A stretch of DNA of 64,000 bases from Sarcomyxa edulis (taxonomy: Eukaryota > Basidiomycota > Agaricomycetes > Agaricales > Mycenaceae): positions 496,001 through 560,000 of the forward strand of contig QUOL01000002.1 of the NCBI GenBank assembly GCA_009761415.1, given 5' to 3'. Under the pieces are notes generated by a model. The model was not told where the DNA came from. It saw only the letters and a list, made by a program, of their open reading frames with translations, and did not search any database. Below are positions 1-64,000 of the stretch, one piece after another (position 1 is the stretch's first letter; the number at the start of each line of letters is the position of its first letter). A program made the translations under genes and the position numbers.

Positions 1-1929
1 GTCTGAGGTGAGGTGACTTTTGACTTTCTTTTTGTGATCCAAGAGCTTTTGAACTGTTGAAAGCAAAGCCCTATCAACCCTTGCGGTCTCCTAAGTATCA
101 CTTAGAATTTCGGTGTGGCCCCACACGGTGTCCGTGGTAGGCCGGTTCGACCAAGGTTCGACGACGTTCTGATAAGTCAGCATGATAGAGTGAACCCAGT
201 TAGAAGCCTCCTGCGGCGATTGGCCTCAGTCGATCAAGCATGATGGTCGAAGTCAGAAGAATCGATTGTCCTGTCCAGTTGGACGAGGGAGATACGTTCC
301 AGCCCACCTGACCATGCTGATTGCATGCAAAATCGCAACCTTCTGCTCGGCCCGAGACGCCCAGTGGGAATGCGTTTCTTCACGCGTTGATTAACTCCTG
401 CGGGTCGTCGACTTGTCGAGATCGTCTGCGAGGTATCGAGGAATTAGGGACATGCTCGTGTGTGAACTCGAAAGGCTTAAAATAATATAGCGCATCGTAT
501 ACAAGAATAACCGAAACGTCGCCACATACATGATGACGGCGCTAAGGTCCCAGTGCAATAATCTGGACAGTGATGAGCACTCGCTTTGAGTGGCTCAAGT
601 TGTTACAGAGTTACTGAGATATGACATTGATCAAGCCCAGGGTACGATTGATAGCTTCGTTGAGCTTACTTGCTTGTGGGGGTTGAACGCTATATCATGA
701 GCGTACGAGGGTTTTTAATTCGAACTTGGAGGGCACCGCGATTGGGAACGGCTCGTATGACGTTCATGAAGGATAGCCGGCAGTGGAGTAAATGAAGAGG
801 CAGAGGCAGAGAATATGGCGATGAGGAATAATCCTGATGAAGTCCTCGACAAGAACAATGACTAAAGACCAGTCAAGTCAGTCTTAATCAGATAGTACAC
901 CATCAGATGAATCCATTTTTGAATTAAGAAACGTACTTTTCATCGGATCCCTCATATTTTTGCTTCTAGACAGCTAACGCAGCAACATACACCCGCTAGC
1001 CACTTTGCAAACTTGGTGAATGTCTTGTTCAAGTTTCCCCAACGTTTCTGTATGAGGTTCTCATGAAGGTCAGCGATGAGCGTTGTATCTTCGATAGTCG
1101 TGGACGCGCTCCGTAGAATCCCAGATGGTATGGCATTCGTCGATTGCGATGGTGAAAACCCTAGGTGACTGTCCCGAGGCGAAGGTAGGCAAGAGCAAAG
1201 ACTCGGAAATTCGGAAATGCGAGCTTGAGAACCGAAGGATTGCACTTCGAGTTACTGCAGTACCTTTGCTGTACGATGAGAGAGGATGCAGAACTTTTGG
1301 ATTCATATTGGCAATGGCATACTTTGGAGGGAAACATAGACAAAAGAACGAAAAACGAGACACGACAGTGTATACTGCGGAAAAAAGAAAGAGTTTGATG
1401 CAATGCGAACTTTCGAAAACGAGATTGGAGCGGGGTTGGGGGTTGGGAGCGAGGGAAGAGAACGGGTTGAACACGAACGAAAGGGAAGATAACGGTTTCG
1501 CATGTACAGTAAATGGGGACGTAGAAATTCGACATGATATGAGGACAAAACAAAACAAGACACAGACAGAATTCCCTATGCGGAGAGAACGAAAAAAAAA
1601 GAAAATGGATTTCAGAAAAGACTCGGTAACACGGACAGGACAGCGCGAGATGTGGGTAATAATGGACATTCATATTTGGTTGTAGGATGAACACCAGGGG
1701 CGTACGATGGGATGAATAGTCATGTTGTATAACGTTGTGCGTGTGTGGTAGTAGAGCTTCGTTCGAGACATTGAGAGTTCCGCGTTTGCAAATGAAGACG
1801 AAATAGAAGTGAGAGGACGTGAATAAAAATGTGAGCAGATCCAGAGTCCGATTTATGAATAGGAGAAAGGAAGATGCAAGCGTGATGGGTCATGATATCG
1901 TTTTGAGAAACATAAGGACAGAGAATCCT
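1..1929. other. Intergenic region and 3' flank of the NGR1-like gene
   Basis: Positions 1-950 hold no convincing coding segment, repeat or RNA gene on either strand. Positions about 950-1929 lie downstream of the minus-strand NGR1-like gene and are pyrimidine-rich on that strand, as expected for its 3' UTR. The open frames over 1070-1685 on both strands are low-complexity (Phe/Ser-rich one way, Lys/Arg-rich the other) and look like products of this strand bias. Confidence 0.5.
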
Positions 1930-4900
1930 TCAAGGCGAAGGGGTCCTCCCAGCCATGGTCATCCGGAATTGAACAGATCCACTGCTGCTCTCCGAGCTAT
2001 CCGTAGGCGACTTCCACGGTCTGTCCAACTCAAGACTGGCAAGGGTGCCGTTCAGATCATGTATAGCGTCATACTCTAGAGCTTCATGATCACGTTCAAC
2101 TTCTCCTCGACCAGGTGTACTGGATGATGGACGTGAGATGGGGGCTTCTCGTCCAGCAACGCGGTTCAGCTGATTGTACGAAGGTCCATTGCCTTCGAGG
2201 TAGGACCCGTAGCGGGACGCGCTGATGGGTCGAGCAGTGGGCGAGACCTTACTGCCAGAGGTCTGCTCCTGGGCATTTGTGCCCTGCGTCTGCACAGGAG
2301 GAGGCGGGAAGAATCCAGGAGCGTACGCTTTAGATGGATGGGGTAGCATATCTACCCGCGCGTACGACGCAGAGGCCCGTCTCTGAATATCCATAGGATA
2401 AACATTAGCGTCAGGCGAAAAAGGCGAGAATGACGAAAGAGGGTTCGAACGATTCTGCCTCGAATCTATGTTCGGGTTCGACGCAGATCGAACACCAAAT
2501 GGAGCAGACGCATACGGATCGAAAGATCCCTGCGACAGCTCGTCTCTGGAGGAGGAAGAAGCCAAGACGGCTGCGCGTAATTTCTCCTCCGTGAAGATGC
2601 CATTCGCGTTGCCCCCATTCGCGTATACCGGGCCGCTGATATTGGTATTATCACTTCCGCTCCCTTCGGAGCTGGAGCTGTGACTGGCAGCTTTGTCCAC
2701 ATACCCCTGCATGGTGAACTTTTGCAACAGTTGCAATGCCTGCTCCTGAGTCATCGTAGATGGATTGGTGGTGTTGAGCGCTGGGGGGACGAGGGCTGGT
2801 GGAGCGAACTGAGTCTGCAAAGCGGCAGCCTGGGCAGCCTGAGCAGCCGCTTGGGCTGCTTTATCTAAGGACCTTCTATCAGACGATGACGTTTAGTGAT
2901 TGATGTGAAAGTAGACTTACATTGACTACGGCCCCAACTCAACCGGATCCTACTACCGCCTACCGGGAAACCTTGCATTTTCTCGATAGCCCTTTCCGCG
3001 TCAGCCTTGCGGACAAACTGGACGAATCCGCAATGTTTTCCAACAGGGACCTTGACCTATAACACTCGTCAGCACTAAGATCCTGCCAAAAGAGAAAACC
3101 GAGAACACGCACATAGTGGATGTCCCCAAAAGGAGCGAAGAACGTCCTCAAAGTCTCCTCGGAAATCAAAGGGGAAAGACCGCCTACAAATACGGTAGTA
3201 TTATACGGATCCGTGGAAGTCAACTGCTCCCCGTTGGGTCCAATGAGGTTTCCCAAGATCGCACGAGCTTGGGCATGATGTTTCCAAGACTCCTCCGAGA
3301 TCATATACCTCGGCGCCGAACCATCCTCCTGAGACATCCCAGGCTGGTGGATCTGTACCTGCGCATCGATGAAAGGATGCGAGTTGGACTCCATCTTGAT
3401 GGGACTGACAGTCCCATTCGCGTATTGCTGAGCGATTTGCACGAGAATGTTATTGGGCAAATTCATCATATCGTCCCCGCCAAAGGCGGACGACGAGATA
3501 CTCGCGCTGGAACCTGTCCCGGAAGATAAGATGGAGTTGGTGGAGCTGGAGGCACTCAGGGAAGACCCCGAGGTGGATACAGCGACGCCATTGTGGCCGT
3601 GACTGTTCAAGGAGGAGTTTGTGGAAGTCGTGGCGGCGATTGGGGCTGAAACGCTCTTCGTTTGGCTGGAGTTGGGAAGGGGGAGCGCGATAGTGACAGG
3701 TTGCGGCTGTTGTTCGAGTCCGTTCCCATTTCCTGAAGGGAACTGGACTTGAGGAAGATCGTGGGATCCTATGCTAGGCGGGGGCTTGAATTTCGCAGTA
3801 GCTGGCGAGATGCGCACTAGAAATACGTTAATATATGCGCGACTTTTGGGATTATTCAAGCACTTACTTGGGCGTGATAGACAGTACAGTCCGTGCATCT
3901 CAATCAAGGCACGCTGCTGGTCAGATTCGTCCGTAAAACTGCACGTGTGGCGTCCCATTAGATATCGGCGAAGCGGATATATGCGCATAAAGTACTCACC
4001 GAACAAAGCCGTAACCTCTGGACACGCCGGTCACTGGATCCAGCATGATTTTGGCACTCTTGCAACTCAAGAAAGGGCGTATGAATTTGGGTTCACGATC
4101 GTTTCGCAGACCAAGGACTGGATTACGAAACACAGCGACCAAGTCCGAATTGGATGTCTCTGGAGCGAGATCGCCAACGAATATGCTATACTCCTTTGGA
4201 TAAGGCTGCTGCGCCGCGGACATTGAACCGTCTGTTGGAGAAAACGCAGTGGGCAGCGGCGTGGACGATGGTACAGAAGACGCCCAGTTTAAGACAAACG
4301 GTTTGGACGAGTTCGGCATAGTGACTGGAGCAGCGTTCCCGCCATTGTTGATTTGAGCGAGAACAGATGCGGCGTGGGCGGGCGTCGGGAATGTCAAGAA
4401 ACAGTAGCCAGGGTTATTGGATTGTTGACCCGTGGCGGGATCAGGAGCGGGATGTGGTACTTTGACGTTTACAGGATCCCATCCCATGATACCACAGACC
4501 TGTTTAGCGTATTCTTCGTCCATCCAAGGTTCTAATTCGCCCCACCAAACGGTTGAGCGGGAAGAATTGTTGTTGGAAGTAACGGTGGGCGGGGGCGGGG
4601 CGGAATGATTGTTCTGGCGTAGTAAATTGGAATCTCTATCTGTATAAATGGGAGATTGATAGATGGCGGTTGGATGAGGCTGGGAAGGGGATGAACGGTG
4701 CAGATTGTTGTGGTTGTAGTTCAAGGAGGACAAGTGCTGGTGATGGGTCGGGATGGCGGGTGTGTGCCTATTTGGCACTGACATGGGCAAAGACATGGGC
4801 CAGTTGCCAGAATCCAAACTATAGTCGCGGTCACCGCGATTCTGTGGTGTATATATTGAATAACCTCCCATCGTAACTGATGGTCGACGATCTGATAAAG

Positions 4901-5003
4901 TATAGGTCGGTGTAAGCGGGAATCCATGTAAGTCGTTTGCACCATTGCGCGCGAGTCCCAGCCCAGGTGGATATTCGAAGTCGTGAGTTTCTGTGCGGGA
5001 CAT
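1930..5003 (-). CDS. NGR1: RNA-binding protein with three RRM domains, NGR1/NAM8-like
   Basis: Predicted five-exon gene: 5003-4000, 3938-3868, 3816-3113, 3056-2921 and 2864-1930 (949 aa), with phase-compatible 51-61 nt introns. RRM1 (about residues 140-230) starts near WWGELEPWMDEE. RRM2 has the RNP-like strings YSIFVGDLA and GYGFVRF and spans introns 1 and 2. RRM3 begins TTVFVGGLSPLISEE and continues KHCGFVQF. These match the fungal Ngr1/Nam8 arrangement of widely spaced RRMs. An Ala/Gln-rich stretch and a Ser/Pro-rich tail follow. In yeast, Ngr1 promotes mRNA decay and Nam8 is a U1 snRNP splicing factor; which role applies here is not visible. The ATG at 5003 is chosen because the upstream open frame to 5399 is pyrimidine-driven low complexity, probably 5' UTR. 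Confidence in family is high, and in the exact start moderate. Confidence 0.88.
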
Positions 5004-5400
5004 TTCTGCAACAAATTCTTGCAAGGAAAGGAATGGAAGATGCGAGGGTACGAGGGTACGATGAGGATATAGAGAGCTAGTCGTCTTTGTGCTTTTTTTT
5101 GGTGCTTTTTTAGGGATTTTTTGTAATACGAGACAACGAAAAAGCCAAAGGAGACAGAAGATCGATAGCAAAGAGGGAACGAAGCTGAGGATGGGAAGAT
5201 AAAAGCGATGAAACAAGCGAAGCAATGGAACGATGTGTATCGACGAGAGAGCAACGGGAAATGGGAGGAAAAAAAAACTGAGAACGGTGGGAAGACGGCG
5301 ACGACGACAGCGATAACTGTAGGGGTTCCAGGGCAAGGAAAAAGGCGGAAAACGAAGGAGGAAACAAGAAGCCTCTCTGTTTAATAGAGTACCCGCCAAA
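5004..5400 (-). promoter_or_regulatory. Pyrimidine-rich leader of the NGR1-like gene
   Basis: On the minus strand this stretch is rich in C and T, with many TCTTC-type runs just upstream of the chosen ATG. This is typical of fungal promoter/5' UTR sequence. It stays open in the gene's frame by composition, which can mislead gene callers into a longer N-terminus. No TATA box was identified. Confidence 0.4.
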
Positions 5401-5480
5401 GTTTCAAATTATCTAGCGGAGTCAGCGGGCAAAACCGTTATTTAGCATGCGGAGTTCCTGGCGAAAGACTAGGGGGGTCC

Positions 5481-5990
5481 CTAGACCTTTTCTACCAGAA
5501 AAAGACACCTACCTATATTCTTTGAAACGACTAATTGCGATCTCTGCAATTCGGCCAAGATCTCGGGCGTACAGAACCGCCAATCTGCCGTAGCATCCTC
5601 CCCATTGTTCTGTCCTCTGAACCGCGTGATGCGAACGCACGCCTGAAATAGAGAACAATGGGCTGATGCACAGGGAGTATCGGTGGTCCTGTACATCTGA
5701 GATGCACATGAAATGGATCTGGATGAGTGTCAAAACCTTGTAACTACGTTCGGAAGCTCGCTTTTTGTAGGTCCAAATGGGTCCGGTGGCGGTGCACGCT
5801 TCTCTCGCGTATAATTCCAACCATTCCTCTTCATGATCCCCCTTTGGCATGCCCAAGCGTCTATGCGTTGAGTCCTCTGGAGTTTCTGCTCTTTATACCT
5901 CTCGAATTTCTGTAAATCCGACCTCCGGAGCGCAGCCAAAAATCACCCCAATGATGCCGGAACATCTATTTCCAACGCCGCCGACACTGG
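5481..5990 (-). CDS. Possible small two- or three-exon gene, unrecognised
   Basis: Two open minus-strand segments join in phase across a plausible intron: donor at 5736 (AAG then GTTTTG), acceptor TATTTCAG, next exon from 5642. The joined peptide contains EEEWLELYAREACTATGP before the junction and QNNGEDATADWRFCTPEI after it, which looks protein-like rather than random. I could not settle the first exon. An ATG at 5990 opens about 35 codons, but joining it needs an intron I cannot place convincingly. No family was recognised. Confidence 0.25.
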
Positions 5991-8057
5991 GGGACTCCAT
6001 ATGCACCCATTAATACCCTTTAATACCACGCCAATTGCCCTTTGGACTCAACCAGGCATATCTCTCTTCCTGCTCATAAAAATGCACGTGGTGGAATCAA
6101 TTGTACAGTCATAAGCATCGTAACGATGCAATATAAGGATGCCAACGACCTACAAATTCATCGGGATCACCACGAGCTTTTATGAGCAGGTGAAGCCGGA
6201 GAAGTCTGGATTACCTGGGGATAGCCCGGAGAGTGGGAATCATGCTGTAACACACGTCAGTGCCAGTAAGCACCCTCGTTTTACCCGTTCTGCTCGTAAT
6301 CGATGGATACCAGCCCTTGTCCATCTTTGATCAACTGCCTTCCCCTGCCTCTCCCAACGTTCATTCTCCCTATCCTGAAATGCCAGTTCCACTCTTGAAA
6401 TGGGTTCCTTACCTGAAGTGCTGCACTTGTTCTTCTCATCCCAACTTTGGGTTCATAATGCGACTTCAGACAGTGGCGACGCACGATATGGGGCTATCAG
6501 CGACACGGACGAACTATTATTCTCTCGAATGGGCATCAGCATCGGCGAAATCCTACTCTCCTCCTTATCACAAGTCACTGTCGGGCACTATACGCGATTG
6601 TTGCACAAGAATGCATACGCTCATACGGTCCGATGTGACTTCTCCTTGCGTCTATGAATGTCCTAAGGGAGGACCTTCGCTCCTATCGGACGTCCACTGT
6701 ATGGGACAAGTTTGCAGTATGCCCATGCGATGAAGATGCAGGACATCCATCGAATGTTCCCTCCTTCGACGGGTGTTCCGCTGTCTGGCATCGCAACAAT
6801 ATGGGCTCGGAGCATCGTCTGATACGGTGAGTCACTTTCTCTTGACACAAGACCGCCTCAATGATGTCGATGCTATGATTGACGCGTACGCCCTGCAAGC
6901 ATCAGAGGCGCGTCCCTACTGGCATCGCCATCCTCAGGGGTCAAGCCTAGTCAAGCCCAACATACACCGAAGGTGTGTATCTGTCTACCTTCCCCACAAT
7001 TTTGATCCTTGTCTATTCTCTGTGCACTGTGTACGGAATACTGACCACCGAGTAGGCTGCCTAGCATCGCAGACTGACGCCCAACAGTACGATGTCAACC
7101 TGTGCGTGCTCTCATATATGTACCCATTCTATTAAATGACGCGTCGCGATCGCGCGAAGCATCGTTCTCGTCATTTTCCCTGACCGAGTCACCTATAGCG
7201 TGAGTATTATCTACTCGACATCATCTCGGTGTGGGACAGACACCTCGAATCATCCTTTTGTCCAGACTCCCCCTTATCTATACCAAGCCAAGCGAGGACT
7301 TGGACAGCGCTACCGCCCGTTTCATTAAGGCATGTGTATCTAGATTTCCCTGGGCTACGGCGTGCGTCTTATAATTGTATATATAGACGAGAACATGAAG
7401 GGCAGCATTGAGGTCAGATCTACGTCCGGATCCCGGTTCTTGGTTCCTTACTTACCCTTCATGATTTTCTATAGTCTCAATCATGCATGTCCCTGTCCAT
7501 TCACTTCATGAATCTTCTGGACACTATCCGTCCTCTCACGGTAGCTGTCTGTAGATCTGCGAAGATTGAAACCGAGGACGGTCACGGTGTGGGTTGTTCC
7601 CAAAATGATGTTGATCATTGATCTGTCGTAGACGTAGTAACCTCCTTGAGAGGGCTTCCCTCCAATTTATTTTGCTTTCTTGAGCGTTTATTGGCATTCG
7701 TGAAGCTGTATCTCTGCAAGATTGATTTCAGACGCCCTATACTCACCAGCGCTAAGCAGAATATCGTGTAGCACTGCCGCGTGGACCTTGTACAAGGTTG
7801 GATCAGAAAAGCCTCAATTTGGTCTTCTCCAGGAAGGCGCGTTATCCCAAGCGCTTGCAGCAACAATTTCTCTCTTCTGATCCCAACATCTCGTTTCTGA
7901 GGAGCCCTCCTCTTCATCCCCAACCCTCACATCCACCCTCATCTCGGAATTTAGTCCGTCGTTCATCCACGAGTGTTGCACGATTTTCCCTCCATTCATA
8001 CACGGAAAGGTGTTCGCACACCAGTCTCAAGTAGGGCGCCGTGAACCCAACAACGAT
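5991..8057. other. Intergenic region upstream of the RasGAP gene
   Basis: About 2 kb without a gene I can support. Several plus-strand frames over 6139-7135 are open for 60-157 codons, but they lack domain-like character and good splice partners. The last 250 bases (about 7800-8057) are pyrimidine-rich and are probably the promoter and 5' UTR of the downstream RasGAP gene. Confidence 0.4.
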
Positions 8058-11000
8058 ATGCCAGTTCGCAGGCCGTCTGCATCTACTGGTCTAGGTAGCG
8101 CTACGACCAGCTCAACCCGTGTCCACAAGAGCAATGACTCGCACCCTACCTTCGTCGGCGCGTCCACCACACAATCCCATTCGATTAACTCTATAGGCGC
8201 AACAGCGACACCTCAGCAGAAGATAGTACAAGTCCTGGTCAACAGGCTGAAAAACAAGGTGCGTGACGGGCATGGTGATGGGCGTCTTTTGACTGTGCAG
8301 CTGAGGTGTCCATTGTTTTCAGTTACCATGCAATTCGGGTATAACGCTCGACCGACTGGAGGAAGACGTAGCGACCCAGCGAGCATGCGAAGCTCTGGTT
8401 GACTTATCTCACGATTCCATGGATATTATAGCGTGGGCTTTGAGTGAGCTGTTGGATAGGTTGGCAAAGGTACGTCTCTTACGTTGAAGTGAAAGGAGTC
8501 GTGTATTTAAATTGTCTGCATAGCAAACCGACTCCCAAGGCCTTCACACAATCGAGGTCCTGCAATCCCAACTGTTCGTTCTGAAGGTGTTGACCATTGC
8601 TATGGCCTCGCGCTGGAACCAGCCTTCGCGATCTGACTCCCAGGCGAGCAACCGACGATCAGGCTCTGCCCCCAACTCTCCTGCTCCTTCCAGCACCACG
8701 AATAAGAGATCCAAGCAAAGCTCGGAATACTCGTCTAGTCTTCCACCATGGGCCGATCCTCCACCCCTCGACGACAACTGCGCCAGGTATATCCTGAGCG
8801 TAATGGTCTTATTTCTACGACAGACCGCTCTTCCAGAGACACCTCTTATGCCTCTAAATGCATCGACTGACCTTTCGTTCCGCGACTTCGAGCCCCTCGA
8901 CCAGATCGCATCTGCACACGTACTCGAAGTATACCGTAATCCACCCACTCAAACCTCATCAGCGTCGATCACCACTCAAGACCAACATCCACCCAGCCTG
9001 CGTAATCGTCCGTCGAATAATTCCATGAGATCTGGGAAAAGCGCCAACTCTACTATACCCATTCCCCGTAACGATATGACTTACGATAAGACGCATATGA
9101 CGCTAGTCAATTCCTCGCTCTCCCTCAATGCTCTCATCGCCAAATATTCTGGAAAGATCATCTATCATCTCTCCGCTTCGAACTGGAAAGTCGTTTTTGA
9201 TCGTCTCCGCACAAAGATCTACTTCCTGGCAAGCAACCCCGAAGGTCGTCCAGATACCGTCGATTTGCAGCTGATGGCGCACAGCGCTTTGGATAGGCCA
9301 AGACTGATACAAGTTTTGAACGGTAGGTTCTACAACTTTTCGTAATATGCAATTCAGGTGCTGATTCGTCATATATCTCAGAGCTATCGTCTTTACTTGT
9401 AGAAATGAAACCCGAAGATCACGTCGCGATCGCTGTCCCTCTGCGAACAGCTATTTGGAACTGGATTAACCTCTTCCCCACAGAGTTCAACCACGTCATT
9501 CGAACAAAAGGTCGAATGGACAGCGCTCCCGAGCGAGTGTTTGACTTGTTATATATCAAAAATCTTCCAGGAAATGAGAGATTTGTGTGGCCCACCCTCG
9601 CGGTCCTCAACTGCATCACCTCGGATCGTCTAGATGCAGACTTACAGTCAGTTCAGTTTGGTGGTGGCGGTAGTAGCCAGAAACACGCCAGAAAGGTACG
9701 CAACGATTTAGTCATGATCTTTTGAGCGTAGCTCACGTTCTAACTCTTAGGACATTCGTTTCTGCGAAAATGTTGTCAAGAATGCGAATAGCATCTCCAG
9801 GCTTTCTGAGATCGCATTCGTATGTGCCTTGGATATATGTCGAGCTGCGTCATATGTTCGACCTGAAGAGGGAGAAGTGAATCTGCTTTTGCTAGCGCAT
9901 GATATCGCTCATGAAATCAAAGTAACACGACCACATGTTGTTCGCTTTCCTGTTCATTCTCTGATCTGCTATTTTGTTGTCAGATGTCGCTCTGGATGAA
10001 TCCATCTCGCAAGCCGTTCTGGGAACTCACAGATGACATCGATGTGGCTATGTACGCCGAAGCCCTCACAACTGTCTTCCGGCTCTTGCCTGAGGAGGAT
10101 TCGATACCTCTGTTCACTGTTTGTCTTGAACCTGAACGCTCGGAGGCCATCAAAACCTGCGCTTTGCGTTCTTTCTTGACTTTGATTACTGAGGTTCGTA
10201 CTCGTCGTCACATAACTTATCCCTCCGTTATAATGATGATTCGATAGGCATCTCGGATGCCCTGGCAAAAAGGCCTAGAGAATTTAGCAATCATAGCTGC
10301 GCCACGGCTACGCGGTATATTCAAGGTACAGTACACTATCACTGTCATGAGACCATCTATTGACCTTGTATTTACCAGACTGCCTCTTTGCGCCGTACCG
10401 AAGCCGATCAGAAGGGAAACGTCAAAAGAATATCGCCAAGGCCCAAAGGCAGGCGAGGCAACCTCCGACAGCTCTGTGACCGCGACGTCATGTTACTTGC
10501 GATTCTCTCAGTCTGGAGGGGAAATCCAGCGTTCTTCATGATGAATCTGACTATCAAGGACGTTGACGAGTGGGTGCACTCGGCTGTCAAGATGTGGGAG
10601 GCTCCGATAGATATTTCGATCAAGACTTCAACTGCGTCTTCCTTCCGCTTAATGGCTGAGATTACTTTCAAGATGTCTCCTACGGATCCCTTCTTCGATG
10701 TCGTTGTGGCTTGGACGACCCGTTGCTTGTAAGCGTGCAGTCTTACGTCTGATTTAACTCTTATCGCTCACACAATCATGAAATACAGGTGGACAACTTT
10801 GGTCAGTGTCTGTACACACCTGATCCATGCAAGAACGGACGCGGAAGCTCAGCGATTGTGGATGATGACTGCTCACCATCTCCTGGAGCTTTACATCAGA
10901 CCTTCAGACGTAAGTTCTGAATCGGCGTGTGGTACTCTTCTCAATCCCATTGCCCGTTGCTTTAGGTCCCGCATGTGAAGGGCATTCAGCTCAGCCCTGT

Positions 11001-14000
11001 TCGACTAGCTGCTTTCGCCCTCGCAGAAATAGCTTTTTTGGTGTCACTCACATCAGAAGATAGCACCGTGTCCTCCCTTGCAGGCAAAGGACTTCGTCTT
11101 TTGGTCATAGCTGAGCGTCAACCAGATGCTCCTTTCAACCCAAATGTCAACGATGAAGATAGATCAAAACGCAACCCAGTTTATGAACAGCTGGGTGATC
11201 CTAACATCGTCTTCGTAGGTGAGTGAATTAGGCAGATTAATCTCTCTGTGACGCCATCCTGACGAGGAACAGGTCGCGTCGGACACCAGAAGCGAATCCG
11301 AAAGCTCGTACGCTTGATTGCGTATCCATCCCCAACGCATGTTGCTGTTTGGCAAGAATGCTACTGGAGGTGGCGGTCACTTTCAGAGGTCATTTTCCTG
11401 ACTATTCGTGAAGGTAGTGAAGAGTCGCAAAAGGAACGGCAACAGGTTCCCCAGGTACAGGACTTCTGGACTGACATCTATTGTTCTCCATCTGACGAAA
11501 CGGTTCTGCAGGAGAAACGTTTCCAGTGGCAAAACCTTACCCTCTTTCTTGCTGCCTTTGGTGGGGCTTGCGTACAGGAGGAGCAAGATACCGAATCCCT
11601 GACGTCTATCATACCACCCCAGTTCCTTCCGGATGAAATGCGGGTCCCGAAAAGTCCTTCGGCCTTGATAGGGATCTTTGTGGCCAATCTTTCTGATCTG
11701 TTGGTGACAGAAGATGTTCAACTTCGGGATGCTGCTAAGGATGCACTGGGTACAGAGTTGAGCCCTCGTCTTTACTCGCGACTTCTCAAGCATCTGGACG
11801 AGTGAGTTGTTCGACTCAGTCTCCCTCGTGGTCGAACGCTGACCGCTTTGGACTCAGAGTAACGCGTAATATCACACAGGGAGCAGGCATAGATATGACA
11901 GAAGATTTTGCTCTATTCTTGGATCAGGTGTGCATCTCAATATTTGGTACCTTTGGGTCTCACATTGATGCTCTGTATCTAGTCTATCGCTGTTCTCAAA
12001 CTTCTCGTCGATAACGCTCTTCCAGTCGAAGAGGTCCTCAGCATTGATATTAGTTCTACCGTGCTGGCCCTCGCCTCGTTTTTAGGACGGTTCAATGAGC
12101 CAACGTCCTTCCGCATCAAGATAAAGTTCTGCGCTTTGTGCGACCGGATCTGTGAACGTACCGATACACTGACAATTCGCAAGGATAGTCCTACACGCCA
12201 TAGCATTCTTGATATCATCATGGAATGGATGCACCAATCGACAGGAGTGCGTCATCATCATCTTTTCGAGGGTTGTGCATTAACCTTGATCATTCCTCAA
12301 GGCTTCGGAGGATCCTTTGTCTCCAGTCCAGAATGAATTGAACTTGGCTTGTCTGCGCACCGCCGTCAAACTTCTTGATCGGTTACAGCTACGGCCTCTG
12401 GAAGGGTCGTCTGCCGCAGATGACGCAGCCCACATTGTATCGAGACTCTTTATGAGGTATTCTAGCGCGTTGCTCAAAGGTTTAGAAACATATCACTCGG
12501 AGATGCCGGTAAGCTCTGATATACCGACTATCTTGGTTCCATACTTCCATGCTAATGATTCATCTGGAGACATCCGATAGCGTTTCGGATGTCGGTTCTG
12601 TTCAGAAGGTATTCGCTCGACCACTTTATTGGTCTTACCAGCTAGCTGAGACTTCGATTTCTTCTGAAGAAAATGCGGGCCTCTCAAAGAGAGGCTGAGC
12701 TCCTGGAATTAGTTATCACGGGCTTATCACATCTGGTCAGCGCTAACACAGAAAGCGGCTTCAAGCAATGTCTCCCTCTTGCTTACGACCAGGATATCCG
12801 AAAACGAACCATCTTCGCCCATGTGTTTGCTCGAGTTTTAGGTCAAGGAACTAAATTTGAGGCAGAAGATCGCTCAGAAGCTCACGCCCGACAAAACCGT
12901 CTTTGTGAAGTGAGCAATGATGTCCTGCTTCTTGCCTTGTCTGTCACTTATATAGTCGCACGATAATAGTTGGTCAGGGGATCAGATGTACGTTTTACTC
13001 TAGGCTTGGTCTGCTGGCACTGATCGCCTTGTAGATGGTCCTCGCTATGGCGATTTGCGAGATATGCCCGCCGTCAGAAGTAGAAATAATTGTTTCTGTC
13101 TTGTTGAACGTCTTCGATGACCGCGCGCATTTGATGGCTCTGTTGAAACTCATGATAGATAGAGAAATCGCTCACACAGGTGAGCCTTGCACTTCTGATC
13201 TTCAGGCGATGTACTAATACTTTCGATAGACAACGAAGCGGCTCTCTTTCGAGGCAATTCCACATGCACCAGATTTTTGTCTGCATTTGCCAAAACACAC
13301 GGCTACAATTATCTGAGAAATCTTATCATACCTCTCATCAAGTGTATGACGGACTTACCTCCGGGCAGTGGCTTCGAGTTGGATCCCGCTAAAGCTGGAG
13401 ATCAGGACGTGGCGGAAAACCAAAAGAATGTCGAGACAGTGACAGCCTCTTTTTTGAACATCATATCGTCCTCTATCTCTTCTCTTCCACCGTAAGTGAA
13501 GTTTACTTTCCTGTAGGTCACTAAAAACCCATACTTGTTCAGGATGTTCCGCGAGATCTGTGCTCATATCGCGAATGCTGTGTAAGTCTATAGCGTTCAT
13601 CATCCAAGTGCGGAACACTGATATCCATCATATAGAGTTGAAGTATGGCCGAAAGCTAAATTTGCTGCCCTTGGAGCATTTATTTTCTTACGGTCCGTCG
13701 TATCATCCAGTTGTATCCTCAACCCCTGACTCTTCTGTCCAGGTTCATCTCTCCTGCTGTTGTGGCACCTGAAATCGTTGATGTGGAACTGCCGAAAGGC
13801 GACACCATCCTCCTTCGTCGTGGTCTCATGATTGTGGCGAAGATCATACAGAATTTAGCGAATAATATCTTTTTCGGCAAGGAAGCTCACATGGTGGTTT
13901 TGAACAAATTCCTGGAGGACAACATTACCAACGTAACCAGGTATCTGAACGATTTGAAGGTGAAGACATCGTAATCCTCAGTCTGATCAGTATCACTGAC

Positions 14001-17000
14001 TAGAAGGCAAGAAATATTCTGAAGTCTACATGGACGACGAGGACGACGATGAATGGCTTGGAACCACCTCAGATGATACTGATGTCATTGTGCTTCACCG
14101 CTTCTTCGAGAAACACGCTGACAAAATCGGGAAGGAGCTCCTCAGTCTCTCCTCGAAACCTTCGGTGGATGGTGATAATTCCCCTGTAAGTGGAAAAAAT
14201 GCCTGGGACGGCCTATGCACTCTGCTCGTCGATCTAGGCTCCTCCTTAGAAGTTCCACGAATTTCGACAGCGACGAGTCAAGAGCATCGGGACTACAACG
14301 ATCTGTTGAACCGTTGCGCTCATCGTAACACAGATTCTGTCAGGCATATATTTGTCGAGACGAATGTACCCGAAGTGAGCACTTTGTCTTCGTCCCGCGA
14401 AGCTATCTGAGCGCCGAATTCTCTACAGGATCAACCCGCAATTTTCATTCTCCGTACAACCCAAATCGATGTTGAAGCGTTAGATATAGAGTTACTAATG
14501 TTCCACATTTTCAAGGTCTGTCGGTTGCGATGTCCTACCCCTTCGTGAAACTTACCTTCCTCTTAGACCTTGGGCCAGCCTTCTTATGAGGACCGTTTAT
14601 TCGAAATCATCCTAGATTGCACGTCTTTTGTGTCTCTAGCCGAAGCTCCTCTGCAATGGTTAAAATATTGCGCGGAGCTGATACCCTCTGATATTCATGC
14701 CCGACTTCTGAGTACTCACGTTCTGAACCCGAACATTCTATTTCAGCAATATATGCGACGGCTCTATAATGTCTCAGCGGGTATGTTCTGTCTTCTCCCT
14801 TTCCTTTTGTCGGTCCATCTTACAGCCAGCACTTAGGGTCTCCTTTCTGTGGGGAAATCAAAACATATTCATCAATATCTCAACTTCGGGAGCGTATTCC
14901 TGAAAGCGCTCTGGAATCTTTAGAATATCCTAGTGAGTAGTGTCATCTTTGACAGATAGGGTCATTCTGATGAGACATTTTCTAGTGTCCCTCGAAAGAG
15001 AACAGAGTCGGGATTTCGAAATCAATATGAGGGAACTGCACCAAACTCACTTACCAGTCGTATTTCGGATCTACACGACTCATATCCGCATAACATCTGT
15101 TAGTACATGTAAAGCGCTGCATCGTTTCCACTAATCGTGATGATTATTCATAGATCAAAGCGCAATCAATTTCACCGTCTTTTTCGAGCAAGTTTACGGA
15201 GATAGTACCGTTGGCGGACGTCAGCGACGCGTACAGCGTTTCGACCGGGAAAGACCCTAATGAATTTATCATCCGAAGAAGTCGTCAAGGTGCTACCATG
15301 TACTTTTCGTCCCCCTCTCGGGACGACATTGTCAAAGTAGGTCTTCGTGATGTTTTTCCTGAAATCCTTCTGATCCACCATTCATTTAGCATATACGCAC
15401 CACTAAAAGTCAACTGAAAGACATGCAGACTCCTCTGACCGAACGATTCTCTCGATTCTCCAACGTGCCGGCCACCCTACTTCATGTAGGAATGCTGAAT
15501 GTCGACCATGAAGATGAAGAACTGCGCGGTGCGGCATACGGTCTTCTGGGAGCTGTTTGCTCTTACATCAAATACGACAAGAGTCCCATCGTTGCATCTA
15601 CAGGTAACACACTCTCGCCATTGTAGGACTAGTCTTTTAATCACCTCGATATCACAGCCGGGTTTATTCCAGGGGATCCTGGCGCCTTCGTCGTTCAACT
15701 CAGTGAGCACCTCGCCGATTTTGCCCCAGCTTTGACACTGGACTTCGTCTCTGAGGTATCCGCTGGGATGCCTCAGATGGATAAGTCTGCTATTGCTCAA
15801 CGGATCAATTGCTTGTACTACATGAGTCCTTGGATGAAAAATCTTGCTCGTTTTCCCAACCCGACGAGTCCTCTTTTCGAACGGTCCGGGACCCGACTTC
15901 GTGACTGTATACGTGTGCTGACTGATCTGACTGTTGCGGAGCCTGAGGTTCGTTTCAATCTCTATTTTTGCGCGCATAAGATTGACAACTTTCACCAGCT
16001 GGCTTCGATCATCCAAAGATATATCTGGGGTGAAATTGCAAAACTCGACAGCACAGCTGTCAATATCGCCTTGGACGAATTGGTCCGTGCAGCTACGGAT
16101 GGAGGTATTGGATCCCGACGATGCGAAGTTATTGCACGTGTTGTTGCAGCACTGTCTTCTATCAACGTTCGAGGCAAGCTATTTGCTAAACTACGGAAGG
16201 TGTGCAAGCCCTTGATTCTACCTCCCCTCCATTCCGCTTGACTCTTTCCTCTTCGTAGGCTTTGGGAAAATCTATGCCAAAATCCTCAAGAACAGCCGCG
16301 GACAATGCCAACTGGAACGAGATATCGGCTCTTATCCGTCTCATTCACGTTGCAGGGAATCAGTCTAAACAGCCAACGCATAACCAGCTTTATGTGCCAG
16401 AACTAGTCCACCTAGTTTCTCTGCTTTCTGGGACTGGAATCACCCTCGTTCGGAAATCCGTGTACGGTATTGTCATGAATCTCCTACAGTCTATGTACCT
16501 CGCCCGTGCTGAAGATGGTGATGCCGAACTCTTGGAGGTCATTGCCGAGTGCACGCAGCCAGAGACTCTGCTTCTGTTTGGCCTCACGAGACCAACCACT
16601 ACTAGCGAGTACAGTAACATCGACCCAGTCAATGACAAAGTACTACTGGAGACGCAGGAAGCTCTAGCTAAACTTCTTGTCCGGATTTTGGAGGTCACGG
16701 CAGGTACCAAAGGTGCGTTTTGAGAAAGAAAGCTTCACGCATGCATGGTGCCCATTGTGTTTTCCTATAGGTCTACTCAACGTGTGGCGCGCTCGCTGGA
16801 TGAGTCTAGTAACGGCGACCGCGTTCCAGCTATCGCCTGCAATACAGACGCGTGCTTTTGTTGCTCTTGGGACGCTTGCAACTACTGAGGTCGAGGATGA
16901 CTTCTTGTATCAGATGTTGGTCGCATTCAAGACAGGTCTTGCGCATTCCACTGAGACAGAGACCACCTCTGTAGTCAGCATGCTTCGTTGTATCGCCAAG

Positions 17001-18101
17001 GTGGTCCCGGCCCTACCTAACCCTTCAAGATATCTTTTATCCCTCTTCTGGCTCGCCGTCGCCTTGCTACAATCCAGCCAAGTAGCATTTTATGAAGAAG
17101 CAGCACATTTGCTGACTGCTACTTTGGAATGCATGGACTCTCGCGGGCTCTTCAAACAGAATTCCGTCTCGCTCGTACTTCTGGATGGCCGTGCACACTT
17201 GGAAGAAGTCGCTGGACAGTTGGATCAGATGTTGGGATTATCGTTCGATTCGAGTTTCTCATTTACGCTCGCATCGATCCTTTTCAAAGGTGTGCGCCAC
17301 TCTGGATTGAAGGAATCCGCAGACATTGCATTACGAACGTTGCTGCGTGTCACCGTCAAATCATTCGATGCGGAGACCGAGTCTGTCAATGGATTCCGGG
17401 ACACCATCTCGCCTGAAGCCCTAGGATACTTTATCGCTCTTCTCCCACTCTCCACGACGTCATGTGCCTATCGCCGTCTCTTGCAGGACTGCAACATCGA
17501 CGAATCTTGGTTCCCAGAACGATCCGGCACGATGAGCGACGACACGAGTGTCCCTCGCGTATCCCTTGGATTGATTGGACTGCATGATCCCACCAACGCA
17601 CTCCTTGTTGCATCTTTCTTAGCAGCAATTCTAGTAAGTGCACAAGGAGATGACGCAGAGACGACTATTCTCTACAACCTCTTGTCCGACGTCGCAACTT
17701 TGTTCCCAGATACTGTTGCAATGACGTATGTCTACTTTCCTTTGACCTTATCGATGCATTACTGACGATCCTGCCTTTCAAGGTATGATGTTCTGCAAGA
17801 TAGGATCAAAGACACATTCGCCAACTCCTCGAACCCATCTATCATCAAGGCGGTATCGAACATCTTCCAAGTCTCATGGCAAGAGACTCATCGGTTTGGC
17901 CCAATGCGGGGTTCTTCGTCTACGCTCAGCACGGTTGATGAAAGCATCCATGGGCCGGGCAAAATCCATCTCAGTGCTCTCGAAGAAGCTGGGATGCACG
18001 GTTTAGCCAACAACTTCCAGTTCTTGCCACCTAATCGCGGGCATGGTACGACGATGTTGCACTGGATCCCGGAGATCCTGGATATCGTGCTTCAAACATA
18101 G
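8058..18101 (+). CDS. IRA1: Neurofibromin/IRA-type Ras GTPase-activating protein
   Basis: A 34-exon model with consistent phase throughout encodes about 2720 aa, the usual size for NF1/IRA proteins. The RasGAP domain lies around residues 1300-1600. It has the arginine-finger context ALFRGNSTCTRFLSAFA (exon from 13230), MVLAMAICEICP before it, and the signature FLRFISPAVVAPE across the 13693-13742 intron. The region after it (14429-15336) is where NF1 has its Sec14-PH module. HEAT-like helices fill the remainder up to the stop at 18101. The product accelerates GTP hydrolysis on Ras and so damps Ras/cAMP signalling. Exon 17 (12970-12987) is only 18 nt. Two introns (11455-11511 and 15948-15998) are in-frame multiples of three, so retention would not shift the frame. 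The ATG at 8058 is the first good in-frame Met; in-frame codons continue upstream to about 8010 without another ATG. Confidence 0.93.
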
Positions 18102-18459
18102 TATCCCCTGCCATATCGGACACTGTTTTCGCGGTTGTTTCTCATCTCTCATGGGTACTTGAGCTCATTCACATGTATTTACAGTATCGAATTATCCTGC
18201 AAATCTCTCTTCGTCGTCTACATACTTAGCATACCCCTCTGTCTTGCTTCTTCGTTCCATCTAATTGTAATTGTATCAGGGATATCTCTGTTGATGTGCC
18301 GCTCACTTGATATATCGATAGCCACCGACGCGGTGAAATGCAAATTCACGCGACTTAGCCGTCCTAGTGCTATTTGCTATATGAGCCCATTCACATTTCA
18401 CCTTGCTATCTTCCATTTCTTCAACTTGAACATACCACGTCTTTTCTCTTCTGAGTCTC
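18102..18459 (+). other. Short intergenic region between the RasGAP and the coiled-coil gene
   Basis: 358 bases, T-rich on the plus strand, presumably the 3' UTR of the RasGAP gene and promoter/5' UTR of the next gene. No separate element is seen. Confidence 0.5.
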
Positions 18460-21400
18460 ATGGAGGTCAACGTATCTCGACCCGCTACTCCTGAATCCCC
18501 TCGGACAAGCAGCTTATATCACGCAACTTCTACCATCGACGACCTAACTCTTGCTTTGGCTAATTTCTCCAGAGTACCTTCTCCAGAACCCCCGTCTTCG
18601 GTCACTTGTTGCTGTGGGAAGGAGGATTGCGAGAATCTCAAAGGATGGCTGGCTCTGAAGACGAGGCTTGAGAGTCGACTGATCTTGAGTGCTGGTCAGT
18701 CTTGTTCTCCTGAAAGCGGTTTACTCTAAATTAACGCTATGTGGGAAGAGGTTGGTCAAGCTCTATTGCAAAGACACGAAGCGTATGTGCGACGGCATGA
18801 GGTATGTCCTGTGGAGTTCGTGAGGATGCCTGGCATTCTCAATATCTGCGGAATAGGGACGGCACTCCACGCACATCCCACTTCCTCCAGATACCACACA
18901 CGACCACGATGATACCGAGATAACTGCACTGCTGAAGGAGAAGGCCGTCTTGGAGAAGGTGAGCTTTCATTCCGGTTGTTCACGACGCGTTTATCGATGA
19001 CCCCCTGTTTCACTACCTAGCGTCTTACACAGGCACTAGTCAACAACGAGGTCACAGAAGTATCGAGCAAAACTATCCATCAGGAACTACTTGAAGCACG
19101 CACTACCATCACACGACTCACAGCACACCATGCGCGCTCAGTTGGCCTAGAGACGCGCCTAGCTTCGGTGATGCGAGAGAAGGACGATCTACAACAGGAG
19201 CGTGATAGTGAAGCTCAACGAGCTAAGATAGCGCAAGCTCGGATAGTCGCGTTTCAAGAAAGGACAGGCGAGTTCTAAATGATTTTTCCTCTCAAATAGT
19301 GCTAGAGGTTCCTTCATTTTTTAGCCAAACTACAAACTGAGGTTCGACGACTCCAACAAGACCTAGAGCGAAGGAGGCTGCATCGGCTTGAGTCTTCCGA
19401 GTCACTTCTGCAAGATGCTCGTGCTCGCCTAGAATTAATACAGCATTCAGTGAGCACACTCGAACTATACAGGACACAATTGCTGATAGCAAACATTGAA
19501 TAGCAACTAGCAACCTCAGAAAACCCGGAAATAACAAAAGTCATCGAGTCGCTGGTTCAAGACAATGAAGCCTTCAAACGGGATAATGCAGAGCTGCAGA
19601 GTCTTCTGATGGAATCGCGCGAAGAATTACATGACCTGCAAGAGGAGATCGAAGAAAAACGCGTATTGCCTCCTTCTCGCGGGGACGGTAAGCCTCAGCC
19701 TACAAATTCGGACTCAATATCTGACACGGTATCATCCAAAGTCAGCACGCCGAATTCTCGTTCAAGAAAGGTATCTTACGCGGACAGTGTACCCTCCGGT
19801 GCTAGGGATCATTTGGTAATTTGCTCCCTGCCAATCACCCAACTTGTTTAATTCGCATCTGTAGGTCCCTCTTTCCTCACGACGTACTTCGAGTCTAGAT
19901 CGTAGGCCACGCCGTACTATCGTGAGCTGATTACACTCATCTCCTTCTCGACACTACTCACAACTCTCGGCGTCCCAGGAACCATTGACGCCAGACACGA
20001 CCGGCCGCGCTGTTTCACCCACTGACTCTTCAGCCTCGGAATCCAAAGAGGCCAACTTCAGTCAACCGCAACCACGCTATCCAACGTCTCATATCAGCTT
20101 CGAAAATGATGAAAATAGCGCTCACGACGATTCATCTACATCTGCAGAAAAGCCAACATCTCATAAATCACTATCACTGGTTACTCGATCTCGTGGAGTT
20201 CAGACAGATGGGTGGCTCAGTCACTTGTCTGCGTCGCCTTTCCCAGCCCATATATCCTCCCCATCCCCTTATGATCACCAATCGGAAACCTCCTCGTACT
20301 CTGAATCGCAATCCTCCCAGATGACCATCCTCGTAGAACGAGTCGTCGCGTTACTGAATCGAATGGTCCAAGCGGACGCTCTGACGTTAACAAATCGATT
20401 GAAACGTCAACACCTGAAAGGCGCAGACGTCGCTCACCTCTCGCGAAGTACCATCAACAATATATCATCTGAAGCTGCGGGACTACGTACACATTTCAGA
20501 GCCCTGCTGGAGGACGAGAAAGTAGTAACGATTTGCACGCGCAAGGATCTACGAGGGCTATTCAAGCTATTCCGAGATCTTTTCTCTGAAATGGGAAGGA
20601 TGCAGATAACGCTGAACGACGTCATTTTGGATCCTTCGATTGCGGAAAAAGTCAGTGATATGGCTTTACACCCCACTAAAGCGGATTCAGAGACTCAGGG
20701 TCAGAGTGAACGGGAGACGGCGAACAGTAGTCCTGCAGGGCGTTGGATGGGCCCGATCTCAAAGCTGTTTGGGGCCCCTCATGGCGAGGGAAGTCCGATA
20801 AACCGTGGCACATCCCCTCTTCTCAGGTCGGGAAGAGGACGTGGAGTTTCACGACCCCCTCCTCGGGTCATTCCTAAACTGGGTCCTGCTTTGTCCGCCT
20901 CAACGACGACCGTCAAGGTCGAATTCTCAGGGATGGGAGTGGGTAGATCTGTCACGAGTACTCACTCTGCCCATCCTTCGACTTCGACTTCAATCGGAGA
21001 GGATAACGTACAGCGGCCTTCACTCTCTCAGAACCAATCCTCCAATGTCATGGGTATCTTCGCGGGTGCTCCTCGAAGCACTACTCCCGATCCGTGGGTT
21101 GTGATTCCAAAAGGCCCGCGTAGAAGCCCCTTTACCATGCTGCACTCAGAGCTCGGCAATTCTGCCACACTACGACGGTCGTATGCAAATCGGTTGTCCC
21201 GCCATGTAGATGCAGTCATAGACTCTACGTCGCATGGAGATGAAGAGCCTGACTATTTGGGTCCTCTCCTACAACGCAGTCTTCGACGCAGAGGATTGTC
21301 GGACTCGTCGATCCATTCGACGTTTATGAGTCATACTGACGAATCGCGGAGTCCGATGGACAGCTCTACGACTACCGGTATATCCTCTCGAGATATTTTA

Positions 21401-21745
21401 CCAGATAGAAGCTCTGTATTCCAGGCACTTAGCCGAACAGTTCAGAGTTTTAGACTCGCAGGGTCCGTGCACGGTTCTGGGTCTGATTTGGGAACGTCTC
21501 CCCCGGTTACCTCGAATATTCCCAGCAGCACCTCTCCGCACTTCGATACCCATACAGAAGCCCTACCACGAACATCGTCACCGGCCCCAATCATCTCTTC
21601 AGTGCTTCCCAACTTAGCATCTTGGGCTTCTTCCGGATCCGCTTTGGATTCATTGACCGGAGAAGACTCATGGTTTGTCGGCAGTGCGAGGGATGAACCC
21701 TCACGATATAGACCACGAGGGTCAGACGGTAGACAACATTTCTGA
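18460..21745 (+). CDS. Coiled-coil and low-complexity protein, function unknown
   Basis: Predicted exons: 18460-18694, 18749-18801, 18857-18958, 19033-19267, 19325-19449, 19504-19815, 19865-19921, 19979-21745 (961 aa). The N-terminus has a Cys cluster (TCCCGKEDCENLKGW). A central region of heptad-like charged repeats (RLASVMREKDDLQQERDSE, then EVRRLQQDLERRRLH) predicts a coiled coil. A conserved-looking helical block, RMVQADALTLTNRLKRQHL through GLFKLFRDLFSEMGRMQ (around 20350-20640), precedes a long Ser/Pro/Thr-rich tail. The fourth intron uses a GC donor (19268, GCGAGT) with a TTTTAG acceptor, required to keep phase. I do not recognise the family; the layout suggests a scaffold or cytoskeletal adaptor. 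Confidence 0.75.
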
Positions 21746-22160
21746 GAGATCCTGGTTGTGGGAATTCTCCGGATTGCTGTTTCTCATGGCATCCGTGTTG
21801 ACTTTCCCAATGGCCTGACTACCATTCAGTGCTGACCTTGCCAGTCAACGAACCTCATGTTCGTGAGATTTGGGTGAAATATATTTTCAATGGATGTGTG
21901 TGGAGGTAGCACGAGGTCATACAGCTTGGGGGTCATTCTTTTCCGAAGCGTAATAGTCTGAATTGCCGTAGTTTTCTCTTTTATCATCATATTCTGTATT
22001 TGTAGCTCATCATCTCGTCCTTCGTCATCAGGCATGCGAACCATAAACCACCAAGTCCCAAATTGAATTTTGCCGTGGTTGCGTTAGGCTCCTACCCCAC
22101 AAGTCGTATCCCTTCTTGTTCTTAAGAACCAATGTACTTCCCTTCCATCGAGTTCCTGGA
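21746..22160. other. Intergenic region
   Basis: Between the coiled-coil gene and the RGS gene. Contains T-rich 3'-UTR-like and promoter-like sequence only. Confidence 0.45.
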
Positions 22161-24005
22161 ATGCCCACCTTATACACGCCCACGAAGACTGGTTACTGGC
22201 TTGTTTCTTGCTCTCATTCTTGATCTATACCCAGTGGATACTGCTGCCACCTGCACAAAAATGGCCTCGAGTACGAGAAGCACGTCGAGTCGCTGGTGGT
22301 CTTTCAGTGTGTGCCTACCAAGACTCCTATCTAGGTTCAATCTTGGACCTCTTTCAAGCATCTCGCTCGGTTTAGTGAACGATATAAACTCTACGTTTTC
22401 TTCTTCTGATTTTGACGTTGCAGAAAATGTATTAGCTGGTGACACTTGCGATCCTATCAGGTCTCCAACTCGCTGGACCTTTGCTGCTTAGAACTAATTG
22501 CCGTTCGTGTGCAGTCTGGCCGATTTTGAAGCATATTTGGCATACAAAGTGGGCAATTATTTTGCAACCATACTTGTGATAGTATTTACTTATCTGCTGT
22601 CTGTCCAGGAGCGTTCTATTGAGAACCTTCAGTTTGTTATATGGTTCCGGGTGTGTATTAGCGTCTCTTCAAGACTTTACTCACCAGCTTACAATTATTG
22701 TCAGGATTATCGCAAGCGTTTCTTACGAGCTCCTGAAGCAATACAAATCTCGCGGGATTCTGGCCAACGCAGTAACTACGATTCTGGGCGCGATGCACAG
22801 GTAGAAGTGAATCCTGACGAGTCCCTCGTCTCTATACCTTCTTTCTGTTCCTCAACGGCACCTACAAAGGACACTACACGAAGTCCTTCTTGCAGAGTTT
22901 CCGTTGACATTCCACGATCAGAAACTGCACTCATGCCTCCTGAGCGTCCGTTTTCGAAGCCTAAAACTGGGACTCCTTTGAGAGGTATAGCGGACAAAGA
23001 CCAACCTTTTCGGATGGAATGCATGCACGTCATAGCCACATTTCTCCGGCCTGGTTCAGTGAAAGAACTGAATCTCGATCAATCCGTCCGGGATGCTCTC
23101 ATACGAAACCTAGCTATCAGCAATCATCCTGATGTCGTGAGTTGTTTGCTTCTGGAACCTAGTGAGAAACGAGACTGTAATGTGACTGATACGTTGTATA
23201 CAGTTTATACCAGTATACAACGAGGTATATCGTTTGTTGGAAACGATAAGTCTCATTAGGTTCCTCCGCCTCGCTACTACAAATATCAACCTTCCAAGGC
23301 AACTTCTTTGGTGCGTGGCTGATATATGTAGCCCTTTTCTCTGATCTCCAATAGTCATTGAAGGTATGCTATCGGTACCACCGACTTGATCATTGGACTT
23401 GTAATCGCGATATCATTCATCATGATGAAATCGACTCCTCCCCAGTATAATCGCGCTTGGCGTTTGATTTCCATTCCATTTTTAGGAATAGCATCGGTGC
23501 TGTTGTTAGCAGGTTGGAAAGGGTCAGTACTTCTTTGAGACACATCCGATCGTCATGCCTGAATTGACTATTACACGACTTTAGATTCTGCAACAACATA
23601 CGCGCCCGCGGCAACACCCAAGTGCGAGTTTGGGAGATGCAACGGTTTGATGAAGAGTCGAAGGTCTTCTTCACGCGTGTTCTCTCTCGTTCCCCCGAAA
23701 GCCCTCACGTGACGGACATCAATTCTGTCATATCATCGACACACGCAGACCTCTGTGGGATAGTTAAATGTATTTCTCCTTCCGCATATCCAGACCAAGA
23801 AAACGATGATTCTCACTCCAGTAACAAACCGACACTCAATACTAGACCATCAAGTCTGCGAGCGACCGGCTTCGTTCGTCCAGGAATTTTCGGTCCAGAG
23901 AGGGTCGTCCTAGATCCAAGAGTAAAGGAGGCTCATCGACAGGTTTTGAAGGACATATCCCGTCTAGGAGTTTGGGCTGTTCTGGTATTGCTTGTCTTTG
24001 CGTAA
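22161..24005 (+). CDS. RGS-domain membrane protein, Rax1-like
   Basis: Nine-exon model: 22161-22191, 22235-22369, 22424-22460, 22515-22548, 22609-22650, 22705-23136, 23204-23310, 23364-23522, 23585-24005 (465 aa, all phases agree). Joined exons 2-6 give an RGS-type start (ISLENVLAGDTCDP, then LADFEAYLAYKERSIENL and FVIWFRDYRKRF), followed by a loop and FIPVYNEVYRLLE. Hydrophobic segments follow: LIIGLVIAISFIMM, FLGIASVLLLAG and a C-terminal VWAVLVLLVFA. An RGS domain plus about three membrane helices is the layout of fungal Rax1, which marks cell poles. Classical RGS domains stimulate G-alpha GTPase, but divergent Rax1-type domains may not. The first exon (ATG at 22161) is tentative; ATG 22261 is an alternative. 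Confidence 0.7.
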
Positions 24006-24695
24006 AGAACTAGACCGTTTGCTTAGGCTACCTCTCTTCTGCAATTATAGGTGGTCTCTATCGTAATCTTCTCGATTCCCGGCGATTGATCTTCTAATAA
24101 GACGGTCCCCGCCAAGAGAATTCGGACGCTCTTCATCGCTTTGGGGTACACACACACACACACATGAACCATCATCCCTGTCAATTTGAACTCACAATGA
24201 TAGCCCATTTCCATTATCGTCCTTCTATGGGCTCATTGGGACATAATCAACCTGTTGGTGAAGAAGAGCGAGGGTCTGGGAATACGTCTTCTGAGACATT
24301 TGATTGATCAGTAGTAAATGAAACATGAATTTGTAACCAGTATGCGGAACGTTACAAAAGATTATAGGCAACCAAAGTCACCCCAGCCATCCCGCGCTAG
24401 ATCTGGATTTCGCGGAGTTTCGTCTCTTTCTCTCTTTTGAGATACCTTTATTCTTCCATCTAGGGTGCAACTACTGACCGTGACTCAGCGCGACGCGTCA
24501 AAAGCACGTGATCTCAACGCGAGGCAAGTCGGCACCGCCACTTTTTGAAATTTGCTCCGGCCAACAGGCGGTGGTCGAGTATAGAGACTCGAGTTGGCAG
24601 AGACAATAGTCCCCAATAAATTGTCCCTCCAAGCTCGCTGATCTTCCACAAGTACTAGTGAATACCGACCATTAATGGCTCCACCAAGGGCACCT
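24006..24695. other. Intergenic region with a short (CA)n run
   Basis: Separates the host gene block from the transposon block. Contains a short (CA)n microsatellite near 24149-24166. An ORF over part of it on the minus strand has no domain-like character. No gene is supported. Confidence 0.5.
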
Positions 24696-24703
24696 AGTGA
24701 TGT

Positions 24704-24850
24704 GCAAGCCCGGCCTCAGGCCATGGGCCAAGCCGGGCCGTGGTAATGTAGGCCGGGCCAAGCCGGGCCAAAGTCTTTGGCCTGAGGCGGCTTTGGCCCG
24801 GCCTGAATCTGGGGAAGCCCGAGCCAAGCCGTGAGGCCAGGGCCTTGAGA
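24704..24850. repeat. Left subterminal GGCC-rich repeats of the hAT element
   Basis: Multiple copies of GGCCGGGCC, AAGCCGGGCC and GGCCTGAGGC in both orientations within 150 bp. hAT transposases typically bind short repeated subterminal motifs, so these are candidate transposase binding sites. Their inverse counterparts lie at about 31155-31185. Confidence 0.5.
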
Positions 24851-27800
24851 GATTTTTTTATTGTCTCTAAGGGCCAATAACTCTGAAAAAATAGTCAAAA
24901 AGCCCGAGAAAAGTTCCCCGAAAGCGAAACTGAAACTGTACAGCTGACGGAAAAGTGTTACTCATGTGTGACTTCACGCGTTGGTGACATCCTCATTCAG
25001 CCCCAAGAATCAAGTTCTTCTCGAGCAATTCTCGAGCCCCATCGAGACTCAGATGTCCGACAAATCCCCGCCTCCAGTCCGCCGTGAGAGTACTCGCACC
25101 ATCCAACCCAGTACTAGGCTCAAGGATCCCAACAACATTGCCAAAATTCCCGGAACCCTCGCTGATCATTTTCGTGCATCAGAAGCTAAACGTCTTGCAC
25201 AAAAGGCGACCGAGGCAGGTAGCCTTCTACCACGAGCTAACACACAAAAAAAGGGCTTGTCTAATGGACCCCCAGTTGGTGAGTGGGCCGGCGTAGTTTT
25301 CCCTTCGATAGTCTTCAAGTTCAATTGTGCCTATTACTATGCAGACAACGATGTACCTAGGCTTCGAATCCCAAGCGACGCGAGTCATGCGACTGATAAA
25401 GCCCAAAGCTCGAAAAAACGAGGAGCCAGTAGTCTCGAGCCGGCTTCTGACCAAGAAGAGCCACTCGCTAAGAGAATCAACGGTACACCAACTGTTTTGT
25501 TTATCTCGTGTCTTGATGCCTGATGTACTTTCTTGAATTAGCACCTTTAGTGGACTTATCCAGTGCTGAGGAGCTTTCTGATGACGAAGATCTCGATCTC
25601 GAGGAACCTACAACAAGACCAGACGACGAATACAACCCTGGAGATGAAGAATTAGATTCGGATGCTGAACAGACCAGAAGAAAGAATCTACGAAAGGCAG
25701 TGTTAGGTACTATTCTCTCTGATCTCAAACATCCAGATACACGGCTCATGATATCTTTCTAGCAAAGTACTGCAGTAAAAGTGCGGACGCGGATGATATT
25801 ACCGCAGCGTCTGTCTCGTCTGATGAAGAATTAGTCGCCGGCGCCAGTTTACTTCCATCACGAGGTAAGCCGTAGCTCCTCTTGGAATCGAGTTGCACGA
25901 AACTGATGATTTGACTCTCAGCCAAGCCGATTACATCTGACGACAATTCTGAGGAATCGGAAGGAATATGTCCGAAGAAGGCAAGGACAAAAAGTATGTG
26001 CATTACCTTTGTCTTCCATATCGTACATGACTGAGGTTATCGTATTTAGGTAAAACCAAAAAAAGGTCTTCTGCGTCTTCCGATGACAGCTCGGAAGATG
26101 ATATACTGCCCAAAAAAGGTGTGTTCTCCGCTTAATCCTTATGTCTGTACTGATGCCCCGACTTCTGCCAGGAAAACCAACCTCACGCAAGCGTCACAAG
26201 GTCGCAAATGCTAGTCCTGACCCAGTAGACAGCGAGGGATTTCTTGCTGATATCAATGTCACGCCATTAACTGGATCACGCCCATCCCGCACCGAGAAAA
26301 CAACTGATATCATTGAATTCTTCTCTCCAACCTATTCGAAACTCAACATATCGAGTGTATCGAAGAACTTTAGAGATTGTAAATTGTGCCCGTGAGTTGT
26401 TCTCGAACGGTGGCTATACTTATTAAGACTGAACAAATTTCGATGATCAAGTGGTAGAAGTACATTCACATCGGAGGTGACCACTCTCCGTCGCCATCTG
26501 CAGTTCAGACATGCTGTACGTACTTTCTGGAGTAATTGCGGCCGGTTCCTGACCACAAGTTCTCTTGTAGAGAGTCTATCGAAAGTGGGCCAAGAAGGTC
26601 AACTTCGAATCGAAGCTTCCAGATGATGTCATGGCTCGGAAAGCTGAGACAGTAAAGGAGAATCAGACCGTACTAGATGCACATCTCCGTGAGCGTCCAG
26701 CTCCAGAGAAGGTGGTTTCGTATTCAGATTCGGCCTTCCGTGATGCTGCCATCGAATGGTTGATCGCAACTGACCAGGTATATAGGATTTGTAGCACTTG
26801 ATATCCATTCTCTGACATTTTCCCAGCCTCTACAAGCACTCGAACACCCCAAATTCCAAGAAATGATAAGTATTGCAGCTCGAGCAACCAACGGCGTACA
26901 TATTCCGGGTCGCAAGTCGACCCGTAGCGAGATAATGAAATTATTCAAAGATCAGCTTACGGCCCTCCAAGCGAGGCTCAACGTGAGTTTTCTACCCGTA
27001 TCTACTTCTCTATAGATGCTCAGATTATCTGTTCTAGAGTCCCGCTGTGAGTGGGGAGATCAACCTGACTTGCGATGCATGGCAAGCTGGGAATGTCGAC
27101 GGCTATTTTGCTGTCACCGGTCACTGGGTCGAGGAAACATCACCTTCTGTCTGGGAGGTTCAAGAAGCGCTCTTAGGGTATACTCACCTCAATAGCTCCC
27201 ATAACGGCACCCGTCTCGGGCAAGCACTGTTTAAAATTGTTCAGAGGGTGGGAATTGCACACAAGGTCCGTCGTCTTGCATGTCAACTGGATTCAAATAT
27301 CTTCTTACTATTGCTCATCTTATAGGTTGGATACATGACCTGCGATAATGCCAAAAACAACGGTACAATGCTCGTGGAGTTTGCCCGTCAAATCAAAAAG
27401 GCGACCGGAAATATCTGGGATCCAATTGAGCGTCGCATCAAGTAAGTTGCTTTGAATTGCCGGGTACTCATGCCAATCCTCGTACCGTTCTAGTTGCCTT
27501 GCACACATAATCAATCTAGGAACTCAGGTCCTCATCAAAACACACAGCAAATCTCCCCATTATGATCCTCATAACCCCAAAAGCCACATACCACAAAAGA
27601 CGACAGGAATGCGCGATGCAGTGGGATTAGTACGGTCGATCTGCGTCAAGGTTTGTGTCTCACGATTTTCTTCTGTTCTCGCCTTCTTATCTTCTCGCCT
27701 TCTAGGAGCGTTCTTCGGCCAAACGTAAAGAACTGTTCAAGCAGATTCAGCTTCGTCAAAAAGCTCCCATCATTACTCCTCTCCAGCTCATCCTCGACAT

Positions 27801-28569
27801 GAAGATCCGGTGGTCATCCACGTACTACATGCTTTTCCGTGCATTTTCCTTGCGAAATGTTGGTGATATATTCCACATTGCTCGGACCATATTAACTCGA
27901 GGTTCCTTAGCACGTTCAGACTCTGGTGTACGAAATGGGCCTACAAGAGAAGAACTTGAAGAAACGCGAGAAAATTGATGCATTGCAGCTTGATTCCGAG
28001 GAATGGGGACGTATAGACTCATTCATAGGTCTTCTCGCCGTACGTCGTCTTCTCATCCACGTCAATACTTGACACTGACTGTCTCGACAGCATTCTGAAA
28101 GAGCTCAGCAAGCATTTTCATCGGATCTTCGCTCGACACTCCATCTCGCTATCCCAGCCCTCGAAGCCCTCTCTAAGGCTTGGACCTCACGAGCTGAGCA
28201 ACCGAAGTATTCATTGTTTGCACCTGCCCTTCGAGAGGCTGCATCGAAGATCAACGAGTATTACAACAAAACGAAGAAATCCGATGCTTATGTTATTGCG
28301 ATGTGTACATTTTCTGTTATTCTTTATGACCAGCCTTATTGATAGGTCTTTTGTGACAGTACTTGATCCTCGCAAGAAAGCAGCTCACATCAAGCAGTAC
28401 TGGGACTCCGAGAAACAGGCAGCCGCCATGACAATTGCCGAGAGAGTGGTATGCACTATCTCGGACTTCCGTCTGACTTCTCAGTCGCTTGAACTGATGT
28501 AATGATGAATATAGTTCAAAGCGCGCTATCTGAAGCTGCACACAACCTCTCCGACTACTCCTCTTCCTA

Positions 28570-28573
28570 CCGC
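28570..28573. repeat. Target-site duplication CCGC, left copy of solo LTR
   Basis: CCGC at 28570-28573 is repeated at 30498-30501 immediately after the LTR. Collapsing the two copies restores the hAT reading frame exactly (…ACC GCG AAG…). Confidence 0.8.
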
Positions 28574-30497
28574 TGTGGTGAGGACTGCGGCGCTAGGTGC
28601 GAAATAGTTTCTGCAACCTAACAGTAGTTCGTCCACTAAGGGTTTAGGTGACGTTTGTTTGAGGGGATTTGTACTTGACGGTAATACCTAAATGCTCGAG
28701 GTTTTTATAAGTAAATATAATGGAGAGGTCTAAATGACCTCTGTGAGAATTATAATGCGACGAGAGGAAGCCCTCTCGAATTTAGAGGTAAAGGAACTGG
28801 GAGTGAACGACTTAGCCGATCGGTTTACGGTCGCAGCAATAGTTTGTTCGGATTTGGGAGATTTCAGAAAGGCGATCGGTCGAAGCAATTCGTTAGAAGG
28901 TGAGAAGTGAGCTACTTCTCCTTGTATAGAGTGGGTTTGTTGATTATTTCGTTCGTACAGAGATGGGGGGGGTCTACCCGTAGCTACCGTAATGTATTTT
29001 ACAAGTCCGGTATAAGTATTCCTCGCCTCTTGCGATTAGGGGTTCGCCTTTCCACCCCTCGAGGCCTATTTCCGATAAAGAACGATGCACGCAGCATGAA
29101 CCGGATATTGGTTCCACCGGGGGGATGTCCGTTAAAATTGGTAGAGCGTATTTCGAATGCAGACTTTTCGTTTCCGATCGGTTGTGTCGAAGGGCAACCC
29201 CTTATTGTCGCTATGTCGGTCTTTGGCGAATTTCCTACCGAATCGGCCGCTTTACTGGATCGGTCGATCGGCCAATTCTTGGAATCGGTCGGCTACGAGC
29301 CATAATCCTTTGGGTAGAGACGACAATCGGCCGTTCCTGGAACAGCATGTCGCGTTGAATAGTCTTACACATATGCTTCATCTTGTCTTGATAGATCCAT
29401 AATTTAGAATCGCTTGGTGAATGGGTCAACCGATCGGCCAGTGCAAAGGATTGGTCAGTCGCGCGCTCGAAATCTTAAGCCGGGATAAACTGGTCGGCTG
29501 TTTAATTGGATCGGCCAATCGGCCATGGTATCATCTGCATGGATAAGTTCCGTAACTTGAAATTGCCGAGTGACTAGGTCGGCCGATCGGTCAGCACATA
29601 GGATCGGTCAGTCGCGGGTTCGAATCATTGGATGGAAACGACGATCGGCTACTCCTGGGACAGCATGTCGCGTCGAATGGCATTACACATGCGTGTCATC
29701 TGCACGGATAAGATCCGTAACTTGAAATCGCTGGATGACTAGGTCGGCCGATCGGTCAGTGCATAGGATCGGTCAGTCGCACGTTCGAGTCCTTATACCA
29801 AGATAAGTGTCAGCCGATCGGATGGTGCATATTATCGGTCGGTTGCGCGTTCGAATCCTTAGACCAAGATAAGTGTCGGCCGATCGGTTGGTGCATATTA
29901 TCGGTCGGTTGCGCGTTCGAATCCTTAGACCAAGGTAAGTGTCGGCCGACTTTGTAACCGAACCTTCTACAGAAAGCGATCGCGTTTGGCCTCATTGTCG
30001 GCAGCGATAGCCAGGTCTCGGATCCTTTCGGCGACCGATCGGCTGATAGATAGGGAAGTTCGTCAATTGTGTATCAGGAGTGATAGGCTAGGCCACCAGG
30101 TACGTGTGGGCGCAAGGTACAAGGAGTGATAGGAGCGTGTGTGTGGATTGGGCGATCGGTATTTCCAGAGGAAAATGCGTTTTGGCAGGGAGTTCATGGG
30201 TAACTGTATGACGGACGGGATCTTTTTAGGAGTCGTGGAGTCGTCTATTGGAAACTTCAGTCGTGATTTCTTCTAGACTGTCGTTAATTTTTCTGGTGAC
30301 TGGTTGAACTCTTCATCTGTGGGAATACAGGGGTAATGGCTGAGGAAAGTCGTCAAAGCGTGAACGCAGTACTGAGCGGGTAAGTGAGGGATGGTCTTTC
30401 GGGGAGAAACCTAGATCGGCATGGGGTTAATGTCTTCGTACTCATGAAATGGATAGGAACTAGGATGTCGCAGGCTAGGGATGTTCACATCCTCACA
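28574..30497. mobile_element. Solo LTR (1924 bp) inside the hAT transposase exon
   Basis: Begins TGTGGTGAGGACTGCGGCGC and ends CACATCCTCACA. The giant retrotransposon LTRs begin TGTGATGAGGACTGCGGCGC and end GGCATCCTCACA, and further stretches such as AGGTGACGTTT and GAGGGGATTT are shared, so this is a related family. It is flanked by the direct repeat CCGC (28570-28573 and 30498-30501). No gag or pol lies within, so it is probably the product of LTR-LTR recombination. It carries 66-bp tandem repeats. Confidence 0.85.
29813..29944. repeat. Two tandem 66-bp repeats within the solo LTR
   Basis: The units start at 29813 and 29879, each beginning GCCGATCGG and containing ATTATCGGTCGGTTGCGCG followed by TTCGAATCC; a third partial unit starts at 29945. 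Looser relatives (TCGGCCGATCGGTCAG, GGATCGGTCAGTCGC) extend upstream to about 29430. The repeated GTTCGAATCC resembles a Pol III B box, but no A box partner of the right type was found. Confidence 0.7.
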
Positions 30498-30501
30498 CCG
30501 C
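30498..30501. repeat. Target-site duplication CCGC, right copy of solo LTR
   Basis: Right partner of 28570-28573. It is 4 bp and all G/C, like the GCGC duplication flanking the giant element. Confidence 0.8.
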
Positions 30502-31149
30502 GAAGCCGCCTACTCACGGAATCAAGGCCTTACTACGAGAACTCACGCCGGACTTGGACAACGAAGATGTCTACACATCGCCGCATGCTGATGCTACGCG
30601 CCCCTGGCTTGAAGAATTTCACGAGTATCTCGACACACGTGAAGGCGTGCCAGATCAATTCTCAACAGTCGATTGGTGGGGGGTACGTGGCAAATCTAGA
30701 TGTTCATCAGCAGTCCTTGCAGAATCTAACGGATACATCTATAGCCCAACGCTGCACGGTATCCAACCTGGGGCTCGCTCGCCCGAGATCACCTCTCCAT
30801 CATGGCTTCATCTGTTTCGAGTGAAAGGGCCTTCTCATCGGGTGGTATCACAATCACAAAACGTCGCAACAGGCTCAAAGGTGATGTTGTCGAGGCTTTG
30901 CAATGTCTGAAATGTTTTATAAGGCGTGACCTTCTATTCCGCGAAGCACTTGTCTTTGAACCAGAAGATGAAGTTATCGGTGAAGACGAAGATGGCTGGG
31001 ATTGTTTCTTAGAAGATGAAGAGGATTTGGATGCTGACTGCGAGACCGAGTCTGAATGGGATGACGAAGATGTAGGATCATTGGCATAAAATAGTACTAG
31101 ATAAATTACGGTTCCTTTTCGAATACTAATGTTACACTGTAAAAAAAAA

Positions 31150-31190
31150 ATACCTGTAGGCCCTGGCTCAGGCCGTCTCAGGCCAAAGCT
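31150..31190. repeat. Right subterminal repeats of the hAT element
   Basis: GGCCCTGGCTCAGGCC and CTCAGGCCAAAG here are inverse matches to motifs at 24770-24850 on the left side. The sequence then changes into the CCGTA-rich block. Confidence 0.45.
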
Positions 31191-31195
31191 AGGGC

Positions 31196-31358
31196 TGCCC
31201 GCCGTAGCCGTATAATACGGTTATACGGCTGCCGTATTACGGCGCCGTACCCGTACCGTCAAGCTCGCATATGCGCCTCTTACGGTACGGTATACGGTAC
31301 GGGAATTGGCCGTCAACGCCGTATATGTACGGCCGTATACGGCCGTAAATACGGGTAT
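31196..31358. repeat. Dense CCGTA/TACGG palindromic repeat block
   Basis: About 160 bp packed with CCGTA and TACGG in alternating orientation, including GGCCGTATACGGCC and GTACGGTATACGGTACGG. It is preceded by AGGGCTGCCCG. The arrangement resembles subterminal repeats of another hAT-like terminus truncated by the neighbouring Plavaka element. Its identity is not established. Confidence 0.55.
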
Positions 31359-31360
31359 GG

Positions 31361-31543
31361 TTTCCATGTGCCCTAAACTCTCTTGCTACGCGGCCTCTCT
31401 GCATTCTCGTCCTCACCGGTCCTCAGTGCTCACCACCATCGATCACGTCCCATCGTGTCCACTGTTTACCGTCGCGCAGGCCTTCGCAATCCATTCAGCT
31501 CCTCCAATTTAGAATAGCTACCCACCACAATTTTGTATAGGAC
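31361..31543. other. Spacer between the CCGTA block and the Plavaka element
   Basis: C/T-rich sequence with no supported gene. It may belong to the same truncated element as the CCGTA block. Confidence 0.3.
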
Positions 31544-31560
31544 CGCATCAGCAAACTCTG
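31544..31560. repeat. Candidate left terminal inverted repeat of the Plavaka element
   Basis: 17 bp matching the inverse of 63630-63646 at 16 positions. Subterminal GTAGA/TGTAGA motifs continue inward to about 31750. Confidence 0.45.
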
Positions 31561-31824
31561 ATTTTGGTTGTAGATGACCCAATTATCTTGTAGAATCACC
31601 GTAGAAGTGTATAGAGCTCGTAGTTTGCTATAGGATTTGTGAGTGTCTGCGTAGTGCGACGTAGTGCTACTTAGATCAAGGCAGGCTCTGCATAGACCTC
31701 GATAGTAACCATATTAGGCTACGTAGAACTACGTTTCACGCCTCAAGAATAAGTAGTCTTTTGTATTTGGAGTATCAAGATATTGGACTAATTTGTATGG
31801 GCTGTATACGCAAAAAAAACCCTA

Positions 31825-33175
31825 CTAGATCGCATTGTACTTCTGAAAATATAGAGCATAGAAAAGTTCTTTCGTGAAATACTTATTCAGATGGTGCTCG
31901 GAACTGAAGTCCATGCTGTTCTCCTTTGTCAGTCGTGGATCAGCCTTCGCCCCATGAACAGGTGTAAGATCGACCAATTCTCGTAACTGAGTTAAAGGCA
32001 CGATATCGCCAATAATGGTCTTGTCGACACGCCGGCTGCGCTTCAAGACGTGCAGACCGGTGACGGGGTCTGGATATGGGCCTTTCTGAGTGCGTGAGAT
32101 ACGTGGGTTGAGTTGTGGAACGATGTCGAAGCGTTGGATATAAGTAAGAAAACGGTCTGGTCCAAGAGCTGCAGGCAAAGGACGGCCTTTTCGAGGAACG
32201 ATACGAAAGATAATTCGAAGCTGGCCTACGAGATGCCCTGTCAACAGAATTTATGAGCATGCCGACTCGAGAATGAAGTACTGAGCACTCACCTGCCAAA
32301 CCACTGTGCGGCCACTGCAAAGTTGGATCGGTATTGACAATGACCGGGTCGCAACGTCCGAAGGACCATCCCTTGGGATCGGAGGGGGGGGATGCATTGA
32401 TTGTTGTAGGAGGAAGGATGTTATAAGGCTCGTGATATTCTCTGACCTGGATTCGAACTTTCTTCCACACTTGAAGCAAATCAAACGGTAATTCGCAGTC
32501 ACTAGCTGCAGTACGACGGCCACCCACGGTGAAAACCTTCGTACCACTCTTGCAATGCTGAAGATAGTCTGCGATAGCAGGGCGTAAGTCAGGGATGCCA
32601 TATTTTGCTGCAATTTCGTCCACGGGGAGACTTTTGAACGAAGGATCACGCGTGAGATGGAATGCCGTATTCAGACCAGCAAATGTTCGATATGGGATGG
32701 GAGCACGAGGTTCTTCGCCGCGTAGAAGGCGTTCAGCTTCGAGAAAGTAGTCACATAAGATGCGCGCGGGTCCAGCGAGGGAAGAGACTGGCTGTACGTG
32801 AGCAAGAAGTGCGCTTGTTGAATCGATACAATGGAGTTGATCTCTGTCATCGTATTCATCGTCGGAATCGACGTCGCCATTGTCGGATAGTCGGAAGTCT
32901 ACATGTGCATCAGACATAGATGTCGCAAGATCGAACCGGCGTATCTTATCCAGCCGGTCCAGATACCGACATATCTGGGTTTCGTAGTTCTGATTATTGC
33001 TAGCTCGAGCTGGTTCTTTGATCTCGGTTATGTGTGCATTTTCGGTCCTGTCTGCAGACCATTGGATGGGGGCACCATTTGCACGGATATTGGCGGTGAC
33101 GCTCTGCATGAACTCGAGTTTTGGTATGTACCAATTTTGAATCGGCCGATTTCCCTTTCCTAGACGGGCACGCGC
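31825..33175 (-). pseudogene. Plavaka transposase, 3' part (downstream of the insertion)
   Basis: This is the C-terminal 430 residues or so of the transposase that begins at 59181. The interrupted exon resumes on the minus strand at 33171 (33172-33175 is the duplicated GCGC), runs to 32293, is spliced (intron 32292-32238, GTGAGT…GACAG) and ends at TAG 31827-31825. Visible motifs are RPIQNWYIPKLEFMQSVTA, an acidic stretch (DSDDEYDDRD), DPTLQWPHSGLAG and IIFRIVPRKGRPLP, typical of Plavaka transposases. The frame is open across the repaired junction. It has no promoter of its own here and is presumably not translated separately. Confidence 0.78.
33172..33175. repeat. Target-site duplication GCGC, left copy
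   Basis: GCGC immediately left of the left LTR, repeated at 57264-57267. Removing the element and one copy makes the transposase codons GAT GCG CGT continuous. Confidence 0.8.
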
Positions 33176-34923
33176 TGTGATGAGGACTGCGGCGCTAGGA
33201 GTAGATGTGCTAGACTCCTAACTATAGTTTGCCTCTAGGGGGTAAGGTGACGTTTTCTCGGAGGGGATTTTACGTAGCGAGAAATCCTAATGCCCAGTGA
33301 CTTGTGTTTGGATAATGTGTTCGTAAAACGGTGGTGAGGTGGGTATGAGATGATGAGGTGTAAGGTAAGCTTCGGACTTGTAGGATCGTTCTCGGTAGGC
33401 CGTTTAGAGGCTTCGGACAGCTATTGGTTCGTTCTTGGAAAACCTACGAAGGCCTCGGACAGCTTTCGGAGAGCTGATCGATGCTTCGGACGGCTTATAA
33501 AACGTCTTCGGAGAGCTATCGAGGGCTTCGGACAGCTATAAGTTCGATCTTGGAGAACCTACGAGGGCCTCGGACAGCTTTTGGTGAGCTGACCGATGCT
33601 TTGTATAGCTATAAAACGTCTTCGGAGAGCTATCGAAGGTTTCGGACAGCTCTGAACTGATTTCGGAGAGCTTCGAGGGTTTCGGACAGCTCTGGACTGA
33701 TTTCGGAGAGCTTCCTTTGTTCCGGGAGTGGTACTGCCGACTGAATCAAGTCCTTTTTCTCTTGTTTTGACCGACTCCTGTAATCGTTCCTTGTCTCGGT
33801 TTCAGAAGTATGAGAAAGAGATAGAATTCCTATAGAGAGTAACTGGGTAGTTGGTCGATTCGGGTATGTTCCTCTGGTTCTCGTCCACACTGGTTCTATC
33901 TACCGTTCTCCATGTCCTATCCTACTTTATATATGAATTCCTTCCCTGTCCTTGCCTAATTCTTCACCCCGAGTGCCATCCCAAGGTCCCCGAGATCTCC
34001 AATGATGAAACAGATCCGGTATTGGTTTTGATGTGTCCGAACCTCGCTCAGTGTGAAAGGTTAGGGCCTGAGGTGTTCTCTGAAAGCGTTGCAAGGTGAA
34101 TTTGTGAAGGGATGAAACATGTCCGAGTGAGCAGGATGATGGGGAGCTTCCGATAGATTTTTCCAAGATGCGACGGCCAAAGTTGTCCGAGAAGAGTGAA
34201 TTTGATGTGGGTTGCTAGGCGGAGACCTGTAGTGTCTTTGTTAGCGGGCGATACCTCGCTTACAAGTGCTGTGTCATGTGATAAACACAGAGGGAAGAAT
34301 ATTCCGTAGCACCACTTGGTCAGGGTGGACGGAGGTCTTAACGAGGCGTCCAGATGCATGGAAAGGTGTGAATTGAGATCACAATGTAAAGGGAATATGT
34401 CCGATTTGATAGGAAGAACAGCTCAGGGCAGCAAGCATCACGTTGGCGGTATGTCGACTGGTGGCAATGTTTTGTCGGTGAAGTATCTCTCGATGAGGTC
34501 TTCTAGAGGTGAAAGGGAACCTGCTGAAACGATTTGGGATCTGTCCGAAGGATCTAGGGGGCTGCGGAGAGGTGATCGAGTACATTGGGCCTTCGGTCAG
34601 GTGAAACGACGATAGGGAATTGGGTTCTGGCGGTAGATTTCCTTCGGAGAAGTTGTTCGTGTGTGATTTCAAGTATTCCGAAACGTTCTGAGACGTGACC
34701 GAAGGCGGGTTAGCGTTTGGTGAGTGGATGAAGAGGCCGCTTTCGGGGAGAAACCGTCAAGTAGCGGGTACTTGGTGTCTTTCAGTGTCCGGTCATTCGA
34801 AAAGTAAGTCGTTTGTGGTGATGCCACCAGTATCTCTGTAGTTAGCTATGTCTGAGGAGTCGCATAAGAGTAGGTTGTTGTATAGTTGTCGATTCCTTGG
34901 CTGGGGATGCTGGCATCCTCACA
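33176..34923 (-). repeat. 3' LTR (left) of the giant retrotransposon
   Basis: 1748 bp, starting TGTGATGAGG and ending CATCCTCACA in plus-strand terms. It matches 55516-57263 except T at 33230 against C at 55570, the only difference I saw. It contains internal tandem repeats built on CTTCGGACAGCT and TTCGGAGAGCT. The open frames inside are identical in both LTRs and do not look coding. Confidence 0.93.
33411..33716. repeat. Internal tandem repeats of the LTR (115-bp and 40-b periods)
   Basis: A unit starting CTTCGGACAGCTAT recurs at 33411 and 33526 (115-bp period). A second set, TTTCGGACAGCTCTGRACTG, recurs at 33640 and 33680 (40-bp period). The same blocks are found in the other LTR at +22,340. 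They may be regulatory repeats; no function is visible. Confidence 0.7.
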
Positions 34924-34932
34924 CTTCCTCCT
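34924..34932 (-). other. Polypurine tract of the giant retrotransposon
   Basis: AGGAGGAAG on the minus strand directly abutting the 3' LTR, the expected plus-strand DNA priming site. Confidence 0.7.
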
Positions 34933-35032
34933 AACTTTTAAATATCGACCGTCCCCGGTCGATCATCCGGAGGGCAAACACAACAGCGTGTCCGTGACCG
35001 AAACAGGGCAAGGACGACCGGCCAAGGACCTA

Positions 35033-35038
35033 TAAATT
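35033..35038 (+). promoter_or_regulatory. TATA box of accessory gene I
   Basis: TATAAA 45 bp upstream of the ATG at 35083, oriented antisense to the retrotransposon. Confidence 0.6.
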
Positions 35039-35082
35039 CCAAGGTCAAGACAGCCAGAGCTTTCCTGAAAGCAACAAGCCAA

Positions 35083-36021
35083 ATGGATCCCATAGCAAAA
35101 GAACTCTTCTTTACGCGCTGCCTCGATCTAGACGGGATAGATGGCGATATTACGATGGCAACTTTCCTCGGATACCTGCGTAACAATATCCGTCCCATGG
35201 TTCACCTAGTCGTCAGCTGCATTTTTCAAGATGCTGTAGCAGACGTTCTCCTTCCGGAGTTCTCGGGTCACGGTGTATACACGCTGAGAAGGCACGTTAA
35301 AATCTTGTGCCAGCACATGGTGAGTGCGTGTGTGCCTTTCAGGGGGTCCGTGCTAATTGCGAAGGTTAAGGTATTCATGCTCAGACTTAGATGGGTACTG
35401 AAGGGGAGGTGCATGGACGATACCACGGAGCCGTTTCCCAAGGAAGCAGTGACCGCCGTTTACCAGGTGCAGCGGTGCGTCCACGTCGTAGGGTTTTCCG
35501 GGGATCAGGACGAGTACGAGGCACATAAGATCGACGTTATCTTGTACTTCATAGAAGAATATGCCCGCCGATCGACATTCGGCGTCGCTTTCGATTACAT
35601 CGAGGCGGACCCGCGTGGTCGGTTCCATGTACATGCCGTGTTGAAGAAGCATCCATACAGCGGTCCCAGGGTACATCGAGATGGTACGATTAGTACGGAC
35701 AGGGGCAACGGCCTCGAAGGAGAAGAGAATCCGGCTAACAACGAAGACGAAGGCATATCCGTCATAAGTATTGCAACGGACGACGAGGACGAAGAAATGG
35801 AGGTGGCCGAGATAGAAAGGGCCTTGTCCGGTAAGAATTCTGACACTTTAGCGGTGCGGCAACGAGCTGATCAGAGAGGTACAGTCCAGCCACTCGCGAG
35901 CTTGGCAACACACGGGGCATTTCGCCTGCTTTTGGAGACGTTATCCGAAGAGGAGAGGAACGGTTTGATTGGCGGGGCAGCGATTATCGAACAAGGACTA
36001 AACAATTTGTCGGGGGCATGA
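35083..36021 (+). CDS. Accessory gene I of the antisense cluster, unknown function
   Basis: Exons 35083-35319 and 35371-36021 (295 aa; the 51-nt intron GTGAGT…TTAAG is in frame, so an unspliced 312-aa form is also possible). Exon 1 contains MATFLGYLRNNIRPMVHLVV, the core shared in pattern with neighbouring genes (aromatic/Leu-Leu-Arg, then RP-hydrophobic). Exon 2 has FGVAFDYIEADPRGRFHVHA, similar in pattern to GTALDFDGFES in gene V, an acidic run (DDEDEEMEVAEIE), and the tail FRLLLETLSEEERNGLIGG. No signal peptide or membrane segment is evident. It lies just inside the 3' LTR. No known family was recognised. Confidence 0.65.
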   Translation: MDPIAKELFFTRCLDLDGIDGDITMATFLGYLRNNIRPMVHLVVSCIFQDAVADVLLPEFSGHGVYTLRRHVKILCQHMVSACVPFRGSVLIAKVKVFMLRLRWVLKGRCMDDTTEPFPKEAVTAVYQVQRCVHVVGFSGDQDEYEAHKIDVILYFIEEYARRSTFGVAFDYIEADPRGRFHVHAVLKKHPYSGPRVHRDGTISTDRGNGLEGEENPANNEDEGISVISIATDDEDEEMEVAEIERALSGKNSDTLAVRQRADQRGTVQPLASLATHGAFRLLLETLSEEERNGLIGGAAIIEQGLNNLSGA

Positions 36022-36081
36022 GGCGGCGAGAAGGGGGAAGGGTTCGGAGAGGTGATCGAGGGCATGCAGTTGTCATGTACA

Positions 36082-36087
36082 TATAAA
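36082..36087 (+). promoter_or_regulatory. TATA box of accessory gene II
   Basis: TATAAA 30 bp before the first in-frame ATG (36117) and 51 bp before ATG 36138, which argues for the later start. Confidence 0.55.
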
Positions 36088-36116
36088 CGACGAGTCCTTT
36101 CGTGTTGAAAATCGAA

Positions 36117-36702
36117 ATGCCTGCCCGCAGTATGCAAATGGCTCGCGAGAGACTCTGCGACTACTTCATGACGTTGAACGTCCCGTCCTTCATTCGACCC
36201 GTCTTCTATCCGCACGAGGGCTTCGATGGATTCTTCCGCAAACGCCTTCGTATGATGTTCGGTGTCATCCAGGCAACGCTTCCTCATAGGGTGACAGCAT
36301 TTCCCGATGACACCGACAGTGTTATCGGGCAGTATACGCTGTCGAGGCGGCTTATGCGGTTTTTCGTTGAGAACGTTGTACGGGCTTCCACCGTTTTTCA
36401 GCGGGGGAACGCAGAGATACTAAAAGAATCCTTCTGCGCAGGAACTCATCATTGCATACCGTCAGCGGGCCAGGACCGATGCCAACGCCGCCGAATTTAA
36501 AATTCCTTCAGAGGTATCCCGTATGATGGAGTTCAGTCTTATCGTTTATGACAAGGTCGGATTTCATGGGGACTGGGCCCTCAGCAGCGTCGGTCAGAGG
36601 AGGGAAATGCTTCAGTCACTAAAAGATGAGGCCGACGTTAACGCTTCATTGACTGGCGGGGCAAAGGAGTATCCCGAATTTGAGGACCTGGTGTTCTGGT
36701 AA
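36117..36702 (+). CDS. Accessory gene II of the antisense cluster, unknown function
   Basis: Exon 1 runs from 36117 (or 36138) to 36377 and exon 2 is 36442-36702 (173 or 166 aa). The intron is GTACGG…TGCGCAG. Exon 1 contains HEGFDGFFRKRLRMMFGVIQ, the same pattern as gene III's EGFTNFLRFRLRPMVEIVE. It ends FFVENV, matching the position of intron 1 in the other genes. Exon 2 starts ELIIAYRQRARTDANAAEF and ends EDLVFW. Probably an all-helical small protein; no family was recognised. Confidence 0.6.
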
Positions 36703-37714
36703 GCAGGCGCCGTCGGTCTCGTTCTTTGGGCCCCTCGGAGGGATACTAATAGTCGGAAATTCGCATTTCAGAACGCACGCGTAGCGGGGAAGCTTTCCTG
36801 GATGTGACCGAGGGGGTTTTTGTCGTCGTTGGTACTTTAATGGGTAAACACTCCTTTCGCGTGCTGTGTTCAGAGATCTTGTAGTTTATGGAATGCACTG
36901 TCAGTCCGGAGGGCACAACGGTCTCGGGCAGCCTCCCAACCTCCTTTACAAAGGGTATCGATGTCCGATGATTCCACCCGCTGTGCGCAGACATTTGAAT
37001 CGCGGACAGTTCGTAACTCCGTCAGCGGCTCTTGATAAGAGGAAAGTTCAGAGGGGAGGCGAGTGAGATGAGAACGGAGAGAGGTTATCAATGCTTTCAG
37101 AGCTTTTCTCCTTTACAATTTCGCTATATCGCTCAGTGGCCTGGTCATCATTTCGTTCTTCCGTAGCCTCGCCGTTATACGATGTCAGGATGATCTTCTC
37201 GTCCCGTTCAATAACTCGGCCGGCGCAAGATGCTGTTCTCTTCTTCAAGATGATGCAGTTGCATTTCTACAGCGCTCAAAGCCGACAGCCGTCAAGCGCC
37301 AGTGGCTTCATGAAGTCATGGCCGTTTAGATCGAGGTGGCTTGCGTCCTGATCGTCGTTGTTCTTACGGCGCAGTTGAGACTGTGCGGGTTAATACGTGT
37401 GCGGGTGATGTGACCGCGATCTTGCGAAATCTTTGCGAAGGAACGAGACACGGCGAAGTGTATCAGGTGAGGCAAGGACCTGCGACAATAGTCGAAAAGA
37501 TGGTCCCAGGGTAGCGGCGCGACGTGGCGGCCAGCTCGTGTTCTTTTGCATGTGGCATTCGCAATCGTTCCGTGAGCATCTATACCGAAGAACAGGCGTC
37601 TTTACTGCTTCTGATAAGGCACGGTCCGGAAAATCCAACGGTTAACAGTGGCTGCACGGAGTTCGTTCGGACACCTCTTATCGGTCCGAGACGTCAGTCC
37701 TAAGTCCGATGAGG
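36703..37714. other. Gap in the accessory cluster
   Basis: About 1 kb with no supported gene. Open frames of 60-86 codons on both strands have no shared core motif or TATA-ATG arrangement. It could be a decayed cluster member. Confidence 0.35.
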
Positions 37715-37720
37715 TATAAA
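37715..37720 (+). promoter_or_regulatory. TATA box of accessory gene III
   Basis: TATAAA 44 bp upstream of the ATG at 37764. Confidence 0.6.
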
Positions 37721-37763
37721 GAACGCCAGCTGGCGCAGGGTAGCCATCAATATTCCGGCCAAA

Positions 37764-38359
37764 ATGTCGCATGTCGTTAGTTCATCGTTTACTCAAGCTC
37801 TCCGAGACGAGTTTTTGTCGTATGCCCATCCTCCTGAAGTTCTTGCCGGGGATTTCGCTCCTACCGAGGGCTTTACAAACTTCCTTCGATTCCGCCTCCG
37901 CCCTATGGTGGAGATCGTCGAGCGGGGGTACGCGGCTTATCTTATAACGAGTTCCCCGAGAGACACCGTTGAACCAATCATATGGAGCGAGACGAAAGGC
38001 TGGTTCCGCATCGTGTTGGATCATTTGGTAGGCGTCCGTGGTTCACTCGGTGAGCTTCGGAGTGTTAACCTTACGTCTTCTAGGATGCCATTCTACGGTT
38101 TAGGGATAGGGTGACGGCAATTGGCCGAGGAGACGAGGCCGTGGTTCCGTCAGAAGCGTTGCGCCTCGCAAGCATGGTGCAGCTATTCCTTATCCATCAC
38201 GGAGTTGAGCTCGGGTACGATGAAGATGTACTTGTGAAGAGGAAGGATTTAACGAAGGAGTTCCTTTGGTCTATCGTCCCTGTAATGCACCGAGAGGCAG
38301 TTGCCGTGGAATTTCCGGAGTTCGTGATACGGTTGGCAGGGGAGGGTACGGGCAAGTAG
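37764..38359 (+). CDS. Accessory gene III of the antisense cluster, unknown function
   Basis: Exons 37764-38027 and 38084-38359 (179 aa) are joined by a GTAGGC…TTCTAG intron. Exon 1 has the core EGFTNFLRFRLRPMVEIVER and ends FRIVLDHL. Exon 2 starts DAILRFRDRVTAIGRGDEA, continues VQLFLIHHGVELGYDEDVLV and ends FVIRLAGEGTGK. Length, single intron position and the exon-1 core match genes I, II and IV, suggesting an old tandem duplication. No known domain was recognised. Confidence 0.65.
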
Positions 38360-38397
38360 AAGGGGTGTCCGATAGCTGAATAGCGCGATATTTTTAG

Positions 38398-38403
38398 TAT
38401 AAA
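38398..38403 (+). promoter_or_regulatory. TATA box of accessory gene IV
   Basis: TATAAA 42 bp upstream of the ATG at 38445 and only 39 bp after the gene III stop, so the genes are tightly packed. Confidence 0.6.
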
Positions 38404-38444
38404 GAGGGTGAATCAATTCCTCCGTACAGGTCACCACAGAGCCC

Positions 38445-39163
38445 ATGAAAATTATGGAACCCCTACACCAAGTCCTTTTGAACACTCTTGCCCAAGAGGC
38501 AGCAACGTTCGATATCCTTGATCGTGACGGAATGATTCACTATCTCAGGTGCCTCCTGCGCCCCGCTGTCGGCCTCGTTGCTGATTTTATATTCCGTGAA
38601 CTCGGGCCCGATGGCTACTTTGTAGCTTTAACTGGTCGCGAGAGGGTTCCCTACTACTGCAATGCGCAAATCGTGTTGCTCCTCGCGGTACGTTGGTCTA
38701 AACTCGACCCTTAGCGATCTTATCGTTTAACGGGTTTTCACTTGATCGGTAACAGGTCCATTTCCACAGCCAGTGGCAGGACCTGAACAAGCAGGACAGA
38801 CGTTTATACATGGTTCCGCCCGAGATGAATAGAACGATCAGCCATTTGCGCTTGATTTGTCGGGCTGTCCGAATTCAGCCAGCAAGCCCCATTCATTGGG
38901 AGGTCGAAGCCGTCCGAGCTCTTACCGAGCTTAGCATACGCGCCCTGGCAGCTTACGCGTCGGCTGAAGATGCCTTCGATTGGCCGGAGTACGAGAAGCC
39001 CGGGGTTGCCGCGTTGGAAAGCGCGATGACCAGATCGATCCGTCTCGATCTCCTCGAAAGGGTCGTACCTAAGCGCGTTGTCGTGGTCGAGGGGGAGTCC
39101 GAAGGTGCAGGATATAGCGACGCAGAGGACTGGCCAGGGTCGGAGGAGGAAACGACGGAGTAA
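38445..39163 (+). CDS. Accessory gene IV of the antisense cluster, unknown function
   Basis: Exons 38445-38687 and 38756-39163 (216 aa), with intron GTACGT…TAACAG. Exon 1 carries RDGMIHYLRCLLRPAVGLVA, again the cluster core, and ends AQIVLLLA. Exon 2 begins VHFHSQWQDLNKQDRRLY, has a Leu/Ala-rich helix (EAVRALTELSIRALAAYA), and ends in an acidic tail (DAEDWPGSEEETTE). An in-frame second Met at 38454 is an alternative start. Function unknown. Confidence 0.65.
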
Positions 39164-39205
39164 AATAACGCTCCCAGAATCATATGCCACTTATTGTAGT
39201 CTGCA

Positions 39206-39211
39206 TATAAA
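39206..39211 (+). promoter_or_regulatory. TATA box of accessory gene V
   Basis: TATAAA 55 bp upstream of the ATG at 39266 and 43 bp after the gene IV stop. Confidence 0.6.
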
Positions 39212-39265
39212 AAACCTCCCCGAATCGTTTGCTCCGTTCCTTAAGTCAGTAAAGTCCCATCAACG

Positions 39266-40201
39266 ATGTCCTTTATTCTCCGTTTGTCTGCAAATCGCTT
39301 TCCCGAGAATCCCCAGGATCCCGACCTCGAAAATGAGAGGTCTCCGACCACCATCTGGTCTCGGTCAATTCGTAGCCTCCTAGGCATCGTTCATCTCTCC
39401 GTAAATGGGAGGTGTCCGACGGACGTTCCTCTCGAGGAAAGGCTCTGGGTCAGGACCCTCCTCACCCGGATCGTCAATTACGTAGTAAGCGGCTCGCTTG
39501 TTTTTCCTTCATCGTTCCTCTTTCAACATCGTCCGTCCAGCATCAAGCTATGAAGCTCCGAGCCTCCGAGGCCATTAAATCAGGTTCTTGGGATACCATT
39601 CCAATTCCCGCTCAAGCCACCACTACCGTCGCCATGCTCGAGTTCTTTCTGAAGAACTTTGGTTTCGAGGGGGACTACGTTGCGGTCAACGTTAGGAACG
39701 TTGGGTATCTTTTATCGTCGGTGAAGAGCGAGATGGTTGCCCAGGCGCGTTTTACTTATTTCTTGGTTCTCATCCTTCGTTGATTTATTTCTTTTCGTCC
39801 TTTTCTAGGTCGGATACGTCGGAACCGCCCTGGATTTCGATGGATTCGAGTCGTCCGATGCGTACAACGGGTACGGCGTGCTTCCCGAAATGAAGCAGCA
39901 GCAAGTCAATGACCTGCTCAGATTGCGGGCGGCTTTCGTTCCCAATCCTATTCTTCCTGCTCCTCGATATCCTCTTGTCCCCTTCGTCGCGAGGTTTCCC
40001 GTGAAAGAGGGCTTTGAAGAGGTCCGTCTTCATGGAGACGTTCCCGATCCTCGTCTCGGAGGCCTCCACCAAGTTCATTTCGGCCCTGGAGCTTTCAGAC
40101 AGGTAGATCCTCGGAACGCTGCGACGCGTGGGAGAGGTCGCGGAGGGGCAAGGGCTAATCGTCGAGGAGCTGGAGCGGTGCCTGATACTACCATTCTGTA
40201 G
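39266..40201 (+). CDS. Accessory gene V of the antisense cluster, unknown function
   Basis: Exons 39266-39484, 39541-39735 and 39809-40201 (268 aa), with phases in agreement. Exon 1 has a weaker core (TTIWSRSIRSLLGIVHLS) and ends TLLTRIVNYV at the conserved intron position. Exon 3 starts VGYVGTALDFDGFESSDAY, resembling gene I's FGVAFDYIEADP. It ends with an Arg/Gly-rich tail (TRGRGRGGARANRRGAGA), which could bind nucleic acid. No known family was recognised. Confidence 0.6.
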
Positions 40202-40715
40202 ACCGTCCGATGAGTTTCCGATTCCTTGTCTCTTGTAAAATAAATGCCTGATAACAGGCGCATAATTCGTTCATAATTTTGCATAGTGTGAGGCCTAGCG
40301 TCTCGGTCTCCTTGTAAATCTGTAAAACGTCGTGAGTTGCATACTTTTATCATATCAGCGCATAATTGGGTTCGGTCTGCGTCAGTAGATCCGCTGGCCA
40401 GCCAGATCTACCGTCTCCGAACCCCGCATAGTCGTTTTCTTCCAATTTCTTTCGATCGTTTGTCGTCCGTGGTCTTTTCGCAGTATTTCGTCACTGTGTA
40501 CAGGAGAGCCGTCGCTCTCTATCCGTTCCGTTACGAGGTTATAAGCCCCATGCGCCTACCATACTATTCTTTCTTGCTTGTCTCGTATTTCGGTTCTTCG
40601 TATTTCTTCCTTTCGTGTTCTTCCAATTTAACGTTCGTATTTTGACTTCCAGGTTTTTATCGCTAATAGTGCGTAGCAGCATCTTTTTCCTCTACTCCTC
40701 ATAGACCACCATCCT

Positions 40716-40749
<34 letters not shown>

Positions 40750-40911
40750 TGAGCAGTTGTTTACCAAAGACCTTATTGTTTCGGCAATCGATTCGGCTTC
40801 TTTCCACGTGGCTGGAGATACCCGGGCTGAGATTCTTTTTTAAGAGAGGTCTTTTATTCTCGAAACCTCTTTTATTGACAGTATCTTCTTCGTCCATCAG
40901 GGTTCTTAGAT
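40202..40911. other. Gap in the accessory cluster with a 31-nt T run
   Basis: No supported gene. A homopolymer of 31 T lies at 40718-40748. On the retrotransposon strand it reads as poly(A), so it could be a captured cDNA tail or simple slippage. Short open frames here lack the cluster core. Confidence 0.4.
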
Positions 40912-42080
40912 ATGTCGTCCACCACTGGTGCTTTTTCAGGGAAGTTTAATAGGTCGATCACGGGTTTGCCATATTCCTTCATCGTCCATAGTTGGTTTGA
41001 TAACAAGCTTTTTGTTCAGATATTCTGGATGGCACCGTCGCACAGCCTCTCTTGTCCGCCCTTTCTGGTGATACTGATTTGCGAACCCTCTCCGCTGCTC
41101 AGCGAAGCGCCCTTATATCGACTAGACGAATTCCCGGTTCGCTTTTCGGCGTTTACAGGCAATTAATGCCTGATCGTATCACGAAGTCGTCGAAAGAATT
41201 GAGGTCCATGATGTTCACCCTTTTATCGATCGGTTATCCTAGGGCTCCGCCAGCCTATTTCCACAATTTTCCAGAATTGAATTCGTCCGTTATAAAGTTC
41301 ATCAATAACTTTCCCTATGTTCCCGACTTTCTTCTCGAGGCCATTTCGTATAATCTTCCGCGCACCGTGGCCGTTGCTAATTTCGATCCTGAGTTTTCGA
41401 GCGACGAGTTGGCCGATTCTTGTAAGTACTCTTCTCGCGCCCGTAAGCCGGTCATTTAAAGTTGCCCGTGTCCGAATGGTCGTAGCTGCTAGCGATGTCG
41501 AGCCCCAAAGTGACTCTCCGGGGAGGGAACAGACCAGCCAACCTACCCGTCGGTTGAGAAAAGTTACAGGCTTCCCCGTACCCAAAATCACCGTCCTCCC
41601 AGCAGCTGAAGCTTATCGAACACTTTCTTCAGCGAAACAGGATAGAGCATCCAGGAAGAACCGCCTCTTTTTTATCCGAGCCAGAGTCAGTCTTTCCCCA
41701 TATCTCAGCCTATGTTTTCAAGTCATTGACCCCATCTTTTACCCTCTTCAAGGACTACCGATGTTCCGAATGTATTCGTAATGACGTTTCTTGCCCCGGT
41801 TTCAGGTCTCAAGCATGCGACTTCTGTGAAGGGAAGCAGTCCGCATGCAATCTCGTAGGTGGAGAGGATAACCTCAGTGAGCCTTCTCCCTGTAGTGACG
41901 GACACAACTGCAACCATAGAAATTCTTTCCCCTTTTGTAGGCGAATTAATGGCTCGCGCTACCGGCTGCATCAAGGTCCTAAAAAGGCCCGAAGTCGTTT
42001 CCAGCGAGGCGTCCGGTGAGATTAAGACATCGGCGAACCCGACTGCTAGTTCGTCAGCCCTTCCCCCCCTTCGTAACCAT
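40912..42080 (+). pseudogene. Accessory gene VI, 5' part, with Cys-rich motif
   Basis: Proposed exons 40912-40927, 41020-41421, 41486-41685, 41753-41858 and 41941-42080, continuing at 48608 beyond the TIR insertion (398 aa in total). All phases agree, though the first 16-nt exon is the weakest part. Exon 2 encodes a helical region (RSALISTRRIPGSLFGVYR, FINNFPYVPDFLLEAISY). Exon 4 has a Cys cluster, RCSECIRNDVSCPG then ACDFCEGKQSAC (C-x2-C-x5-C…C-x2-C-x6-C), probably metal-binding. No TATA box was seen. It is tail-to-tail with pol. Confidence 0.55.
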
Positions 42081-42082
42081 TA

Positions 42083-42161
42083 ATGCCAGCTAGTATAGTA
42101 TTACTTTTCCCCACATGTGTGGTAAAAGTGAAGTGTATAAAATGCCACAAAATAGTACTTC
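42083..42161. repeat. Left terminal inverted repeat of the TIR element
   Basis: Inverse of 48530-48607 with very few differences (for example CTAGTATAG against CTAATATAG near the tip). Similarity then decays into AGTA-rich sequence. Confidence 0.8.
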
Positions 42162-42317
42162 ATTTGAAGTATTGCTTTTTTTACTTTATACTTGACTGAA
42201 ACTGAAGTAAAAGGGCTAGTATTACTATACTTTTCAATTACTACCAATCACTTTTAATGAAGTATTACTTGGTTTTTACTACAGTTTTACTTTATAGTAA
42301 AGTAAAACTATCAAAAA

Positions 42318-42389
42318 ACAAGTGTTTTCAAGGAGAATTGAACCAAAGACTTTATATTATATAATCAATTATCTACATCACTTACCACT
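42318..42389 (-). ncRNA. Second tRNA-derived sequence, split by the chromovirus
   Basis: Reading the minus strand from about 47940 to 47923 and then 42384 down to 42318 (chromovirus removed) gives TAGTGTAGTGG (A box) and GGTTCAATTCT (near B box), very like the copy at 48318. It faces outward toward the left end. The CCACT target lies within its A box. Confidence 0.45.
42385..42389. repeat. Target-site duplication CCACT, left copy of chromovirus
   Basis: CCACT directly before the TGTAAG terminus, repeated at 47923-47927. Confidence 0.9.
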
Positions 42390-42540
42390 TGTAAGCCTAG
42401 CTTACCAATGTTACACATGTTTGGCTACGACCTTGATAGTTACGACTCTCGCATGTATCAGTTCTTTACCTTTTAATACACGCTCTGTTTCATTTTATCT
42501 TCGTTCCTCCCTCAGTGAAGACCACCACGGTTGTCTTACA
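42390..42540 (+). repeat. 5' LTR of the chromovirus
   Basis: 151 bp with TGTAAG…CTTACA termini. Differs from 47772-47922 at an ATG/ACG and a GCATG/GCGTG position. Confidence 0.92.
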
Positions 42541-43018
42541 CTTTTTTTTAAAATCGTATTCAGATCGTCTACCGCTGGAAACTTTTTTCACACGATTCGG
42601 CCAAATTTGGACCCGGCGTGTCGATTTTGCTTCCGCGGCATCTTTTAAACACTTCTGCTCCCGTTTCTTTCTCATCTCCTTATCATCCTCTGATCTTACC
42701 ACGATCAACTCCCGACGTCTGTCTTCTGATTGACTTCTGTACCCCTCTGCCCAGTTTCCGAACGTTTTCACACGCATATATCGACCTGTCGTTGCCACAC
42801 TGGCATCTTCCCGATCCCGTTCGTCGAGTTGTTCATCCAACTCATCCTCGACTTCCTCTCGACTTCCTTCCCTGACACCGTCTCCTGAACGTCCTGCACG
42901 ACTCCCCAGCCCTGCTCGAAACTCCCGTCCCCGCCAAGTACCGACTACCTCAGATTCTTCAGGATCTGACTCCGACTCTCATCCCTGTTCCATTTCCTCG
43001 AACGTACCTTGCCAAAGC

Positions 43019-46000
43019 ATGTCCGCCTTCTCTAAACTCGCTTCTCGCGACGCTGTCGTCTCCCAACTCGCACCTACTTCCGCTCCCACTATGTCCGCCG
43101 GTGACGTCACGCCTGCCGTGTACAGTCGCTGGGAAACTATGTGCAAGCGGTACTTCGCAACTAAGAAGGTACCCGCCGACGAAAAAGTTAGTCGCATAAT
43201 CTACAATCTCGAATCCCCCGCAATGATCGAGTGGATCATTGTCGAAGAAACCAAGCTCCTCGCCATGACGTTCACGGAGTTCTGTGTCGCTTTCAAAGCT
43301 GAGTGGTTCCCCAAGAACTGGGAGGACAATATCCGCGGCAGAATGATCGAGATGCAGGGACAACGCCCTTTCTTCGAATGGCAGTACGCCGTTCGTGCCG
43401 ACAACTTGCTTTTAATAGGTACCGAGGATCATGTGAAAGAAACCGACCTGCGTAAATTTTTATTCGATCGCATCAACCTCGAACTCCGCACCGCATACAA
43501 AAAGAACGACAAGAAAAGCGAGATTTCCGATATCACTAAACTCAACGCGTGGATTGAGGAAGTCCGTACCCTCGACGACGAAATCGCAAACGATAAGGTT
43601 AAAGCAAAATCCTACTGGGTTGCCGCGATGAAAGACGACGATAAGAAATCCTCTAAACCAACCAACGCTTCCAAGAAGACCGCCGCTACCTCTTCTACTT
43701 CCAACAACACTGCTTCTTCTTCTAAGTCCGGAACACCTGCCGTCCCCGTTTCCCGCCCCCCCAAAATCACCGACGAGGAACGCCGTCTCATCAACGAGAA
43801 CAACGGCTGCCTGAAATGTCGTCGTTTGTATACCGACCACTGGGCCAAGGACTGTGAGGAGGAGGCTCCTTCCGGTACCGACTACGCGCCTATCACCGCC
43901 GCTACCGCAGCCGCCGCTAAATCCGCTTACCTGCTTTTGCAGGGCAAAGCCGGCACAATGAAGGTTAACGCTGTGTTTGGTAACGTTGAGGAGGACGCAG
44001 GATCGTCCAGGGCTTCTTCCGCTTTTGACGAAGACTCTGGTGATTCTGAGCCTCTTGATGAGTACGTTCTCCCCCCTTCTCCTTCTAATCTTTTGAAGCC
44101 GTTGTGGTGGCGCTCCCGTATCAACCATCCTTCTTCCATTGATTCACCCGTGATCAATGCTCTTATTGACACCGGCTGCCCTACAGTTTTGATTTCGCCT
44201 AAACTCGTCGCCTCCTTGGGGCTTGACGTCAAAGCGTTACATGAACCGCTCGTTGTTTCTGCAGCTTATTCGAAGGATGGAAAGAAAGGTTCCCAGGTTT
44301 CACTCTCTCAGTTTGTACGCATCTCTGTATGTTCCGACGATTACGCATTCCAATCCAAATCCTGTTACGCCGTTATCTGTCCCGGACTCCACACCCCGTT
44401 GATTTTGGGGACCTCCTTCATTGGCCACAACGCAATCGTCGTCGACGTCGATCGTCGAACGGCCTGTCTGAGGGGGACCACTCATGACCTGTTAAACCCA
44501 CCGGATCCAACGCTCGCACGTAAAGACCCCTCCAAGGGCAAGTCTCCACGGGCTCTGAGACGCGAGTGGCTCGCGACAGCGAAAATCTTGAAGGACCAGA
44601 CGCGTCTTGCGCTCGAACAACGTTTCCTCCGTGACGAGATCAAAGACCGGGTTGAGAGCGCTTGCGATCCCGTTGTGGGGATTCCCGTCGTCGCCTACGT
44701 CCGTACCCGGATTACACAACTCGCGGAGCTGGAACGACTTGCGAAACTCGATGCAAAACTCAAAAAGAAACATGCCGACCGCTTTCCTACCGATATACCA
44801 CACACTAGCGAATTGCCTGACGATGTCCTTCATCGGATAGTGGTCAACGACGACGCGAAGAAAATCCGTGTTGCTCGCGCATATACATGTCCCCGAAAGT
44901 TCCGGGAATCCTGGCGTATACTCATAGAACAACATGCAAAAGCGGGTCGTATTCGTCCTTCTTCTTCGCAATATGCCTCCCCCTCGTTTATTATACCTAA
45001 GGCCGACGCCGCCGTCTTGCCGCGTTGGGTTAATGATTATCGACTTCTAAACTCCGTCACCGTCCCTGACAACTATCCCCTGCCACGGATTGAGGACATT
45101 CTTGCGGACTGTGCCAAAGGCAAGATTTGGGGAAAGATCGACATGACCAACTCTTTTTTCCAAACTCGGATGCACCCTGATGATATAAAGTATACCGCCA
45201 CTCTCACGCCTTTCGGTCTTTGGGAGTGGGTTGTTATGCCTATGGGTCTTCGTAACGCACCGGCTACGCATCAACGGCGAGTCATGCTCGCCTTGAAGAA
45301 ATATATCGGAAAGATATGTCATGTTTACCTCGACGACATCATTATCTGGTCGAATACTGTCGAGGAACACGAAATCAATTGTTCCCTAGTCCTCTCCGCT
45401 CTCGCCGACGCTCACCTCTACTGCTCCGTCAAGAAAACGAATCTCTTTTGCACTGAAATTGATTTCCTCGGACATCATATCTCTGCTCGTGGAATCGAGG
45501 CCGACTCTGCTAAAGTCGAGCGTATTGTTAACTGGCCTACCCCGAAAACAGCTAAAGACATTCGGATGTTCCTGGGTCTCGTGCGTTACCTCTCTTCGTT
45601 CTTGCCTGCCCTCGCGGAACACACCTCTATCTTGACACCCCTCACGACGAAGGAATGCAACAGCCATTTTCCCCCTTGGACCGACGAACATCAGGCTTCC
45701 TTTCAAGCCGTTAAGGATCTCGTTGTCAGTCGAGAATGTCTAACCACGATCAATCACGACGATCCTGGGGACAACCACATTTTTGTGACATGCGACGCTA
45801 GCGGTTTGCGGACCGGTGGCGTTATCAGTTTTGGTCCCACTTGGGAGACCGCCCGTCCCGTCGCATTCGACTCCATGCAATTCACCGGCGCCCAGTTACA
45901 CTACCCAGTTCATGAACAGGAGATGCTCGCAATCGTCCGCGCCTTGAAGAAATGGCGCGTCGATTTGCTCGGCTCTCATATCACCATTGTTACCGACCAC

Positions 46001-47686
46001 CGAACTCTTGAAAATTTCGACACACAGAAAGATTTATCGCGTCGACAGGCTCGCTGGATGGAATTTCTCTTGCAATACGACTACACCATCCGCTACGTCC
46101 CCGGGGAAGATAATACCGTCGCGGACGCCTTGTCTCGCACCGATATTCCGGACGTGACTGTTGCACAGGACGTCACCGTTGGTGCTTTGTTCAACGTCGC
46201 GAGCGACCCTTCACTGCTCACAGGCATCAAAGACGGCTACAAATCCGACCCTTTCTGCAAAAACTTGTTCGACGACATTGCTTCCGGTAAAATCGATCAC
46301 AAGAGTGGCGTACGTTTGAAGGACGGATTACTGTTCTTGGGCGATCGACTCGTCATTCCTCGCTCCAGTTCCTTGCGCGATTCTTTGTTTCACATGGCGC
46401 ACGACGCGTTAGGGCACTTCGGAGGCGACAAATCTTACGCCGCACTTCGCAACGATTACTATTGGCCCAATATGCGACGTGATCTAGTCGATTTTTATGT
46501 CTCTTCTTGCCCGGATTGTCAACGAAACAAAGGGCGGACGGCTAAGCCTTCCGGCCCACTACATCCCCTTCCCATTCCCGACGGTCGTCTTGACTGCATC
46601 ACCATGGACTTCGTAGGACCACTACCTGAAGAGGGCGGTTTCAATTGTCTCATGACCATCACTGACCGCCTCGGGTCCGACGTTCAAATCGTACCGTGCC
46701 GAACCGACTCTACAGCTCAACAGATTGCCGGTTTGTTTTTCGACCGGTGGTACTGCGAGAATGGCTGCCCGCTCGAGATTATCAGCGATCGTGACAAGCT
46801 CTTCATTTCGAAATTTTGGACCGCTTTAATGGCTCGCGCTGGGATCAAACATCGTTTGTCAACTTCGTACCATCCCCAGACCGACGGCTTGTCTGAACGT
46901 TCTAACAAAACGGTCATCCAGGCCATCCGCTTCCACGTCGAGCGAAACCAGCACGGATGGTCTACTTCCTTGCCCGCCGTCCGTTTCCACATTATGAACA
47001 CTGTTAACGCTTCAACAGGATTCTCTCCCTTTCAATTGAAAACCGGGCGTTCACCTCGTCTATTGCCTCCCTTGTTAAATGGTCTCATCCCGGAATCGCT
47101 GGAGGATTCCGACGCACTCGCTATACTTGAAAGACTACAGATCGACGTCCTCGAGGCCAAAGACAATCTCACCGGAGCCAAAATCGAACAAGCCCATCAC
47201 GCTAACAAGTCCCGCGCTCCCGAGCACGTCTTCTCCATTGGTGACAGGGTCTTATTGACAACAATCAATCGGCGACGCGAGTACATGCAAGCTAAAGATG
47301 GACGCGTCGCGAAGTTCATGCCACGCTTCGATGGTCCCTACACAATCCTCGATTTCCACCCCGAGACATCCAACTACGTTCTCGATCTGCCCAACTCCCC
47401 AAATATCCACCCTAATTTCCACGCTTCTCAACTAGAACATTTCGTCGAAAACGACCCTGTTCGTTTCCCTCATCGAGAGCATTCACGCCCTGGTCCGATC
47501 GTCACTCCCTCCGGACAGACGGAGTTTTTCATCGATAAAATTCTCGACGAACGCCCACGCGGCAAGGGTCGCCAGTATCTCGTACGCTGGGTTGGCTACG
47601 GAGCCGAAGACGATTTGTGGCTTGCCGGAAAGGAGTTGGACGACACCGTTGCTCTTGACGTATGGGAAGCCTCAAAGGCTACTTGA
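43019..47686 (+). CDS. Chromovirus Gag-Pol polyprotein with chromodomain
   Basis: Single 1555-aa frame with no stop. Order: Gag (to about residue 260), a zinc knuckle CLKCRRLYTDHWAKDC with a C-x2-C-x6-H-x4-C spacing (about 264-279), aspartic protease ALIDTGCPTVLIS (about 381-393), reverse transcriptase with DYRLLNSVTVPDNYPLPRIE and YLDDIIIW (about 770), RNase H (VTCDASG at about 925, TDHRTLENF), integrase H2C2 finger (HDALGHFGGDK…CPDC), D-D-E core (MDFVGP, ISDRDKLF, DGLSERSN), and a C-terminal chromodomain (QYLVRWVGYGAEDDLW). The chromodomain directs integration to marked chromatin in this group. All catalytic residues seem intact, so the element is potentially active. The one-frame gag-pol implies processing, not frameshifting. 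The ATG at 43019 is the first in this frame. Confidence 0.95.
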   Translation: MSAFSKLASRDAVVSQLAPTSAPTMSAGDVTPAVYSRWETMCKRYFATKKVPADEKVSRIIYNLESPAMIEWIIVEETKLLAMTFTEFCVAFKAEWFPKNWEDNIRGRMIEMQGQRPFFEWQYAVRADNLLLIGTEDHVKETDLRKFLFDRINLELRTAYKKNDKKSEISDITKLNAWIEEVRTLDDEIANDKVKAKSYWVAAMKDDDKKSSKPTNASKKTAATSSTSNNTASSSKSGTPAVPVSRPPKITDEERRLINENNGCLKCRRLYTDHWAKDCEEEAPSGTDYAPITAATAAAAKSAYLLLQGKAGTMKVNAVFGNVEEDAGSSRASSAFDEDSGDSEPLDEYVLPPSPSNLLKPLWWRSRINHPSSIDSPVINALIDTGCPTVLISPKLVASLGLDVKALHEPLVVSAAYSKDGKKGSQVSLSQFVRISVCSDDYAFQSKSCYAVICPGLHTPLILGTSFIGHNAIVVDVDRRTACLRGTTHDLLNPPDPTLARKDPSKGKSPRALRREWLATAKILKDQTRLALEQRFLRDEIKDRVESACDPVVGIPVVAYVRTRITQLAELERLAKLDAKLKKKHADRFPTDIPHTSELPDDVLHRIVVNDDAKKIRVARAYTCPRKFRESWRILIEQHAKAGRIRPSSSQYASPSFIIPKADAAVLPRWVNDYRLLNSVTVPDNYPLPRIEDILADCAKGKIWGKIDMTNSFFQTRMHPDDIKYTATLTPFGLWEWVVMPMGLRNAPATHQRRVMLALKKYIGKICHVYLDDIIIWSNTVEEHEINCSLVLSALADAHLYCSVKKTNLFCTEIDFLGHHISARGIEADSAKVERIVNWPTPKTAKDIRMFLGLVRYLSSFLPALAEHTSILTPLTTKECNSHFPPWTDEHQASFQAVKDLVVSRECLTTINHDDPGDNHIFVTCDASGLRTGGVISFGPTWETARPVAFDSMQFTGAQLHYPVHEQEMLAIVRALKKWRVDLLGSHITIVTDHRTLENFDTQKDLSRRQARWMEFLLQYDYTIRYVPGEDNTVADALSRTDIPDVTVAQDVTVGALFNVASDPSLLTGIKDGYKSDPFCKNLFDDIASGKIDHKSGVRLKDGLLFLGDRLVIPRSSSLRDSLFHMAHDALGHFGGDKSYAALRNDYYWPNMRRDLVDFYVSSCPDCQRNKGRTAKPSGPLHPLPIPDGRLDCITMDFVGPLPEEGGFNCLMTITDRLGSDVQIVPCRTDSTAQQIAGLFFDRWYCENGCPLEIISDRDKLFISKFWTALMARAGIKHRLSTSYHPQTDGLSERSNKTVIQAIRFHVERNQHGWSTSLPAVRFHIMNTVNASTGFSPFQLKTGRSPRLLPPLLNGLIPESLEDSDALAILERLQIDVLEAKDNLTGAKIEQAHHANKSRAPEHVFSIGDRVLLTTINRRREYMQAKDGRVAKFMPRFDGPYTILDFHPETSNYVLDLPNSPNIHPNFHASQLEHFVENDPVRFPHREHSRPGPIVTPSGQTEFFIDKILDERPRGKGRQYLVRWVGYGAEDDLWLAGKELDDTVALDVWEASKAT

Positions 47687-47771
47687 ATTTTTTTTATTTT
47701 TATTCTCCCCCTCTTTCCCCCTCCCCGCTTTATTCTAAAAGGTCACTCTAATTTTTTACGGTACGGATGAG

Positions 47772-47922
47772 TGTAAGCCTAGCTTACCAACGTTACACAT
47801 GTTTGGCTACGACCTTGATAGTTACGACTCTCGCGTGTATCAGTTCTTTACCTTTTAATACACGCTCTGTTTCATTTTATCTTCGTTCCTCCCTCAGTGA
47901 AGACCACCACGGTTGTCTTACA
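47772..47922 (+). repeat. 3' LTR of the chromovirus
   Basis: 151-bp partner of 42390-42540, followed by the CCACT duplication. Confidence 0.92.
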
Positions 47923-47927
47923 CCACT
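47923..47927. repeat. Target-site duplication CCACT, right copy of chromovirus
   Basis: Right partner of 42385-42389. Confidence 0.9.
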
Positions 47928-48011
47928 ACACTATAAGTGCTTAAACAAGTTATGATCATGGTGGATTATATACCACCTCTAAACTAGGATCAAACATATA
48001 ATTAGGACACT

Positions 48012-48051
48012 CCAGGTTAGGGTAAGCAGCAAGCTGCTTACCCTAACCTGG
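48012..48051. repeat. Perfect 19-bp hairpin with telomere-like stem
   Basis: 48012-48030 is the exact inverse of 48033-48051, separated by AA. The stem contains GGTTAGGGT. It lies in the TIR element beside the TTAGGG-like array. Confidence 0.9.
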
Positions 48052-48078
48052 ACTAAGTATGTGTTAATGACTAGGATG

Positions 48079-48227
48079 TTAGCAGTTAGGGTTAGAGTTA
48101 GGGTTAGGTTAGGGTTATGGTTAGAATAGGATCATAAATAAGAAAAAAACCAGAATTAATAAGGTTAGGAGGTTAGGGTTAGGGGTTAGGTGGTTAGGGT
48201 TAGGTTAGTTAGGGTTAGGGTTGTTGC
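48079..48227. repeat. Interstitial telomere-like TTAGGG repeats
   Basis: Two clusters of TTAGGG and variants (TTAGGGTTAG, GGTTAGGTTAGGG, GGTTAGGAGG) around 48087-48130 and 48160-48227, interrupted by AT-rich sequence. TTAGGG is the usual basidiomycete telomere repeat. Here it is inside a transposable element, not at a chromosome end, since genes continue on both sides. Confidence 0.85.
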
Positions 48228-48317
48228 GTAGAGATTAAGATATATTTAAGTAATTTAATTGATGATAAACCAATTTGATGCTAGGTATATATTCCCTTAT
48301 AATTAATACATTTTTAA

Positions 48318-48409
48318 GCTTCTATAGTATAGTGGTAATGAATAGTATTGTTAGTTTAGTTTATGTAATTGTAAGTCACATGTTCAGGTTCAATTCCTAC
48401 CTAGTGCAG
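48318..48409 (+). ncRNA. tRNA-derived sequence with Pol III A and B boxes
   Basis: TAGTATAGTGG (48325-48335) fits the A box and GGTTCAATTCC (48387-48397) fits the B box, 51 bp apart; a T run follows at 48411. The acceptor and T stems pair poorly, so it is not a working tRNA. It faces outward toward the right end of the TIR element. Confidence 0.5.
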
Positions 48410-48529
48410 TTCTTTTTAATTTCCTCAAGTAATACTACAGTATTACTTCAATTGAAGTTGACCACAAGCTAAGTAAAACATAATAGTAATACTTTTGTTT
48501 TACTAAACTGAAAAGTAATACTACAGTTG

Positions 48530-48607
48530 AAGTACTATTTTGTGGCATTTTATACACTTCACTTTTACCACACATGTGGGGAAAAGTAATACTATATTAG
48601 CTGGCAT
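48530..48607. repeat. Right terminal inverted repeat of the TIR element
   Basis: Inverse partner of 42083-42161. Confidence 0.8.
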
Positions 48608-48940
48608 GACTCTCGTAACGCGGCTTCTGGCTCCCTCTCGCATATCGACCCCAGACGTCCAGTCATTCGCCTGTCTCCGGAGCACCATCCTCGGCCACGA
48701 TCTGATTCCAGCATCGCACGCAGCGAGAAAATGGATGCCATCGTTCGCAATTCTAGGTCCCGTCTTCTCGACGGTGCCAGTGATTCGTCCGCTTTTGGCG
48801 TGCTAAGCCCCGTTGTCGTTGATCATATGACCCCAATTATTGATCAAGTAATGAAGGAAATTGGTTTGGCGTATCGCGTCTTGATCGAGGATGCTATCGA
48901 TGAGGCGGACGAGGAGGAGATTGCTATGGCGTTCTTGTAG
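48608..48940 (+). pseudogene. Accessory gene VI, 3' part
   Basis: Continuation of the exon cut at 42080: with 42081-48607 removed, codons CAT and GAC become adjacent and the frame runs 111 codons to TAG at 48938-48940. It contains SEKMDAIVRNSRSRLLDG and an acidic helix ending DEADEEEIAMAFL. It sits 192 bp from the pol stop, which is on the opposite strand. Confidence 0.55.
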
Positions 48941-49132
48941 CACAAGTCCACCTTCTCGTATTTTCTTGTTTGTTTTTGATAAACCGTCGCAGATTTCCGA
49001 CTTTGTACGCTCCCCCCCCTTTTTCTCGGTGGACACCACCTTTAATGTAGAAATATGAATCGATTTCTTGTTAAATAAGCCAGATGAATATAAGGTGAAA
49101 TTTAAGAAGTCTTTTTCGTCGCCTCGCCGGCC
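48941..49132. other. Spacer between accessory gene VI and pol
   Basis: Tail-to-tail intergenic spacer where antisense transcripts of the cluster and the retrotransposon's sense transcript converge. No further element is seen. Confidence 0.4.
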
Positions 49133-52100
49133 CTACGTCCTCTTTTGTCCCGTTTGTTCTGGCGTTAACGTTGTCCCTTCGTGTTCCGGTTTCCTGGGGA
49201 ACTGCCAAAGTCTCGTCCTGTATGTTCCTGGTAGCGAGTCGTCCCCTGGTTCCACCAAACTGTATTCCTCTGGTGTATCGTCGTCCGCCATCTCGTTCAG
49301 CTGTTTCGTAGTTTTACCTACTAAGGTTGTGACTTGGATAGTGATTTCGTTCCTCCTGAAGTAGGGTACCAGTCGGTGCGCCGCAAATCGATGTTCCGCG
49401 ATCGCACCATTGACTTCGGGGAGTATATAACTTCCCGATTTCGTTTGCCGGACAACAACCATCGGACCTATATATCGGGGCTTCATCTTGTTATTCAGTT
49501 CCTTCTCGATCCTTGTGTTTCTGATGAGTACGAGCCTCCCCGGGGCGAACTTGAAATCGTAAATCTGCCCTTCATACTTCTTCAGGAATTGCTCTGCCGA
49601 CTCGAGCCTAGCCTTGTACTTGTCTCTCTGTATTTTCGATAGCTCCTTTTCCCGTCTTTGAAGCTTCATCGCTCTTCGCGTTATGAGTTCTCCGAAGTCC
49701 ATTTCTTCGTCGATAAACGGGTGCATGTATGTTGACTGTTCCAAATCAAATGGATGTATCGCCTGGACACCGTGCGCTATGTAATATGGCGAATACCCCG
49801 TGGATTTCTGAATTGTAATCCGCTCGGCCCAAAATATGGCATGCGCTGCCTTCGGCCAAATTGATTGATTCCCATCGCACGACTTAATGAGCGATTCTCG
49901 GACATCGTAGTGCTTTCGCTCGATGACCCCCTGCGCTTGCGAATTATAACCCGAAATTCGTATATGATTGATTCCATATTGCTTTTTGAGGTGATCGACC
50001 GCTTTGACCCAAGGTTTCCCATTATCCGTGACGATTTCCATTATACTTCCCCATCTGCATAGGACATCTTCGAAGATGAAACTGGCCAGATTAACAGCGC
50101 TTTCATTTTTCAGCATTCTCCACTCCGGATATGAGCTGAGCGAACATCGTCCATGAGCAATCACATGAAAGCCATCGACTGTAGGAAGGTGCATTGTGTC
50201 CATGTAGATTTTCCCAAATAGCGGAAACGGAACCGCCACGGTCGGAGGAATGTGGATCTTCGAACTGTTCCTGAGTTGACATTGGTGACACGTCCTGACG
50301 AACCAGGACACATCTCTGCTCATGCTTGGCCACCAAAACCTATCCATCAGCCTGACCTTCGTTGTCCACGTTGCTTTATGCCCGAATTTATCATGAAGTT
50401 CGGACATTATTTGAATCCTCTTTTCCGGTGGGAGTACGACTTTGTGTTTCAGCTGCCTGTCCTTTCTCCATAATTGCCCATTTAGGACAAAGAAGTGAGC
50501 TGCTTTCTTCATAAACGCTTTGAATTGTTTATCGGACAATCCTTCGGGCCTGTTCGCCGTTTCAAGGTACTCAGCTATTCGTACGAGTTCTTCGTCTTGT
50601 TTGATGGCGAGAGTCGACTGAGGAATAACCACGTTCGGGACAACTTCGCCAATAAGGACTGCCGATACTTCTCTTCTTCGGCCAGGTAGCGAGGCGAAAT
50701 ATGCCTTTGCTATGGCTTCGGGGAAATCGCGCTCATTTACCATTAATCGATGAGGCGGCACCGTATCCAATATTGACCGAGCTCTGTTTTCGTTCCAGTT
50801 TAGCATTTCGACCGAAAATCCACATGCCCTATCGATCCATTCTTCGACGTCGTCTTCCTCTTCCGAATCTTCCGGGGCCTTTCGTCGTCTAGATAGACCA
50901 TCCGCCGGCCCCATCGCCGTTCCTGGAATGTGCTCTAGTTTGAACGTGAACAGCTGGATAGCTGCTATCCATCTATTGATAGCCGCATTAGGTTGTATAT
51001 CCGGATTATTTAGCATCCCTTTGATATATTTCGCATCTGTTCGGACCGTCAGGTTTTTAACCCCGACTATGTATAACCTATAAGCCCTGAGGGCCCTGAA
51101 TAAGCCATAGAGTTCGATTTTTGCCTGGGAGTATCCTTGCTCGCGTTCATTCCATGTAATAGAGCCAAATCTGGATGGATATTCGATCCCGTCTTGTCCG
51201 AGTTGCAGCAGGACACAGCCCATCGCCCTCCAAGACGAATCGACAACTAGATAGACCATCCTTTCCGAGTGGTAGTCTATTGCTCGGAGTGCCGGAGAGG
51301 TTATTAAGAGATGTTTGAGCGTTTCCATGGCTTTTATCTGTGGCAATCCGAAGACGAAATCGACATCCTTTCGTGTAAGCATGACCAGCGGCCGCGCATG
51401 TAGCGAAAAGTTCTTTATGAAGATTCTCATTAGTCCGAGCGTTCCTAGGAAGGCTCGGACGTCTGTTAAATCTTCACAGGGTGGCCAATCTTTGATTTTC
51501 TGGACCTTTGTTTCATCCGGGACCCTGCCATGCACGTTACAGCGGTGGCCAACAATGACGACCGATGGTACTGCCAGAAATGATTTCTTGGCATTGAACG
51601 TTCCTCCTGCATGCCTTATTCGGTGAACGATTCGATTGACGTTCACCAGGTGTTCCCACACGAATCTCCTTATCCCTGGGTTGTCCGGTATTGTTTCGTA
51701 TTCTCCAGTTTCCGATTGGTAGTACGTTGCTGGTCCCTTCACCGGACAATCGTCCACGAACGGTTGTGTGATGCTCGGAATCTCATCTTGCAGAATGAAC
51801 GAAACATCTCCCTGTTGTATCTGGACCGAATTAGTGTATCCTTGTGGAAGCCTTGTTAACCTGAAAGTGCCCATCGGCGTTTGGAACGTCGTAAGATCCC
51901 TTGAAGGTATAGCGAGGATTCTGTGGTCGAATCCTACAAACAGATCGAACATTCCATATATCGTGGCCCCACCGAAGGACTCCGCATAGACTTCGACGAT
52001 CGGCGGGCAGCCCGCGTCCTTTATCGTTACAGCATTAAGAGGCTGTAAGTCATGCACAATCCTTAACGATACCCCATCCTTCTTCGGCACGCAGAACCAC

Positions 52101-52875
52101 CTCGACCTGTACGATGAATTCGATGGTTCATATACTCCTGCCGCTATCTTGTCTTTGACTGCCTGTACCACCTTATCTCGTATCCCCGGTGGTATCGGAA
52201 TGTTTTTATAGCTCCAAGGGGTGTGTTCGAGAACTGGGAGCTTAATCGGTTCGAAGTAGTCCGATCTGAAGTGGCCCTTTTCCATCTCGTTCCAGGCGAA
52301 CGCCATTTCGTGCGTTTTGATTATATGATGGACTAGTTTTTCTTCCTCAGGCCATAAAAAGCCGTCCGAGTTGATATTCTGTTCCATCATCCTTTCCATC
52401 GTATATCTCGTGCCTGGTTCGAATCGCGGTGGACGTGTTGGTAGCTCAGGCAGCGTTTCCAGCGGGTCCGACGGGAACTTTCGTACTATCCTGTATTCCT
52501 CTGGCAGCGTAGCAGCGACCGGTTGGGTCCTTTTATCTACCGGTTTGTACTTCTTCCCCTTCTTTCTCTTCTGCGGTATTTTGTCGTCCGAAAGCGTCAG
52601 GCATTGCGTATCTTCATTTAGTATACAATTTTCACATGAGGGCTGGTTGAGGGTTTGCTCCGCTCCCTCCGTTTCCGTGTTTTCGTAGCGCGTTCCGGTA
52701 AATATGTTACATGCTGGGTGGCCCAGTCTGGAAAGGGAAAATCGTGTCGTCGAGTTCGTTGTTACATTGTGATCGTTAATTTCAGCAGTCTGGGTATCGT
52801 CGGTCACCGTAAAATACTTGACCGATATGCTTTTTCGAAGGTTCGTCTCGACTACTGACGGCCTCCGACCGGGCG
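49133..52875 (-). CDS. Pol polyprotein of the giant retrotransposon (RT, RNase H, integrase)
   Basis: Open frame in the -1 phase relative to gag, from just after the slippery site (52876) to 49133. The first GTG-type start would be 52807, but no good ATG begins it, which supports frameshift expression. Reverse transcriptase has CVPKKDGVSLRIVHDLQPLN and the catalytic FVDD box (Phe where Tyr is usual). RNase H has VVDSSWRAMG and VRTDAKYIKG. Integrase has an H2C2 finger (HDKFGHKAT…CHQCQ) and the D-D-E core (MDTMHLP, VTDNGKPW, QGVIERKHYD). There is no chromodomain at the C-terminus. All catalytic residues appear intact. The protein makes the cDNA and inserts it. Confidence 0.92.
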
Positions 52876-55302
52876 AAAACCCACCGATGTCGGTGAAGAT
52901 CGTTTTGGTTTGACGAACGTTGGAACTGTGACAACCTTCCCTGTATTAGGGCAGGTCAAGGTCAGGTCCTGGTTTCCGGTCGTGTAGTCCTTGGTAACGC
53001 ATCCCGTTAGTTTAAAGAATGGTCGTCCCATTAGTATTTCGAACGGAGCGTTTTCCACTACATGGACCTTCAGATAGATTTCGAGTCCTCCGATATTAAA
53101 TTTAAGGTCCTCGATAAGCCCCGTAGTCGTGTCATGCTGGCTATTGGCCGATTCCATAGTGATTTTATGGTCCGGTCTCAAGTGTATTCCGAGTTTCTGC
53201 CAAAGTCCCTTGTTCATGGCAATTATTTCCGACCCTCCGTCCAACACACATTCGACCTTTTCATCCTCGATAGTCGGGTAGATTACTCTGAGTTTTTCAA
53301 TGGATGAGCCCGTGAGGAGAATTTCTTCATCCGGTCCGTTCGGATTTTCGTACCGAAGGATATAACTGGAGTCCGGTTCGTCGATGTTGTCCGGATTAAT
53401 CGACTCGAGTCGTCCAACCGTCGGAATCCTTTTAGTAGACACCAGTTCCTTGTACTGTTTTCTGACATCTAGACTAAGCGAAAGTAATTCTCTTTGTGAG
53501 ATGGATATCTGAGTATCAAGTGATCGGTTCAGGACCCTTTTTGCCAACTCCGGATCTTCTATCGGCGTTGAGAATTTATACTGCGGACCAGTTTGTGCCT
53601 GCTTCCTTCCTTCGGTCGCATCCTTTTCGAATTCTACCGTTTTCCTTTTGGGAGGAACTTGGCTGACCGGATCGTCAGGGAGCGGCTGAGGTCGTCCGGG
53701 GGGTCCTTTCCTTCGCATAGCAGGTACAGGTTTCTCCGTAGGTTCCAGCGGTTTGCCATTACGGGTTTTTCTTGCTTGTTCGTTTGCTAGGACTTCTCCA
53801 ATATCTTCTTCTTCTTCCTCGATCTCCTCGATCCTTGATTCTTTGTAGTACGAACTAGAAGTTTCTCCGGACGATGCGAACCACATGGTAGAAGCATGGG
53901 GAGGTGCATCGCGTACAAAGTTGACGCCATTTATAATCGACCCCGGATACATTTCATGGTACCTGTTGATTCTGGCAGCCAAGTTGATTCCTTCTATATT
54001 TGAAGGAACCCATGCTCCGTTCGGAAGTACGACTTTTCCGTTCATGTTTCGCATGCATTTCCCATCTCTGATAAATTCGGCGACCTTCGGACAATCTCGA
54101 ATGAAGTGAGACGTGTCCGAACAGAACGCACAAACCGAGCCGTTTCCTGGACCGTTTTGAATTCTTCGGACAGGGGATCGATCGAGGAATGGGTTAGGTG
54201 CCCTTCCCTGCGCTGGGACATAGCCTTGGTAACGGTTATTGTATGACATGGCCTGGTTTGCCCCCATGTTTGATAACGTGGCTGCCAACGTACTCATGCT
54301 TGCTGCCAACTCCCTATTAAGCACCTTTATTTCCCTCGACATTTCGTCTATTTCTTGTTTAACTACCGGATCCATTCCAGTCGTCTGTGTTCCGCTGTAA
54401 AGAACCTGTCCTCCTAGGATATGTTGGCCTTCCTTGTAGAGGTCATCGATCATATATGGTTCGTCGAGTTCCTGGTCGGGCTTCTTGATTTTTAGTCGGG
54501 CCATTAGCTGGACCAGGAACTGCGGGTGGAGTCCTTTTACGTAGAGGCGATTCTCTTCTTTCGCAGAGATCTTGTTTTGGTCTTTGAGATGATGCGATAT
54601 CCTGGTAAAAGAACGATGGTATTTTCCAAAGTCCGATTTGGTGTTAATCGGTATTGCTGCTTCTTTTGCAAGCAAGACCTCTAGATCATTGAGCGTATAT
54701 TTCTTTTTCTCGTCTGATCCGGGATAAAGCTTCCGGACTTCGGATTTGAAGGCGTCCCAGTCTTTTGCGGTAACCACCTTCCAAAGCGATTCGTCTTCCG
54801 CCCCAAGGTAGTACCTAGCCATGTCGATTTTCTCTTTATCCGACGCTTTCCCAGCCGCCGTGCATACTTGGTCTATGTCTTCGAAATACCTTGTAACAGA
54901 TTCGTCGAGACCATCAAATTTTGGAGCATCCCTGCTGGTCCGGGTGGGCGGCGGTCTTGACGTCATTGTCGGAAGGTTTTTCTGTATTCGGGGTTGGGAT
55001 ATTCGAGGGGTTATGCGATTCGATGGTAACGGTATCTGAGACGGAGGAGGCGGCTGAGTCTGCGTTTGGTCTTGTGTTGAAGTTTGGCGGGAAGGGATGG
55101 ATAGGATTCGAGACTCCAATTGGAGGTGAGATAAGGGTTCAGCTGGTAAACTGTTCGACGGTTCGTTTCCCTGGGCTAGGCTAACCGAGTCTTCCGAGGG
55201 CGTAAGGGAGGCCTCTGTTGAAATAGTGTCCGATTCAACGGAACGTGGGAGCAATTCTTCGTCTGAGGTATCTATGTTGGAAGGAGGTGTTTGGGATGGC
55301 AA
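52852..55302 (-). CDS. Gag with zinc knuckle and protease-like domain of the giant retrotransposon
   Basis: 816 aa. The N-terminus is Ser/Pro/Gln-rich. The capsid-like domain starts near APKFDGLDESVTRYFEDID. The zinc knuckle CAFCSDTSHFIRDCP has the canonical C-x2-C-x4-H-x4-C spacing. The region after it is acidic. A retropepsin-like domain near the C-terminus has VECVLDGGSEIIAMNK and a FEILMGRPFFKL flap/partner motif; the active triplet is D-G-G where D-S/T-G is usual. It forms the particle and probably processes the polyprotein. The ATG at 55302 lies 214 nt inside the 5' LTR. Confidence 0.9.
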   Translation of the reverse strand: MPSQTPPSNIDTSDEELLPRSVESDTISTEASLTPSEDSVSLAQGNEPSNSLPAEPLSHLQLESRILSIPSRQTSTQDQTQTQPPPPSQIPLPSNRITPRISQPRIQKNLPTMTSRPPPTRTSRDAPKFDGLDESVTRYFEDIDQVCTAAGKASDKEKIDMARYYLGAEDESLWKVVTAKDWDAFKSEVRKLYPGSDEKKKYTLNDLEVLLAKEAAIPINTKSDFGKYHRSFTRISHHLKDQNKISAKEENRLYVKGLHPQFLVQLMARLKIKKPDQELDEPYMIDDLYKEGQHILGGQVLYSGTQTTGMDPVVKQEIDEMSREIKVLNRELAASMSTLAATLSNMGANQAMSYNNRYQGYVPAQGRAPNPFLDRSPVRRIQNGPGNGSVCAFCSDTSHFIRDCPKVAEFIRDGKCMRNMNGKVVLPNGAWVPSNIEGINLAARINRYHEMYPGSIINGVNFVRDAPPHASTMWFASSGETSSSYYKESRIEEIEEEEEDIGEVLANEQARKTRNGKPLEPTEKPVPAMRRKGPPGRPQPLPDDPVSQVPPKRKTVEFEKDATEGRKQAQTGPQYKFSTPIEDPELAKRVLNRSLDTQISISQRELLSLSLDVRKQYKELVSTKRIPTVGRLESINPDNIDEPDSSYILRYENPNGPDEEILLTGSSIEKLRVIYPTIEDEKVECVLDGGSEIIAMNKGLWQKLGIHLRPDHKITMESANSQHDTTTGLIEDLKFNIGGLEIYLKVHVVENAPFEILMGRPFFKLTGCVTKDYTTGNQDLTLTCPNTGKVVTVPTFVKPKRSSPTSVGFRPVGGRQ
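52876..52882 (-). promoter_or_regulatory. -1 ribosomal frameshift slippery heptamer G GGT TTT
   Basis: On the minus strand the gag codons GTG GGT TTT contain X XXY YYZ = G GGT TTT in the correct register, 8 codons before the gag stop (52854-52852). The -1 frame is open from upstream of this point into pol. A downstream pseudoknot was not assessed. Confidence 0.6.
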
Positions 55303-55515
55303 CCAATCAAGATTTATTGATGGTACGTCCGATAGCGGTGACGATTCGGGCGGAGTCGTTTCTTCGGAAAGGTCGCTTTGTGGATATTCGACGGATAAAT
55401 GTGGTATACGGGAAGTTTGAGAGAAGGCTTGAAGCTCTGCTTCAGCTAAACGAGTTTGGGCTCAGGTAACTCGTCTAGTAGACACCTTTTAAATCCCCTC
55501 GCGGTGGGCTCCAGT
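55303..55515 (-). other. 5' leader of the giant retrotransposon
   Basis: Untranslated leader between the PBS and the gag ATG, which would carry packaging signals. Nothing further is recognised. Confidence 0.5.
55496..55513 (-). other. Primer binding site
   Basis: Two nt inside the 5' LTR the minus strand reads TGGAGCCCACCGCGAGGG, beginning with TGG as expected for pairing to a tRNA 3' CCA. The tRNA species was not identified. Confidence 0.65.
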
Positions 55516-57263
55516 TGTGATGAGGACTGCGGCGCTAGGAGTAGATGTGCTAGACTCCTAACTATAGTTCGCCTCTAGGGGGTAAGGTGACGTTTTCTCG
55601 GAGGGGATTTTACGTAGCGAGAAATCCTAATGCCCAGTGACTTGTGTTTGGATAATGTGTTCGTAAAACGGTGGTGAGGTGGGTATGAGATGATGAGGTG
55701 TAAGGTAAGCTTCGGACTTGTAGGATCGTTCTCGGTAGGCCGTTTAGAGGCTTCGGACAGCTATTGGTTCGTTCTTGGAAAACCTACGAAGGCCTCGGAC
55801 AGCTTTCGGAGAGCTGATCGATGCTTCGGACGGCTTATAAAACGTCTTCGGAGAGCTATCGAGGGCTTCGGACAGCTATAAGTTCGATCTTGGAGAACCT
55901 ACGAGGGCCTCGGACAGCTTTTGGTGAGCTGACCGATGCTTTGTATAGCTATAAAACGTCTTCGGAGAGCTATCGAAGGTTTCGGACAGCTCTGAACTGA
56001 TTTCGGAGAGCTTCGAGGGTTTCGGACAGCTCTGGACTGATTTCGGAGAGCTTCCTTTGTTCCGGGAGTGGTACTGCCGACTGAATCAAGTCCTTTTTCT
56101 CTTGTTTTGACCGACTCCTGTAATCGTTCCTTGTCTCGGTTTCAGAAGTATGAGAAAGAGATAGAATTCCTATAGAGAGTAACTGGGTAGTTGGTCGATT
56201 CGGGTATGTTCCTCTGGTTCTCGTCCACACTGGTTCTATCTACCGTTCTCCATGTCCTATCCTACTTTATATATGAATTCCTTCCCTGTCCTTGCCTAAT
56301 TCTTCACCCCGAGTGCCATCCCAAGGTCCCCGAGATCTCCAATGATGAAACAGATCCGGTATTGGTTTTGATGTGTCCGAACCTCGCTCAGTGTGAAAGG
56401 TTAGGGCCTGAGGTGTTCTCTGAAAGCGTTGCAAGGTGAATTTGTGAAGGGATGAAACATGTCCGAGTGAGCAGGATGATGGGGAGCTTCCGATAGATTT
56501 TTCCAAGATGCGACGGCCAAAGTTGTCCGAGAAGAGTGAATTTGATGTGGGTTGCTAGGCGGAGACCTGTAGTGTCTTTGTTAGCGGGCGATACCTCGCT
56601 TACAAGTGCTGTGTCATGTGATAAACACAGAGGGAAGAATATTCCGTAGCACCACTTGGTCAGGGTGGACGGAGGTCTTAACGAGGCGTCCAGATGCATG
56701 GAAAGGTGTGAATTGAGATCACAATGTAAAGGGAATATGTCCGATTTGATAGGAAGAACAGCTCAGGGCAGCAAGCATCACGTTGGCGGTATGTCGACTG
56801 GTGGCAATGTTTTGTCGGTGAAGTATCTCTCGATGAGGTCTTCTAGAGGTGAAAGGGAACCTGCTGAAACGATTTGGGATCTGTCCGAAGGATCTAGGGG
56901 GCTGCGGAGAGGTGATCGAGTACATTGGGCCTTCGGTCAGGTGAAACGACGATAGGGAATTGGGTTCTGGCGGTAGATTTCCTTCGGAGAAGTTGTTCGT
57001 GTGTGATTTCAAGTATTCCGAAACGTTCTGAGACGTGACCGAAGGCGGGTTAGCGTTTGGTGAGTGGATGAAGAGGCCGCTTTCGGGGAGAAACCGTCAA
57101 GTAGCGGGTACTTGGTGTCTTTCAGTGTCCGGTCATTCGAAAAGTAAGTCGTTTGTGGTGATGCCACCAGTATCTCTGTAGTTAGCTATGTCTGAGGAGT
57201 CGCATAAGAGTAGGTTGTTGTATAGTTGTCGATTCCTTGGCTGGGGATGCTGGCATCCTCACA
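55516..57263 (-). repeat. 5' LTR (right) of the giant retrotransposon
   Basis: 1748 bp, identical by eye to 33176-34923 except C at 55570. It contains the promoter for gag-pol in the minus direction. Confidence 0.93.
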
Positions 57264-57267
57264 GCGC
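57264..57267. repeat. Target-site duplication GCGC, right copy
   Basis: Right partner of 33172-33175. Confidence 0.8.
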
Positions 57268-59181
57268 ATCGAGAATAGATTGTTTATGATCATGGAAAGA
57301 CTTGAGTGCAGAATCGATTTCGGAACAGACGTCGTCGGAAATTCTGGGGGCCTGAGAAAGATAGCGAAAGTCCATTAATGATCGGATGGCAATGACGAAG
57401 CTGTCGGGAACAGCACCGGCGATTACAGATACAATGTAGCGTTGGATATCGCGATGTTCGCGGCCGGTGACTTGCTTGAGCTTCGAAATTCCTTCTTTGA
57501 AGTGCCGAAATCCAGTGTGAGGACAAAGAATGATAAAACGAAAGTCGATCTCGTCATCACCGACAGCGTGAATACACCACTTCGCGTCATGATCCCAGAA
57601 GAATTTATGCCAGTGATGAAGAGGCTCCGGTGTCAAAAAAAGGGCTGGTTCGGAGAGATACCAGTCCCTCCAGAAAAGTAAGTGGACACCATTCAAGCCA
57701 ATCTTCTTTGCGGCCTTTACGAACTCCTCAAAATCATCCCACGGATCGTACTGCTCAAGAATGGCAGCAATCTGAGCGAGCGTCGTCGATGCTGTGCGTG
57801 GCTCATGCCGAAATGGATCACCGAATTGCTTGTATGAAGCCATCGTGACAGACGATGTCTTTCCGGCAACTCCTGACAACATGGTGGACTCCGGAGTGTC
57901 GATTATACATGAGGCTAGAGGGGTGTGGCAACGACGAAGACTGCCCGGAGGATCTGACATCATAACGCCGATTCGCGCTGCGATTTTAAGTGGATTGAGA
58001 ACAAAGTCGAAACACTCATGGATAAGGCGGTTTTCAAGGACTCCTCGGAGACTTTTAAGCTTGTAGATGAACTTTGGTACAGGTACGAGAGCGAGGAGAA
58101 GAAAGGCGTGGAACGAGGCCTTTAAACGGAAATCCATGATGAAATTGGCGAGACTAACAAGGAGAGGGTGGGCGACACGGTCACCGGTCATGGCAGAGAT
58201 TGTTGTCTTGTCTGAGGAGATAATCGTGCCAAGAAGCGTAGAGTCTGGTGGTAACTGATCCTGTTTTTCGTCATTAACCAATTAATTATACTTTACGAGA
58301 CGACGAATGTACCTGTAGATTCCACGCAACGTCTCCAGTAAGCCAGTCACCATAAATTCGCACTAACTTCTCGGCAGTCTCAAAAACGCGTAAGGGGGAG
58401 AACTGCAGATAGTCCTTCATGAGAGGACTTTGGAGCAATGACTTGACGCATTCGACCGAGTCGCGATAGAACAGTTTTACAGGGTTTTTGGTGGGGTATA
58501 CTGTTTTCCAGAGCTTACATTTCCATTTGGGGCCCTTAGGAAGCATTTCCGCACGACTACGGAGGTCTTTCGAGGTGACAAAGGAGAGATTGAGTTGACG
58601 TATCTAAAAACAATTAGTTTGGCATATTGCACGTCTAAAGAACTAAGACCTACCATATTTAGAGATAGGAATGCATCGATAGATTTCATACTTAAAGACG
58701 AACGAAGCAGGAACGAGGCGAGCTCCCATTCGTCTCTCGAGGTGAAGGGGTAATATGGGAGTTCAGTCCGTTCTTTAGCAAACACATCGGCCTTGAAATC
58801 ATCCATGAAGGTCCTGCCATGCCCGAGAACCTTCCCAGCAGCAGGATGTACCTCAATATAAGGTGATCCAGGGGAGGGCGATGTGGAATTAGTGCGGGGT
58901 GTATTAGATGGTGTGCGATTGGACTGATCGTCGACATCCATTGGACTTAGAGGTGGAGAGGATGAATCGTTGATACTGCTGGAGGATTCTGATGGTTCTT
59001 TGTGAGAGCTGGGCGGAGGAGCTTGATCTCCACGAGGACGAGCTCGAAAATTGGAAAGAGTGTCTGAAATTGTAACGAGTTCTTCAGTGAAAGTAGTACA
59101 AGCAGAAAGTGGTTGGTTCATGTGCCGGAGAACACTGCTATCAGATGCGAATGTTTTCCCACATCTCGGGCAGCGAGCCAT
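57264..59181 (-). pseudogene. Plavaka transposase, 5' part with C2H2-like finger
   Basis: Exons 59181-58654, 58603-58313 and 58260-57264 (then on to 33171 beyond the insertion); the whole gene would encode 1035 aa in four exons. It starts MARCPRCGKTFASDSSVLRHM, a zinc-finger-like Cys/His motif, then a Ser/Pro linker, then the conserved core with LPYYPFTSRDEWELA, VTSKDLRSRAE, PKWKCKLWKTVYPTKNP and a DUF6830/Plavaka-type block (HECFDFVLNPLKIAA, SCIIDTPESTML, HFKEGISKLKQVTGREH). The product would mobilise the element. It now reads into the right LTR and stops nearby, so it is inactivated. It is divergent from the coiled-coil gene at 59427. Confidence 0.8.
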
Positions 59182-59426
59182 TGTCGAACGCAATGGCCAG
59201 AGGCCTGAGAGCGCAAGAGAGATTGAGGTGATGATAAGGAAAGAGTGCGTCGGCAATTGCCGGCGCTCATCGCTCATTGTTGACACCGTTCACACGTCTT
59301 CCTCTATCACCACCACCACCACCACTGCATCCTTTCTCGTATATAGTCCTCAGTCTCGTACTGCTAGTAGGTTGTTTTTCATCTGTCAGTCTTTTCCCAA
59401 CTCACCATAACATATTGTTTTCAGGT
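59182..59426. promoter_or_regulatory. Divergent promoter of the Plavaka transposase and the coiled-coil gene
   Basis: 245 bp between opposite ATGs. It has a CAC/CCA trinucleotide run (59309-59326) and TATATAG at 59340-59346, oriented for the plus-strand gene. Confidence 0.45.
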
Positions 59427-59949
59427 ATGCCGGAAGATCCAAGCTCTCCCTCCAACTTTGATTCTGGCTTACAATCGGTATGTTGCTATAGACTCGGATC
59501 ACCCCTTTCACTGATATCACACAATATCTACAGAATACTACTATAGACACACTCGAAGAGGCGCGGTGCATCCTTAGGGTTGCGCATGCGGAACGAGATG
59601 TTCGCCTTGCCGAAAAGAACTTAGCAAACTCTCGCATCAAGGAAACACTTCTACGCGCAAAGCTCTATCGAATGCAAGCAAAACAGGCACACCAGAAGCT
59701 CCTAGCAGCCAACCTCAATGTCGGAAAGGTCTTGGGCATCATCAGGAAGAGTGGGCAATCTCGAGCTTTGAAGGTTGGTGCGCGTGAGGCACGACCTCGC
59801 GTTCGGAAGTTCAAAGGTGAGTCATTATCTTCCCTATCTATTTCATTGTCTGATACAAGACTCTTCTGAACTATCCAGATATGTACTACGTCGACATTTC
59901 ACGCGGCCCTAGGGTCAATCAGGATAGGATTGCTGTAACTTTGGATTGA
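59427..59949 (+). CDS. Small coiled-coil protein of the Plavaka element
   Basis: Exons 59427-59477, 59534-59816 and 59879-59949 (134 aa, phases agree). An acidic N-terminus (MPEDPSSPSNFDSG) is followed by a long amphipathic helix (EEARCILRVAHAERDVRLAE, KETLLRAKLYRMQAKQAHQ), a basic segment (REARPRVRKFK) and a short tail. It is divergent from the transposase and inside the element's termini, so it is probably an element-borne accessory protein, perhaps a DNA-bridging partner. This is inference; no family was recognised. Confidence 0.55.
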
Positions 59950-60167
59950 TCTGAGTTTCTGTTCGAAAATTGGTACTGCTACATATTCCACAATACCCAA
60001 GCCAATTTCTGTAGTGTTTTACTCAATGGCTGCGAGTGTGATCTAAGTCCATGGCATGCGAAATTTGAAGTCAGAAATAATATCCAACATTTTGTGTTGG
60101 ACACGCGGCAAACCTTCTTCTCACACGTACAACCAACACATCGCCCACCACTGCGCACAACCCAACG

Positions 60168-63100
60168 ATGCCAAAGGCCTCCGCTGGCAAAAAGCGGAAA
60201 GAACGAGTTGACCCAGATCCCAACATTGAGTCCTCAAGCTCAGCGAAACGGACGAGAAAATCTGACGCCACATCTAGTTCAACTTCAGTCCCCGGGAAAG
60301 GTACGATTCAACCCAACTCTCAGAGTTTGCGATATGTCTAATAGTCCTATATATCACTAGAGAACAGTGCCCCCCCTCAGAATCAGCGGCCTCAGCGATC
60401 CACGAGAGGTCAAGGTGGAGCAATTGCTCAGTTAGCTCATGTCAGCGAATCGATCACTCACAGGAAAAGGGCACCCAAATCTACGGTCAACACAATCCCC
60501 GAGTCTGTTACTCGGAATCCATTGGCTCCCCCAGCACCAAAGAAACGGGGCCGTCCCCCAAAGGTACTATGCTTCCACTGATTATCCATTGTAATTCTAG
60601 ATTGTTCTGACCGCCATGCATCATTCAGGTAGCACAAGATACTGTGGCACGGAGTACTACGACAGCTGCCTCTGGCTCAAAAAGACGGACAAAATCAGTT
60701 GGTGGTCATTTGTTGTGCGATTTGGGCATTACTAATATATGTCTTGTAGGCTAACCCAACCACAAACGTGCAGTCAAATCTAGATGAAGGGCCCCGATTC
60801 ATTGTTCCACCTGGTACAGAGCCCACTCCTCATCCGCCGACACCTGTTTCCGAGCTTGCCATGCAGATTGCTCAAGCCAATCGCCGTGATATGCCTACGC
60901 CGGTCGACAGTGCTCCTGTTCCTCGTTCTTTTCCCTCGTCTAGCTTCCAATTCAGAGCAGGTACCTCAGAAAACCTTGGACCATCATCTTCTTTCTACAC
61001 AACATCTTCTCAGCCCACTTCGAGTCAAGGTGATACCAGTAGACCTGGAAATCTGAGTCATTCGGTCGTACAGCCTCCTGCTCTGGGTTCATCACAGCCC
61101 CAGTCTGCAAACCCCCACCGTTATCTAGACCTTCGTAATCCTCCTCCAAGAGTTAACTCCACTGCCAGACGACCAACACTCTCGGAAAACGGTTCTTCCA
61201 TCTCGGACCGCCAGGCTTCATTTGCAGGTGCCTCACATGCTCACGTGGACCCAAACATTGATCCAAGGCTTCTATACTCTGCGTCTCAGCCAGTCCCACA
61301 ACGGATTACTTCTCAGGCTTCTTTGGGATCTCAATTCACGGTCCTAGACCGATCGATGGAAGCATTTGGAAACAATACCGAGCGTGGTCAGGACCAAGTC
61401 GGTGACCATACATACATAGTACACCAAGAGTTTCCGGAAGGTCATAACAACTACGGCGAGGACAACAATCACGATGGCTATGGTGCGAACAATGGGAATG
61501 GGTACGAGGAGATGTATCAAGACGAAGATCAGGATCAGGGTCAGGACAACGACGAGAATGAGGACGAGGACGAATATGAGAATGAGGACGAGCAGGAAGG
61601 GGACAGTGACAATGAGGACAGGGATCAGGAGGGTGACAACGAGGATGGGAATGACGGTAACGACACCAGGACTCAAGGGCACCGCATGCCTGCTGAGAAC
61701 GACATAGGTATGTTGCATTATGGTATCGTAGCTAGTGCTATACTGATACTTCTTTCTTGGGTCCAATAGACGAGATTTCGCCGGACGAAGACGATTGAAA
61801 CGCTCTTCGGAACCTTCAAATGGGTACACAGCAGGAGACTACGAATGCTCGTGTACGCAATCACAGTCGGATTGGCCAATTATACTCCCGTACTAATTTT
61901 TTCATCCGTAAATTCAGAATGTAGGTCCTTCGGAGCGCGGTGATAACGAGTCTTTTGATGTACTTGAGGAACACCACCGCCGCAATCGCCAGTACCGACC
62001 TCCAAATACTGACAGACTCCGCGAATACGCGGAGAAACAACGCCAGAATCAGCAACGTTCATGGGGCTTGCAAGAAAGCGATCAGGAAGATCGTTCTCGT
62101 GATTCGAGTTCTGATTCAGAGTCCTCGGAGCCTCTTGCCGTCAAACGGCGTGCAGCACGACACTCTCGGACCCCATACTCTGCTTCAAAATCGCGACCAA
62201 AACCCACACGGCTTGGATTCTATCCAGGGCAATGGAGCGACGTTTTAGAGAAGGCGAAGAGAAGATTCCGCTTATTTTTGGCAACAGACGTTCCGTTTCC
62301 TAATCGCGAGGACCATTTCTCCAAGGCAGAGGATCTTGTTTCTGAAGCTATCAATGACCACCAGAAACGGGGGGGACAGCTTGAGAATGGTATGTTCTTA
62401 CTACAATATTACTCCAACAAATGTTAACCCCGAAGTAGGCTACTTTCCGACCCACTTCAAAAGTATGGCAATTCTTGTAAGCGCATGTCTCTATTCTCAC
62501 CACAGTCAACTGACCTTCTCGGAACCACAGGTATACGAGGAACATTCCACATTTCGTGGTCGGTTACGAGATACTGCTCGCGAGATCGTCAAACAACATT
62601 ATGCACTTTTCCCGCCGTCAGATTCAAATTCTCCTGTTATCACTCAACGTGAACGGCGTACATACACTGCACAGCGCGTAGCAGAACTTCTCGATCACGG
62701 TGGCCAATTCCTGCAGAATGGGCTGGACGAGCAGGTAAGCACATCGCAGAGTTGCATCACTCTGCGCCTTTTAGCTAATCAGCATTTGTAGGGTTCTACA
62801 AACAATCTGACCCATCCGGCCCTCGATGCTCTTTGTTTTGAATTTTTCTACTCATCCGACGATAGTCTCGGTACTCTATTTCCTCAAGAGTTTCAAACAT
62901 TTCCTGAAGAGAGTTACGCGCTCGCGTGTACAGTGGTATGTGGTCCTTACTGCCTACGCTATTGTCTAATCTAACAATGTGTTCGATCGTTAGTTACATC
63001 ACTGTCTGAAAGAGTGGTCTACAGGCAGCCGTCAAAAAGCATCATTCACCGGTGACGAAAATCGACCTGTCTACAACGCGATGATGGCCCTCATTCGCAA

Positions 63101-63285
63101 GACCAAACGAGATCGCCATCATGGCCCGAAACTTCGAGCTACCTTGAAGCGTATCGCAGAAGAGGCAAGGTACGCAGTTCCGGGTTTCTTTGGGCTTTTG
63201 CGCTCTGATTGATTTCTGTAGCAGGAATGAAAGAGATAATCAGGCTGAGGCTCCGGACTATGGATTTGACGTGATACTTGACTAG
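60168..63285 (+). CDS. DUF6532-type protein of the Plavaka element, with an internal TGA
   Basis: Exons 60168-60300, 60361-60563, 60629-60697, 60750-61707, 61770-61852, 61918-62389, 62439-62476, 62531-62734, 62792-62935, 62994-63169 and 63222-63285 keep phase over 847 codons, except for one TGA at 61796-61798 (codon 464). The N-half is basic, then disordered with AT-hook-like KKRGRPPK and a Glu/Asp/Asn/Gln-rich run (DEDEYENEDEQEGD). The C-half resembles DUF6532 (LGFYPGQWSDVLEKAKRRF, FLATDVPFPNREDHF, VYNAMMALIRKTKRDR), a domain much expanded in Agaricomycetes. Either the gene carries a nonsense mutation or two genes adjoin here. The frame continues unbroken through the TGA, favouring the former. 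Confidence 0.62.
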
Positions 63286-63629
63286 TGACCCCCTTCGTTT
63301 GTTATCTACATATTCTATACTATATTCACACCTCGTAATCGAGTAATGTTTTGCATAAATTCCGAAGCCAATTGATGAAGCCTCGAATATGAGCTCGATA
63401 TAATCCGATGCCTGCAGACAAAAAAACTGCTCCCTATGTAGATGTATCTAGGACCTATGTGGATCTGCAGAGATGTATGTAGAGTCTATAGTATTCTACG
63501 TAGCTTGCTGTAGAGATAGTATGCTCATACGTAGATCTATGGATATCTGGGGACTCAGGGACATATTCTACACACTCTACAAGGCTACAACCATCTGCCT
63601 AGACCTACTGTAGATACGAATAGCTCACC
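63286..63629. repeat. Right subterminal region of the Plavaka element
   Basis: No gene. Repeated TGTAGA, GTAGATCTA, TATGTAGATGT and ACGTAG motifs over 63400-63620 mirror those at 31570-31750, as expected for transposase binding repeats. Confidence 0.45.
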
Positions 63630-63646
63630 CAGGGTTTGCTGATGCG
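63630..63646. repeat. Candidate right terminal inverted repeat of the Plavaka element
   Basis: Inverse partner of 31544-31560. The preceding 250 bp (63400-63620) is rich in TGTAGA, GTAGATCTA and similar motifs. Confidence 0.45.
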
Positions 63647-64000
63647 CGACCAGAGTGTTTGCTTGGATCCCAGCGCAAGACCCGTTTACGTGCGTTGTAT
63701 GTATTTCGAGTTCTACCCCCCGCTTCATTCCCAGATGATGATTCACTCTGGAAGCTCTGCATTGATGGAGAGAGATTGCTGCCACTTTACTTGAGACTCT
63801 GGCTATGGGAGGAAGTTCAGGTTGCATTACATTTAGTTCTTCGATATAAGTGAACAGTTCTATGATCCTTATCCAGGGACTACAAAATTTAGAGTATACA
63901 AAATAATTCTTAAATGCTACGAAAAGCCCAGAATCAGCCCTGGATGCATGGATAGCCCATGTCAGCTCGTGATCGTGAAGCTGAGCTTGGTACGAGGTCG
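63647..64000. other. Right flank of the Plavaka element
   Basis: A plus-strand frame (to 63853) is open for about 64 codons but unsupported. No other feature was recognised up to the window end. Confidence 0.35.

Follow-up and report, generated by a model that had tools for sequence, protein, structure and literature searches.

Architecture of the element

The window, a 64,000-nucleotide stretch of Sarcomyxa edulis contig QUOL01000002.1, contains a Ty3-type LTR element on the minus strand, with a set of genes on the opposite strand (here called the cargo) between its pol gene and its 3' LTR. The features are, by position:

33176-57263, minus strand: Ty3-type LTR element, recognised by its LTRs, target duplication and gag-pol
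33176-34923, minus strand: 3' LTR, 1748 bp, TG...CA ends
35083-36021, plus strand: g1, with a likely intron at 35319-35369 (51 bp, in frame)
36117-36702, plus strand: g2, exons 36117-36377 and 36442-36702
37764-38359, plus strand: g3, exons 37764-38027 and 38084-38359
38445-39163, plus strand: g4, exons 38445-38687 and 38756-39163
39266-40201, plus strand: g5, exons 39266-39484, 39541-39744 and 39809-40201
40912-48940, plus strand: g6, with a Cys-rich motif, split in the window copy by a nested insertion; approximate exons 40912-40927, 41020-41421, ~41460-41700, 41753-41854, ~41941-42077 and 48614-48940
42083-48607, no strand assigned: nested insertion of 6.5 kb with 97-bp inverted repeats, foreign to the native element and missing from the C7, C1 and C25 copies
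42390-47923, plus strand: Ty3 chromodomain LTR element of 5.5 kb inside the nested insertion, ORF 42734-47686
42390-42541 and 47772-47923: LTRs of the nested chromodomain element, 152 bp each
49133-52945, minus strand: pol, ORF of 1270 aa with RNase H and integrase (Pfam)
52852-55461, minus strand: gag with a protease domain, ORF of 869 aa from stop to stop (Pfam gag-asp_proteas)
55516-57263, minus strand: 5' LTR, 1748 bp, TG...CA ends

The LTR pair contains one mismatch over 1748 bp, and the element is flanked by a 4-bp target duplication (GCGC). Inspection by eye located a purine tract, AGGAGGAAG, adjoining the 3' (left) LTR and a stretch resembling a primer binding site, TGGAGCCCACCGCGAGGGG, two bases inward of the 5' LTR; no tRNA was matched to the latter, and scanning the window for tRNA genes (bacterial code) gave none. 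The gag and pol ORFs are both open and overlap in different frames, and their Pfam domains run from protease, within the gag ORF, through RNase H to integrase H2C2 zinc-binding, both in pol. The Pfam search did not report RVT_1 for the window pol, a domain present in some of its relatives among the matches listed, and found no Chromo domain in it at E up to 0.01, while the nested element has one. Searched against a large protein set, pol gave 545 matches; among the 120 listed, the identities were 94, 92 and 62%, followed by values of at most 54%.

The open ORFs, paired LTRs, target duplication and Pfam domains bear out the earlier note's description of an intact minus-strand gag-pol with LTRs, and g1-g6 lie where it had placed at least six plus-strand genes, in the interval from pol to the 3' LTR. 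Its 24-kb element holds as the span 33176-57263 and not as a native size: the nested insertion inflates the window copy, and uninterrupted long copies measure 17.5 kb. The window element belongs to a recently active lineage of Ty3/gypsy LTR retrotransposons.

Among the four long copies read, the nested insertion occurs only in the window copy, where it splits g6. By eye, a short duplication flanks the insertion with the 97-bp inverted repeats, and a CCACT duplication flanks the Ty3 chromodomain element within it. The cargo is not a component of this insertion, since long copies without the insertion retain it.

The antisense genes

Genes g1-g5 were modelled exon by exon, while the borders of g6 are approximate. 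Only 95, 85 and 102 bp separate g1 from g2, g3 from g4 and g4 from g5. Ten copies were read, the window copy and nine others (4 long and 6 short in total). The first gene initially resembles a single exon because its intron is in frame and open; its homolog in a second element family (family 2, 40% aa identity) carries a stop inside the homologous intron. In the nine other copies g1 is open in seven, g2 in seven, g3 in all nine, g4 in eight and g5 in eight, so that 6/45 gene copies are broken. The splice dinucleotides of the five introns of g2-g5 are unchanged in 9/9 of these copies, those of g2 included, and the second intron of g5 is GC-AG in all ten copies read. Family-2 homologs share 34-41% (g2), 34% (g3), 32-34% (g4) and 45-50% (g5) of their amino acids with the window genes.

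One intron position and phase is common to four of the five genes. Profile comparison linked g2 with g3 (98%), g1 with g3 (87%), g1 with g5 (53%), g2 with g5 (52%) and g1 with g2 (37%), whereas none of 20 shuffled controls exceeded 0.5%; weak pairs were those of g4 (best 14%), g3-g5 (1.6%) and g4-g5 (0.25%). From these comparisons of sequence, g1, g2, g3 and g5, and perhaps also g4, appear to be paralogs that arose by tandem duplication and have an intron in common. A remnant in the spacer between g2 and g3 is related to a further repeat-like locus, C6:547866.

Searches beyond the element returned little. The large protein set gave one match to g1 (P0001, 78% over 80% of g1) and one to g5 (P0122, 63% over 48%; the 7994 candidates with the most common words were scored). 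No Pfam family matched g1-g5 at E up to 1, TRP28 (PF04195) was absent from g1-g5 and from the g6 pieces tried, and a PDB search with g1 and g5 gave no match. A structure model of g1 had a mean pLDDT of 36, too poor for the fold to be read.

The sixth gene encodes a separate Cys-rich protein and is unsplit in the C25, C7 and C1 copies. Its cysteines are spaced C-x2-C-x6-C-x7-C-x2-C-x6-C, which resembles the consensus of fungal Zn2Cys6 transcription factors; the match of this zinc cluster to PF00172 (Zn_clus) has an E of 0.017 and 15.7 bits, below the Pfam cut-off of 21 bits. Between copies g6 forms a block with sharp bounds that is anciently divergent. Positive selection was considered and rejected as the source of this variability: dN/dS in short copies is at most 0.12, and the variability reflects synonymous depth and mosaic borders.

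Distribution and selection across copies

The earlier note had proposed a search of other copies for cargo in a constant antisense position, and had regarded its absence from all of them as the mark of a one-off insertion. The cargo proved to be present in both families. In family 1, g5 was found in the same antisense place at 15 of 17 pol-end loci. The two others are the C17 locus, truncated where its contig stops, and C16:93654, where a 1-kb piece of the pol end abuts a partial LTR; the latter is a deletion remnant and does not qualify as a cargo-free locus. In family 2 the cargo was found at all nine assessable pol-end loci, at two of them 18-22 kb from pol across a gap that is unread. The two families share 79% aa identity in pol and 29-56% in the cargo proteins, and the introns of g2, g4 and g5 lie at matching places in both.

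A genome search with g5 identified 31 family-1 and nine family-2 places and no match outside the two families at E up to 0.001 (82/82 candidates scored); matches to g1 were confined to the same families. Two pol families at a greater distance (51-53% aa identity over part of pol) showed no cargo in the stretches of 6.5 and 7.5 kb read past pol, where the best tblastn E was 0.014. The cargo may therefore not be ancestral to the wider gypsy group.

Nearly half of the family-1 cargo copies (15/31) are without gag-pol, and six of these 15 were among the copies read. LTR pairs carry 0-2 mismatches in eight of the ten copies (4 long, 4 short), and a matching 4-bp target duplication is present in seven, the exceptions being C25, C12 and C3. 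Across the ten copies pN/pS of g1-g5 is 0.087, and 129 of 177 variable cargo columns fall at codon position 3. The ratio is 0.115 in long copies alone and 0.067 in short copies alone, compared with 0.044 for gag and 0.060 for pol (four copies each). One antisense frame of the cargo also gives a low value, 0.132, as expected where third positions coincide, and the ratio alone therefore cannot fix the cargo strand; it is the ORFs, the splice sites and the homology that assign the coding strand. By these measures the cargo genes are under purifying selection, to an equal degree in the six copies read that lack gag-pol.

Interpretation and known systems

These observations make it likely that this Ty3/gypsy lineage normally carries, in the space from pol to the 3' LTR, an antisense module of six spliced accessory genes, and this module has the appearance of a durable functional part of the element, not of stray host DNA. 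Cargo transcription could start at the inner edge of the 3' LTR or at internal promoters, and short copies would be packaged and integrated by gag-pol from long copies. The cargo proteins might act in the nucleus on behalf of the element, in regulation or in protection from silencing; this role is a guess, as g1-g5 gave no Pfam match, g1 and g5 no PDB match, and the g1 model is poor. The earlier note had put forward defence, dosage or host manipulation as possible roles, and promoters of the cargo's own. Within the cargo g6 would be the most element-specific part, while the LTR-g1-g5 part may be common to different backbones, probably through template switching, with the g6 types remaining distinct.

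A stronger version of the accessory-module reading is conceivable, although we regard it as doubtful: the antisense gene set, and not gag-pol, could be the core of the replicating unit, forming a cargo-driven retro-satellite system. The cargo would then act in cis or confer a trait specific to itself, either anti-silencing or a drive/addiction pair, and would hence be selected even where gag-pol is borrowed; g6 types would be specificity groups swapped as cassettes on a common LTR-g1-g5 backbone. In elements without gag-pol the cargo is under strong purifying selection, which help to transposition in trans alone does not readily explain.

That same selection could suggest that the cargo is a set of passengers kept over a long time in the service of the host, the LTR element being its vehicle and selection acting on the fungus; large DNA transposons can carry host-serving cargo. 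We consider this unlikely, as the 31 family-1 places of g5 have no genome match beyond the two element families and the presence of cargo follows pol lineages and not a fixed locus. Improbable too is a cargo derived from another mobile element or a virus, inserted long ago in the ancestor of both families and then domesticated. The lack of Pfam families for g1-g5 and the repeat-related remnant in the g2-g3 spacer would fit such an origin, but the cargo showed neither a transposase nor terminal repeats, and a few protein and Pfam searches gave no viral or cellular source. It concerns where the cargo came from and is compatible with the accessory-module explanation.

LTR elements can be regulated by antisense transcription (available text of PMC7264820), and the antisense stretch might work as RNA, through double-stranded RNA control of copy number, with its ORFs incidental. 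This is very improbable: a non-coding stretch is ruled out by the mostly intact open frames, conserved splice sites and a pN/pS of 0.09, and protein conservation persists where little DNA similarity remains. The idea that host genes were captured just once, by one insertion, for which nothing speaks beyond a first look at one copy, is refuted by the cargo at 15/17 family-1 and 9/9 assessable family-2 pol-end loci and in 15 further cargo-only copies, and has practically no probability left.

Antisense cargo as such is already known. As described in the available parts of PMC7264820 and PMC11963269, the plant Ty3 elements Grande, RIRE2, Retand and PvRetro13 have additional antisense ORFs in the region from pol to the 3' LTR, which measures 2.9-6.6 kb, the antisense ORF usually having a TRP28 domain. 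The likeness to that description extends to antisense coding at the same site, its lineage-wide occurrence, an unassigned function and the existence of some non-autonomous members; here, however, there are six spliced genes, several of them paralogous, together with cargo-only copies lacking gag-pol, and unlike in the Retand/Tat lineage no TRP28 was found in g1-g5 or in the g6 pieces searched. The word 'intron' does not occur in the main texts of PMC7264820 and PMC11963269. In fungi, the LTR element Boty / BcGypsy1 of Botrytis cinerea carries an added antisense gene, brtn (Zhao et al. 2011, as cited in the available text of PMC8365987 and PMC7264820); by that description alone, one gene is named there against six here. 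Like known ORF3-bearing elements, the present lineage has accessory coding besides gag and pol, retained in a non-autonomous member. ORF3 types there are envelope, esterase, exonuclease and others, and their within-genome variation is reported as mostly neutral, whereas pN/pS here is ~0.09. A further parallel is HBZ of HTLV-1, a single regulatory gene that an infectious animal virus carries in antisense. It is named among retroviral antisense genes in the available text of PMC11963269; the likeness to the cargo lies in antisense orientation, by description, and no homology is claimed.

In the titles and abstract openings of the matches listed by a literature search, there was no description of several spliced antisense genes in one fungal LTR element, nor of a spliced multi-gene set with a partner lacking gag-pol. 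The earlier note had already set a fungal group of intron-containing genes apart from retroelements with one extra or antisense ORF. With brtn as a single fungal antisense gene already described, the novelty lies in the set of several spliced genes and in its partner without gag-pol.

The purpose of LTR-element accessory genes becomes directly testable here, because the element has ~30 copies, inserted recently, and most of the gene copies read are unbroken. The lineage also offers a natural case of introns retained in a retroelement over long evolution, for which antisense orientation is a candidate reason: since the cargo is antisense, its introns would go unrecognised in the genomic RNA and so survive reverse transcription. 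Intron positions have been kept across families whose cargo is only 29-56% identical, which would fit such shielding from splicing.

A cargo-bearing element and its copies

The window element carries plus-strand cargo genes (g1 to g6) between pol and the 3' LTR, antisense to gag-pol. The element and the copies compared with it, nine more read from LTR to LTR (three long, with gag-pol, and six short, without it), are:

33176-57263, gag-pol on the minus strand: Ty3-type window element, flanked by a DUF6830 ORF on one side and a Plavaka transposase ORF on the other
Host contigs C7, C1 and C25, 17,482-17,502 bp: long copies, cargo and gag-pol without the nested insertion
C12, C3, C6 (two) and C5, 11,674-11,722 bp: short copies, LTR and cargo with a 2.5-kb part of their own
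C2: short copy with an additional insertion, otherwise of the short-copy layout

The two LTRs of the window element (1748 bp each) differ by one mismatch and are bounded by a GCGC target duplication, gag and pol are both open on the minus strand, and 6.5 kb is a nested insertion (42083-48607); the anatomy of the cargo-bearing element is near certain. Among the matches listed, the closest named relative of its pol is P0006 from Candolleomyces (54%), which together with the flanking ORFs suggests that a mushroom-forming fungus is the probable host. Each LTR also contains a tandem duplication (33409-33691 in one; 115-bp offset, 84% identical).

The earlier note had described the antisense cargo from this single element, and its presence in further copies of the LTR family was borne out by a search of the host genome (35.6 Mb, 40 contigs), in which the window occupies C12:496001-560000. 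All 27 candidates for pol-end DNA were scored, giving 17 strong matches, 15 of which have g5 on the expected side; the exceptions are C17, cut by a contig end, and C16:93654 (L040:1133-2573), a deletion remnant of a family-1 copy in which a 1-kb pol-end piece and the g6 end are joined to a partial LTR. At the protein level, 37 of 175 candidates were scored and yielded 17 family-1 pol places; 14 keep the pol 3' end and flank, all with cargo, and the others comprise C17, again at a contig end, and two fragments on C16. Conversely, a 1.5-kb cargo probe detected 27 full or near full-length places including the window (96-100%), along with partial ones. By coordinates, the 31 family-1 g5 places comprise 14 with pol alongside, one with only pol-end DNA (C34:22388), one that meets a contig end (C11:853) and 15 without a pol match on the expected side; no contig end adjoins any of these 15 (C8 judged from position).

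A second family, with pol about 79% identical to family 1 in amino acids and 74-75% in DNA, holds the cargo in the same order and strand (g1 40%, g2 34-41%, g3 34%, g4 32-34%, g5 45-50%); it also has an additional member, gX, and, where g6 would stand, a Cys-rich gene. The g2, g4 and g5 introns sit at matching residues in the two families, and family-2 g1 has a stop at the site of the in-frame family-1 g1 intron. Nine of ten family-2 pol-end matches have g5 on the expected side (seven within 12 kb, two at 18-22 kb across an unread gap), the tenth, on C15, being ended by the contig. Cargo was not found in the stretch read beside two more distant pol families (51-53% amino acid identity over part of pol).

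In both families numerous copies sit close to contig ends or group together (C7, C8, C11, C17, C25, C9, C15, C16, C23, C5 and C34; clusters include C34:15-48 kb, C6:854-882 kb and C40:1066-1103 kb), possibly reflecting centromeric or subtelomeric sites, or repeats breaking assemblies.

Constraint on the cargo genes and their products

Across ten copies, pN/pS was 0.11 for g1, 0.01 for g2, 0.07 for g3, 0.12 for g4 and 0.10 for g5 (overall 0.087), and 129 of 177 variable columns fall at third codon positions. The ratio was 0.115 in long and 0.067 in short copies alone, compared with 0.044 for gag and 0.060 for pol. Wrong-frame controls gave 1.8-3.3 in four of five cases; the fifth, low at 0.132, reads an antisense frame with coinciding third positions. 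Of the 45 gene copies in the nine other elements, 39 have open frames; the six disrupted ones are on C25 (g1, g2, g5), C3 (g1) and C12 (g2, g4). The five introns of g2-g5 keep their splice dinucleotides in every copy read, and other bases vary in two 5' sites.

Pfam gave no match to any of g1-g5 with E up to 1, and the two proteins compared with PDB, g1 and g5, had none there either. Profile comparison identifies g2 and g3 as paralogs (98%), followed by g1-g3 (87%), g1-g5 and g2-g5 (about 52%) and g1-g2 (37%); remaining pairs reached 14% or less and controls at most 0.5%. In the protein alignment the introns of g1, g2, g3 and g5 follow the same column, all in phase 0, and the g4 intron is six columns away. 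The Cys-rich motif of g6 resembles a fungal zinc cluster, scoring below the Pfam cut-off.

Three of the four gaps between g1-g5 neighbours measure 85-102 bp, and within 36022-40911 the spacers between g1 and g5 lack an AATAAA-like signal, with one such signal downstream of g5; polycistronic transcription of the cargo is possible. The 1-kb g2-g3 spacer is related over 36929-37466 (75-92%) to a locus at C6:547866 (L029:4367-5629) with long minus-strand ORFs.

The g6 block and the short copies

Identity to the window, scored in 250-bp bins, is 93-100% over 34924-40423 in the copies compared; from bins 40674 to 48924 C7 and C1 drop to 68-87% while C25 keeps 86-99%, and from 49174 onward it returns to 89-100%. 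The 17 strong pol-end matches fall into the same two types, 11 at 97-100% and six at 83-84%. C7 and C25 differ in two g6 exons with dN/dS of 0.11 and 0.10.

Short copies consist of LTR and cargo up to window position 40527, about 2.5 kb of their own sequence, some 30 bp and the 5' LTR. In the LTR and g1-g5 they match the window at about 98% identity, and the 2.5-kb part encodes a protein-level g6 homolog (40% over 112 residues, 47% over 34). Among the six, dS ranges from 0 to 1.8 in the largest g6 exon and reaches 2.7 in an exon of 43 residues; where dN/dS is defined it is 0 to 0.12. Since the alignment of these six copies extends over nearly all of the 2.5 kb and their layout without gag-pol is common to all, g6 seems to have evolved long under constraint in elements lacking gag-pol. 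Alternatively, their g6 type may have had a gag-pol partner that is now lost or unread. A template switch, once minus-strand DNA has copied the LTR and g1-g5, would account for the common 3' part on different backbones.

At the sequence level, these comparisons show coding capacity, splice signals, constraint, co-inheritance with pol and recent integration of both long and short forms. We propose that the cargo would be expressed antisense, that its introns would be shielded within the sense genomic RNA, that long copies could mobilise short ones, and that the cargo may serve an accessory nuclear role. Two reports describe a pol-poor member of the bdelloid ORF3 elements carrying an env-like ORF (PMC5408684) and accessory genes in giant DNA transposons (PMC12477816). 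Among the matches listed from the open-access literature we found no LTR element with a set of several spliced antisense genes, an arrangement that on that basis is apparently unreported.

Target sites and exchanged ends

All eight matching 4-bp target duplications have a central CG (GCGC, GCGT, ACGC, ACGC, CCGT, GCGC, ACGC, and CCGC for a solo LTR), and the CG frequency in the window is 0.063. The C25, C12 and C3 copies lack a matching duplication, yet their flanking 4-mers also have a central CG. This suggests target choice centred on CpG. The solo LTR, from family 2 (28574-30497), is in two pieces, 93.9 and 98.5% identical to a C16 copy, with CCGC on both sides.

Two short copies, C12:2607800-2620000 and C3:470200-482600 (L019-L022), have swapped ends: the left LTR of each corresponds to the other's right LTR, with 0 and 1 differences across copies versus 43-44 within each copy, and the flanking 4-mers are exchanged, which points either to the two chromosomes having exchanged segments reciprocally or to a switch in the assembly.
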